Below, in pieces: positions 1 through 64,000 of a DNA stretch of 64,000 nucleotides. The position numbers and the translations under genes were made by a program. Under the pieces are notes generated by a model that was not told the DNA's origin, did not search any database, and was given only the letters and a program-made list of their open reading frames with translations. Position 1 is the first letter of the stretch; each line of letters starts with the position of its first letter. Source of the DNA: Ulota crispa (taxonomy: Eukaryota > Streptophyta > Bryopsida > Orthotrichales > Orthotrichaceae); the NCBI GenBank assembly GCA_963920765.1, contig OY987247.1, positions 13,798,471-13,862,470 of the forward strand, given 5' to 3'.

Positions 1-1
1 A

Positions 2-2407
2 ATAGAGGAGACAGTTTCACAACAAATTCTCGATGGGATGATAATTTATGCGAAGGAAGCTAGTCTTGCTGAAGCGAAGCGTATTATGGGCCTTCGTGCT
101 ATATCTGGCGTGGTAACCTGCTGCCACGTGTGCTTGGGTACTCTTATCACTGATGGAGGTTTTTTTGGTGGACATGAGATCGACACAGAAGTCTGAGTTT
201 TTGACTAAAGGATGTAAGAGTTGATTCTTGTAATTTTCTGCTTTAAAGGACATCTGGACTTAGGCAAATTAAGCTTACTTTTGTTCTCTTTTTTGGTCTT
301 AGGTATATCCCGATCCTGTACGAGTGGTTGCGATTGGAAGGCCTGTTGAAGATCTTCTTGCCGATCCTGAAAACCCGAACTGGGCCAAAATGTCCACAGA
401 GTTTTGTGGAGGTATGTTTCAAATTCTGGAGTTTAGATACTGTAGTAACAAAGGTTCAAGCAAGGTTCTAGTAGTGTTGTCACGACCCAGGTTTCCCGTC
501 TGGTCATGACATTGTTTACTCCTTTCTTGTCAATGCTTTCACTTTTGTTGTGAGTTTCTAATAGCTGTTGTTTTTCTTCTTTTTTGTTTTGTTGTGAGAC
601 TTAATTTCTTGTAGTTCACGCCCGGAGTGTTAATGTGTGGAATCAGGTACCCACCTGAGCAACACAAAGGAAGCCGAAGCCTTTGCGTTGGTTTCGGAGG
701 AGGGAATTGCAAAGGGGGTGAGGCGAGTAACTTGTCTGATAATGGGTGCCGCAAAGGAAGCTATTCATGAATGTATAGTTTTCAGTGGCTTGATTGATGA
801 GGCTAGCAAGTTGCAAGGCCCAGCACTTGAGAAGGTGAGTTGTAGCTGTCTTCTTTTGAGGTTACCACATATTTCATGGTTTCTATGGATTTGTTCTTGA
901 ACTAAGGATTGGTATTTAACAGATCTTGACGATGGCTTATTGAAGACTGTCACCACACGTTTATTTTTTGCTTATGTATCAACCTAACGTTTTCATACCT
1001 CCCATCATTAGCTGTAATTTCCTCTGATGTACCATCTGCACTATTTCCTTATAGACTAGCTTCAATATGTCTGCAGGAGGTTACTGCTCTGAAGAATCAA
1101 TTGGAGTCTATTATCATCCCTGCTGCCAAGAAGTCTAAGTTTCGTTCTCGGTTGGGTGAACTCCAGGTAAACAACCGACTGAACTAAACCCTAAACCTGC
1201 TTTCTGTGTTCGTGAGTACCTTGTTGTCAAGAGTCAGTTTCTAGCTTTTGCAATTCATAATGCTTAGTTTTTGTTTTGAAGGGGAGTATCAGAGTAACGT
1301 CTCTGATTGAACGCCCATTATATGATTTTTTTTCCCTGCTTTCAGGATCGCATCAGAAAAGCCCAAAGGCTGCTGCAGGGTCGAATTTGCAAACCGCACT
1401 CAACGGAGCAGTGGCCTCTGTTGATGCTGCAGTCACTCAAAAGCAACCGTTTTGCGTGCTTAGAATCGACGTTGGGCTGTAAGAGAGGCCGTCACTCTTG
1501 TCATGGATAAGCACAAGGTATTTCAATGCTGTTCTCATCCTGCATTTTAAATTATTTTCCTCTTTTTATATCACTATGTTAGTCACTTGTCTCATTGTCA
1601 GATGAGCCATAGTATTAGTATATTTATCAAATTTATCAGCTGAAGTAAACTTGCTGATTAAAGCCGTCCTCGAATTATGATCTCCACATGGAATTTTGAC
1701 TTCTCTGGTTGGGTACAAAGCCTCGCAGTGATGATCTTCAGTGTAGACGAGCAGAAGAACAAAGTGCTGGTCTATGCAGGTGTGCCTGATTCTGCTGCCA
1801 AACAGGGTTTGGTAGTTCTGGATTGGCTACGTGCAAGTTTAGCACCCATCAATAGCAAAGGTGGCGGTGGTAAAAACGGGCTTGCGCAGGGACAGGTAAA
1901 GCTTTCTTTTTGCGTGATTGTCCGTGTTTTTTTGCTGCAACATAGAAACTCCTCACTGGCCATCTCTGTCATAATTGTGAATTCCATGGCGGCAAATTTG
2001 ATTGCTCATATGTCAAAAACTCAGAAAACTTGGAATTTTTTAGATTCCAGGTGATTGCTTGACCTCGAATTTTCCAAGCTTAAAACTACTTTCACTTTGG
2101 AGACTTTCAATATGTATTTCTACCACTAAAAAATGTAGAGCATGATCTCTTTTCCGTATTTGTACACTTTTATTATCTTCCTAGTTTCTTCTTAAATAAA
2201 AATTTGATCCTTATAATTCTAGATGCTGCCACTTTTGGTTTAGTCATTCAGCCTGCCATAACTTCAGCACTAAGATTATCGAAGATGAATGACCACAAAC
2301 CTGACTAGTCACCATTATGCTGTATTGTGTAGGGTGGAAATGCATCTGGTATTGACGAAGCCCTGGCTGTGGCGAAGGCTTTTGCTACCAAGGTTTTTAG
2401 TAAGTGA
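2..2407 (+). CDS. ALATS: Alanyl-tRNA synthetase, C-terminal exons (partial; frame-broken, possibly a pseudogene)
   Basis: The enzyme charges tRNA-Ala and edits mischarged Ser/Gly. The window opens inside the gene. Exons read from the sequence are 2-112, 303-411, 647-834, 1077-1166, 1346-1517, about 1729-1895 and 2333-2407 (stop TGA). Introns have GT/AG ends. The editing-domain zinc motif FCGGTHLSNT is split across the 411/647 junction. It is followed by the conserved [12 protein letters not shown] stretch, a coiled-coil linker (EVTALKNQ.., [11 protein letters not shown]) and the C-Ala domain, which ends in a Gly-rich segment and a last exon ([18 protein letters not shown]). Colinearity with plant AlaRS is complete. 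Exon 1346-1517, however, needs three frames: [11 protein letters not shown], then [10 protein letters not shown]...RIDVGL, then [13 protein letters not shown]. About four residues are missing at the second break, and the next acceptor (1728) is out of phase. It is either a decayed copy or a locus with indel errors. The family assignment is certain; intactness is doubtful. Confidence 0.88.
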
Positions 2408-3211
2408 TGAAGCGATCTATTTTCATTATAATGAAAGGTTGCAGCTATCCATTCTGGCTATAAGCTAGAATCCTGAGCCTGCTTTAGGCTTGTATCTACT
2501 ATTATACGATCATTCTTTATGCCTTACAGCTCCCTTTCAAATGCTTGTTTAGTAGTGTTGTATTCACAGGCTTAGACATGGTTGCGTTCAGGCAAGATGT
2601 TCAGCTCAAGCTTTTTAGAATACTATACTCTGAACTCTTGTTATTTATTATTGGGCGTGTTGTTGGGCATCCACTGTGAGCTGGTTATTGCTATTCCATT
2701 TTCTCTGCATTTAGTAAGTGTGCAACTGTGCATCATAATAATAATCTAAGGAACTTGTGGCACATGTTTCTTCTGGATAGGGGCAAAAACCTCATCACTT
2801 GTCCTGTAATGAATCTTAATAGACTGAAAATCATATTAAAGCTTTGAGTCCACACAATTTTATGTCGTACTTTTTTTTGGTGAACTTTTTACAACAAGTT
2901 TTGAAGTTCACAACCTTGGGTTTTGGTTAGATGACAAAATGATTTATTTTTGATGATCTCATTGCAATACAAGCAGGGAATTTGTAAAAAAGAATACTCT
3001 CCGTCCTGTTTTCATTCAATTATTTACCTCCAAACCATTTTTTTATATTCTCCATATTCTCACATAATTTGCAAATATTGATCTTTACATGGTGTATTAC
3101 AACTTGGTTTGCACACGTATGATTTCAATGCATTTGCAAACTACATAGTATGACCATGATGAGCGGTAGCTTTGATAAAAAATTGTCTGACCATGCTAAT
3201 GAATTGACCTA
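2408..3211. other. Intergenic, no gene seen
   Basis: AT-rich sequence after the AlaRS stop, presumably including its 3' untranslated region. I see no coding region, RNA gene or recognisable repeat. Confidence 0.5.
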
Positions 3212-3448
3212 TTAATTATGGATGAGGCTACTATAATACATATTATGTATGCCGCTGTATAACTAGCATTTGCTATCAACAAAAAGTTTTAATTTGGGAT
3301 CTTGACTACCTCACTAGAACATCATTGATCTATATTCCAACTTTTTTGTTGATCTCAAATGTAACAAAGGTGTGGATGCACTTCACATACAAAAAAAAAT
3401 ATTGTATTGTACTGGTCGCAAAGGGTTGCCTTGTTCTTTAGGGGTTAA
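3212..3448 (+). mobile_element. TTAA element, family A (copy 1)
   Basis: A ~240-bp non-autonomous element. Its right end reads TTTAGGGGTTAA; the left end is decayed (TTAATTATGGATG). The body (catttgctatcaacaaaaag, then ttgttgatctcaaatgtaac, then ggtgtggatgcacttc) recurs in five other places in this window in both orientations. No coding capacity. Confidence 0.65.
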
Positions 3449-4230
3449 GGAAATAGAATTTATATAATAGGACACAATTGTGGAAAATGTGAGATTGTGG
3501 AGGCAAAAACCTTAAAACACTATGGATGTAAAGGTAACATTAATTAATTTTGAATATCATTGCACTATATTTTGATAATAATTTAGATACTTGTTGACAA
3601 GTGTTCACCAATACAACATTGACATTAGGACATGAATTTGAGAATATACAAATTGAACGTTTGACATTTCATAACTTGTGCGTATAATATTTTTGCACCA
3701 TTCTTTGGCATTATCAAAGTGTAGTTCTACTTTACTTGCATCACAAAAATTAAAACTAAAAATCTAACAAACCCTCATTAATTAATGAAGTTTCCTTGGT
3801 ATTAAAGGAAAAAAAAATCATAAACACACAAGTCATTTCAATTAATGTGCTTAACATAGTAATACTAACTTGCACTAATAAGTGAATTTGCAAGGCATAT
3901 TAATAAGGCACTTCACAACAATTTTGATGAATTCAATGTATAGAGGTTTATAATGTTCAAATATTTTTTCAAATATTGTGACTCAAGTGGCCAAACTACT
4001 TGAAGAGACTTTTGAAGCACACATATCACCTATAAAAAGTTTGGTGATGACCATTAATGTGGAGGCAAGTCATTACTCGAAGGGTGACAAAAGCTTGTGA
4101 CCAACATCAAACAATGGTACAAGACATGTCACACCTCCACACTAATTAGATAAAATACACTCAAAATAGACAATAAGGGTTTTGCATTATTCAAAAACTT
4201 ATTCCAAATATAATAAACTTGTGTAGTGAA
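3449..4230. other. Intergenic, no gene seen
   Basis: AT-rich sequence between two transposon remnants; no open frame of note and no identified repeat. Confidence 0.45.
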
Positions 4231-4386
4231 CATTAAAAGAAAAAAGTGTCCTAAACAGTTGGTTCACAACAACTACAAATATCCTAAAGAACTATACAGT
4301 GATTCTAAAATAACTCAATTATAGTTTTTTAGGACATTTGCAATTGTTGTGAACTAGTTGTTTAGGAGACTTTTTTCTTCTATAGC
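4231..4386. mobile_element. Small foldback element, CACTA-like MITE (diverged)
   Basis: Inverted arms of about 50 nt (gtgtcctaaacagttggttc / gaactagttgtttaggagac) around a short loop. It is a diverged relative of the element at 34,338-34,502, which has intact CACTA/TAGTG ends. Here the ends read CATTA and TATAG and no target duplication survives. Confidence 0.55.
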
Positions 4387-4692
4387 AAATAGTGCATTTA
4401 GGTTGCCTTAATAAACAGGTTGCCCTACCATGGAAAGTTACCTCATGACTCATGGCTTGGCCACTTGGAGGTGCATGAAATTGTTTACATATTAAGATGT
4501 CACATGGTTTACCATACGGACTTAGCTAATTTATCATCTTGCACCTATGTTGTTGTTGCCAAGGCCTTTAAAAGTTGCTTATTGCACTAATTATTGCTGA
4601 TAACTACTTTAGCAATTGTAAATATTTAAATAGTGTGAAATGTTGAGAAATTAGTATAGGGCAACCTAAATGCTTTATTTGATGTAGAATAG

Positions 4693-4908
4693 TGTTGCAA
4701 TAAGTATTCTATTATTAGGCTCTCCACTATAGTTAGCTAGAGTTTACTTTAGTTAAAGGAATCCTATGGATCAATAGGAGAGAAGGACTTTTACTTTATA
4801 TCCTCTCTCCTTAGTATATATGTAGAAACCTACTTGGAATAAGATAACTTCTAAACTTCTTTCTTCTCATATATCTTTTGTGTCCTTGTTGTGTTTTCTA
4901 TTCCAATA
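4693..4908 (+). mobile_element. Solo LTR, Copia-like
   Basis: A 216-bp segment starting TGTTG and ending CAATA, flanked by a perfect 5-bp duplication AATAG (4688-4692 and 4909-4913). The body matches a second solo LTR at 42,320-42,509: same order of gagtttac, ggagagaaggac, tatatcctctctcctta, tatatgt and ttgtgttttctattc. The TG..CA ends and 5-bp duplication are what LTR recombination leaves. No internal retrotransposon domain is nearby. Confidence 0.8.
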
Positions 4909-4961
4909 AATAGAGTGTCACAAGAAGAATTTGAGGGGCTTAGAGCACTTATCATCCTTGC

Positions 4962-5099
4962 ATGCTTGAAGTGGCTTCTCATCCACGCTTGAAATGAGTT
5001 CTCATCCATGCTTGAAATGACTTCTTATCCACGCTTGAAGTGAGTTCTCATCCACGCTTGAAATGACTTCTTGTCCACGCTTGAAGCAAGTTCTAATGC
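4962..5099. repeat. 23-bp minisatellite, six units
   Basis: Six tandem 23-bp units of the form acgcttgaaatgagttctcatcc, starting at 4962, 4985, 5008, 5031, 5054 and 5077, with a few substitutions per unit and no length change. It lies just upstream of the first decayed gene unit; the second copy of that unit lacks it. Confidence 0.9.
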
Positions 5100-5177
5100 A
5101 CACTATGACCTTCTAAGGTTCTAGACTTCCAGAGACCGCAGATCATCAAACGACACTCCTTGCCTTGATTGTGTTCA

Positions 5178-8100
5178 AGTATGTTCCTTGTTGTGTTTGT
5201 CTCTGAGCTCTAGGGTTTGCGGTTCTGCGCCTTTCGATGTTTTGGAGCGGAGCAGAGAAGTTGTTGGCTCTCCTTCCGGGGCGACAACGTTGTCTTTTGG
5301 GATTGTAAGTTCTGCTTTACAAGCGCTTTTGCTTCTGTAGATTCCTGTGCAAACCTTCGCAAACACTTCAAAGGAAATCACATGTGGATTCCTTGTCACA
5401 TGCAACCAAGACAAGCCACATAGACATGTGACATATTAAAACCTTGATTCCTAGTTGAATATTGAAGGGTTAGCTACTCGATTGTCCTGGAAGGTGAATT
5501 TGACATGGATAGTGTCATATGATTGCCATATATCAATTCTAGCTTGGTTGTTTAAGGTGTTATGCGAGATTGTTGTAGGTGTTCTCTAAACTCTAAACCC
5601 TTGGCTCCATGTTTTGCGGATTTTTGTTGAATTATATCTTTGCAGCTGTTGCATTAATAATGCTTACATTGTTGGAGCATTTTTTTTTAAACTAATTAGT
5701 TTGGACTTGTTGACTAGTACTTCAATGCTTTCAGAATTATATTATAGCTGTGCATTCAAAGCTTTAGTTTGAATTAGGATTGAATCTTCTGTGATGAGAG
5801 AGTGTAGTTCCTTTTGTTTTCTCTCTTGATTGAGTTGCATTTTCTTCCTGTTGTTTTTGAATTAAGTAATGAAGGGGCGTCAAAAATCGTCATTGACTTT
5901 GCTGTTATGCAAACTTTTTCTATAACAAAAGATGATATATTGATCTCATTCTAAAATTGGTTGGTCTGTGCAAGGATCATGGCTCTAAAGAAGCAGGTGA
6001 AGACGGTGAAGAAGAAGAAGGGGCCAAGACTAACGTCTTCCCTTGCTTCTGGCATCGGCCTTAGTGCAAGATCAATGGTGGATGTCATGTACATGGAGGC
6101 AAAATTGAAGAGGGTGGAGTTTGTCAATCCGGAAGAAACCATCACGACGGATTGGTTGCCCCAGGTGTTACATGATTCACTCTTTGAGTGGCATTGTCAT
6201 TTGCATGTGGAGAGTGCCAACTCCAATTTCACTATTCATGTTGTATTAGCCACCGCCAGCAAGTTTTTAGACCTTGCTAACGGTGTTGGTGTGGTGTTAG
6301 TGGAGTTGGACTTTCCACAACTAGGCATAGTGGACCATCTTTATATGGAGAAAGGCAAGGTGCTACAAACACAGGAAGACATGGAGACAAAGATCAAGCG
6401 GGAGATCAAGGCTGTGATGCGGATGGCAAACGATTTTCAGGTGGATCACTCTTTGTGTGTTGAGTACCTCCCGTGCGGCAAAGAAGTATTTTTAGAAGGC
6501 TATTTACCTCTCATGCAAAAATAAAAGGGCCTCTATAATTATATAATTTGACAAATGGACTTATATTAAGGCACTCTATAATTACTTATACGATCTGGGA
6601 GATTTCATTCTTTGTCATGCTATTTTTTTTATAATGAAAAAATTAAATTGTCAAGCAAAGACAGTAAAATATATTGAGTAAAAAGTACCAAAAAAACATA
6701 TGAATATTTGATGGTTGGAATTTAATATTGTAAAAAAATTAATTTTCTTTTTTACATCCTATTTTTTTTGTTAAGACATTTTGGTTGGTATCCGGGTTGG
6801 TTGGTGCTTGGATTGGTATTAGGTTTTAAATTTTTTTCACATCCTATTTTTTTTGTTTGGACCCTAGTTATGGCACCTTTGTTTACAAAAAAAAGTAATA
6901 CTTATTTCACTCCCCATTTTTTTGTTAAACATTATTGTTGAGCTTAAATTTATATTTGATTTTGACACCTTATTTTTTGCTATAATATAGGCTATGACAC
7001 TTTGGTTGGTTTTAACCCCTAAATGTCCAAGGGGGTAAAGGCAAAACATAGATATATTATAAAATAATACTTAAGTAACTTTGATGAAGTTTGCTTCAAA
7101 TGAAAAAACAAGAATCATGATGTTTAGTAATTGCCCATATAGTCAGATATTCACAAAAAGTTTTGGATTTTTATTTAATGAATTTAGAAGCAATATTCAC
7201 CAAAATTACAAATTTTATGCATAGATTTTAAAATTTGATATGATTGGTTAAAAATAGATATTCTCTTGTGAACTTCCAAAATGCAATCTTTTCAAAGGAG
7301 AGAATATCATTAGTTTTCTAAAATAGTAAATTTTACAACACTAGCAAGTATTAAAGTGTTTGTCTTTGAAAAATTCTCCTTGATGGAATTTAACTTGGAT
7401 TGATATGATTCAAGTTGGGATAAAAAGTATTTTTGATTTTCTATTACAAAAAAATAGCTTTTTTTTTAAAAAAAATTCATCTCAAACAGCTCGCAAAAAA
7501 TGAGCAGCAACTAGAAAATGGTTGATTGAGCGCTTAAAGATTAAATTTTGATTTCTTTTCATTTCATATTATTTTTGTTAAGTCGCTTTTATTTTTATTT
7601 TTTATCTAATACAACTTTGCCCCTCAAATACCTAGCTGTCTATACAAAACCATACTAAACACAGTCTTGTGCATATGACAACTCCAAGTCTTGTGCATAG
7701 GACAACTCCAAATCTTGTGCTTCTATATTAGTTGTAAAAAAAAGTTAATGCTTTAGATTTGTAGTGTATTTATATTATTTATATTTAATTTAGGATTTTG
7801 AATGGTTTCTTTTTTATTTGTAAGTTTGTTATAATTTTTATCTCAAATGAATAAAACTCTTGCTATGTTATGCCACTCACCAATTCTAAAATGCGCTAAG
7901 TGATCCACCCGGGGGAGGATTAGCACAAGAGGCATCATCGGGAATGTGCAAAGCAAGAGAAGAGGCACAAATTAGAGCATCTAGAGAACATGAAGAAATA
8001 TTCACGTGATGGTGTGGACCAATTGGAGCGAGACATGAAGAAATTGCAGGTGAGAAACTACAAGTTGTTCACCTGGTTTGTCAACTAGACGTTTGCTATT

Positions 8101-9345
8101 GATTCAAGTTTGTAGTCAAGGTTTTTATTTGCTTGCTATTATCTCATGGCGGAGAGTTTCAAGTTTGGATGATTCATATATTGTGTATTCTATTGAAGGT
8201 CTTGTTCTCTTGCTGAAGGTGATACTGACCTATCCTGAATTGAATCAATTCAATTCTGGTGGATTGGTCTTTTAGTTATCTTTGTTGTTTTATTCAATAA
8301 TCATCTGATAAACTACTTTGAAATATTCTTGTCAAATTTTTGATTTCATCAGATGTCATGTGGCGAGATTCAAAACTCCCTTGTTCACTTGATTTCTTTG
8401 TAATGGAGAGAGTCTGATTCTACCATCATCTGTTGGAAAGAGTATTGGTATACCTCTACAATTTTGTGAATCAATCATTAATAATATAGACTTTTGACTA
8501 TCTGGTTTAGTATTTATGCATCAACTTTATTTGACTCTTCTTATATAGGACCTTCAAAAAAGCACTAATTCTTAGACTAACTATAAAATCTGTAGGTCCA
8601 AATCGTCGTCAAACCTTAATTTTTATCAAGAGTTTTATAAACATCACTAAACCAAATCATTTTCTGATTAGCCATTCCCTTCATAAATGAGAAAACAAGA
8701 CAAAATATGAATAGAAGCAGGATGAATCTTGAATACAAGAAGAATAATAACGCACATTGATAAATGGATGTTCAGTATAAGCATGAATGCTCAAAAATGT
8801 GATTAAAGTAAAAAATGAAAATGAAAATCTCACATAGTCTCCAAGCTGATATGAAGGGTTGGGTTGCGGAGCTCCAAGATCAAGTGGCATACTTGATCGA
8901 TGCATCATCTTTGGGAAATACAATTAAGAAGCGGCGGGAGGCGATTTCAGAGATGGTTGGCAAGCCCAAGGAAGAGAGCATGATGTGGACGGCTTATTTT
9001 TATGCGTTCACACCAGCAGATTGGGAGGTGGCAAAAATCAGTGATTTTGATTACCAAGAGCATCTCCGCGAGGCGGGTTTTCTTTTGAGCCAGGCACTTC
9101 ATTATGTGGAGGAGGCACAGGTGGCCAAGATCTTCAGAGGCATGGACATTGGCAAAGAAAGAGAGAATTGGGAGTGTAATTTCAAAATTGTTTATGAGAG
9201 GAAGGTCAACAAAATTTCTTGGTAAGGTATATTTCTCTTTGCCACCATTTCATATAGTACCTTATGTTTTATCTCATGAGGTTTTGAGTTTCTTTTTTTT
9301 ATTTTTTTGGTTGCAACTTGATTCAAATGTGATTGGGGCGCTGTT
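5178..9345 (+). pseudogene. Unrecognised gene, decayed copy 1
   Basis: Homologous along its length to 24,368-27,205. It begins with a leader-like stretch (tctagggtttgcggttctgc) and then has an ATG at 5979 (MALKKQVKTVKKKKG), a basic nuclear-localisation-like N terminus. Next comes a stretch shared with copy 2 (ARSMVDVMYMEAKLKRVEFV, FTIHVV, KFLDLA.GVGVVLVELD) and a charged, probably coiled-coil region. A ~1.48-kb insertion at 6435-7911 interrupts the frame; the homologous frame resumes near 7916 (..HRECAKQEKRHKLEHLENMKKYS..). A last block (8848-9225) reads WVAELQDQVAYLIDAS, KPKEESMMWTAYFYAFTPAD and KIFRGMDIGKERE; it has lost about 100 nt relative to copy 2. I do not recognise the domain. Stops present in copy 2 are absent here, but the insertion and deletions break this copy. 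Confidence 0.6.
6435..7911. mobile_element. 1.48-kb AT-rich insertion in decayed gene copy 1
   Basis: Copy 2 of the gene unit (25,686 onward) has no counterpart to this segment, so it is an insertion. The ends carry an 11-nt inverted repeat, ggtggatcact (6440-6450) and agtgatccacc (7899-7909). Flanks gcaaacgat (6426-6434) and ggggaggat (7912-7920) both align to the empty-site gcggaggat, so a 9-bp duplication is possible and a Mutator-like origin is suggested but not proven. Inside, at 7012, lies a lone TTAACCCCTAAATG end of the TTAA type. No transposase frame seen. Confidence 0.55.
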
Positions 9346-9438
9346 GAGAGTGCGATACGTGTTGCTCAAATGCTTGGTCCTGGTCATACTATTGTAACCA
9401 TTCTCTGTGATGGTGGAGCTCAACACTTGAGAGCAAGT
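9346..9438 (+). pseudogene. PLP-dependent cysteine synthase/desulfhydrase-like fragment (copy 1)
   Basis: Frame from 9346 reads ESAIRVAQMLGPGHTIVTIL and then CDGGAQHL. This is the conserved C-terminal GPGHTIVTILCD block of plant cysteine synthase-like, PLP-dependent enzymes (L-cysteine desulfhydrase type). Only this one exon-sized piece is present and it runs into unrelated sequence after 9438. The upstream exon still visible in copy 2 has been deleted here, fusing it directly to the end of the unrecognised unit. Confidence 0.72.
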
Positions 9439-10684
9439 TCTGTCTTTTATCTTTTCCAGTTCTTTGTCTTTAGCTACAAACAGGTTCAAGTTGAGTATTG
9501 ATATGAGCGCAACCAACACAGGCAACATACTGGAGCTCTGTTCAACCTGAAATGCCTAAAAGTTCATGACACTAACTTGGCTAAATAGCTTCATTACAAG
9601 CAATCTTATATTTGGCTGTGCTTCAGTCTGGCTTCTTTGCTCAGAGTTCATAGCAGCTTAATAACTAATTCAATAGTTATTAATATTTTGACGACTGCTC
9701 ATGGTGGTATTGTACTTTTTGTTTTTGTGTTTATGTAACAAGTGGCCTTAGTAGTGGAATTGTTAAAGGAAGGACGTGGAGCATTGCACATATCCTTTGC
9801 TTGTTATAGGTTTCTGCTTATGTATGGTCTTCCATGATGTGCAGCATGTGGAAGAGGGCTTGAGATTCACAGACCCAGTCATGCAATTCAAAAAGTAGGA
9901 CGTCAGAAGAAAAAAGCGAGGCAAATCTGAAGTCACAGTTTTTGTTTGAAGAGTTGAAATTTGGGCCATGAGGGTGGACCGAGACTTGGTCACGTTCTAG
10001 GTTTAGGGTTTAGCACATAAATGTGTAGCTGGAATGCTTGAGATGTAATAGTAGCGGCTGATATTAATAGACCAGCATTTCCACATGAAAGGAATTTCCA
10101 TATTTACACAATTTGCAATTGTAGACCTTTCAATGGCCTAAGTAATGTGTGTGATGTTGGGCTCATTAAATGTTAACCTTAAAAGTAAAACACTTGCTGA
10201 CATGTATCCTTCTCCGATATGACTGTCAAAATGACAAAAAACTGTCTATTACATGACCGAATCAGGGTCTCTTAATTGACGAGGCATTTGACAAAACTAA
10301 TCAACTGTTTATCAATTAGGACACAATTTCCCTTGTAGTGTTTAGGGTTTTTAGCGACATACGGAGAAGCGCTGTTGTGGCTTGAAATTGTTTTATTAGA
10401 CAATGCCTGGATTACTAGTCGGAGGACCGTAATTGTAAAATCATCCACGGCGGCTATGCCGACTTTACTCAGGTTTGATTGCGTTTCCGCTGTCCACTGG
10501 ATTACCTCGAATTATGATTTTTTTAAGCAAGTGCTTGGTTGACGACGATGCTCTGTTTTTGGCAGATTTCTCATGTGCTGAATTGGAATCGGTATTCAGG
10601 TTCTAGTATTTGTGACCTGCGAGGTTTGTTAATCTGAGAAGAGACGACGGATTACATTGTCGTCGGCGTTTTGAACTCCTTCAC
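9439..10684. other. Intergenic, no gene seen
   Basis: No supported coding region. It contains a telobox-like tctaggtttagggttt near 9,995, a common plant promoter motif, but I cannot tie it to a gene. Confidence 0.4.
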
Positions 10685-13499
10685 ATGTCGAAGGTACTGA
10701 GACCCTTGTTTATCACTAAGATGAGGTGTTTTGTTTGGTTTTTTTTTTGTTTTTCCAGAAGCTGTATTGAATGTGAGACGGACGCAATTGACCTATGAAA
10801 TTGAACAGTGGATGCAAAAGTGACTTTTGAAGGGATTACAGAGATTTGCCTTGCACGCTCCATGGCAGAGATTTTTCTTTTCAGAAATTTTGAGTGAAGC
10901 GCTTTGTCTACGCGCATCCATGCTTTTATTTAAATGCGTGTACTTTCGATTCGAGTGTTTAACGTGAATATTTGAGCAGCTACTTTTTACTTATCGTTTA
11001 AACTTGGATTTTGTCGGCTCAGTATCAGCGATCTTTGAATTGGCTAAACTTCGCAGGATTGCTACCAAAAATTAATGCAGCTAAAAAACTTTTGAACTTT
11101 ACAGTGTTAAATTTGAACACTTTAGCTTTTTAGCAGTGTTTTTAGCCATTTGAGATAGAAGTAAAAAGTTAGATTTGGGATTGCTGCGCCGTGTTGTCAA
11201 AAAGTTCTGCTCTCCTTTTCCACTTGTACTGTCAGAGCTACATCAGCCTTCCTGGTCAACTACTTGAGAAGAACACTCTAAGATGATCTCTTTTGTTCGA
11301 TACAATAACTACAGAATTGGATATGACTTACAATGAAATAAGACGACCTTACGTTAACAATCCTCGGCAGTCCAAGTTTTGAAACTTTTGTAAGCCACAT
11401 AACACTTGCAATTGTGTTCTCACCAGCATGACCGGTATCTGAAGCAGTAAAGCTCGTAAGGAATTTGTTTTGAAGTGGAACTTAAGATGAGTTTAACGGA
11501 AGAAGTTCTTCGTTTAATGAATCCCCCTCCACAAGATGAAGATGCTGCAAAAGTTGAGAATCTAGTGTTGCCTGATGTACTGCAACCAGCATCTCTCCAA
11601 AAGAACATAGGATCTCGTCAAAAGACGATGCGTAACTTGATTTGTAAAACGAAAACAACTACGGTAAGGTTGCATTTAATCATAGATTTGAATTTTAGAC
11701 TCTTGTGATAGTAATTGGGCCAATCTAAGCAATTAACGTTAATGAAAAACGTTGCTCTCGATTTCGATTTTGATCATGTTGGCTTCTTTGTTACAATTGA
11801 TTGAATTTTTGTCAGAAATTCTTTCGTCTTTTAAAGGCTTTAAGTAAAAACACCCCAAGCTATGTTAAACCTTGCCAATGGTAAAGTAGCTAAGTCTTCT
11901 ACTAGTGAGATGAAATAATTACTCGGGCAGATATGTTTTTCTGGTGATGTTCTTGGTGTGTTTCATACCAATATTTGCTTCTATGAGATATTAGTGTTAC
12001 AGACCTGATAGACGAGATTGCAGATGCAATGATCTTATGATCTTCGGGATTTGTGGGCTTTCTGAAATGAAGGAGAGATTATTTACATTGCACCTGTTAC
12101 AGATGGAGCAAGATGGTGGAAAACATCAGAATGGTTGGATTCATGCCTGCTCGCAACGCTCAGTTGAAGAACACCTTCAGGAAACCTCCATTGGAGATGG
12201 CGGCACCCATCATGTTGAGTTTGCGGATGCTATGCGGAGTACGAACTAGAACCCTTCTTTTGCCTATTGATTTGTGAACGGAAATAGGGTTGTCTATTGT
12301 CACAAACAGTGGTCTACAACCTCCCAGTTTGAAATTCCATAAGAAACTCATACATAGTGTTGATCTCAACAGATTTGGCTCTTGCACCAAAACTGATATC
12401 TTGAAAGCTCTATACTGGTCTTCCAAAAATCACGTTCTTACATGTGTTAGAATATTTTAATGACGCTAATAGTATCCTTTTTTATTACAGTAAATATTTA
12501 CCTGGTATTCTCACACGTGACGCAGCTGTGAAGAAGGCTCTTCGGCAGTTGGCTGAGAGTAAAGGTAGAGCTCAAGATGAAGTAGCTGAGTAAAAATGTA
12601 AGTATGAGATGGAGCGGTTGCGCACTGCTTCTTTGGAGCAGGACCGGGAGCAGGAGCAGGAGCAGGAGCAATTGTCTCCTGGTTTGTCGAACTATCCTTG
12701 ATCTTTTTTAAGGATGATTTTGTCAAAAGCATTACTCTCTGAGTTTTGTAGCCGTTTGAATGTGTCTATGAAGGGCTCTAGAGGGATATCATCCTGACCT
12801 TTAATTCCCGAATTGGCAAAATTGGCTTGCTTCCGTATATTTAGAAGTTTAAATAATCATTCAAGCAGCTTTAGGGAAATTTGTCAATAAAAAGATGGAA
12901 CCATACTTTACATCTCTGAATGGTATAAATTTAGTTTTTGAAAGTTATTGTAATTGACGTTAGCTCTTAAAGTAGACTTTCTTTCTTTTAATTGAGGTTA
13001 AGCCTGTTATATCTAACTTCGCAATACACCTCCTGTGATCAAAATCTTGGAGTACCGGTGAACCATTCAATTTGGAGAAACTTGAAAGTGGGATTGGGGA
13101 GCAAAGTTCAATTGATTCTGTGAATGGTGGTCCTCCCCATGAAAGTCCTGTGTGTTGCAAGAAAGATGGCATCTGCTCTCAGCAACTATTGCGCTGCCAC
13201 AGCAGTTTATCTAGCAATGTGTCACTCTTGTCTGATTCACCGGAAGTTGCAGAGGAGGTGCGGTCTCTCATTTAATTTGTATGCATTGCTATCTTTAAGT
13301 TACTCAGCCTCGAGAAGTCCTCTATCCCAATTTACGTTCCTTTTTAAAGATCTTCATTGTCATGATACCTTCTTCACAGGCGTCTTTCAGACTACAATGG
13401 GGTTGCGGGGACAAGAAATTTCCAAGAAAGCATAGTCATGATGTTGTGTCCTTTGAGTGTGGAAACATCACAACAGCAAATCGGAGCAGCAAACAGGTA
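10685..13499 (+). pseudogene. Unrecognised gene remnant, several exon-like pieces
   Basis: Pieces with exon character lie on the plus strand. These are ATG-TCG-AAG followed by a GT donor at 10,685-10,694; 11,475-11,663 (MSLTEEVLRLMNPPPQDEDA.. ending at a gtaagg donor); about 12,003-12,245 (readable in two frames); 12,491-12,690 (KYLPGILTRDAAVKKALRQL, then a stop TAA, then a Glu/Gln-rich GAGCAG repeat); and 13,072-13,275 followed by 13,381-13,498. Frames do not join cleanly and internal stops are present, so this looks like a decayed gene. I do not recognise the family. It could also be fragments of more than one gene. Confidence 0.35.
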
Positions 13500-13653
13500 T
13501 GATGGTCTTTCTCTGCCTTGCTCTTGGTTTCTGTTTCTTCCACAATGTCATATATCATTCATAGACCTGCTGGTTTGTGGGAGATTGGTAATTGTTGAGT
13601 ATAAAAATATAATGGTTGATTTAGAGGAAATCAAATTTTTTTATAGCTTATAA

Positions 13654-14666
13654 ATTTTTGTTTAAAAAAATACGTTTAATTTGAGAAATCATTGAAAATC
13701 TAGATATGAAAGAGAATTGGATCCTCGATTTTAGAAAGTACCTTTTCAAAGATAAGCACAATAATAGTCAATATATGAACTTGAAGGAACTACAATCTAA
13801 CCTTGACAATAGAATACTTGGTATACAACAACCTCAATTATAAGATTGAGTTTTGGTCAACCAATTTCTCATAGTTTAAACTTATCTCAATAATATAATT
13901 GTTACAAGGTGACATCGGTGACACAATATTTTAAGGTTCAAATAGTCATTTAGTGGAGGTAACTAACACCCAAAATTGATGGGATTATAAAAATTTCAAA
14001 GCTCTTTGGTACACGGGACATTAGAAACTTGCAAGTAGAATGTAATAATGAGCAAGACTCAAGAAAGTGATTATGGACAAAAGGCAAACCATTATGTAGA
14101 GTTATAAAATGGGTATTCTGAAACAACATGAAATAGTTGGAGGAGGTTCTATATTTGGCTAATAGATTGAAGTGCAAATTCTAACTTGATAGATGAGGTT
14201 GAAGAATCAATTATACAATAGATAAAAAATGTCTTTCAAGTCTTATCTTGAACTTAAAACTTGGAAGTGAAGAAATCTTCATGTATAAATATGTATAATT
14301 GGAAGGTAAAGAAATCACAACGAGACAAAAATATGCTAGGATTGAGCAAATATGGTATGGCGCTCATTGAGTTCTTTTCATTTGACTTGAACAAGGAATC
14401 ATCAAATTCGAATTGATGTTGATTAGATTGTTCAAATGGCATGGAGTTGATCAAGTTTTTTAAATTACAATTTGAACTACAGACAATCACATTGAAATCT
14501 TAATTAATTAAATTTGTGAAGCCACATATTGCCAAACTCAATGAGGCTTGTCAGTTGTCATTACACTCAATCTTCATCCAAATTTTCATCAAAGAATTGT
14601 TCAAAATATTTAGTTGTAAGTTGGATGTAGAATATACATGTACACTTTTGCAATTTAGGAAGTTGA
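13654..14666. other. Intergenic, no gene seen
   Basis: AT-rich, no coherent frame and no repeat identified by eye. Confidence 0.45.
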
Positions 14667-14897
14667 TTAACCCTTAAACGTCCATAGGGCATAGTATATA
14701 CTCTGATGTGTAATTGTCATTTGCTACCAATAAAAAAAAAAGTTTGGGATCTCAAGTAGCTCACTCAAATCGCAATGATCTGTTCTCCAATTTCTTTGTT
14801 GGTCTCAAATGTAGTGGAGGTGTGGATCCATTCCAAATACAAGAAAAAACCCTGTATTGTATGGTTGCAATGGCACGCTTAGACATTTAGGGGTTAA
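14667..14897 (+). mobile_element. TTAA element, family A (copy 2)
   Basis: 231 bp including both TTAA flanks. The left end is TTAACCCTTAAACGTCCATA and the right end CATTTAGGGGTTAA. The body matches the other family A copies (ggtgtggatccattcc, tgtattgtatggttgcaa). Its right TTAA abuts the element at 14,903. Confidence 0.8.
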
Positions 14898-14902
14898 ATC
14901 TT

Positions 14903-15303
14903 GAGACTGACTAGGTGGACACCCCCTAATTGCTACGTGGACACCCCCATAGCCAAATCTATTAAATTTGAGATTATTATTACTCTGAAGTATGAAATAA
15001 AATCAAAGCAATTGTTTAGCATACATGCGTGTTTACAAGCGCTCTAAACATACAAGAAATTTGCCTCATTTGTGACACAATCAAGAGTCAAACCAATAAA
15101 TGAAGGGAGCAACTATGTAACTCCTAATCGTGTCACAAATGAGGCAAATTTGTTCTATGTTTGCAATGCTTAAAGACACAAATGTACGCTAAAGTACTGC
15201 TTTGATTTATTTCATATTTCAGTGTAACAATAATATCAAATTTAATGAATATGGCTATGGGGGTGTCTGCATAGCAATTGGGGGTGTCCACCTAGTTGGT
15301 CTC
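14903..15303. mobile_element. Foldback MITE with 8-bp target duplication
   Basis: A 401-bp palindromic element. It starts gagactgactaggtggac and ends gtccacctagttggtctc, with a second inverted pair ccccatagcc/ggctatgggg further in. An exact 8-bp duplication TAAATCTT flanks it (14,895-14,902 and 15,304-15,311). Eight bases fit hAT. It inserted at the very edge of the family A copy. Confidence 0.8.
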
Positions 15304-15500
15304 TAAATCTTTGATATAAGTGTCTTTTCATACTTACATGTCTTTATTTTATGAAGAAAATTTTAATTTGTATCAGGCAACCATTTTATCTAAGTCTTGG
15401 TAATACAACACTTCCATGATACTAACATTTTTTTATTATAAAAAAAAAGCCACATTAAAAAGGAAAAATAATTAGACATTTTGGTTTTTTTCATGAAATA

Positions 15501-16200
15501 TTAACCTCTAAATGTTTGAGGCACTAAATTTTGGTATTGGCAATACCTTGAAGTTTCATAAACCAAACTAAGTTGTTATTTTTAGTTCTTTTTTTAAACA
15601 AATTTGTTGCAATCTAAATTTAGAATCAAAAATTTAATTTCAAAAATGATTGATTATGATTTTACTATTCAAGATTTTGTGCAAGGGTATTGACTTTTTG
15701 TAGTGTTGAGAGCTTTTGGAAATGAGCCTCAAATACACTAGATATTGGAAAAAAAATTACACTAGAAATTCATTTCAAAAAATTGAAAAAGATTTTGAAA
15801 AGCCATAAATTAATTGGAGAAACTTATAATGTTATGTCCTTTAAACTTATGTTTTATTGGTGACCAATTTTTTAAATTCAATACGTGAAAAGAGGATTGA
15901 AAGACTTGTAGTCATTTTTGCACTTTTAACACCCTCATGATCAAACATTATAATCTTTCAATCCAAGAGTGATATTGTTGTTTTTTCTTTTCCTATGTGA
16001 TCTCTAACAATTTTTGTAGTTGCCATTAAAAAAATTGATATAGCTTATTAAAATGTTGACTTTTTGTTCAAGTTAGAGCAAGTTCCTACAAGCATGAAAG
16101 CATGAAAAAGGCCTTAATGTCAGGACCCCTTTACTAAAAGTTTCTTAGTTAGGCTTTATTTAGAGAGGCCTTTAAGTTTATTGAAAGTTCACTAACATTT
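15501..16200 (-). mobile_element. TTAA element, family B (decayed, reversed)
   Basis: Starts TTAACCTCTAAATG at 15,501 and contains the family B body in reverse orientation (aaatgagcctcaaatacact, gttgagagcttttgg, cctcatgatcaaacatt). The right end is too degraded to place; 16,200 is approximate. Confidence 0.5.
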
Positions 16201-16308
16201 AATGTGCTGTTTTTCAAAATCAAACAAAGTCCAAACCAAACTTTTGATGAATATTTCATTTAGAAAAATAATTTACTTAACACGTATATCACTATTTGGA
16301 GTTGTTCC

Positions 16309-17990
16309 TTAAACCCTAAAGGACCACTTGTCCCTACAAGGGACAAACAAGATTTTGGACAAGGTCATGCTACTACAATTTATGACCAAATTTTACAATT
16401 TTTTCTCTAAGTGAGGGCCACTTTATACTTAGGGCCGGATTGAGGGCCGGCCCAAAGTTTTCAAATTCCAACCAATAGGATTGCTCGGTTCTTCCAAATC
16501 TGGCACAAGGGCTTTATACTTGGGCCAGGCCAAAACTACAATTATCTTAGGTGGCATCCTAGTTGACAATATTTTGGCGCCAAAACTTTGGGCCCAAGTC
16601 ATGGAATCGGGACGAGGTTTTAGGAGGCCCAAACTCCAAACTTGGGCCGCATTGAGCTAATAAATTAATAAAAAATGATTGAAAAAATCCAAAAAATCCA
16701 AAAATTTGGAAAAAAAAGTTTTTTCTTAAAGAAAGTTTTTTTTTTTCAAAAAAAAAGTTAAAATTTTAATTCAACATTATAATTTGATGTTCCCAAAGTT
16801 CCCAAAGTTCCCAAAACTTCCAATTTATAGTTCAAAAGTTATAAGGGTAAACATGTGAATTTTAGTTGGAAGAGTAGCTTGGGCATGCCATTTTTTATTA
16901 ACTTCTCCCAAGCGGAACCAATGAAGGGATGCCCCTCAATGGAATCTATCCAAAGCAATAGTGTACTAAATAAATACATTATTGTATTTGATAAGGGAAT
17001 TGATATGCGTACCACACCTTCTTGACTATCCCATCACACCCCGGGGTAAATTTTAGATTTCTACCATCAAATAGTTGAATTTGAGAATTTGGAATTCAAA
17101 TTTGGACTCAAGGATTGTGATTTTGTCTAGAAACACAAAAAAGTTCTAATTGAACAACACCCAATGAAAAAGCTTATCTTTTTATAAACAAAAGTAAAAG
17201 TTATATTCTTCCCCTAAGCTAAACTTTTTCATTGGGTGTTGTTCAGCTACAATATTTTTTTCTGGTTCTAGACAAAATCCAAGCCTCTAAGTCCAAATCT
17301 GAATTCCAAATTCTCAAATTCAGCTTTTTAATGGTAAAAATCTAATATTTATGTCAGGGTGTGGTGGGATAGTCAAGAAGGTGTGGTATGCATATCAATT
17401 CCCATTTGATAAATACATTAACCTTTGAATTGCAATAGCTATTAGAGATTTGGTTTTTTTCCCAATTATTTTTCTTGAGATTGTCAATGAAGCTAAACTC
17501 TTCCAATCCATCGCTTGGATTTTTAATTTCTTTAACATTTTTTTAGAAAACTTGGTTGGCAAAAAACCTCTATTTAGTGTGAATTTCAAGCACATGTTTG
17601 CAATGCAGGGCCATGAAAGGTGTGTTCCATGTCTTGGATGATCACAAACACTTGGAAAGAGATGCCTAACATGATTTAGAGTATGTTGGACAAATCACTA
17701 CAACACCTATAGTGCAAAAACTATTCACCACATGTGGTCAAAGGCACCTGAGAATTTTAGGCATGGGTAAAAAAAACTTTATGTATTACCTTCAAATGAT
17801 CATGTCTCTCAATCCGTATGGTCAAACTTCACAAAATTTTCACGGTATGTTCTTGAATGCAAATACTACAAGTTCCTAAGGTTAGATTTGATCATTTTTC
17901 AAAAAAGATTGTTTTTGAGATCAAAATCACTAGAAACGACAATTTTGAGTCTTTTTTGAGAAAAAATGTGCTTGGTCCTTTAGGGGTTAA
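16309..17990. mobile_element. TTAA element with nested MITE (element D)
   Basis: The left end is TTAAACCCTAAAGGACCACT and the right end is GGTCCTTTAGGGGTTAA, forming matching inverted ends on TTAA. The interior is non-coding. It is interrupted by the 9-bp-duplication MITE at 16,995-17,403; without that insert it is about 1.26 kb. Confidence 0.65.
16995..17403. mobile_element. Foldback MITE, Mutator-like (family C, copy 1)
   Basis: A 409-bp near-palindrome. The ends are gggaattgatatgcgtacca and its mirror tggtatgcatatcaattccc; arms of about 190 nt include cttcttgactatcccatcac and caacacccaatgaaaaagct. It is flanked by a perfect 9-bp duplication ATTTGATAA (16,986-16,994 and 17,404-17,412), the target length made by Mutator-type transposases. 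Relatives are at 33,161 and 53,228. Confidence 0.88.
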
Positions 17991-17998
17991 TATTCCAT

Positions 17999-18287
17999 TT
18001 AACCCCTAAAGCACTGAATGCCCTTTTTTTTGGCAACATAGCAATTTTGGGCAGCTCACTACCAATGGTATTTTAATTTTTTCTTCCGTTAAAATTTTCA
18101 CACATGATGTGTCCAAGGAGTAACTTTAAGGCCTAAAAATTTTCATAACTTTTTACTTCATGGTTCAAAAGTTATTGCATGATACATATGTAGTTTTCTT
18201 TGCTAGGTGGGAAGTCAAAAAACTTCATTAAAATTTACGTTTTTTTGTTGTTTTTGTTTTTTGAACTTGGTTCTTTGGATATATATA
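17999..18287 (+). mobile_element. TTAA element, family E (left arm only)
   Basis: Begins TTAACCCCTAAAGCACTGAA 8 bp after the right TTAA of element D. The body (gggcagctcac, cacacatgatgtgtccaagg, catggttcaaaagttattgc) matches the left arms of the complete family E copies at 37,368 and 38,102. It is cut off by the next element at 18,288. Confidence 0.6.
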
Positions 18288-18692
18288 AGGAATTGCTAAA
18301 GTTACACCCAAATTGGTAACACCACACCCCAATGTGCATGAATTGTGAGAATTAAATGTTCATTTTTTAAATTTGGATCAAAATATTTATACCACTTTTA
18401 TCATTCTAATATTATATTCAAAGAAATTAGAGGTGCTTCAATTAGAAATTAAAAATACATGACTTTTGAAATATTTAAAGCAAAAATACATTAAAAAAAC
18501 AATGGAGCAATAAAAGTTCAACAAAAAATTGTAATTATTTTTCTTTCTTTCAAGAAGGTGGTGATGCCTTCATTGAACAAATAATGAACCACTTGAATAA
18601 AAACATAGCATTAAATTGGCAAAATACATGCTTTCAGGGGTGTGGCATTAGCAGTTCCCAGTGTGGCTTTAGCACTTCCCTACTAATGTTTT
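18288..18692. mobile_element. MITE with TA flanks (family R, copy 1)
   Basis: Inverted ends taaggaattgctaaag / ctttagcacttccctac with a second inverted pair (caccacacccc / ggggtgtgg). The flanking dinucleotide is TA, as in Tc1/mariner-type Stowaway MITEs. It is related to 22,391-22,770. Confidence 0.6.
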
Positions 18693-19034
18693 CATATTCA
18701 TATTTGGATGGTTACTGACTTTACTCGTCAATTACAATTGCTTATATATGTATTTCTATCAATAGCAAATTGCTTTGAAAAAAAGCAATGTCATCTTAAA
18801 CTAAAGTATTCATAATCAAGTTCTCAACATGTGGCAAGTAGCAATAGCTACTCTAGAGACACACAGAATATACATAAAAATCCTCTCTTTGGTTCAAGAA
18901 TACACATGGAAATTAAGGGACTAAAAATAAATCCACTCATTTTATTAGACAACATAAAATAAAATCATCATACAAAGAAATAACTTTTTCATTCTTGTCG
19001 ATAATTTGATACACGAATTCATTATAGGTTCTTA

Positions 19035-19275
19035 TTAACCCTTGAATGACCAATCAGCCCTTTGCAACCAATACAATATGGAGTATTTTTCTTGTATTTG
19101 GAGTGCATCCACACATTTATTACATTTGAGATTAACAAAGAAGTTAGAATATAGATCAATGATGTTCTAGTGAGGTAGTGAAGATCCAAAGTTAAAACTT
19201 TTGTTGGTAGCAAATGCCTGTTATACAACAGCATACATAGTATGTATTATATTAGCTTGGTCATTCAAGGATTAA
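19035..19275 (-). mobile_element. TTAA element, family A (copy 3, reversed)
   Basis: The left end is TTAACCCTTGAATGACCAAT and the right end TCATTCAAGGATTAA. The internal sequence is the reverse complement of copy 1, including the aaatgcctgttatacaacag block. 241 bp with TTAA on both sides. Confidence 0.8.
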
Positions 19276-19990
19276 ACTTGAAAAAAATTGGTACGCCAAT
19301 CTTGCTAGCATGTACATTTTATTTGCATGATTTTTAAATGTAACTTCTATGACCAAAATTCATGCTAATTTCCTAGCACCAGAGATCACATAATAAACTT
19401 CTCTAGAGTTCTATGGCAAAATCATGCTATTTTTCCCAAGGCATTTTAATTTCATTTCAAAGTTTTGAAAAGAAGAGCCATTGAGAACAAATGTAAGAGT
19501 TTACTACATTCATGGTCACTAGTATAGGGGATTCTTAGGGATATTCATAAGTATGTTGTATGTTGTAACCAGGGGTCAGGGAGAAATTTCAACTTCACTA
19601 TATAATATCTAGTATTTCCCAAATTAAACCAGATTTTCATAAGCATGGACCGGTTGTTTCATGTGAAACTTATAAAAATATACTATAATATACTATAATC
19701 AGAGTTTTGGAGAAAATTGGCCGGATTTTTATTTGGTACTTTCAGGTTTCAACCAGTTTGTTTGAAATTTCAACCAGCTGACAATACAATAACAACCGGT
19801 TCTCCACAGTTACAACTTGTAACCATAGATATTATGTTCCAATGCTAGTATCTACTTGTGAAAACATAAGAACTCTTGAAAATTCTCAACTTATTTTAAG
19901 AAAAAAATTAGAGACAATATTGGCATTTGATTAGGTTATTAATTTCTTATAAATGTGACTTTCACTTCATGTTTTAACTCCAAAACAATT
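19276..19990. other. Intergenic, no gene seen
   Basis: AT-rich; includes clustered accggtt/aaccggt-type words around 19,650-19,800 but nothing I can name. Confidence 0.4.
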
Positions 19991-19999
19991 CAACAATAA

Positions 20000-20225
20000 T
20001 TAGTTGTTGTTGAATCGGAGGATGGGAATGACACCCAAGTGAATGACACTGGCCAAGTTGAATAACACGAGCTGTCTGTTATTCCAAGAGTCTAGGAATG
20101 ATGGTCATTTCTAAATCTACAAATTTACCTCCCCCGTTCCCAGGATTTGAAACCCTGGAGTTACAAATGTACAGAAATTAAATAAAGCTCTATGACTTTC
20201 CTCCCAAGCTAGCAGGCTACAAATG
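20000..20225 (-). mobile_element. Possible tRNA-derived SINE
   Basis: On the minus strand an A-box-like tagcttgggagg (20,201-20,212 region) is followed by a B-box-like ggtttcaaatcc (20,143-20,154). Together with cagggtttcaaatcctggg this resembles the polymerase III promoter layout of plant SINEs. The downstream body shares a short stretch (gaatgacaccc) with 24,290-24,365. The tail and target duplication could not be fixed, so ends are approximate. Confidence 0.42.
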
Positions 20226-20300
20226 CACTTTTTCAATTTGAATACGCGCTCACGCTTAGAGGGATTGCAATGTCCCCCCATGCACTTGCAGGACTTTCAT

Positions 20301-21231
20301 TTAACCCCTAAAGGACCATGGCCTTTATTTTGTCAAAAGGCATTTAAAACTGCCATTTTTATGGCAAAGAGTAAAAAAGTTTGAAGATTGGTCTTTTTGC
20401 ATATCTAACTGTCGGATCTTGTAATAGACTTGTATAAGAATGTGTTATTCAAACTTTAAAAACTTTGACCACACAAATTGCAAGATATTTGCGCTCAAAG
20501 TGTAAAACAAGCTTTTTTGCACACCTTGCACAATTAGATAATTTGACTTTGAACTTTTATAACTTAAAATTTTTGCACCATAGAGTTTTGAGGTTTATTT
20601 TTGTATGGTGGGGAATTGAGTTGAGAATCTTTGGAAAAAAACCAAAACAAAAAATACTTAATTTTCATTCTTGAAAAAACATTAAATAGAAGAAGGTTTG
20701 AGATTGAACAAAATCTTACGTTGTTAATAACTTTGCAATGGAATTGAATCACAATAATCCCAATGGTGAGATTGTTCTAGCAAGCAATCTTCACTCTTTC
20801 CAATATTTTTTTTTTGCAAAAATGTTAAATTTGCATTCAAAAATGAAGTTTATAAGTTATTTTTTCAGAGCAAACCCACGCCTACCTGCAAACTAAAACT
20901 TCTCATAACTTTCATCTCATCTATCAAAATTGAATGATTCAAAGCTCCCCACGTCTATATAAGTCTAAAGAACCTATTTCAGATTTTTATTTAAAAAAAT
21001 ATGAAATTTTTAAAGAAGTTTTTGGCTATCTGATCTCACTTGTTTTTAGAAATTCATGCATAACTTCTTCAATAAATGTCGGAATGAAGAAAAAATTACA
21101 TTCCCATGTAGATCTTTGAATTCCTCACCTTCAATAAAAGTTTCAGAAAATCACGCAAATTGGTTTAACCATAGGTACATGCCCAAAATCCAATTGTCCC
21201 TTGAGGGGACAGTTGGTCCTTTCGGGGTTAA
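20301..21231 (+). mobile_element. TTAA element, family L (copy 1)
   Basis: 931 bp. Left end TTAACCCCTAAAGGACCATG, right end GGTCCTTTCGGGGTTAA. It is nearly identical, in opposite orientation, to 29,508-30,439; a 61-codon open stretch inside is identical in both copies but has no recognisable product. The near identity implies recent movement. Non-autonomous. Confidence 0.87.
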
Positions 21232-21233
21232 GC

Positions 21234-21600
21234 TTAACCCCTGAACGTTGAGGAGGACAAAAATGTCCTCCAACTCAAAAAAAAGATATTGTGATTCAGA
21301 AGAAAAAAAAAATTCATCTACTTTGTTATTAGAAGTGACCATAAACACATGATTCATCATGGAAGACAAAACAACTACCTCTTGAGATGTATTCATTTTT
21401 TTTGTAATCCAAATTGTGATAAGATTCAAAAACATGGTGTTACCTCCCAAGTTGTCCTTCTTGCAATATTCAAGAGGGCACCATGCACTGTTGACTTTTT
21501 CAACTTTTTGAAGCAATACTACTGGTGCCCATGTGCAAAAGACTGTAGAACGCTACAAGCAAGGCAAGGTACAGTGATCCATCCGTCTTTTAAGGATTAA
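21234..21600. mobile_element. Possible short TTAA element (M)
   Basis: Begins TTAACCCCTGAACGTTGAGG two bases after the end of family L copy 1. A candidate right end is tcttttaaggattaa at 21,600. The second end is weak, so the extent is uncertain. Confidence 0.38.
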
Positions 21601-22339
21601 ACTTCAAGTCACTCCTATGGTATTCTTTGCTTGAGTGTCTACATGCTCTAGGCTCAAACCTTTTATTTGAGCTTTTAGGAATTTGATTTAACTCCAAAAG
21701 CATTAAGCTCAAATCTTCACCAAAACCGCTCCAAAACTATCATTTCTAGTACAAGTACCAAATTTTAGAAAGAAAAGAAAAATTGAAAAATATAGCCGTA
21801 AGATCTTGTACCACACTAGTATCAAAACATGTCAAAAAAAATTCATAAGTTTTTGCCGGGTAGATTGTTAGGTATTTGAGTTTGAATAGACAAAAAGCAA
21901 TTTTTTGTCTTTGCAAAAATTCAGACGGTTGCACTTCACAAGGTTTTATTTGTATGAATGAAACTCCAAAATGGCTGTAGTTTTTTGGATTTGTTCTTCA
22001 AAGCAAGTTGGATACACACTTGAAAATTTTATAATCATCTGGAATTGCAAAACACATAGAAAAACAAAAGTAAGTAAAAAGAAGTAGAAAATGATTCAAA
22101 CCACTAAATTGTTAAGAACTTAATTATGGAAATTAATAATTCCAATCCCAATGGTTGTAATGTTGTGACAAACAATCAACATTTTTTTGTTTTGTTTTTT
22201 TTCCAAAATATTGAAAATAGAGCAAAATAAAAGACTTCAAAGTATATTTCCAAGTAGAGAATCTATAACTACCCACAAACAAAACCTCTTCATAATTTTC
22301 ATGTCAATGATCAAAATGGAATGATTCAAGGCTTACCAA
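21601..22339. other. Intergenic, no gene seen
   Basis: AT-rich. The part from about 22,070 to 22,330 weakly resembles the interior of family L (caatcccaatggttg, cttcataattttcatgtcaa), perhaps an old remnant. Confidence 0.4.

Positions 22340-22391
<52 letters not shown>
22340..22391. repeat. (TA)n microsatellite
   Basis: About 25 uninterrupted TA units directly at the left edge of the MITE at 22,391; a shorter TA run follows at 22,777-22,794. Confidence 0.95.
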
Positions 22392-22393
<2 letters not shown>

Positions 22394-22770
22394 TAAAGGA
22401 ACACCCCCTTTGAGCATGAAAATGTGATTTTTAATGTTGATTTTGCTGATTTTTTTTATTTGAATCAAAAGATTTGTTTCACCATTATCATTCTAAGGGT
22501 ACACCAAAAAAAATAGGTGTGCTTAACTTTCAAACTAAAAATATAAAACTTTTGAGTTACTTAAAGCAAAAACATATCTAAAAATAGTGTTGGTGCAATA
22601 GTATATCATTTTTTTTGTGTTTGTCATGTTTTGTTGCAAGGAGGTGATGACGTCGAGATTAAATGAATGATGGACCACTTAATAAATCAAAAATAGCACT
22701 AAATTATCAAATTTCATGCTCAAAGAGGGGTGTCCGGTTAGCAATTTAGGGTGTCGCTATAGTAATTCCC
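22391..22770. mobile_element. MITE between TA tracts (family R, copy 2)
   Basis: Left tgctaaaggaacacccc, right ggggtgtccggttagc then gctatagtaattccc. It is the same family as 18,288-18,692, including the mirrored gagcatgaaa/tttcatgctc pair. Insertion into, or growth of, a TA tract fits a TA target. Confidence 0.6.
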
Positions 22771-23069
22771 TTCCTCATATATATATATATATATAGGGAA
22801 TTGTGTGTAATGTAATTCAAAAAAAGAGAGGAAGAAATACCAATTTTGGAGGAGATTTTAGGATTACCTTCTTAATTTCTATGACTTTAACAATCCCAAT
22901 CTTATGAAAAAGTTTATTCCATTATTATTTCTATTTTAGAAAATAAATTGCATTTGTTTGATTTTTTAAATGTATGTAATAGTTGAATAGAGTTGTTTCT
23001 CTATAGTTGTCTTAAATGAAAATGCAAACATGTTCAAACTTGCAAATAACATGATTAGAAATTGGTCCC

Positions 23070-23302
23070 TTAACCCTTTATTGTCTGAGAAGCCCTTTGC
23101 AACCAGTGCAATACGGGGTATTTCTCTTGTATTTGGAATCAATCCACACCTCTACTATATTTGAGACCAACAAAGAAGTTGGAGAATAGATCAATTGGTT
23201 CTAGTGAGCTGCTTGAGATCCCAAATTCAATTTTTTTATTGGTAGCAAATGACAATTATATGTCTGCATACATACGGTTTTCTATGGGCGTTTAAGGGTT
23301 AA
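23070..23302 (-). mobile_element. TTAA element, family A (copy 4, reversed)
   Basis: Left TTAACCCTTTATTGTCTGAG, right GGGCGTTTAAGGGTTAA; the body is the reverse complement of copies 1, 2, 5 and 6. Its right TTAA (23,299-23,302) is also the left TTAA of the next element. Confidence 0.82.
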
Positions 23303-24005
23303 CCCCTAAATGCCCAAGGCCTTTCTAAGCTTATTGGAATTTCCACAAAACTAAAAAAATCAACCAAAGTTTTCATATATTTCATAAAAAAAAATCAATT
23401 GTAACCGTACAAACTAAAACTAAACATCTAAGAGATTACATGGAAATAGGAAAGACAACAATATCAATTATAGTTTGAATGATTTTAATGTTTGAAAATA
23501 TGAGGGTGTTAATACTCCAAAAGTGACTTTAAGCCTTCCAATCCTCATTTCACATGTCAACTCTAAAAAGTTGGTCACCAGTAAAATATGAGGTTTAAGG
23601 TCATTACATGTTTAATTGTAATCAGTTTGAAGCTTTAAAAATCTACTCCCATGTGTTTTTTAAATGGATTTCTAGTGTGGATTTCTTTCCTAGCTCTAGG
23701 TTATTTAAGGCTCATTTTCAAGATCTTCCAACACAAAAAAAACTCAAGATTTCAGTGGATACCATTGTACAAAATTTTGATTAGGAAAGTCATCAATATT
23801 CATTTTCAAAATCAGTCTTTTGATGGTGAAAAAATAGACTTCAGAACAAACTTGTACAAAAAGAATACTAAACGTAGCGATTTGAAAAAAAAAAACTAAA
23901 ATTAGTGATTTGGAAAAAACTACTAAAAGTAGAGATTTGATAAGGCCATTTTCAAAATTTTGTAAACACCCAAAACTGGTTGCTTGGGCACTAATTAGGG
24001 GTTAA
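23299..24005 (+). mobile_element. TTAA element, family B (copy 1)
   Basis: 707 bp. Left TTAACCCCTAAATGCCCAAG, right GCACTAATTAGGGGTTAA. The internal body recurs at 32,001, 47,757 and 52,136 and reversed at 15,501. It shares its left TTAA with family A copy 4. Non-coding. Confidence 0.82.
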
Positions 24006-24367
24006 ACCAAAGGATGAGCTTGGGGTGGCCTGACAATTTGACTTTCCAACCACGGTCTTGCAAATGGATGGTGGGGCCTCTTAGTCTTCCCAGCCTCTAA
24101 GGCTTCAACATGCATCTTTATTCCAAACTAGTAGATTTTAAACCTATAGGTTGTTGAGTAAAACTGTAGATCCTCATCAGAATATTGGTAGATTCCGAGC
24201 TAGTTGGTTTGATATCCCAGGAAGCTGGCAAGCCAAGTCGTGGATTTTGACCTAAGTGTCATTCTTTGAGATTTTAATAGACGGTACTCTGGAGAAATGA
24301 CAGTCTGTGTTGTTTGCCTGGCCGGGTGTCATTTCTGGGGTGTCATTTAGACCCCCGATTCCACTAG
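24006..24367. other. Intergenic, no gene seen
   Basis: Contains two gtgtcatt words at 24,328-24,350, similar to the gaatgacaccc block near 20,030-20,060; otherwise unrecognised. Confidence 0.4.
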
Positions 24368-27205
24368 TGTATGTTCTTTGTTGTGTTTGTCTCTGACTTC
24401 TAGGGTTTGCAGTTCTGCGCCTTGCGGTGCCTTGGAGCGGAGTAGAGGAGTTGTTGGCTCTCCTTTTAGGGCGACAACGTCGTCTTTTGCAATTGTAAGT
24501 TCCGCTTGTGAAGCGCTTCCGCTTCCTTAGATTCCTATGCAAACCTTTGCTAACACTTTGAAGGAAATCACACATGGATTCCTTGTCACATGCAGCCTGG
24601 ACAGGCCACGCGGACATGTGACATATTAGAACCTCGATTCTTGGTTGAATACTGAAGGGTTAACTGCTCAATTGTTCTGGAAGGTGAATTTGACATGAAC
24701 AGTGCCGTATATCACTTCTAGCTTGGTTATTTAGGGTGTTATGTGAGATTGTTGTAGGTGTTCTCTAAACCCTAAACCCTTGGCTCCATGTTTTGAGGGT
24801 TTTTGTTTAATTATGTCTTTGCGGCTACCGCTTAATAATGCTTGCATTGTTGTAGCATTTATTTATTTCAAACCAATTAGTTTGGGCTTGTGGACTAGTA
24901 CTTCAATGCTCTCAAAATAATTTATTAGAGTTTTGTACTCAAAAACTTTAGTTCAAATTAGGGTTTGTTTCCTCTCTTAATTGAGTTGCGTTTTCTTCCT
25001 GTTGTTTTTTTATTAAGTAAGGTAGGGGCGTCACAAATCAACATTGACTTTGTTGTTGTGCAAAATTTTCATGTAACGGAAGAGGATATATTGACCCCAC
25101 CCTAAAATTGGTTGGTCTGCGCAGGGATCATGGCGCCGAAGAAGCGAGTGAAGAAGAAGAAGGGGTCAAGATTGACGTCTTCCCCTGCTTCTGTCGCCGG
25201 CCCTGCTTCTGTTGCTGTCGCGAGCCCTGCTTCTGTAGTTGTCGCCGGCCCTGCTTCTATCGCTGTCGCCGGCCCTGCTTCTGTCGCCAGCCCTGGTTCC
25301 CCCGCTTCTGTCGCTTCTGTCGTTGGCCCTAGTGCAAGATCGATGGTGGATGTCATGTACATGGAGGCAAAATTGAAGAGGGTGGAGTTTGTCAACCCAG
25401 AAGACGACATCACGGCGGATTGGTTGTCCTAGGTGTTATATGATTCACTCTCTGAGTGACGTTGTCATTTGCTTGTGGAGAGTACCAATGCCGATTTCAC
25501 TATTCATGTTGTACCAGCCACCGCCAACAAGTTTTTAGACCTTGCTAGAGGTGTTGGTGTGGTGCTGGTGGAGTTGGACTCTCCACAACCGGGCATAATG
25601 GACCATGTTTATATGCAGAAAGGCAAGGTGCTAGAAACAAAGGAAGACATGGAGACAAAGATGGAGACAAAGATCAAGACTTTGATGCGGACGGCGGAGG
25701 ATCAGCACAAAAAGTATCAGCGGGCATTTGCAGAGCAAGAGAAAAGGTACAAATTAGAGCATCTAGAGAACATGAAGAAATATTCACGTGATGGTGTGGA
25801 CCAGTTGGAGCGGGACATGAAGAATTTGCAAGTGAGAAATTGCAGGTTGTTCACCTAGCTTGTCGACTAGACGTTTGCTATTGATTCAAGTTTGTTGTCG
25901 AGGTTTTTATTTGCTTGCTATTATCTCATGGCGGAGAGTTCCAAGTTTGAATGATTCTTATATTGTGTATTCTATTGAAGGTCATGTTCTCTTGCTGAAG
26001 GTGATATTGACTTATCCTGAATTGAATCAATTCAATTCTGGTGGATTGGTCTTTCAATTGTCTTTGTTGTTTTATTCAGTAATCATCCGATAAACTACTT
26101 TGAAATAGTCTCGTCAAATTTTTGATTTCATCAAATGTCATGTGGCAAGATTCACGACTCCCTTGTTCACTTGATTTCTTTGTAATGGAGAGAGTTTGAT
26201 TCTACCATCATCTGTTGGAAAGAGTATTGGTATACCTCTACAATTTTGTGAATCAATCATTAGTAATAGAGACTTTTGACTATCTGGTTTAGTATTTATG
26301 CACCGACCTTATTTGACTCTTCTTATATAGGACCTTCAAAAAAGCACTAATTCTTAGACTAACTATAAAATCTGTAGGTCCAAATTGTCGTCAAACCTTA
26401 ATTTTTATCAAGAGTTTTACAAACATCACTAAACCAAATCATTTTCTGATTAGCCATTCCCTTCATAAATGAGAAAACAAGACAAAATATGAATAGAAGC
26501 AGGATGAATCTTGAATACAAGAAGAATAATAACGCACATTGGTAAATGGATGTTCAGTATAAGCATGAATGCTCAAAAATGTGATTAAAGCAAAAAATGA
26601 AAATGAAAATCTTACATAGTCTCCAATGTGATGCTCTCCAGCTATGTGGCCTTGACGTTGTTTTGCATGAAAATTTGCAGATTGTTCAAAAGGGTGAACT
26701 TGGAGACGTGAAGGGTGAACTTGGAGTTATGAAGGGTTGGGTTGCAAAGCTCCAAGATCAAGCCGCATACCTGATCGATGCATCGGCTTTGGGGAATACG
26801 GTTAAGAAGCGGTTTCTTCTTAACCGTGCGCAGGAGGCTATTTCAAAGATGGTTGGTAAGCCCAAGGAAGAGGGCATGACGTGGACGGCTTTTTTTTATG
26901 CGTTCACGCCAACAGATTGGGAGGTGGCAAATATCAGTGATTTAGATTACCAGGAGCATATCCATGAGACGGGTTTTCCTTTGAACTAGGCGGTTCATTA
27001 TGTGGAAGAGGCACATGTGGTCAAGATCTTCAAAGGCATGGACATTGGCAAAGAAAGAGAGAGTTGGGAGCGTAATTTCAAAATTTTTTATGGGAGGAAG
27101 GTCAACAAAATTTCTTGATAAGGTATATTTTTCTTTGCCACCATTTCATATAGTACCTTATGTTTTATCTCATGAGGTTTTGAAATTTTTTTGGTTGCAG
27201 CCTGA
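24368..27205 (+). pseudogene. Unrecognised gene, decayed copy 2
   Basis: Second copy of the unit at 5,178. The probable start ATG at 25,130 gives MAPKKRVKKKKGSRLT, a basic N terminus. It is followed by a Pro-Ala-Ser-Val repeat (25,183-25,330) that copy 1 lacks and by the shared block ARSMVDVMYMEAKLKRVEFV. A TAG at 25,430 interrupts it where copy 1 reads through. The frame continues (FTIHVVPATANKFLDLARGV) into an uninterrupted charged coiled-coil region (AEDQHKKYQRAFAEQEKRYK) to 25,858. A further exon-like block, 26,597-26,989, reads LIDASALGNTVKKRFLLNRA and FYAFTPTDWEV and is broken by a TAG where copy 1 has CAG; its remainder gives KIFKGMDIGKERE. I do not recognise the family. Lesions differ from those in copy 1, so each decayed on its own. 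Confidence 0.62.
25183..25330 (+). repeat. Coding minisatellite (Ala-Ser-Pro-Val repeats)
   Basis: Tandem 18- to 24-bp units built on ccctgcttctgtcgccgg, encoding repeats of GPASVAVA. They have expanded between the basic N terminus and the conserved block of copy 2; copy 1 has only a short LASGIG at this place. Confidence 0.85.
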
Positions 27206-27602
27206 TTCAAAAGTGATTGGGGCAGTGACAAGGAAGCTGTCAAAATGGCAAAGTTAGCTCTGATCTTGGTACCCTTTCTCTTGTGAGTTGTAACGGAAAC
27301 CAACACTTTTGTGGATTGCAAGTTTAGTTGAAATTTTGGTTTGACAAAATAGTATGTAATTCTGAGATGTTATACAATGAAGGTACTTGATGAGGAAAGA
27401 CAGGTCATTTGTAGGAAGCTCTTCTGCCGTGACATGTGTGGGTGCGGTATGTGTTGCTCAAATACTTGGTCCATGCCATACTATTGTAACCATTCTCTGT
27501 GATGGTGGAGCTTGACACTTGAGCAAGTTCCATAACGCATCTTAGTTAGGTTTACTGGATTTAACACCTACTGCTTCATCCCTGAAGTTTTTGGAACTGA
27601 GA
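27206..27602 (+). pseudogene. PLP-dependent cysteine synthase/desulfhydrase-like fragment (copy 2)
   Basis: Two exon-like pieces. About 27,206-27,252 reads DWGSDKEAVKMAK. From 27,384, YLMRKDRSFVGSSSAVTCVG continues into AVCVAQILGPCHTIVTILCD and, after an in-frame TGA, HLSKFHN and LTPTASSLKFLE. The order matches the C terminus of plant PLP-dependent cysteine synthase-like enzymes (L-cysteine desulfhydrase type): a GTDREA-like motif, a GSSSA phosphate-binding loop, then GPGHTIVTILCD. The N-terminal two thirds, including the PLP lysine, are absent. The in-frame stop and the Gly-to-Cys change in GPGH mark it as dead. Confidence 0.75.
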
Positions 27603-29499
27603 AACACAAAATGAAGATATCTGGTAGATAGTAAAAGCCATTGTCACGATACTTGGCCAGGTCTGTGGTTTTTAGCAAGTGACTCTTTCTGAACTGGTCT
27701 TTGTAGCAGTTTTGTTGGCTGAGCTAAGGTGTGCATTTGAGAATCTACGTGTTTCAATGAGATTTCTTCACATATGAATGACTTTCTCGAGGATCTTGCA
27801 AATTGCAAAATGTTCTTGGAATTGAAGCTCTCTAATATTTGAAATATCTGAGCCGTTAGATATGCAAGGATGTATGGATAATAGATGCACAGGCAAGGTT
27901 TTTGCACTGGAGAGTGGAGAGAAGGCTGAAGTTTGTTATTTGTTTATAACCAGACAGACTTGATACTGAAATGCCGCACAAGCCTTTCCTTCCAGCTCAC
28001 CTTCCCCTCACCAACGCACTCCTGCACAAACACGGGTTTTGACTACATAGGCCAAGCATTTGCAACGTTGTTTCAAACTCTCTTGAAATCCCTTCATTCT
28101 CTTTGCAATTGAACCTCACCTTTCTATTTCTTCAATTGTGGTGGTGATGATTTTGCAAGTTTAATTTTTAATAAAAAATGCTTTTAAAATTGTGATTTGG
28201 CGGTTTTTAGGAATAATCTAGAACCAGCAATTTGCTCTACATTTCTCCTGAGTAAGTTAGTCTTGGAGTGTAAGCAATTGGCTCAAGCAGATTTTATTGA
28301 GGTTATGTACATATTGAAGGAGTGTACGGAATATACACTAAAATCTGGCAATGAATCCAAAATCTGTACTATCCGCCACTCTCATGCACTAAAGACCTCT
28401 ACATGCACAATTATGGTACCCAATGTTGATTCTAAGTTCAATCTTGGTTTTACGTATGCCTCTATTAGCTATGGAGGACCATGAGCAACATACTATTTTA
28501 AAGAGGTGAAAAATAACAAAATGGCACCAATTCAATATAATCTGGCTCTCAATGAGCCAAAATTTATGAATTGTCTTGTTAGACTACCACCCATTTTCAA
28601 CAAAACAGTGGAAGAAATACTCATACTTTATATATGATGAATATAATATTAAAATTGTCTTCCAAACAAAAACGCACACATGGATGTGGTTTCATCATAA
28701 CGTTTATTTTTGCCATTCTATCGTAACACTCCTAATAATACAAAAGAAAAATACGCTATTGAGAGCATTCAATTGCAATAAGGGAATCATTGCTTCAAGT
28801 AGTGGGACCTTAGTGGAGACATGAATTTGGTATATTTTACAAAGATCAGTTCAAATGTTAGATGATCCTCGCTGTTCATCCATCCATTCATAGGCATTTT
28901 GATGAAATGATTTCTTTTCTAGATGAATAAACTATAGCTGCAGGCAGAGTGAACCCAGTTGTCCCCCACGTCCTGCAATTGAGATCTCTTCGCTTGATGC
29001 GCACTGTTCTGACAGGTATATCAAGTCCAAGACAGGGGATTGGGTTCTCACTTCTCACGATTTGCCAGTACTGTACAGTTCAGCCTACTAGTGAACGAAC
29101 AGATACTTTCATCCACATAGTTCATCTATTCACTCCTCCGGTCATCAATTATCATTTGCCACGGTGTTCGATTTAAGGTGGATAGTCACATCTTTTAATA
29201 CCAACTGTACTTTGCATACTTCCTTAAATTCAACCGCCATGGGTGGGTGTAGAGATGCCTTTTGATCTTGGGGCTTTTGCATCCCTAAATGATCCTCATT
29301 TATAGACTAGGATTCACAATTGTATCCATATTCAACGAAACTTTTTGATAGATTTTTATTATGGGTAACAAAAGAGCAAATATCACATTGTTAAAATTCA
29401 TGCTTGTGTAATAGCAACTTTTCTGAAAATCACATTTAGGAACACTGTTGTAAACTTGTGATGCAAGAAACAAAACTGTTGTTGTGGACAACGTTCCTA
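27603..29499. other. Intergenic, no gene I can support
   Basis: Open stretches up to about 95 codons occur (28,197-28,484), but none resembles a known protein or is supported by codon use, so I leave them uncalled. No TTAA element ends seen. Confidence 0.45.
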
Positions 29500-31335
29500 T
29501 TAACCCTTTAACTCCTAAAGGACCAACTGTCCCCTTGGGGAATAATTGGATTTCGGGCATGTACCTATGGTTAAACTAATTTGCGTGATTTTCTGAAACT
29601 TTTATTGAAGGTGAGGAATTCAAAGATCTACATGGGAATGTAATTTTTTCTTCATTCCGACATTTATTGAAGAAGTTATGCATGAATTTCTAAAAACAAG
29701 TGAGATCAGATAGCCAAAAACTTCTTTAAAAATTTCATATTTTTTTAAATAAAAATCTGAAATAGGTTCTTTAGACTTATATAGACGTGGGGAGCTTTGA
29801 ATCATTCAATTTTGATAGATGAGATGAAAGTTATGAGAAGTTTTAGTTTGCAGGTAGGCGTGGGTTTGCTCTGAAAAAATAACTTATAAACTTCATTTTT
29901 GAATGCAAATTTAACATTTTTGCAAAAAAAAAATATTGGAAAGGGTGAAGATTGCTTGCTAGAACAATCTCACCATTGGGATTATTGTGATTCAATTCCA
30001 TTGCAAGGTTATTAACAATGTAAGATTTTGTTCAATCTTGAACCTTCTTCTATTTAATGTTTCTTTTAAGAATGAAAATTAAGTATTTTTTGTTTTGGTT
30101 TTTTTCCAAAGATTCTCAACTCAATTCCCCACCATACAAAAATAAACCTCAAAACTCCATGGTGCAAAAATTTTAAGTTAACAAAGTTCAAAGTCGAATA
30201 ACCTAGTCATGCAAGGTGCAAAAACGCTTATTTTTTACACTTTGAGCGCAAATATCTTGCAATCTGTGCGGTCAAAGTTTTTAAGTTTTAAATGACACAT
30301 TTTTATACAAGTCTAGTACAAGATCCTATGGTCAGAGATGCAAAAAGACCAATTTTAAAACTTTTGAACTCTTTGCCATAGAAGTGGTAGTTTTGAGTGT
30401 CTTTTGACAAAATAAAGGCCATGGTCCTTTAGGGGTTAAGGACCACGCAACCATATTTTGGTCGCTGGGGGTGGTTTTTGGCCTATAGGTTGAAATTGCT
30501 CAATAATTTGGAATTAGGTTTTGAAGAACGCATGTAATCACAAGAATTTTGCATCCATCTAAAAAAATAACGATGCAATTGGGTATGTGTATTGATAAAT
30601 AGTGGTGTTTATACGGCATGACTTCAAAATACGTATCCATTTTTTGTCAAAGATGGATCAAAGCAACAACACAATACATCAAACATCCAAGAAGAATGTC
30701 AAATTTCAATTGCACAATTCTAAAAAAAATCATATTGCTTAAGAAATATGCTTGTATCTATACGGTAGTAATATAATTGTAGTATTTGAAGATCTATTGA
30801 AATATTGTTGTCATTTTGGCTTTAAAATTTGTCATCCAACTTTTGAGGCCTATTCTTGATTGTTTTCACCAATTGGATTTTCTAGAATAATTATCAAAAT
30901 TCTTGTAGAACCATTTTGGGGTAGCAAAGAAAGTGGGTTTTTTGACCCTTTTTGTCCACTTAGCTACACCTTGTGATTGCTATTTTTGTCTATTTTGTGT
31001 GAAACCAGTCTTAAATTAAAGGTGGAAAACCCTACTTTCTAGAAATGTAAGGCTCTTTTCAATCAAAGCTTGCATGCAGCGTTAAAATTCAAAACCACAT
31101 AAGCATGAAAAACTAGAGATTTTTCACATATAGCTCACTCAATCATAATAATGTTTCACCTCCAACTGTACATCTAGCTGAAATTTTGGTGCTTTACAAT
31201 AAACAAGGTGTACTTCCCATTCGTATTGTTGGAGTATTGAAAATGGGTCCATATTTGAGTCAATTGCACATCTAAGCTTACATCCCCTATTTTTAGTAGA
31301 ATTTGTGAAAATGGGTGTGGTCCTTAAAGGGTTAA
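29500..31335. mobile_element. TTAA element N, split by family L
   Basis: The right end read inward is TTAACCCTTTAAGGACCACA. The left end is the same word split in two: TTAACCCTTTAA at 29,500-29,511, and TTAAGGACCACGC from 30,436, with a complete family L copy between. N alone is about 0.9 kb and non-coding. Its terminal repeat contains an internal TTAA that served as the target. Confidence 0.85.
29508..30439 (-). mobile_element. TTAA element, family L (copy 2, reversed)
   Basis: 932 bp between TTAA (29,508-29,511) and TTAA (30,436-30,439). The left end is CTCCTAAAGGACCAACTGTC and the right end GGTCCTTTAGGGG. It is nearly identical to the reverse complement of 20,301-21,231, with a few substitutions and small indels, inserted into element N. 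Confidence 0.9.
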
Positions 31336-32000
31336 GGTAGGCGCACCCCTAAGCGTGGAAATAAGGGTTTTGGAGTAGGTAAAACAATTCACTAACTTTG
31401 AAAAAAATATTGTAAGTTAGGACATAGAAACCAAAAGTACTGGCATCAATTTCAAAGTTCCAAGTGCAAGCATTTGTTCACAAAAAAATTTCAAAACCCA
31501 AAATCACTGAAATTGTAAGAACAATGTGTAAGAGATGCTAATCACAAGGCTTGTTGGTTCTTAAATAGCGAGATGGGCTCAAAACCTCATGCTTGTCACC
31601 CACAACCATCACTTCATCACACATAACCATCACTCAGCCACCCAAAACCATTTGTTTTTTTATTGATTAGCCGTGCCATTGTCAGGTGACGGCCATGGGG
31701 ATGCAACGCTTATGGATGCTGCTACCTTATGATAAGGTAAACTGATTTCTTTGCTTTGTGCATGTGTTTCATTTATTTTTGTAATGTTCGTCACAAGTGT
31801 AAGAAGGATGTCTTTTGAAAAAAAGATGTAATCAATGTAATGGTAGCTTGTTAGAATCTATTCTTAGGATTCACAAAGTAAAAACTTTTAGCTTGTCATT
31901 ATAGAACCGGGTGTCTTGATTTGCTATGTGATTTTGTTTGATGTTCATTTTCATTGAAATAGAAGCCTCTAAGAAGGTGATAGTGGACATTGATCAATGT
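31336..32000. other. Intergenic, no gene seen
   Basis: Unremarkable AT-rich sequence; a short tandem of cacaaccatcacttc-like words around 31,600-31,650. Confidence 0.4.
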
Positions 32001-33160
32001 TTAACCCGTAAATGCCCAAGGCGTTTCTGAACTTCTTGGCATTTTCAGGAAAGTGAACAATCAACCTACCTTTTCATAAATCTCATCAAGTTTTTTTTAA
32101 ATGTAACCATACTAATTTAAACTTGATATATTAGAGATTACACTGAAAAAGAAAATACAACAATATCTCTTATAGTTTGAAAGATTATAAAGTTTGGACA
32201 TGAGGGTGTTAAAACTGCAAAAGTGACTTGAAGTTTTCTAATCCTCATTTCACATGCATGTCAAATTTAAAAAGTTGGTCATCAAAACAATATGAGGTTC
32301 AAGGTCATTAAATGTTTAACCTCAAACAATTTACGGGTTTCAAAACCTTTTCTTGTATTTTTTTAAATGGATTTCTAATGCAGATTTTTCTCCAAGCTCT
32401 AGTGTATTTGAGGTTCATTTTCGAGATCTTCCAACACTAAAAAACTCAAGATTGCAATGGACACCCTTGTACAAAATCTTGAATAGAAAAATCATGAACA
32501 TTCATTTTCAAAATCAGATTTTTGATATTGAAAATAAACTTCAAAAAAAACTTGTGTTCAAAAGAAAATACCAAAAGTAGTGATTTGATAAGATTTTATT
32601 TGTTTTCAAAGTTTTGTAAAGACCCAAATATGGTTGCTTGGGCATTTAGGAGTGCCAAGCAACCATATTTGGGTCTTTACAAAACTTTGAAAACAAATAA
32701 AATCTTATCAAATCACTATTTTTGGTATTTTCTTTTGAACACAAGTTTTTTTTGAAGTTTATTTTCAACATCAAAAATCTGATTTTGAAAATGAAAGTTG
32801 ATAATTTTTCTACTCAAATTTTGTATAAGGGTATTCACTGCAATCTTGAGTTTGCTAGTGTTGGAAATTCTCAAAAATGAGCCTCAAATACACTAGAGCT
32901 TGGAGAAAAATCTGCATTGGAAATTTAGTTTACAAAAAGGGAATTTTTGAAAAATACCCTTGTACTTTTTCATATTTTGAAAAGGACCCCTGTAAATTTC
33001 AAAATTGCAAGAATAACCTTGTGGAAGTGCAACACTACCGTTGTCTTTCCATAGTTTCATTGTACTCTGGGGTAGTGTTGTGTAAAATAATATCGTTGTG
33101 CAATAATCACTTTGCCACAACATGTAAGCAAGGTGGAAAATCATTGTGCATTTTCAAATT

Positions 33161-34221
33161 GGGAATTGATACATGTACCACCTAGGGTTTTTTTTTTGGT
33201 TTTGGGTGAATCTCCCTAGTGGCACAAATGCTGAAATCTATGGTTCTTGAATGGCTACATTGGAATTTTTTGGGGTGGAAAACACGGCACCAAAAAAGAA
33301 GTTATAGGACACATTTGGCACTTTTTACATCATGCAGGAGTGAGATGATGGCAATGTAGAGAAGAAATTTGGAGTAAGCCCTAGCATTGACCAAAGCATT
33401 TTGGGCTCAAAAAATGACATTATAATATTTTTTTGAGTAAATTAGTGGGATTACAATTAACTTGTCAAAGTGTAGAAGTCATAACTATGCAAATCTCAAT
33501 GTAAAACCACTAAAATTTTGCAAATTTAGCTTGTCAAGCCATATCTATTGGACAACTTTGGCACCAAAACCTAACCCTAGAAGATCTGATGGTTCAAAGT
33601 TGGCAATAGTGAACTTGATGGAGGTGCAGGTGTGAAATAATGATTGGCACTATTAGGATGTGGGTTGAGTAGTTTAGGGTATACATGGCACTTGTTGGCC
33701 CAACATTGTAGTATATGTGGCACATATACATAAAATAAACCTGATATTTTTCTAAAGACCCAATGATGAGCATAAAATTTTGGTGGAATTTAGCGATTAA
33801 ATGCCCAAAAAGAAAACCCCGGTACCACTCCTCCTTGACTATTCTACCACACCCTACTATATACGTTCACTATTTACAATATCAAAATAGGTGTGGACCA
33901 CAAGAAAAACATCAATAATTTGAAAGTACAACTTGACATAGAAGATGTCATTTTTTATTTTGTTTTCAGCTCTTAATCTTTCTCATAATATCAATTTAAA
34001 AAAGGAAAAATTAAACTAAACATAATTTAGATTTTTTAATTGATACTTTGAGCGGGATCTAAAGCTAAAAAAATTAAAGTTGCAACTTCTATGTCAGGTT
34101 GAATTTTCAATTTATTGATGTTTTTCTCGTGATCTATACTTATTTTAATATTGTAAATATTGACCATATATAGTAGGGTGTGGCATAATAGTCAAGAAGG
34201 GGTGGTACATGTATCAATCAC
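33161..34221. mobile_element. Foldback MITE (family C, copy 2), interrupted
   Basis: The outer left end gggaattgatacatgtacca and right end ggtggtacatgtatcaatca match family C at 16,995, as do the inner words cttgactattctaccacacc and its mirror. It lies inside the Mutator-like element and is itself split at 33,183-33,821. Confidence 0.65.
33183..33821. mobile_element. hAT-like insertion with 8-bp duplication
   Basis: 639 bp starting TAGGGTTTTTTTTTTGG and ending ..CCCAAAAAGAAAACCCCG, i.e. inverted ends of the (C/T)AGGG type. It is flanked by GTACCACC (33,175-33,182) and GTACCACT (33,822-33,829), 7 of 8 identical. Removing it restores the family C end. Eight-base targets and CAGGG-like ends are hAT features. 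No coding frame. Confidence 0.68.
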
Positions 34222-34337
34222 GGTATCAATTCTCAATTTGAAAATGCACATTGATTTTCCAACTTGCTTACATGCTTGTAGCAATGCAATCATTGCACAA
34301 CAATATTATTTAACACAATAATACTCTAGAGTACAAT

Positions 34338-34502
34338 CACTAGAAGAAAACCATGTCCCAAACGACTGGTTTACAACAACTGCAAATGTCATAAACAACT
34401 AAACAATGACTAAATTACAATCAAATTGAGTTGTTTAGGACATTTTTAGTTGTTGTGAACCAGTCATTTAATGCAAGGTCAAGTGCAAGATTTCTTCTAG
34501 TG
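34338..34502. mobile_element. CACTA MITE with 3-bp duplication
   Basis: 165 bp. Starts CACTAGAAGAAAACCATG and ends TTTCTTCTAGTG; arms contain gactggtttacaacaact / agttgttgtgaaccagtc. The flanks are AAT (34,335-34,337) and AAT (34,503-34,505). CACTA ends with a 3-bp target define the EnSpm/CACTA superfamily. It sits in the right arm of the Mutator-like element. Confidence 0.85.
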
Positions 34503-34987
34503 AATGGAACTATGGAAAGACAACGGTCTTGTTGCAATTCTATAGGGGTATTTTTTCAATTTCAAAATTTACAGGGGTACTTTTCAAAATACAAAAAGTT
34601 ACAGGGGTATTTTTCAAATTGTCCCTTAAAAAAATATGGGGATAGATTTTTAAAGCCATAAATTGATAGAAGTTAGACATGTAATGACCTTAAATCTCAT
34701 TTGTTTTTGGTGACCAACTTTTTAGATTTGACATGTGAAATGAGGATTGGAAGATTTCAATTCACTTTTGAAGTTTTAACACTCTCATGTTCAAACATTA
34801 TGATCTTTCAAACTATAAGTGATATTGTTGTGTTTTCTTATCTCATGTAATCTCTGACATGTTAGTTTAAATTTGTACAGTTACAATTGAAAAAAAACTT
34901 GCTGAAATTTATGAAAAGTTTGATTGATTGTTTGGTTTTATGAAAATTCCTAGAACCTCAAATAGACCTTGGACATTTAGGGGTTAA

Positions 34988-36428
34988 GGGAGTTTTCAAT
35001 CATAGAATGTTAATAACTTCTTATTGATAACTACTTTGCATTATGGAGAAAAATATTCAATAAACTAAAAGTACAATTCTGTTTTGATTTGTTGAAGATA
35101 TCATTGCAAAAACAGGTGTTTAAAGGCTTTTCAATGTACTTCAATTATTGTATTTCACTTTCCATTTACAATCCTACGATGCATTTTTAACAAATTTTGC
35201 GCCAATGTTAGGCATAAATTAAACTAGAGAGTTACAAATTCGTTCTTGTATTGTCCAAGTTTGTCAAGCATTTAGAGGTTAGATATTTCAACAAGTTTAC
35301 AGGTTTGATCTGCTTAAGGGATTTGTTTCAAAAATGGAACCCAAAAATTATTTTCAATGAATGCTTTTTAAATTGAAATTATATGTTACAAGCAATAGTC
35401 TTACAATAAACTAATGGAATCCAAGTACAATTTAACAAGCCAAGTCATGCAAATCACAAGCAAATTATCCAAATAAATTATCCAAATAGGGTAGTATCAT
35501 AAATGACTAAAGCAGTTGACTATGATATTTAAAGTAAATTAGTTGAATGACCACAACACGTTATTCAAATGTCCGCATTGAGTGCTAGCTTTGAAATGGA
35601 AGGAATTGGTGTACGCTCCACAAGTTGATTAGCTTTTGAACTTTACTCATCATGTTCTCCAATTACCATTTCCTTTTACTTTTTGTTGTATTTTATTCTT
35701 ATACTCAATGATAGATGATAAATGACTTACAACAAGTTCCGTAAGCACAAAGATTTAACTTCTCATCTTATTGATGTTTTAAAAATTTTACATTAAATTT
35801 CTAAAACTTGTACCATTTAAATCTTTTAGATATATGTATGAAATCATTGTTAGAACTAGAAGTGACTAAACCCTTGATATTCTTCACATAAAAGAATTCC
35901 TTTTAAGACTCATCAAGAAAAAAATTGAACAAATATTGAAGAAGGAAATCTTGAACTATTAAAAAAGTAAATAGGGTGCATTCAACATAGAACTTAAGTT
36001 TGGTATCTTCACTTTGTTACGCTAAGTAAGGGTAATAAACATAATTAAACCATGGAGGTCATTGTTTAATACATGTTGTAATTCAAACAAACATAGATTG
36101 TGTATTTATATTACTTTAAATTTAAGGCAAGTATGACATCCTTTTATTGAGCTGCCAAATATTGCAAGAAATATTATAACTTGTTGGATTCTTTATAATG
36201 CCCTGGTAACATAGCAAAACGTGATGTTGTGATCCAATTTGACCTTTGAAATATTTATATATAATAGAATACGATGTCAGTCAATTAGGGTCAAACATGA
36301 TTGGATAGGGTCAGGCATGATTAGGATTGGGAAGTTATAAATAGAAAAGAGTAAAATCACCTATAGCTTCACTAGAAGTTAACAACATGTCAATGGCAGT
36401 TGCACCACAATTTTCTCTTGACAAAAAG
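34988..36428. other. Intergenic, no gene seen
   Basis: AT-rich; no open frame, no element ends recognised. Confidence 0.45.
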
Positions 36429-36545
36429 AGGGCACATGATAGGGAGGCACAGGGATAGGGGGACACGGGGATATGGGGACACGAGGATATGAGGGCACGA
36501 AGATAAGGGAGCACAGAAATAAAGGGCACGGGAATAAGGGGGTGG
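36429..36545. repeat. 16-bp G-rich minisatellite
   Basis: About seven units of the form gggggacacggggata, diverging toward the right and ending in agggggtgggg. It is strongly purine-biased on the plus strand. Confidence 0.85.
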
Positions 36546-37134
36546 GGGGCATAATCCCATCTGTATACGAGCAGTATACTAGTTAGATATAAGTCTCAAC
36601 TTTATTGCATAGTACTGTTTTGTTAATGCAAAAGCTTAAAAGATTCAAGAAAAGCTCATTCTTAAAACTTTTGTTGATGAGTTTAAAAAAACCTCAAATT
36701 AGTCTGACATTTAAAAGAAGGCTCTCTTATCAACAAAGTACGGTATGAAAGATTTCCAAGCAAGCAATACTCTTCGCTTTTCATCCGCAACACCTTACTT
36801 CTGTGTCAACTTCAGCTGATATTTTCATATTTAAATTTAGCCTTCAAATAAAGAACCAACTTCTAGAAAATATTGGTAATTTAAAATCAAATATTTTATG
36901 ATAGAGCTGCGATTGTCTAGTATTTTAGATTGAAAAAATAATTTTTGCAATTATTAAAAAGAACGATGAATAATAAAAGTTATTTTAATCAAGAAAAATG
37001 TATACATATTCTGGAAATCATTATCAAAACCGACAGTGGAAATAAAATAAAAATCATAAGTGAATACAAATACATAATATAATATTCAAATAAAGTCAAA
37101 TATAAAAAATACGTATTTTCAAAATTGCAGGTGT
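36546..37134. other. Intergenic, no gene seen
   Basis: No feature recognised between the minisatellite and the TTAA cluster. Confidence 0.45.
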
Positions 37135-37371
37135 TTAACCCTTCAACGTCCCAAGGGCATACTAGTAGATACGTTGCCGTATATTTGGCATTTTGTTACA
37201 ATAAGAAATATTAACTTGGGATCTCAAATAGCTCACTAGAATTGCATTTATCTACATTCTAACTTCTTTATTGATCTTAAATGTAGTAAAGGTGTGGATC
37301 CATTCCAAATACAAGAAATATACCTTGTATTATACTAATCGCAAAGGGCCTTTTTGACATTTAAGGGTTAA
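37135..37371 (+). mobile_element. TTAA element, family A (copy 5)
   Basis: 237 bp. Left TTAACCCTTCAACGTCCCAA, right TTGACATTTAAGGGTTAA. The body has ggtgtggatccattcc and the other family A words. Its right TTAA is also the left TTAA of the next element. Confidence 0.84.
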
Positions 37372-38105
37372 CCCCTCAAGGCCCATGCAGCATATTTTGA
37401 GCTGTATGTTGATTTTGGGCAGGTCACAACAAATGGGTTTTGCATTTTTTATTTGTTTTATTTTCACACATGAAGTACCCAAGGAGTAGCTTTGAGGCTC
37501 AACAATTTTCATAACTTCTGACTACATGGTTCAAAAGTTATTGCATGAATTTTTGTTTTCTTTGCTTATGTGGGCAGCCCGGCAGCTCAAAAACTTTTTT
37601 ACAAATTACTTTTCAAGTTTTTTTTAAAAAAAAACTGGTTCTTTAGACTTACATATAAATGGGAAGCTTTGAATCATTCAATTTCCATTAATGAGATGAA
37701 GGTTATGAGAAGTTTTAGTTTGCGGGTAGGTGTGGAGTCAACCTACCCGCAAACTAAAACTTCTCATAACTTTCATCTCATTAACAGAAATTGAATGATT
37801 CAAAGCTTCCCATCTATACATAGATATAAAGAATGAATGAAAAAAATACCAAAATTGAAATATAATTTTTAAAGAAGATTTTGAGCTGCCCAGGCTGCCC
37901 GCTCAAGCAAAGAAAACAACAAATCATGCAATAACTTTTAAACCATCTAGTCAAAAGCTATGAAAATTGTTGGGCCTCAAAGCTACTCCTTGGGTACTTC
38001 ATGTGTGAAAATAAAATAAAATAAAAATGAAAAACCCATTTGTAGGGACCTTCCCAAAATCCCTAAATAGCATAAAAAAAGGTTGCTTGGCCCTTGAGGG
38101 GTTAA
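37368..38105. mobile_element. TTAA palindromic element, family E (copy 1)
   Basis: 738 bp, left TTAACCCCTCAAGGCCCATG, right GGCCCTTGAGGGGTTAA. Both arms, about 365 nt each, are mirror images around 37,738-37,741 (gcgggtaggtgtgg / acctacccgc), so the whole element is a hairpin. Flanking TTAAs are shared with neighbours on both sides. Confidence 0.88.
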
Positions 38106-39702
38106 CCCTCAAGGCCCAGGGAGTGTATTTTGAGCTGTCTAGTGATTTTGGGCAGGTCACAACAAATGGGTTTTGTATTTTTTTTTAAATTTTATTTTCA
38201 CACATGAAGTACCCAAGAAGTAGCTTTGGGGCCCAACAATTTTCATAACTTTTGACTAGATGGTTCAAAAATTACTGCATGAACTGTTATTTTCTTTGCT
38301 CGTCAAGGCAGCTCGGGCAGCTCAAACACTTCTTTAAAAATTACATTTCAAGTGTGGTTTAAAAATAATAATTGGTTCTTTAGATCTATAGTGACTACCA
38401 AAATTGTTTCAATGTTGTCTCAATGTTTGCTTAGATGCCAAGTTTTTTTCAATATCTTCACTATATATAAGTGGCATTTTATCCTCAGATATATTGTGTG
38501 TGATCCTTGTGCAATCATGATCAAGCTTACCAAAATTTTAGTTACTAATGACCAAAATCCTATAATTGGTAAATTGTTTTGTATCAAAATCAAAAAAGTT
38601 GATTAAAAAACATTGGTGATGAATCTTTGAGATTTGATTGCATGGGTATGTTGGAGACATTGATATGCACATCTTTGCTTCAAACAAATATTTCCAAATG
38701 AATTCTAAAAATATTCAAATTTCAGGCAAAATTTAGTAAAATTGATAATTCTTCATATAATCTAATTTTTGGCAAAATAAACATATCATCATGTTTAAAG
38801 GTACAAACTCAATCATAGCATATGATTTACTTTTCCAAAAAATAGATTATATGAAGAAATATCAATTTTCCTAAATTTGGTTTGAATTTTAAATTTTTTT
38901 TAAATTTTTTTAAAAAATTTTTAAAATTTTTTTAAAATTTTTTTGGAAATACTTGTTTAAAGCAAAGATGTGGGTATGGATGTCTCCAACATACCCATGC
39001 AATCAAATCTCAAAGATTCATCACCAATGTTCAACTTTTTTAATTTTGACACAAAACAATTTACCAAAAATAGGATTTTGGTAATTAGTAACTGAAATTT
39101 GGTAAGCTTGATCATGATTGCACAAGGATCACACACAAAATATCTGAGGATAAAATGCCACTTATATATAGTGGAGATATTGAAAAAAACTTGGTGTCTA
39201 AGCAAACATTGAGACAATATTGAGACAATTTTGGTAGTCACTATATATATGTGGGAAGTTTTGAATCATTCAATTTCCATTAATGAGATGAAAGTTATGA
39301 GAAGTTTTAGTTTGCAAGTAGTTAGACTCCATACCTACTTGAAAACTAAAACTTCTCATAACTTTCATCTCATTGACGGAAATTGAATGATTCAAAGCTT
39401 CCCACATATATATAGATCTAAAGAACCAATTCATTAAAAAAAAACCAAACTTGAAATGTAATTTTTAAAAAAGTTTTTGAGCAGTCTAGGCTGCCCTAAC
39501 AAGCAAAGAAAACAACAGTTCATGCAGTAACTTTTGAACCATGTAGTCAAAAGTCATGAAAATTGTGGGGCCTTATAGCTACTCCTTGGGTACTTCATTT
39601 GTGATTTTTTTAATAAAAAAACCAATGTACAAGTCACTTGAAGTGACTTGCCCAAAATTGCTAGAAAACTGAAAAAAAGCTGCTTGGGCCTTGAGGCATT
39701 AA
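38102..39702. mobile_element. TTAA palindromic element, family E (copy 2), with insert
   Basis: Begins TTAACCCTCAAGGCCCAGGG and ends GGGCCTTGAGGCATTAA. It is the same palindrome as copy 1, with its centre near 39,327 (gcaagtag..ctacttg). An 851-bp foldback at 38,391-39,241 interrupts the left arm; without it the length is about 746 bp, matching copy 1. It is joined to copy 1 through a single TTAA. Confidence 0.85.
38391..39241. mobile_element. Foldback element nested in family E copy 2
   Basis: Ends gtgactaccaaaattgt and acaattttggtagtcac, with mirrored arms of about 300 nt around an A/T-only centre near 38,900-38,940. It is absent from family E copy 1 and from the opposite arm. The site is (TA)n-rich; comparison with the intact arm gives a net gain of four bases (TATA). 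Superfamily undetermined. Confidence 0.75.
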
Positions 39703-39747
39703 GGTACATCCAGTTTTGCATGTAAAGATCTCTAACAGTCATTGGTA

Positions 39748-40678
39748 TTAACCCTTTAGTGCCCGTCAACCATTTGGGGGGGCACCTCAAATTTTCACTA
39801 TATTGTCGACAAAACACATTCAAGTACAAAATTTGTGGTTTTAAAATCAAATTGGACCGGACATATCAAAGCTATAAACTTTGGCAACATGAATATTAAA
39901 AAAAGTTTGATCTATCAAAACGATTCCACGTGAGGATTGTGAGAAGCTTGACGATCCAAAAAAACTTGTTGTGAAAAAACGTGAGACACTCTAACTAGTT
40001 GTCAATCGTGCAATTGAAACTTTTGATAGTGGTGGGATTTGTAGAGGCTATTGCCCCATTCTAGGTTATTGCATTCCAAAAAAAAATTCAAAATTTGAAT
40101 CAATCTGTGCATTTCACGGCATGATTTTTGAAACTAAGCATTGGAAGAATACGAACGTGGCCACACATATACGGTTGAATACAGTATGCATGGAACATGT
40201 TTCCACAAAATCCGATTGGTCAATATCATCTACATTGGGTGTCATTTGAGGTATAAGGTCCCACATTTAGCATTGCAAACCTTCAGAGCCTAAGGAATCC
40301 TAGAATGCGTAATGTTGTAGCTGAAATATGCTATCTGTAGAACTTCTAAATAAACCATGCATCTTTTGCCCAATTGCTAAAGAGTTAGCATTGGATACTT
40401 TGGGTACAATATGTGGGCTTTGGGGCCATGTTGCGGTTGCACTAAATTAGTATTTCATTTGTTACACCCGTATGAGATTCCCAGCTTCATATGTAAAACA
40501 CGCATAGCTACCATGTTTCTTTATGCCTTGCTTTGAAATTTGTTCCAGTAGGAGCACAAACTAAACCCCCAACTCTGTTACGTTCTGTGTTTTTGCAAAC
40601 TAAATAGAACAAAGATGACAAGAACCACAAAGTACCAAAATCAACCCAAAAGTGGTCAACCGGGCACTAAAAGGTTAA
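39748..40678. mobile_element. TTAA element, family F
   Basis: 931 bp. Left TTAACCCTTTAGTGCCCGTC, right AACCGGGCACTAAAAGGTTAA. The terminal inverted repeat is over 20 nt, with a near-match of CCCTTTAGTGCCCG to typical piggyBac ends. Interior non-coding; single copy in the window. Confidence 0.78.
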
Positions 40679-42319
40679 ACATCGGCAAAAATGAAACCCA
40701 AAATTAAGTAGGCTTTCCCCAACATTAACAAAGCTCACTAAGAATCATCCGTCAACGATTTTACCCCTTACCACATGGGGGATTAAATACGTCCCCTGTC
40801 CCGTTTTTTTAGTTTTTTTTTTATAATATTTGGCACGTGGTGAGGGGTTGAGGTGATTGATAGTTCACTCGTAGTTTAAAGAATTAGTATCTAAGTATGT
40901 CCATCCTTCAATTTGGGTCTCTAAAGAATAGACATTGACTAGTCTAGGGACCCAAGCTTTGCGCAAATTAGACATGTAAGGGTAATACAACATTCAATTT
41001 TATAAAAGTTGATATCTCACAATGATATTGGTTTAGAATTTGATCTTGATGTACTTTACAAAATCAATATCTCAAAATTGGTCTAGAATCTAATCCTCAT
41101 GCACCATCATTTAAGTTTTTTTGAGACCAAATATATCAATTGTTTTCATCACAGTGTTATTCTTCAATACTTCGCAAAGGGGCAATTGACGTTTTATTGA
41201 ATTTTTAGCACCTAGTTCAAGAGCATTTGGTGTTTTGCATTTGGGACATGGCTTTATTGTTTCAACTTCCACCAAAAAGTTATAGAAATCTTTGAAAAAG
41301 AAAATGGTTGGAGGACACTTGGTGTTTTATACATTGTGCATCCTTTCTTACTTCAACTTACAACAAAAAATCCTAAAAGGTTCTAGGAAAAGGCGCATTA
41401 AGGAGAATTCTCTCCCACTTGGTAGTATAGATGTATATCATCTCAAAATTATCTTTCATAGTTAACTTTAAAGTAAGTTAAACTTGTCGTCATAAGATAT
41501 TCAAAACTTAAATCAATACAAAATCCTCCATCCAAATCAAATCCTATTAAATTCATTTTTTGTTTTCACCTTTACCTATCAAAGACGTGCGTTGTAGGTT
41601 GAATTTTTTGCAACCCACCTTGAATTACAATAGTGGGTAGGTTGCAATACTTTCTCATTTAGTTTAGTACTTTGTTTACAAGTTTTTTCTTGCCTAAGAA
41701 CTTTTAGCTATATGCATGGCAACTTATTAGGTTATAAATGGCAACTTTTAAGTTTAGTTCATATATTCTTCAGTTATGTGAATTGGTGATGTCTAAAATC
41801 AATCTTCAATAGTTGTTTTATTTTGTTAGTTGTAATGCTAAACTTGAATGTTTGCAAAGTGTACATTAACAATTTTGTGAAGAAGCTGCTAAAAGAATAT
41901 TTACTATATTCCTACAAGCGCCTAACCCTGCCATGACACAATAACTACAAACAATTGTTTGAGGTAGGGCAGGTGAATAAACAGCCCATTTACATTTTGC
42001 ATTATAGCAAAGTATGGGGAAATCAAATATGATTGATGGTTACTTAAGTTGTCTTAATCTAAGATCCCATGAATGACAAGGCAACAAGCCAAATTGCACC
42101 TCATCTCAAAGACAATTTTGCATCTTGAGAATCTCGCTACATTTTCAAATTTCCTCTTTGTTTTTACAATACAATTTTAGCGCAACCAAATTTGAGATAG
42201 AAATTTTGCTGAATTTTAGCAAGATATATTACCGCTGATATTCCAAATCCCTAGTGATTGGCCAAATCTATTTTCAAACCAACACATAACTCCCAAATGA
42301 TACTAAAAGCAATCTATAT
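40679..42319. other. Intergenic, no gene seen
   Basis: No supported gene. Two loosely similar segments near 41,205-41,290 and 41,310-41,400 (cttggtgtttt.., ttcaactt..aaaa) may be an old duplication. Confidence 0.4.
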
Positions 42320-42509
42320 TATTGAGATAAGTATTCTATTATTATGCTCTTCATTGTAATTAGCTAGAGTTTACATTAGTAAAGGAATCCCATGTACAAA
42401 TAAGAGAGAAGGACCTTTACTTTATATCCTCTCTCCTTAATATATATGTGGAAACCTACTTGATTCCCATATATCTTTTGTGTCCTTGTTGTGTTTTCTA
42501 TTCGCAACA
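42320..42509 (+). mobile_element. Solo LTR, Copia-like (second copy)
   Basis: 190 bp, starts TATTG and ends CAACA, flanked by exact TATAT (42,315-42,319 and 42,510-42,514). It is homologous to the solo LTR at 4,693-4,908, with a ~25-bp deletion. It lies about 1.7 kb upstream of the MSRCYPF gene start. Confidence 0.8.
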
Positions 42510-42615
42510 TATATAACTCTCGAGTAATGGAGGGGAGAACAAAAGCCAGGCACATGGAACGACGGAGTCCCAACGGACGGATGGAGCGGTAACCATTCCC
42601 ACGATATCCGTTCTT

Positions 42616-42715
42616 CATACCCTGCTCCTCATACCCGCCTCCGCATACCCAGCTCCGCATACCCGCCACCACATACCCGCACGCGATACCCGTTACGGCA
42701 TACCCGCTGTACCCT
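42616..42715. repeat. 14-bp minisatellite (catacccgcctccg)
   Basis: Six to seven degenerate units of catacccgcctccg. The same DNA gives artefactual open frames on the minus strand (GY-rich), which I do not call genes. Confidence 0.75.
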
Positions 42716-44216
42716 AGTCCCAGAGGCTCTGACAGTGGTCTGCAAGAGAGACGAAGGGAGGCAGAGTCCACAAAGGGGCAACGGCGATGAGAAGCCGGAG
42801 TTCATTGCCGAGGCAGCCAGCGAGAGCCACCAGTCCTCCGGAGCACTCAGGCATGCGCTGCCATGCCAGCAGGCTTGAGCCTTCGCGGCTTCACCACTCT
42901 TCTCAGATTGTCTGCAATCCATTATCATTATCATCACTGCACAACAGTGTGTGTGCGTTTTCCCACGTCGAATAAGATGATTTCTTCCCTAAGAAAGTGA
43001 ACGTTTTCTTTTTGTTTTCTCGCAACAACAGACCACACGTGGTGGTTGTTTGTGAACTGCAATCAGAGAGGGCAAGCGAAGTAGGGTATGGTTACTGGAA
43101 GTGTAACCCTAGGTTTTGGTGGCGTTAGTTCCGTCGGACATTTCCTATTGCGTTTTCAGGGTTTCAGGGGGAAATGCGGTATCCGCACAGCATTTGCTGA
43201 TCAATTCGCATCCTCTGCGACGAAATCGTCCCTTGAATTGCCTCGGTCTTGGATTCTGTGTTCAAGGTTTAGCGTGTTGCTGAGAATTGCGTTGTTCGCA
43301 GCGTCGGTACCCTTGTTTTTTTGAAAGTGGAAACCCTAGTTTCGGGAAGAGGAGCAGTCGCATTGGATCTAGCAAGTGATACCGATGAGGATCTTTGATT
43401 TAAGATGATTTAAGAAGAACGCAGTTGGTTTAGATTGCGGCCGTGGTAACGTGTCACTCACTGAGGTTATGGTCAATGTTCCAAGGTTTATGCGAGGTCA
43501 TTGCGCAAGGCTTATAAATCAGTGAACCTCCCGAGACGTGCTCCGTAAGCAAGCAATCCGATGGACTGGACTGCACAATTGCTGAGGTCCGAGGGTTTTG
43601 GTGGCCGTGTTGGCGGAGTTCCTTATTAAGATCGGGGGGAGGTTCTTTGGAAGCGCACCTGGTTGTGTTGGGCATTATATTCATCATTATATTCTTTCAG
43701 TGAGAACAAATTGACGTGGAACGTCATTTGCCGATTTCGATATCCAAGAGCAGTGTGGAGAATCTTGGACCTGTGAATCTGGGATCTATTCTGCTCTACT
43801 ACCATATGTCGAAACTCTCGAATACTTTTGCGAACCTGTAATCCAGATACACGGCTCTTCTTTCTGTGAGCGTTACTACACAGATATCATACTTCTTCAC
43901 GAGCTGACAGACCTTGCGAGCGTTCTCTGTTGAACTGTTGCTAATCTGGTGATGGTCTCTAGAAGATGATCGTGTAACATTGTAGCTGCTCGAAGACTGG
44001 TGCTATCAAGAGATTTGGTTGTGGAAGTGGAAATCGAAAGAAGGCAAACTGGAAGGAATTAAAGGAAAACAGGCAACGTGGAGAGAGAGACTAGCTGGTT
44101 GAATGTGGTGACATGGTGCAGCAGTGGCAGTGGGGTACGCCTCCCTTCACTGGGTGCTGGCGGTCTCCTTGCCGCTCCTAGCTGCTGTGCTTTTGGCCCA
44201 CGCAGAGAGATACACA
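42716..44216 (+). promoter_or_regulatory. Upstream region and probable long 5' leader of the MSRCYPF gene
   Basis: GC content rises here relative to the transposon-rich DNA. Several short upstream ATG frames are present, e.g. 43,088-43,324, none with a recognisable product. I cannot place the transcription start or leader introns. In the last part an open frame runs in phase into the gene start (from 44,124). Confidence 0.4.
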
Positions 44217-45259
44217 ATGTCTCGCTGCTATCCATTCCCGCCCCCGGGATACGAGAAGAAGGCTCCTCAGCTTTCTGCTGATGTTGCCCAGCCCCACAAG
44301 GACAAGGTTTGAAGTGCTCTCTGCTTCTTTCTCGATGTTAGCCTTTGTCGACTCGATTAGATGGCAATTCTGATTGAGGATAGTGTTTGCATTTGAACCA
44401 TTGCTTTCATTGAGAGATCACTATAGAGCGCTGGAGCGATCTCTCTAATTATAACAGCCTAACTCTATTGAGATCGAATTGTTTTATCACTATGTTTAAT
44501 GATTCCTTTGGGAGGTTGTAAACCATGGCATGCAGCATCACTTCCTCTTTGAATATGTGTATTGAAAGAGTCGAGGTGATGTTGGTAATAGGTGTAAGCT
44601 GGATCAGGTCTCTCACAGTTTTCTTGTCCTGTTACGTTATGTTGTGGTTTCTGCTATCAAGCAAGGAGTATGAAGCTTGATGCTTACTTACTACATGGTC
44701 GAAATTCGTTGTTTCTTGATCTAGTATATCCCTTGCATGTATTACTTGACATGCTTTCTACTGCGCACTATCATTTCTGTGAGTGTGCTTGGGTGTTGTG
44801 TTTATAACCTAACATGTGAATGAATGTGTGTTTGCAGAAGGACCGCCACAAACATAAAGATAAGAAGAAGAAGAGGAAAAAGGAGGGGGATGCAAATGGG
44901 GATACCCATGGTAAGTCGCACTTCCTCCTGCTCTCTTCCTGTTGTACAAGGGGATACCCAGGGTTCTGCGCAACCTACCAGAGTTTATACTCTCTTCTGT
45001 CTAGAGGTGCGTTTTGTGGACCCTAGATTTTAGGTCTAGAACCCTCGTTTGTGGAAAATAATATTTCTCGGAGACGGTGGGACTTGTCTATGATGTGGAT
45101 TACTTTTTTTATAGAACCCGTTGATCGTAATTGGGGCATCATCTGTAATGTGAGGTTCTGTTCAGCTTGTGTACCATTTGCCTGCCTCTGATGTCGTTTT
45201 AAACCGCATGGCAAGGCCGTTCATGAACAGTTTATGCTATTATCCCAGAAGAGGGAGGT

Positions 45260-45295
<36 letters not shown>

Positions 45296-46063
45296 TATAC
45301 TGATGTCTCAGTTCATGTTCTCTTTACAAATATGCAACATCATTGGGTCATGGGTCCGATTCTTGCTTCTGGTACAGACAAGGACTCATCGCGGCTCAGT
45401 AAGCAGCAACGAACCGCTCTGATGAAGGAGCTGCTGCAACCACCCAAAGAAGAGAAACAGAACGGGAAAGTGCGGGATGAGCGTATACAGTCGGGATCAA
45501 GTGGTGTTGAGCTTTCCAAGGGGGAGGGCAGGGATGGCAGCAAGGCCTCAGCTCAGATGATAATTCCTCCTCTTCTTCTTCTTCCTACTACTGCAGTTCC
45601 TTCTTCTCAACCATTGTATATTAAACAGGAACCCAACGGCAGGGCGGATGATGATGATGATGCCAAGCCCGTCTTAGTTTTGCCCCCTGAGAATAATAGT
45701 AGCGTTAGTGGTGATCCTCGTAGCAGTAGGCCCGGCAGTAGTAGTACTCTTCTTCTTAGTAGTAGTAGTATCCAGCCTACTACCCATAATTTAGACACAG
45801 CACAAGCACAAAGACAGTCTCCTGAGTTGGCTCCCGTTGGTGAGATGCTGCTGGTGCTTAAGCCACCCAGCGCTTGGTCAAATGTGCCGGATGAGGATTG
45901 GTTGTTTGCAGGAAGGCCCTCCCTGGAGTCTCACCCGAAGCCAAAGGCCGAGGTCGAGAGGGGGGCACCACGGACAGAGGAGCCCTCGCTGCAGGTCTGG
46001 GCTGAGGCCGTCTTTTTGCCTACTTGCGACCTCTATGCCCTGCCCTATGTGGTCCCATATTGA
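44217..46063 (+). CDS. Plant lysine-rich MSRC-F/Y-P-PPPGY family protein
   Basis: Exons 44,217-44,306, 44,838-44,910 and 45,378-46,063 (stop TGA) give 282 residues; phases and GT/AG junctions agree. The N terminus MSRCYPFPPPGYEKK is the hallmark of a plant-wide family often labelled 'myb-like protein X' or lysine-rich nuclear protein. Exon 2 is almost entirely Lys/His/Arg (HKHKDKKKKRKKEGD), a likely nuclear-localisation region. Exon 3 is low-complexity (Ser, Pro, acidic). It carries the family's DEDWLFAGRP motif (about residue 200) and the C-terminal block FLPTCDLYALPYVVPY. The function of the family is unknown to me; DNA or RNA contact is only a guess from charge. The start is set by family conservation, although an in-frame ATG at 44,124 would add 31 hydrophobic residues. 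It looks intact and functional. Confidence 0.87.
45260..45285. repeat. (TA)n microsatellite in intron 2
   Basis: About 13 TA units followed by acacatatacatatac, inside the 44,911-45,377 intron of the MSRCYPF gene. Confidence 0.95.
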
Positions 46064-47051
46064 GATGTATTGTTGTCTTTCCCCATTTTGTCCATTGTTT
46101 TCCAAACTGTTCTCCCCTTCAGGTTCGTCTTGGGCATGGGCATGCAGGAGTAGTTTCAGTCCATTACTTGGTCGGCTTCTCCAAATCCTGAAACTTGTCA
46201 CTCCTCTTTTGTGTGCTCTCTCTCCAGTAGTGTCATAGATTGAGTAAGGTGTATTTGTCACTGAACCTTTGTGTTGATTTCTTTGAACCTTCTTCTTTTT
46301 GGACCTTCTAAATCACGTTGAGCTACAGAACAGACTTTCCCAAAGGGGTTGACTTCCAAAATTGGAATTGAGGAGATGCTCAAGAACTTGGTAACAGTAG
46401 ACACGTGACTTTGTAGTGAATATCAATATCGTTTTTGTGTGACATTTAAAAGTCGTGCATTGTTCTTTTGGCAATTGTTGTAAGGCTTTTCATGTATCTT
46501 TTGGATGACACCTGTAACTGTTTTGCCGGAGAGTGGTTTTGATTTTGGTTGTGTTGTGGGTTTAACTGAGTGCATCTTCATTCGTACCCTTCAAGAAATG
46601 TAAACAGATTAGCTAGAGTTATTACTTCAGAATACCTAAGCTTATATTAAAAAACCTTGTAGCAAAAACTAGGAAATCTTACGGATGAACATTGGAGGAA
46701 TGAAACACCTCCATCTAAATTCTAACCCCTCCACTATAAGTTCAAGGAAATCATGTTAACCTTTAGACTTGCAAAAAGTGGTCGTTGACTACGAAAACCA
46801 TGCAATTTTATTTAGTCACGAAGTTATTTTGAAATTTTGAAATTTATGGTACTCTCTGTACTTTCAATGGACTACTCTGGAAAAATATATTTTACTGGTT
46901 GTTGGGAATTGGGGTGGGGATATCATGTCACTACATTTGAAAGTAGTATAGACAAGCTATAGAATAAATGTTTACACATTTTTTTAGTTTATTGAAAGTC
47001 CCTCGAGCTTTCTTGTTGCTTGTAGGTTTCAATTTTGTATAATATTTTAGC
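46064..47051. other. 3' flank of the MSRCYPF gene, otherwise empty
   Basis: Probably holds the 3' untranslated region. No further gene or repeat recognised. Confidence 0.45.
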
Positions 47052-47301
47052 TTAACCCTTAATGGACCGTGCTACTATATTATACTATAATACACAGTAT
47101 ATATGCTGCTACATAATTGGCATTTGCTACCAACAAAAATTTTAATTTGGGATTTTGACTACCTCATTAGAACAACATTGGTCTATATTCTAACTTTTTT
47201 GTTGATCTCAAATGTAATAAAGTTGTGGATGCACTTCAAATACAAGAAAAATACCCTGTATTGTATTGGTTGCAAAAGCTGCTCGGTTGTTCAAGGGTTA
47301 A
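47052..47301 (+). mobile_element. TTAA element, family A (copy 6)
   Basis: 250 bp. Left TTAACCCTTAATGGACCGTG, right GGTTGTTCAAGGGTTAA. The body is closest to copies 1 and 3 (tttgctaccaacaaaaat, gttgtggatgcacttc). Confidence 0.83.
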
Positions 47302-47756
47302 ACCTGTCAAACAAATGTGTTTTTGGGTCCAAGGTATACGAACTCACGTCTTCAAATGTAAATATCTACCCTTATTTTGGAATTGGTTAGTTTGTGTATT
47401 GAACTAGATGAGGGTTTTTCTTTTAGTGATAGAATTCTAAAACCTAATTTGATTAAACTAGATGAATATCCAAACCGGTTCATCCGACTTCAATGTTACA
47501 TTTGAGCGAGCAATGTACTTAGCCCAATATTGTAATCATGGGACAGTTGAATTAAATATTCAACAAGGTGTTGAACATTATTATGAGTTCGAGCCCCTAT
47601 TTCGGTCAATTTTTTAGAAAATTATTGAGCTTGTAGCTTTGCTTCACTGTAGTTTAGAATATGTTGTTTAGCTTAAAATTCCAAAAAAGATGTCGCGAAG
47701 TCACTTGCTTGTTGTTGCAGTATTTAAAAAAAAGTTTAAAATTTATTTGTGAGGGT
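47302..47756. other. Intergenic, no gene seen
   Basis: A gagttcgagcccc word at 47,586 resembles a polymerase III B box, but no matching A box or tail could be found. Confidence 0.4.
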
Positions 47757-48397
47757 CTAACCCGGCCTTTCTGAACTTCTTGGCATTTTCAGGAAAGTGA
47801 ACAATCAACCAACCTTTTCATACATCTCACTAATTTTTTTTAAAATTGTAATCGTACAAAACTAAATTTGACATGTTAGAGATTACATGAAAAAAGAAAA
47901 CACAACAATATCACTTATAGTTTGAAAGATTATAATGTTTGAACATGAGGGTGTTAAAACTGCAAAAGTGACTTGTAGTCTTCTAATCCTCATTTCACAT
48001 GTCAAATCTAAAAAATTGGTCATCAAAAAAATATGAGGTTCAAGGTTATTACATGTTTAACCTCAAACAATTTACGGGTTCAAAATCTACTCTTGTATTT
48101 TTTTAAATGGATTTCTAATGCGGATTTTTCTCCAAGCTCTAGTGTATTTGAGGCTCATTTTCAAGATCTTCCAACACTAAAAACCTCAAGATTGCAATGG
48201 ACACCCTTGTACAAAATCCTGAATAAAAAAATCATGAACATTCATTTTTCAAAATCAAATTTTTGATACTAAAAATAGATTTAGAAACAAACTTGTATTC
48301 CAAAGAAAATACCAAAAATAGAGATTTGATAAAATATTATTCGTCTTCAAAGTTTTGCAAACACCCAAATTGGGTGCCTTGGGAATTTGGGGGCTAA
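47757..48397 (+). mobile_element. Family B element with CTAA flanks (copy 3)
   Basis: 641 bp, similar throughout to the left arm at 32,001 (gaacttcttggcattttcag, tttaaatggatttctaatgc). The flanks are CTAA on both sides instead of TTAA. The TTAA may have mutated, or the insertion used a CTAA target. Confidence 0.7.
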
Positions 48398-48841
48398 ACA
48401 AGTTATACCACATCTGTAATGCTCAAGAACTAAAGATGAGCTACATGCTCATGTACATTTTCCTTTCCCTATGGTATATTACACACTCCATTCGGAGAAA
48501 AATTACTATTTTTGGTACTTGTCATAGCATGTCACGTAAGCGTGATGACTTTTTGCACCAAGCTAAATTCGGCTATTGACTTTGGACACTTTGCACTCAA
48601 TCCAAACCCCAATAATATTACTTCCGCTTTGGTTTCAAGTTCTTCTTTTGCAAATATGCCACACTTTCATGCATAAGGAGTAAGTCCACTATTCGTCTTT
48701 TGTGGAATTTACTAAAATTATTGTTCCCACCCAAATACGCGGGTTTTTCCTTGACAGCCACCTTTTTGGTCCTTGCAAGCAGAAGAACCTCGATCTTCTT
48801 GTGTTGTTGTTAATAAAGAGTTTGATTATATAAGATTCACA
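48398..48841. other. Intergenic, no gene seen
   Basis: Nothing recognised. Confidence 0.4.
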
Positions 48842-49591
48842 TTAAGCCCTGAGCGCCCAGGCCATTTTCACCTAAATCAGGCTTTTGGGAGGCCTACAAC
48901 TTTGATGCATTGTGTCTTAGTCAATTGGATGATTTACCATTGAAAATAGTGGAATATCTACTTTGAAAATAACTTGCAAATTTTGGGAACAAATTATCGT
49001 GGGAGATGGGAGATTATAACATTGGATCAAACAACTTGTGATGGTAAAATCTTAGTTTTGGCAAGTAGTTGCTATTTGATGATTTTTACAAAATTTTATA
49101 AACCCTTGATTTATCTCAATTTTTGTTGTTAGCAAGGTTAGATGTGAATGCATACACTTGCAAATTATTGAAGACTTTACTTCTTTGTATGCTAAGTTTT
49201 AGGGCTTCAATTTGCTATTGCACGAAAAACAATGACCAACACAATTAGTGAGGGTTGCCCTGACAAGGATTTAGAACATGCTTAAACCCGTACTGGTGAA
49301 TTTCCCGCTACCACAAAGCACATGCAAGGAAGCTTACAGTGAGTACTGACTAGTTGTAGCTTGTAAGACATTGCTTGCCACCACTCCTCCTATGGTGTTT
49401 CACCCAATTAAAACTCTTGAGACACATATATATTATTTGACTTGCCTTGTCATTACTCCATTTGCATGGACCACTTGTATACCTTGATAATTGCAGTTTA
49501 TAACTAGGTCAAAAAATTAGATCCAATACCTCAAACATACATGTGACAAATGTGAGGACCATTTTGGTCCACTGGGGTGTTCAGGGGTTAA
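48842..49591. mobile_element. TTAA element, family G
   Basis: 750 bp. Left TTAAGCCCTGAGCGCCCAGG, right GGTGTTCAGGGGTTAA; inverted ends extend to ccattttca / cattttggtcca. Single copy here, non-coding. Confidence 0.72.
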
Positions 49592-50459
49592 AGGCTACAC
49601 CACAATGGGAGAAAGTACATAAACTACATACAATCCCCAGCAAAGTGCAAAAATGAACTTGTCATCATCTTTTCAACTAAAGTATCTAATATTTTCTTCT
49701 ACAAAACCATTCAAACATCACCTCTGAATCGCTCTAATTTAAAAAATCCTTATAGAATTCTTGTCTTTAATTACAAAGTATTCATTTTCATTGCATCTTT
49801 GTCAATTAAAAATCTTAGCATTAATCAACACATGAAAGCTAAGGATTCTCCCAACGTATACAAGATCAATGCCATTGTGAACAAAAGAAGGGACTATCCT
49901 ATACTTATCATTAACAACTTAAAATGGGATAATTGGAGAAATATACAAGGGTTTGAGAAGTTCAAATGAGTTGGAAGCCTCTTGTTCATCCTAAATTGCA
50001 CTGAGATTGATAATGCGAGGTTTGCACAGAAAATATGAAAAGGAGGGTAGAGATGTTAGGGTTTTTCAAGGAAGTTCTAGCACCGGTGACTCCATTTCTT
50101 CCATAAGCTTCAGATACGTGCTGTACTAATTTCAAAGCTACTTGGAAAAATCCTTCATGAAGGGCCACTGTGAATTGACCCCCTCATTGCCCTTTTCTTA
50201 GATGAATGGGGCCAGGAGCTTAGCCCCTAAATGCCTAAAGGTCCATTCACACTGGTTGTTACGAAACAACAGTGGAACTATGTAACACTGATTCAAGGTT
50301 TTGCTTTCTAGGTTTCGCACCCATAGGAAACGCATGGCTTGATAATTTTGGGTGGAATTTGATAACTAAAGAAACTTGTTCACATAGGTGGTTAAATGGT
50401 ATCCATCTGGCATAATTTAGAAAAAAAAAAAAAAAACATTAGTAATTTTCCATTCACAC
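49592..50459. other. Intergenic, possible element end
   Basis: A lone end-like CTTAGCCCCTAAATGCCTAAAGG lies at 50,219, but no partner end was found. A direct repeat ccattcacact occurs near 50,231 and 50,449. Otherwise empty. Confidence 0.4.
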
Positions 50460-51380
50460 TTAACCCCTAAAATTCTTTCATATTTATAGGCCCAAAATTG
50501 CTTCAAAATACTAGTCCCCAAACTAGGGTCAAAATATTCATTGAAACTTACTTTTTCACAAATCCAACCGTAGGATCCTTTGGTTGACTTGCACAACTAC
50601 ATTGTCTTTAAATTTTAGAATGAGCATCCCCACCAATTGCAAGATCATTGTGCCCAAACTTCAAAATGTAGGCTTTTCTAATCCTTCTAGAAGGTGAAGT
50701 TTTGTTTTCCAAACTTTTTAGAGAAAAACACGTATGTTGTATTTCTTGTGCAATCATTTCAATATGTTGGAAAATGGGTTAAAAGCATATATAAAAAAAT
50801 TTAACCACAAAAAACTTTGGATTCATTTTTACAAAAGTTGTAAAGTGAAAGGTATTGATGAATGAAAGATGTAACTAATATGCTAATAAGTTATGGAAGA
50901 ATATGAAAATTGTTAATCTCAATGGTGAGAATGCTCTAATAGACAATTAGTAACTTAAGTTTTCATTTTCATTTGAAAATTTTCAAAATTGAGAGTAAAA
51001 GATAACTTTATATGTTTTTTCTACCCTCTTCCTACCTTCATTGCCCGCAAAAGAAAACTCCTTGTTACTCTTACCTCATTATTTGGAATTGAGTGATTCA
51101 ATTTTTTTTAGTAGGTATCATTCTATAAAATTATATAAAAATAAAAAATAAAAATTTTAGAATATATTTTTTGCTGCCCGGTTTGACATTGAAATTGAAA
51201 AAACCTTATAACTTTTGCATTACTTATCAAAATAACATGAAATAAAGCTTCACATGTAGATTATGATGAGTAGCATCCATCCTAAAAATTTCATGAAAAT
51301 TTTCCAAATTATGGAGTCAATAGAGCCTGCCTGAGTTCTCATAAAGCCCAAAGTGGGCTCCTTGGGCCTTTAGGGGTTAA
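50460..51380. mobile_element. TTAA element, family I
   Basis: 921 bp. Left TTAACCCCTAAAATTCTTTC, right TTGGGCCTTTAGGGGTTAA. The interior has family E-like words (gctgcccggtttgac, cttataacttttgcattac). Its right TTAA directly abuts a minus-strand coding remnant. Confidence 0.72.
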
Positions 51381-52122
51381 TCACCAATCTTACACCAAGA
51401 GCCAAGCAATATTTTCGACTAACCTTATCACAAATCCTCTCCACTTGTAACAACTCACAATATTCAAAGCTCCCTTGAGCTACTATGAAACCCAACAACT
51501 TCAACCCACAAACACGAGCTTCCGCCAGATCAACAACACCCACACGCTTGTCAATTTCTCCATCCAGTTCGTCTTCCTGGCAACAATAATCATCCTCAAC
51601 AAAATCATTCAAATTCCAATGGAAGCCCGAAGTTTATCTTGTGTTGTTGTTGTTAATTTGAGATACCTGCAAACAGAAGTTGGGATGCCGTCCAAGCATT
51701 CTGAAGGTTTAGACATCAAGGTCACTCCACAATGCCATCAGTCAAAGCAGACATTGCAGCAAGTTTACTTGCAAAGCTTCAACACTCGCTGAAGTAGATT
51801 CATCCAAGCTCCAGATTAAGCCCAAACAAGGAGGAGGTGTTCTCGGTAACTCGGGCTCATCGGTCTTTCGTAGTTGCAATGGTTCAAGGACCTTACAAAA
51901 GAGCGCACGAATAAGTCGCAAATGATCGTTTCCCCTTGATTCTGTACTTACACAAAACTTCTGAGCTTCCCGACCTATTCGCAAATTGTTAGCCAGGTCC
52001 GGAGATAGCTGCGCTCGTAACTTTTGCTCCACGTAGGTTTGGGTGGTAAACTGCTGGCTCTGTGCGAACAGGTGCAGTGCTTGACCCATGTAGTACCGCA
52101 CTTTGCAGCACGGTAACACTCA
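51381..52122 (-). pseudogene. Unrecognised minus-strand coding remnant
   Basis: On the minus strand, 52,119-51,742 is open (MGQALHLFAQSQQFTTQTYV, RAQLSPDLANNLRIGREAQK, WSLDESTSASVEALQ). The apparent coding sense then shifts frame (SKLAAMSALTDGIVE) and meets stops. A second open part lies at 51,612-51,381. The residue pattern looks like a real, conserved helical protein rather than chance, but I cannot name the family. It has no obvious introns, so it could be a processed copy. It ends at the TTAA of element I on one side and near the TTAA of a family B element on the other, so it is probably a trapped gene fragment. Confidence 0.4.
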
Positions 52123-52135
52123 GTGCGAACGGACC

Positions 52136-52774
52136 TTAAGGCCCCTTTTGAGCTTCTAAGAATTTACTCCAAATTTAATAAAAATTTAATACTTTGATAG
52201 GTTGTATCAAATTTTTTACAACTAATTGTACAAATTCAAACTAGATATGTTACAAATCACACAAAAAAACAAAACACAACAATATCACTGATGGATTGAA
52301 AGATCATAAGGTTTGATCATGAGGGTGTTAAAATTGTAAAAATGACTTGAAGTCTTCAATTCCATTTTCATATATCAAATCTAAAAAATTGGTTACCAAA
52401 AGAATATGAAGTTAGAGGACATAACATACATAACTATAATCAATTTACAACTTTTCAAAGTCTCTTCTACAATTCCTCAAAATGGAATTTTGGTGTAATT
52501 TATTTTTCAAGATCTAGTGCATTTGAGGCTCATTTCCAAGAGCTTTCAACACTACAAAAGTCAAGATTGCCATGGACACAACTTGCACAAAATCTTGAAT
52601 AAAAAAACTCCTAATCAAATCATTTTAAAAATCAGACTCTTGATGCTAAAACTAGACTTCAAAATGAGTATTTTAAAACATAAAATACTAAAAATAGCAA
52701 CTTACTTAGGTCTTATTGAACTCCAAAATATTGTCTACACCCAAATGTGGTGCCTTACACATTTAGGGGTTAGT
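52136..52774 (+). mobile_element. Family B element (copy 4), decayed ends
   Basis: Left TTAAGGCCCCTTTTGAGC, right CACATTTAGGGGTTAG. The body matches family B (tgaaagatcataaggtttgatcatgagg-type region, ctagtgcatttgaggctcat). One flanking base has changed on the right. Confidence 0.65.
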
Positions 52775-53227
52775 CAACTATTTGAGGAGGTTATGGAGGC
52801 AAGGTGGAAAAAATCCCCTTTTTCACAATTCAAAAATTATGAGAATTTGGAAATATATAATTAGGAGGTTGAATTTAGAAATTTTGACTTTACATTTGGA
52901 TTTCAAGACCTTGATTAATTGTAAAATCTAGGAGGAATATATAACCATACTACTAAAATCACAATTACCACTATAATATCACATTTTAACCTCTTTCATA
53001 TCACATCCCCATTCTTTGAGATATTATAGGTACAACCACAATGACCTTTGTAATATCACATCTTGACCTCTATAAGAGCACATCTACACTCTTTGTGATA
53101 TCATCAATACAGTTTGAAAACTTGTTGAAATTTTTACTTTACATTGACTTAACATATGAAAATCCTAATAAAATACTAATGATGAATGCATAGCATAGCA
53201 AGCGCCAATCACTAGTTGAACATTACA
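52775..53227. repeat. Degenerate ~70-bp tandem repeat and possible left arm of family C
   Basis: Two loose units at about 52,970-53,110 share aatatcaca, acctct and cattctttg-like words. Upstream, 52,835-52,930 weakly mirrors the right arm of the family C MITE at 53,228-53,495. Confidence 0.4.
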
Positions 53228-53495
53228 AAAAAGGACAACACCCAATGAAAAAGCTTATCTTTTATAATAAAAAAAAGTAAAAGTAATACTTTTCCCCTGA
53301 ACTAAGCATTTTCATTGGATGTTGTTCAATTACATGTATTTTATGGTTCTAGACAAAATCAAGGTTTGTAAGTCCAAATCTAGATTCCAAATTCTTATAT
53401 TCAACTATTTGATGATAGAAATCTAAAATTTTCCTACGGGGTGGTAGAATAGCTAAAAGGGTGTGGTAGACATATCAATCCCCCATTTCAAATTA
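53228..53495. mobile_element. Foldback MITE, family C (copy 3, right half)
   Basis: Contains the central and right parts of the 16,995-17,403 element: aaaaaggacaacacccaatg, caatgaaaaagcttatcttt, ggttctagacaaaatcaagg, then gtggtagacatatcaatccc. The left arm is degraded or replaced. Confidence 0.62.
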
Positions 53496-53888
53496 CATTA
53501 CAATTGTTAAAATATATCTAGTTGAATTGTACTATGTTTCATTGTGATAATTTCATAGTGATAAGACAACTTTGTACTAACCCAATCATTTTAAATTTTT
53601 CTTTGATGTTGTAATTGGTCACCTTTTAATTGTAATTTAAAATTTGGTACTCAATTTAAATAAAAGAAAGAAGAGTTTCTCTTTTGAAATAAAAGAAGTT
53701 TTTTCTTCTTGCTTATTTTACTAAATATGAGACCATAGCACAATGGTTGTTGAAAAAGTGAAAATTTGAAGTTGTCACGTCATTTGCAAAGGAGCAATGT
53801 ATTGTAGGCTTGTAGCTGCAAAAAGAAATTGATTGAATGGTAAACTTGAATTTTTTTGCACTTTCAAATCATACGGAAGTTTTAAATA
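53496..53888. other. Intergenic, no gene seen
   Basis: AT-rich; nothing recognised. Confidence 0.45.
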
Positions 53889-54094
53889 TAGGCAAACTTT
53901 CACGGATACCCCTGAAGTTTGGTAGTATTACCACAAATACCCAGGAAGTTTTAGTGATGTTACAAATCCCGGAAAGAAGCCAGAAAGTCAAGAAAGGAGT
54001 TGCAGGTCAAAGAATATTTGTGATATTACTGGAACTTCAAGGATATTCATGATAATACTGCAAACTTCAGGGGTATCCTTGACATTTTCCCTAC
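53889..54094. mobile_element. Short foldback MITE
   Basis: Inverted ends: caaactttcacggatacccc plus tgaagtttggtagtatta on the left mirrors taatactgcaaacttcagggg plus tatccttgacattttcc on the right. About 206 bp. It lies roughly 0.5 kb upstream of the probable PLD leader. The superfamily is not clear. Confidence 0.7.
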
Positions 54095-54539
54095 AAAAAA
54101 TAGGGACGAATGAATCACAGAGATATTCCACCCTGGCATGAAAACGTGGGTGTCCGCTGGATGGAGCCCGGCGACCCCATTCCTCTAGGCAAGGGGGCAA
54201 TCCTCATTCATCCGTGCAATGAGGCAATCCTCATTCATCCATCCAGGGGGGCCAACGAGGGGAACAGTTCACCCCTCTCGCTTCTCTTCGTGAGAGACTG
54301 GTTCACAATCCTTCACAAATTCCCACTGTTTTGAGATTTTCACTTCGATACATCGATTTCGCCATTTTCACAGGCGCGCTATGGCGGTACTTCCGAGCTC
54401 CGATCATTGCTGAGGAGCTCGTCGGTGCACAATAACAACCGCACACAACAAGAACATTCGCAACACCTGCAGAGAACGAGTGACGCCGAGCATCGCATCG
54501 CATAAAACGGGACTCCACAATTGCATTCAGAAAAAGTTA

Positions 54540-56020
54540 AGAGAAGCTTCATCGTAGAATCTCACAGAATCTTGCAGAATCTTGGAGAGCGATGGTGGAC
54601 CGAAATGACAGAAAACGAGTGCATATTCTAAACTACAATTCCTGGCTCTTGCATCGAAGACGCGATGTCAGTAACTTCTTCGACTCACCGGGATTTCATG
54701 TAAGTTTATTCACGCGCGGATCAATTTCTTAGTGATCGTGAGGAGGAGTCTATCTCTCGGTCGGCACTTGAAGTGTGCATCCTTGCGCGTTTGGTTAGTA
54801 GATTGTTCAAGATTCGGTGTTAGGAGCGAGCATTGGATTCGTTGATTGTTAGGTAAGCGCTGAAAATCCATGCCTATGCTCATCTTCCTTACAATAACGT
54901 GTTTAGAATTAATTCCGTTTTAAGTGCCGTGAGCTCTGAAATCTGAAAAGCTTTTAAGATTCGGTGTTAGGAGCGAGCATTTGATTTGTTGATTGTTAGG
55001 TAAGCGCTGAAAATCCATGCCTGTGCTCATCTTCCTTACAACAACGTGTTTAGAATTAATTCCGTTTTAAGTGCCGTGAGCTCGGAAAAGCTTTAAAATT
55101 CGGTATTAGGAGCGAGCATTGGATCTCGTTGATTGTTAGGTAAGCGTTGAAAAACCGTGCCTATGCTCATCTTCCTTACAATAACGTGTTCAGAATCAAT
55201 TCGGTTTAGATTTAAGTGCCGTGAGCTTTGAAATGCTTTTTGTTCGATGAACAGGTCTTTTATTTGCGGCAATTTCAATGAAATTTGAATATGAGAGATT
55301 CTTTGCAGTACTGAGAATGGGCTACGCGTTCTATTCCTGAGTCTCGCTATGAGAGTTTTAGTAGTACTACCTCGTAAAATAGTTCGTGCGGTTTAAATCA
55401 TGCCTTTCTAGTTGAGGAATTTGACGCCGACGGTCACCTAATATCGAAGACCGGATTCTTCAACGTTTGCTTCGGTTGCAGGTCTGTTACAAGAATTAAT
55501 CTGTAATTTGCGCTTCGAGTGGTTGAAGCCGAAATCTCTTCGACATCGAAGATCCTACACTTTCGCGACGTGAGCTAGTCTCGTGATCTTCTTCCTTTCT
55601 AGCCGAAGTTGCACATACACAGTAATTTTGGTAGGTTATTGTTTTTCTTCTGAATTAATTTCTAAAATTAGGGTTAGAAAACCTCCTCTATCAGTCATTC
55701 AAAGAATTGTAGCTGGCACTTAACAGAATTAACTTTGAGAACTTGCCTTGCTTTCTAGAGATTTTCTTCAAATTGCCACTTTTTAGTTTAAAATGGCAAA
55801 ATTTTGTACTAATCTGAATCCTACAGTTGTAGATATTAGAGCAAGAAACGCTTGTACAGGTTTTCGATTTCATTGCAGGTGTTGTGGTACTGCAAGCATT
55901 CATTTAGCTAGGAAAAGTCTCAAAATAGGAAGTTAGGGTTTCTTGTATCCATGGTAACCAGGTGAATTGTATGGTGAGAATTGTAGGAATTAAGAGACTG
56001 TACTATATTTGAAGGGCACC
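54540..56020 (+). promoter_or_regulatory. Probable 5' leader of the PLD gene
   Basis: A first leader exon probably ends at 54,699 (catgtaagttt donor). It carries an ATG at 54,592 followed by 36 open codons up to the donor; no downstream acceptor continues this frame for long, so it is most likely an upstream ORF. A triplicated block with donor-like gttaggtaagcg words follows. Later acceptor-like tgcag sites near 55,482 and 55,879 offer ways into the ATG at 56,021. Exact leader splicing cannot be decided from sequence. Confidence 0.45.
54811..55240. repeat. Three tandem ~140-bp units in the PLD leader
   Basis: Units start at 54,811, 54,958 and 55,097, each beginning (g/a)attcggt(g/a)ttaggagcg and ending taagtgccgtgagct. 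Each holds the same donor-like gattgttaggtaagcg. The units are highly similar, with some substitutions and small indels. Confidence 0.9.
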
Positions 56021-59000
56021 ATGGCGACGTACTTGCTACATGGGACTCTGGTAGTCACAATCTACGATGCCGAGAATATTGCGACACAGGAGCGCAAGAC
56101 TGGTAGCGCTCCTGCATTTTTCAGAAGGGTGAGCGTCTACAAGACATTCTTCAATTGTATGATTGAATTCCATTTCTCAATCTGTGATTATCTGTGTCTA
56201 GTCCAAATCCTTAAAGGTGAGGAGATAAATAAGTTATTTCAGTTTTTGAGTTTTAGCAATTGAAACCCTGTTGATTCCCTTGTACATTTTGGATACTTCG
56301 TTTTTCTGCTTTGTGTGCCATTGTATTTGTGTTATACGATGGTTACAGATACAATGTAAACTTGATAATATGCTACTGTTTTTCTTAACTACATCTTGCT
56401 GGTTGATTATGTATTGAACCTCTGAAGTGTTCACAAGACAAAGAAGAGAAATTACATGCACTATAAAAGGCTAGATCTCTTACATGTTTAGTGCATGTAA
56501 GGCCAATAAGATCTCAATGCACATATCCAAACAGTACTTCTAGGTCCTTGACTTATTCCAATACTTTTGTGGCAAGGCTTGTCATCTTATTCTCCTTTAT
56601 CAATGTCAAGTATTGTATTGAATGGGGTTTCAAGTTTTGCTAGCTAAAGCGCTACACCTTACAGTGGTACTTGCCTAGATGCAAGCGTCTATCCTTTAAA
56701 GAATGCATGCACCTTGAGAAATGCCACGTGGACATGTAAACCCTTAAAATTCTTCGTATTGTGTAATTTTGTAAAAATCAAATATTGTTATTGTCCCTAT
56801 TAGACAAACAAGGTTTAAACAACTTTAACTTCATGTTCTTGTTGTATTTGTCAAGGTAGACAACTCAAGGTAGACGACCTTGTTACTGGCCTGCTAGTGG
56901 ACCCTAGTGGACTCTACGAAGGTTTTTGTGATCAAAATACTAAACTTCTTTAAGCTTAATTAAATTTTTTCTGAGGTTGACCTGTATGAAACGGGTGTTG
57001 TATGTTGGTAGATCATTGAGACCTCAGAGGAATTATTGAGGATGGGAAAGGGTTATAGTCAATACTATGCCACCGTGGATTTGGGGAGGACTAGAGTTGG
57101 ACGTACACGTGTGTTGGAAGGCGAACCCAAAGACCCAGTGTGGAACGAGACCTTTCGCATATATTGTGCACATGATGTGCCCGATTTGACAATTTCTATC
57201 AAGGACGCTGCCATTGTGGGAACTGTTGTGATCGGTCGCGCAAAGATCCCGGCTATTGATCTCCTCTCTGGCAAGCCCTCTTCTTCTCTTGCTCTGAAGT
57301 ACCTTCCAAATTCTAAGATTCCAGATACTTGTTTAGTCTCATCACGTTCTAGAACATTATAGATTACCCTCAATTTTCTCTATAGTTGCATTGTAGTTGG
57401 CATTATAGGTTGTCACTTGCTTGTAATAGTTGGTTGAACCCAAGGTTACTGTAGACTGGGAGGCAGGTTTATCAAAACCAATGCCATACATTGGAATACG
57501 CAATCTCAAAGCCAAGGATGAAAAGACACTGACTCGCTCCCAAGGGAGAGAATTGGGATTCCGTTCTTTGACCAATTATTAGATACTCTCTCTTGGAGTT
57601 GTGTAGACCTTGTCTTGATGCAGTAAAACTACAGTATCAGCTTATTAATCTATAATTATCAGGGAACGGACTTGACTCTGTTCATGTAAAGACCTTGAAA
57701 TTGGCCCAAACTCCTCTACCAGGATCTAGTTTACTCTTGACCTTGAATTGACCTCCTTGTGCAAAACGGGCTTCCAGATTCCAGATGATCCTTACCTGAG
57801 AATAGAAGTATCCTAGGTACCGAAATGCTTCATTGAATTAGTAGTAAGGATCCAAGGTGTTCACAGTTCCTTTCAGGAATGTTTTGGTTGTTTGAGGATT
57901 TGTGTAAGGCATGTATGCATTCTTGCCGTTTGCCTGACAATGCGCTTTGTTTCAACAGGCCAGAGGATTGATAAGGCTTACGACCTCTACAACGACCGCA
58001 CTGGCAAGCTAAACCGAGGCCGAATACGGTTTTCTATTCAATTTTGGGAGGCAAATCGTGACCCATACTGGGGGAGAGGGATTCTGGATTCACAGAACCC
58101 AGGCGTGGAGTATTGCTACTTCCCACAACGAAAGGGCTGCAAAGTGACGCTGTACCAGGACGCTCACATGATGGACAATTTTCTACCTAACATTTACCTG
58201 GCTAATAATCAGGTCTACCAGCCAACTCGCTGCTGGGAAGACATCTTCGAAGCAATCAACAACGCTCGGCAACTGATCTACATCACCGGCTGGTCGGTCT
58301 ACACCGAGTTCACTCTCTGCCGAGACCCTCACCGACACGTTCCAGGTGACCCTCCCAGTGTTGTTGTTGTTGCTTTTTTTTTTTCCAATGTTAGCACCGG
58401 TTCTATAGCCTTCAAACATTCTCTAACTCTCCATAGAAGGTCGTTCTCTACCTCAAAAAAAAGATTTTCGTTGTTGAATCACCTGCCTGTATGTACATGA
58501 AGAGTGCTAGGAAAATTTGGATTCAATGGTATACAATGGTACGGGTGGGAAATCTCTTACTGCTGGTTGATTGCCTCTGAAGGATCCCTTAAACGATATT
58601 AGTGGAGAAGTTCATCGAAAAATTATAGGGTAGTTGGAATCATGCACGCTTCTCCGCTGAGGAAAACAATTAGATTATTGTAGAACTAAAATGGGATAGA
58701 AACACTTCAATCACTATAAAGACTTGGTACATGGGGTTGGAAGAAATTCTAAACAGCTTCGTAAAGGACCTTAATGAGGTCACGATTGTGTTAAGAAGGA
58801 TTCTGGATTCATGAGCAGTTCCAAGGGTGCGTAGGGATTTTCTCAAGAATGTTGTGTACATTTGATACACTTTTGGCTCGTTTTTTACCTTTTTTTGTGT
58901 AGCAAATCCTACACTTTTGGCTACATTAGCTAAGAAGTCGATCTTTTAGCCATTTGGATAAAGCTTGTAGTTTACTGCAGGTGACGAGGGCTTGACACTG

Positions 59001-61933
59001 GGGGAGCTGCTGAAGCGGAAGGCAGATCAGGGAGTGCGAGTGAACATCATGGTGTGGGACGACAGGACATCCTTTTGGCTGCGTCAGCAAGGGCAGATGA
59101 TGACCCACGACGAAGAGACCGCGGTCTACTTCCAAAACACCAAAGTCAACTGCTACCTTTGTCCTCGAAACCCTACAAGCAGCTTAACGTACTTGCAACA
59201 AGCGCAGATCGGGAACCTCTTCACGCATCACCAAAAGTCTGTGATTGTGGATGCTCCGGTACCAGGAGGGGGTCCCTTCTCGCCGCAGAGAAGGATTGTG
59301 AGCTTTGTGGGAGGGCTGGACCTCTGCGACGGCCGCTACGACACGCAGTACCATTCTCTATTTCGAACTCTCAACGGGGCGCACAAGCAGGACATGCATG
59401 CGGTGTTTTCTGAGACCTCCATTGAGTGTGGCGGACCTCGTGAGCCCTGGCACGATATTCATTGCAAGCTGGAAGGTCCCATTGCTTGGGACGTCTTGTA
59501 TAACTTTGAGCAGAGGTGGCGCAAGCAGGCTGGAAGGCGCTTGGGCGATGCTCTGTTGCCCATCGTTGAGATGGGCCTTGGTCCTGTCCTTGCTACCTTT
59601 GAGGACGACCCGGAGGCTTGGAACGTGCAGCTGTTTCGTTCCATTGATGCAGGTATGGCTGGTTCTCGCCAATTTGATATTCGTCAGATGGCTGCTGATG
59701 CTAGAAACTTGTTACAAAGTTCATTTGCAGTAAAATCTTAACATCCTCCTCTCCTTGGTCTAGATTGAGTATTGTATATGGCATGCTACTGCTGTTATTT
59801 CTTTTAAGTGCTTTTAGTTGCTGCGAGTAGTACTGAGTTGCAAAGTAACAAGGAGGTAGTGACATATGCACACCCAAGTCGTAGCACGCCGCATGCAGTT
59901 TTTAATCTGGCGTAATCAACGACGAGAGTAATTAACAAATGCAAATAAATACACTTCATGACGGTATTTGTTGAATACACGCAAGTGAGGTTGTGCTCCA
60001 TACGTTCCTGAGAAGCTAAAACTGACTGACTTTCAAAACATGTTTCTATTATTCGAAATGGAAGCCCTTTTTCGACCATGTAAGCACTGAACTTGAGGCT
60101 GTTTCTTGGATTTGTTGGAATTTTGCAGGGGCTGCTTTTGGTTTTCCAGACACTCCCGAACAAGCAGCACTGCAGGGCTTGATAAGCGGGAAAGACAACA
60201 CCATAGACCGCAGCATCCAGCACGCGTACGTCGACGCCATCCGGAGAGCCAGGAACTTCATCTACATTGAGAACCAGTACTTCATCGGCTCCGCGTTCGC
60301 CTGGGACACCAAGCAGGAGTCCGGAGCCTACAACCTCATCCCCATGGAGCTTGTGCGCAAGATCGTGAGCAAGATCGAAGCTGGCGAACGCTTCGCCGTG
60401 TACATCGTAATGCCGTTGTTCCCCGAAGGAATTCCCGACAGCGTCCCCGTGCAAGAGATTCTGGCCTGGCAGAGACGCACGTTCCAAATGATGTACAGAC
60501 AAATTGCGTTTGCGTTGCGGGCGAAAAGGATATACGATCAGCATCCTAGAGAGTATCTGTCTATATTTTGCTTGGGGAACCGGGAAACGAAAGGGCCTGG
60601 GGAGCAGGCTCCAACGAAAGAACCTGTCGACGCTTATTATAAATCTGCCCAGGAGCACCGTCGGTTTATGATTTATGTGCATTCCAAGATGATGATCGGT
60701 ACGTTTCTTCTTCCTCACTTTCAATTTTCACTGAACTTTTAACCGTTTAAAGATTCTGAATTGTTCACTCCATTAGGGGCCTGAAGTCCATACTCAAAAC
60801 CTAGTCCTAAATTTTTCTTAAGCAACCACGTTATCAAAGGACGCCATCTTGTAGGTTTTCTGAAAATCTTGGAAGAGGGGCTGAATTTTTGGGAAACTTC
60901 TGGATGTTAAGAATCTCTTCTTGTTACCCATCGTCCTTACGATCATCTTGCCATTGTAAGTAGCTACCTGAAGTTCATAGGTAGCTGCAAAAGGATCAAA
61001 GTTTTTTTTTCTTCTGGTTTTTATGTGTTACCAAAGATTCCTATGTTCTTCATTAAGTTCCAATCATGACACCTCTTAATGAAAACATCCTCAGTGCAGC
61101 CCTGTACTGTTGGCCTCTAAAGGGAATCAGTAGGACAGATTCTATATCACTCAACTACAGAATTTGCAGAGAATGCCTTCTCTTGCAGCAACGCAATGGA
61201 GAATATATCAATGCTTTAGAGGTCAATTGTCTCGGAATGCGTCGAGGAATTTGACACTGTGGTGTTCATATTTGTTGGGAAGAAGTTCCTCAGTGCAGCC
61301 CTGGCCTCTAAAGTGAATCAGTGGGGCAGATTCTATATCACACAACCACAGAACTTGCAGAGAATGTCTTCTCTTGCAGCAACGCAATGGAGAGTATATC
61401 AATGCTTTAGAGGTCAATTGTCGCATCGAGGAATTTGACACTGTGGTGTTCATATTTGTTGGGAAGAAGTTTGGCTAACTTGAGCTAACACTGGTGTTGC
61501 AGTGGACGACGAGTACATAATAGTAGGCTCGGCCAACATCAACGAGAGGTCCATGGACGGAGCGCGCGACTCCGAGATCGCCATGGGCGCATACCAGCCC
61601 TGCTACCTGGCCACGCACCAACCTGCAGCGGGCCAGGTCCACGGCTTCCGCATGGCGCTCTGGTACGAGCACACAGGCTTCCTTGACGGCTCCTTCTTGC
61701 AGCCGTGGAGCCTGGAGTGCGTGCGCCGCATGAACCACCGCGGTGACGAGCTCTGGGCGTTGTTCACACAAGAGGACGTAGTGGATCTCCCTGGTCATCT
61801 CTTGTCTTACCCCTTCAATATCGGCCTGGACGGATCCGTGTCCGAGATTCGAGGCTCGGAGTGTATCCCTGACACCAAGGCCAAGGTGCTCGGTAGCTCC
61901 ACTTTAGCCCTCCCTGACATCCTCACCACGTAA
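56021..61933 (+). CDS. PLDALPHA: Phospholipase D, alpha type (C2-PLD)
   Basis: Hydrolyses phosphatidylcholine and related lipids to phosphatidic acid; peripheral membrane and cytosolic, Ca2+-dependent through a C2 domain. Exons 56,021-56,128, 57,012-57,270, 57,959-58,345, 58,981-59,652, 60,129-60,698 and 61,503-61,933 give 808 residues, the usual length for PLD alpha. The C2 domain (about 1-150) opens with [16 protein letters not shown]. The first catalytic HxKxxxxD is HQKSVIVD (335-342) and the second HSKMMIVD (660-667). IENQYF (522-527), the alpha-type KIEAGERF and the C-terminal LPDILTT are present. All junction phases match. Five introns are used; the second (57,271-57,958) starts with GC instead of GT, giving G|GCAAGC and restoring LLSGQRID. 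Intron 5 contains a tandem duplication. No frameshift or stop: it appears functional. Class alpha is favoured over beta/gamma/delta by the start, ERF motif and C terminus. Confidence 0.95.
61090..61471. repeat. Tandem duplication in PLD intron 5
   Basis: Two direct units, 61,090-61,288 and 61,289-61,471, both starting ctcagtgcagccctg and ending gttgggaagaagtt. They differ by two deletions of about 5-10 nt in the second unit and scattered substitutions. No coding frame is conserved. Confidence 0.92.
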
Positions 61934-62796
61934 ACCTTTCCACTTTTTGCATCAAGAGTCATTCTTTCATGCTTCTATTCCGAAACTGAGTTCATCATTT
62001 AACTTGTTTCGTAACATCTGTCACGTGCAACACTTTTTTTGCGACTGTGGAGAAGCCTGGAGTACATTTGCAGGAATAAGGTCCTGAGCAGACGATGAGC
62101 TTTGGGCGATATTTGTTCGAGAGGACGTCGCCTTGCGTAATAATCCCTTTCAGTGTTGGCCTGGATGGATCCTTTTTGGAAATTCGAGGCTCGGAATTAA
62201 TTCTGAGTCTGAAATGGCGAGGTACTTGGTAGCTCCTCCTGAGCCATCCATAACATTCTGACCATGTATATCAACCAGCTTTTCCTCTTCTTCTTTTTCT
62301 GGAGGTAAATCATTTCGGAAATTGTAATAATTGTTGCTGCTTCATAGCGGCGACATGAAGGATTGCACTTGGTGCAGCTAATAAGAACATCTTCAATAAA
62401 CTCTTCATTCACCGAAAGGTATTGCTTCTTTTCTTGTTGTATTGATATCGTGAGAATGGCTATAGTCTATTTGTTGTAAGAGTAATAGTGGTCTACCACC
62501 TTATCCTTGATAATAGGAGGTAGACTTGGTAGCTCAAATATATGAGAGTGAGCATATTTGCTGCGTATAAACTAAGGGAGAGGCCTTGTAATATCAAAAG
62601 TTACGTTTAGAGTGGGTGTGAGGAAGTCTAAGTAGGTTGGTAGTTGGAACCATAGCTAGGAGCAAATAGGAGTTGTATATCAGTAGAATAAAGTGTATTA
62701 AATTTCAAGTTAAGGAATTTTGCCCATTTGAGGTTATTGAAGTGAAGTGCAATGCTGATTCTTCTTCTCAATGGAAAATATGCGTGCATACAAGGA
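61934..62796. other. 3' flank of PLD
   Basis: Probably includes the 3' untranslated region. A short stretch near 62,085-62,210 (gacgatgagctttgggcgat, ggcctggatggatcc, gaggctcgga) is a decayed duplicate of the last PLD exon (61,743-61,860), roughly 350 nt downstream of it. No intact gene. Confidence 0.6.
62085..62215 (+). pseudogene. Partial duplicate of the last PLD exon
   Basis: Words gacgatgagctttgggcg, gaggacgtcg, cccttt..gt.ggcctggatggatcc and attcgaggctcgga parallel the exon 6 sequence for [14 protein letters not shown] and [15 protein letters not shown] in the same order, with intervening deletions and frame loss. It is a short dead tandem copy. Confidence 0.6.
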
Positions 62797-63033
62797 TTAA
62801 CCCCTGAACAGCCCATCGGGCATCTCTGGCCGTATATACAGCCGTATTTGAATTGTTCTGAGGGTTTTTCAAAAAAAATTATGCACCGACCATTGTATAA
62901 CCCCCACCATTGAATAACCCTTCAATATGTATGGTTGTAACACTTAATTTCCAACTAATTCAAACTTTTAAATATTGATTGTGACCGTATTTGGTACCGT
63001 ATCTCTAGAACCCAAGGGCCCTTCACAGGTTAA
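62797..63033. mobile_element. Short TTAA element (P)
   Basis: 237 bp. Left TTAACCCCTGAACAGCCCAT, right GGGCCCTTCACAGGTTAA: inverted ends on TTAA. The interior is unrelated to family A. Confidence 0.7.
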
Positions 63034-64000
63034 CAAGCAACTATGTTACGAGAGGCTTTGCGGCTCTTTTTTCAAGTAAGGTACCTAATCAAATTTTCTT
63101 TGGGTAGCTTCTCTTGATGCAAAGCCTCCTCCCTTTTGGTCTAGAGCCAATAAATTGTTATGGTGGTTGTTGAGAACAAAATTTTGAAGTGGTAGTGGAG
63201 TTTTGGCAAACATGGCTCTAGAGCTTGAAATTGATGAAACCACACTTTGTTGAAGTTGATCCTTTCTACATGTGTACTTTTTTGTGTGTGTTCATAGATT
63301 TGACAACTGTCATTGACCATGGAAAAGGGATCTCCACAAATCCAACATAAAGAGTAAGTCATACCCTAACTAATAGTCATATACTAAATTAATAGAAAAT
63401 TCACATGTAGAACCTCAACATGTGGCAATAGAGTAAATCCCCTAAACACTTGTATTTATGTTTTCTAGTTCTTTCTTTTTTTTTGATGATGATGGAAGGC
63501 CTTAGAAAGGCTTGTAGGGGTTAAGTGCCTTGACTTGCCAAAGGTGATTTAATTAGAAATAAAAGTGTGAAAAGAGGTGGGGTTGTGAAATGAAATACAC
63601 CTGCACCATAATTACACCACCATGATTACAAAAATGAGGAGACCATTCCCATCAAATAATGCTAAGAGTATGTTTGTGTTTTTAAATACTTCATGTAACG
63701 TCTTCCAAATCGCAGTACTCTTTTTTTTGTTTGTGTTTGTGTAAAAGACTAATGTTTTGCTAGTCTTGTTTTGTATTTTACGAAACAAAATGGCTGCAAA
63801 TGGGGGGGGGGTGCTTGCAGTAAGATTTCTATGCAAATTTCAGGAGGTTTGGATGGACATGGAGACCAGTTCAAATGACTCAACTAGTTTGCACCAAATG
63901 ACTCAACTAGCTTTGCAGAGTCATTGGTATGTTTGGAGTTGTCTAAACAAGAAGTATCAAGAGCCTATTTTGAAAAGAAAATAAGATTAACAATCTGTTC
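63034..64000. other. Intergenic, no gene seen
   Basis: No supported gene. A run of ten G at about 63,802-63,811 is the only notable feature. Confidence 0.45.

Follow-up and report, generated by a model that had tools for sequence, protein, structure and literature searches.

TTAA-bound elements in a moss genome very probably belong to the piggyBac superfamily

A 64,000-bp stretch of the genome of the moss Ulota crispa carries many elements bounded by TTAA that are, with a probability of about 0.96, DNA transposons of the piggyBac superfamily mobilised by a DDD transposase of the same genome. This stretch (hereafter the window) lies at C6:13798471-13862470 of a genome of 274,817,297 bp (~275 Mb) in 157 contigs, has a GC content of 36.5% and contains 461 TTAA sites. 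The copies in the window are read as non-autonomous: MITEs, and longer elements whose interiors are unrelated, with a TTAA target and terminal inverted repeats (TIRs) of the CCC type in common. Elsewhere in the genome, elements of 5.0-6.7 kb carry the gene for a DDD piggyBac transposase, flanked by ends of this type. The transposase would bind the short ends, excise the element and insert it at TTAA, duplicating these four bases, a cut-and-paste cycle that we infer from the known piggyBac reaction together with the empty sites described below. Because the families have mainly ~13-16 terminal bases in common, many of them were probably moved in trans by a single set of transposases.

To define the ends, we scored the 13 bases adjoining each TTAA of the window, on both sides, against CCCYTNAANGNCC, with a single TTAA allowed to bear two ends. 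Ends of the consensus type CCC(C/T)TNAANGNCC were found 47 times at a score of at least 7/10, 39 times at 8/10 or better, 26 times at 9/10 or better and 14 times at 10/10. Markov sequences (20 per order) yielded a mean of 0.45 ends at 8/10 for order 1 and 0.1 for order 3, and the other 15 palindromic tetramers bore 0-7 ends each at 7/10 or better, compared with 47 for TTAA. Both controls are far lower than the observed counts and rule out a chance origin; the TTAA-bound CCC(C/T)-type ends that a first-pass annotation had described from the sequence are thus real (39 at 8/10 or better versus 0.1-0.45 expected). CCCTAAA is the plant telomere unit and is contained in the element end, which leaves a chance or telomere-like motif without any transposition as an alternative. 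We consider this vanishingly improbable, as the ends are tied to TTAA (47 versus 0-7 for other palindromes) and continue into further conserved bases, and we reject it because the TTAA-bound ends delimit homologous copies that have empty sites.

By choosing end pairs with TTAA at both borders, we assembled 17 window elements that together span 10,298 bp, or 16% of the window. Short inverted repeats with CCC at the start were seen at the termini of window elements and of transposase elements. For 12 of the 17 window elements, at least 8 of 14 positions are the same in the left and right ends, and the elements below this level are those starting at 3212, 17418, 21234, 30436 and 38102. When any blastn match at 1e-8 was allowed to join two elements, the 17 formed eight groups without mutual match, and they formed ten when the match had to span 40% of the shorter element; for 26 candidates (the 17 and nine less certain ones) the same rules gave 11 and 14 groups. 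The previous estimate of at least eight unrelated interiors is therefore correct on the strict count. Families B and E have ~150 bp of internal sequence in common.

Family A comprises six window copies of 231-250 bp. The MITE at 14667..14897 (+ strand, 231 bp, TTAACCCTTAAACGTCC ... TTAGACATTTAGGGGTTAA) was recognized by end scoring, pairing and blastn, and the copy at 47052..47301 (+, 250 bp) by homology and pairing; a third, at 19035..19275 (-, 241 bp), is taken up below with its empty sites. The copies at 23070..23302 (-, 233 bp) and 37135..37371 (+, 237 bp) abut the next element, with one TTAA common to both neighbours at 23299 and 37368, respectively, an arrangement also present at 38102. 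The sixth copy, at 3212..3448 (-, right end at 3445), shares 85% identity with the copies at 19035 and 47052, but its left end has decayed to a TTAA without CCC next to it; the first-pass statement that TTAA and CCC occur at every element holds overall and fails at this border. Two family B elements, at 20301..21231 (+, 931 bp, TTAA at both ends) and 29508..30439 (-, 932 bp, identified by homology and pairing), are 94.2% identical in opposite orientations, and their homology stops at TTAA. Family E is represented by the element at 37368..38105 (+, 738 bp, ends CCCCTCAAGGCCCA / CCCCTCAAGGGCCA, from end scoring and pairing) and by a relative at 38102..39702 (-, from homology and pairing) that is split by a palindromic repeat.

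End scoring and pairing also placed an element at 21234..21600 (+, 367 bp, ends CCCCTGAACG / TCCTTAAAAG), and pairing of ends placed those at 48842..49591 (+, 750 bp) and 50460..51380 (+, 921 bp, ends CCCCTAAAATTC / CCCCTAAAGGCC); in the element at 39748..40678 (+, 931 bp, ends CCCTTTAGTGCCCG / CCTTTTAGTGCCCG), 13 of 14 end positions agree. Several elements have relatives in loci that we fetched from the genome (L numbers). The element at 7012..7429 (+, left end TTAACCCCTAAATGTCCAAGG, right border candidates 7534 and 7541) has a 79% match to L023 351-777, which stops at TTAA in L023, and the 573-bp element at 17418..17990 (+, right end CCCCTAAAGGACCAAG) lies in a segment, 17404-17993, with a 73% match to L011 6926-7511 that extends as far as L011's TTAA. 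The 900-bp element at 30436..31335 (+), in which the left CCC end was not seen, is homologous to L014 935-1834 and L024 7574-8474. A 237-bp element at 62797..63033 (+), found by pairing downstream of a phospholipase D gene, has a 75% match to L021 1176-1355. The family C sequence at 32001..34987 (+, TTAACCCGTAAATGCCCAAGG ... CCTTGGACATTTAGGGGTTAA) is a foldback mosaic, so the description of the elements as simple TTAA-to-TTAA units stands overall and does not extend to this one.

Other repeats accompany the elements in the window. The right flank of the MITE at 14667 (14894-14967, with GGTGGACACCCCC) is a dispersed repeat of which inverted copies occur across many contigs. A 1.48-kb insertion at 6428-7909 has inverted ends like GGTGGATCACT and splits one of the copies of a repeated segment (5179-9440 versus 24369-27530, up to 94% identical). 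This insertion is a different TIR element, with the 7012 piggyBac element inside it, and for this reason we dropped it as a case of a TTAA empty site.

The first-pass annotation had proposed a search of the whole genome for a DDE_Tnp_1_7 transposase, and this search (PF13843) returned at least 120 matches, all over the cut-off, with a best E of 1.3e-73 and with copies between TTAA-CCC ends like those of the window; the 120 are a lower bound because scoring covered 116 of 528 first-look candidates. No PF13843 matches were found in 14 control genomes. When compared with the PDB, L019, with a 389-aa reading frame, matched piggyBat (9c0f, 2.6e-24) and piggyBac (6x67, 7.6e-20) with the catalytic Asp residues aligned. 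The catalytic triad of piggyBac is given as D268/D346/D447 in the accessible portion of PMC7351741. Across 24 loci, the three catalytic positions are D in 22, 17 and 21, respectively, and all three are D in 16; the 12 departures consist of 11 N and one E. In-frame stops were read in 110 of the 120 transposase rows, the 10 stop-free rows representing eight loci. In seven transposase reading frames, several of them truncated, PF13843 was the only Pfam family at E<=0.01, and a second family, for the C-terminal cysteine-rich domain, was not detected at that threshold. The match in L030 is in two pieces ~270 bp apart, an intron-like split of this plant copy that differs from piggyBac and piggyBat. 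L030 (1801-3132) and L031 (2574-3791) contain transposases without in-frame stops in the search rows and with DDD intact, and there were no consensus-like TTAA-CCC ends around them in the 5-6 kb fetched; these two are possibly domesticated genes or old copies.

In the accessible text of PMC12732532, piggyBac is described mainly from animals, fungi and protists, as would suit sequences that entered the data by contamination or through a single, very recent horizontal transfer from an animal. Such an origin is highly improbable. The 120 matches are confined to the large contigs C1-C11, and the window elements are on the same stretch as a plant-type phospholipase D gene that lies outside the transposons (exons within 57892..61933, +, PLD_C E 4.4e-26; 58992-59741 matches Arabidopsis PLD alpha 1 at E 8.1e-83). 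The other 23 transposase loci are 30-48% identical to L019, which means that several old transposase lineages are present. Contig placement, plant gene neighbour and copy divergence together led us to reject contamination. In one scan, no relatives of the L019 transposase were found in viral contigs.

We examined the borders of the transposase-bearing elements in 10-kb stretches around 20 transposases and in four smaller stretches, using coordinates in transposase orientation. In 13 of the 20 loci we could assign both ends, and these end pairs enclose PF13843 in elements of 5,025-6,687 bp; this was not possible in the other seven 10-kb loci or in the four smaller stretches. The placement of L011, one of the 13, is doubtful, and we do not lean on its right border because it may belong to a nested relative of the window element at 17418-17990. 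L009 on C3 (aligned 1898-6924) and L018 on C10 (aligned 1898-6923) are 90.5% identical over 5,029 columns, from TTAA border to TTAA border (one of them TTCA), and no match between the two was found outside the element borders. The transposase lies between the same ends, in this pair with homology from border to border and in the 13 loci with placed ends, L011 among them being doubtful. Homology also reaches both TTAA-CCC borders in L023/L024, the left border and a right border (TTAA in one copy, TTGA in the other) in L012/L022, and a right border in L025/L026.

Within elements, left and right ends agree at 10.5 of 14 positions versus 7.9 of 14 when shuffled (0 of 20,000 permutations), a figure that is inflated because the pairs were partly picked for similarity. 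The best-pair end score had a mean of 14.95 at transposases (n=20) versus 15.78 at arbitrary window centres (n=27); since ends are everywhere and the control is as high, this score is no proof alone, and we rejected the test as proof of ends around transposases. The argument is carried by homology borders and empty sites. A TTAA target is not unique to piggyBac, and Kolobok and a Sola group have it likewise. Another superfamily of this kind could have moved the window families while piggyBac was present independently, in keeping with the observation that window families and transposase copies share mainly short ends. With Pfam scans limited to the transposase reading frames, we judge this very unlikely, as the transposase-bearing piggyBac elements themselves have window-type ends: the L012 end CCCCTAAATGCCTAAGG is of the same kind as the end at 23299 in the window, CCCCTAAATGCCCAAGG.

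To look for sites without the element, we searched the genome with the joined flanks of 16 elements (eight window elements and eight transposase elements) and scored the best 40 of 4,756 candidates. The joint of L027, an element that encodes a transposase with all three Asp, falls in a high-copy palindromic repeat, and of the 81 rows found with it, 72 run across the joint, with identities of 75-93%. We fetched ten loci and aligned 18 rows, of which 17 have one TTAA where L027 reads TTAA-element-TTAA; L035 and L037 overlap, so this corresponds to 15 of 16 distinct empty copies. As L027 rows dominated the first scored candidates, the search was repeated with the eight window elements only, excluding the seven transposase elements besides L027, and the best 40 of 538 candidates were scored. 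The MITE at 19035..19275 has two empty sites elsewhere in the genome, on C11 and C2, which align without gaps at a 4-bp joint, TTCA in each case. Empty sites of the other seven window elements were absent from the best 40 of these 538 candidates. L021 lies in a tandem repeat, two units of which are free of it; the joint shows a 2-bp gap in one of them and reads CTAA in the other. L013 has a single weak empty site at 71% identity with a 1-bp gap. Duplication of the TTAA target that the first-pass annotation had described is thus seen as the single TTAA in 15 of 16 distinct empty copies for L027 and, for the window element at 19035, as a 4-bp joint reading TTCA.

The palindromic repeat that was the target of the L027 insertion is a high-copy family (L035-L044) with a related stretch at ~38465-39170 in the window, where it interrupts a family E element. 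Four search rows of this repeat end at the same TTAA, and other copies of it may carry insertions there.

Tourist MITE targets are given as TAA/TTA in the accessible part of PMC10004981, and an alternative is that the window copies are Tourist-like MITEs of PIF/Harbinger whose 3-bp target (TTA/TAA) was mistaken for TTAA. The genome is rich in PIF/Harbinger transposases, with 150 matches to DDE_Tnp_4 (PF13359) and many rows stop-free, although this domain is shorter and the number is not directly comparable with that for PF13843; a 4-bp TTAA joint could also be parsed, formally, as three duplicated bases followed by an additional base of the terminus. However, the CCC...GGG symmetry of the ends requires all four bases to be part of the target, and L027, the best empty-site locus, has PF13843 with all three Asp between such ends. 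On these two observations, and with borders examined at the PF13843 loci, we set PIF/Harbinger aside as the main mobiliser and regard it as extremely unlikely. Transposase genes, CCC ends, TTAA borders and empty sites instead bear out the first-pass proposal, in its past tense, that a piggyBac-like transposase existed in this genome.

Genome-wide, the exact sequence TTAACCCYTNAANGNCC occurs 24,790 times versus twice for a reversed control, and TTAACCCCTAAANGNCCAAG 8,413 times versus 0 for its control. The density of exact ends in the window (14 ends) is ~2.4 times the mean of the genome. Extending the window's proportion of good to exact ends (39 to 14) to the whole genome would give ~69,000 ends or ~35,000 elements, which is arithmetic and not a count. 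Two exact ends stand back to back on one TTAA in 256 places, versus ~78 expected if ends were independent, and this excess may represent a nesting preference or plain clustering.

L009 and L018 are separated by 417 transitions and 60 transversions; at 95 of 176 CG positions, one copy has CG and the other TG or CA. As read from the two sequences, this pattern fits cytosine methylation and deamination, and because of such CG decay, plain identity overstates age. The D-to-N changes of the transposases would also fit methylation decay. Silencing followed by decay would fit the differences in the one copy pair examined.

The elements resemble piggyBac of Trichoplusia ni and piggyBat in their TTAA target, their short CCC-type inverted ends and their PF13843 DDD RNase H-like transposase. 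Beetle piggyBac elements have ends such as CCCT and CCCTTT, and intact ones measure 2,074-3,465 bp in the accessible text of PMC12732532; the plant elements found here, at 5.0-6.7 kb, are longer. The first-pass remark that an established piggyBac population in land plants was not known to its author needs softening in the light of reports at the level of labels. In the accessible portions of these papers, PiggyBac is among the superfamilies in all groups studied, land plants included (PMC4438587), a review gives a PiggyBac MITE class for angiosperms (PMC10004981), and the repeat table of Ceratopteris richardii has a PiggyBac row with 1,230 copies and 122,417 bp (PMC6890710). The angiosperm MITEs are similar to the window copies in being short non-autonomous elements grouped as PiggyBac, but the grouping is by internal sequence, TIR and TSD, and the accessible part of the review mentions no PiggyBac transposase (PMC10004981), whereas the present genome on its own provides transposase copies, element borders and empty sites. 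C. richardii is likewise a non-seed land plant with PiggyBac-labelled repeats, but what its table offers, in the part available, is a label without element structure and a small total (PMC6890710).

A 2022 review of land-plant transposable elements (PMC9033089) has six TIR superfamilies in plants, and a MITE survey of 207 plant genomes (PMC12550479) has five major superfamilies and one special group; in the accessible text of each, piggyBac occurs 0 times. The EDTA-TIR-Learner scheme has five TIR classes, according to the accessible description in one survey. Our literature search, which covered open-licence papers from partial listings, turned up no report of a moss with a piggyBac population. 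Because label-level reports of plant piggyBac exist, what is new here is the host and the large population, and the superfamily itself is known. With at least 120 transposase matches and ~25,000 exact ends, schemes of five or six superfamilies would mislabel or miss a whole superfamily in this lineage. We regard it as an evenly balanced proposition that mosses harbour an old, multi-lineage, high-copy piggyBac complement, its non-autonomous copies numbering roughly in the tens of thousands; that this complement survived repeated silencing and does not stem from one recent transfer; and that it was overlooked because the plant TIR classes leave piggyBac no place. The population opens to testing whether piggyBac arrived in plants once or often and how plants silence it. 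PiggyBac vectors serve marker excision in plants, according to the accessible text of PMC4309413, and whether an endogenous transposase acts on such vectors is also testable.

Two further observations concern the host sequence. Direct repeats are present in the window at 54806-55239 and 61088-61471, with offsets of ~147 and 199 bp and 88% identity, and the second of them lies between exons of the phospholipase D gene. The LEAFY DNA-binding domain has two matches in the genome, ~1.2 kb apart on C4, in which the specificity sites read KPKMRD and GAWCQACY; Asp at 312 and Cys at 345 are what we take to be the type II (moss) form. Together with the phospholipase D gene, this sequence evidence points to a plant host, most likely a moss and probably one of the Bryopsida. 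In the accessible portion of PMC6588583, the source of these site numbers, type II LEAFY is assigned to Bryopsida, both types to early-diverging mosses, and type II also to one liverwort.
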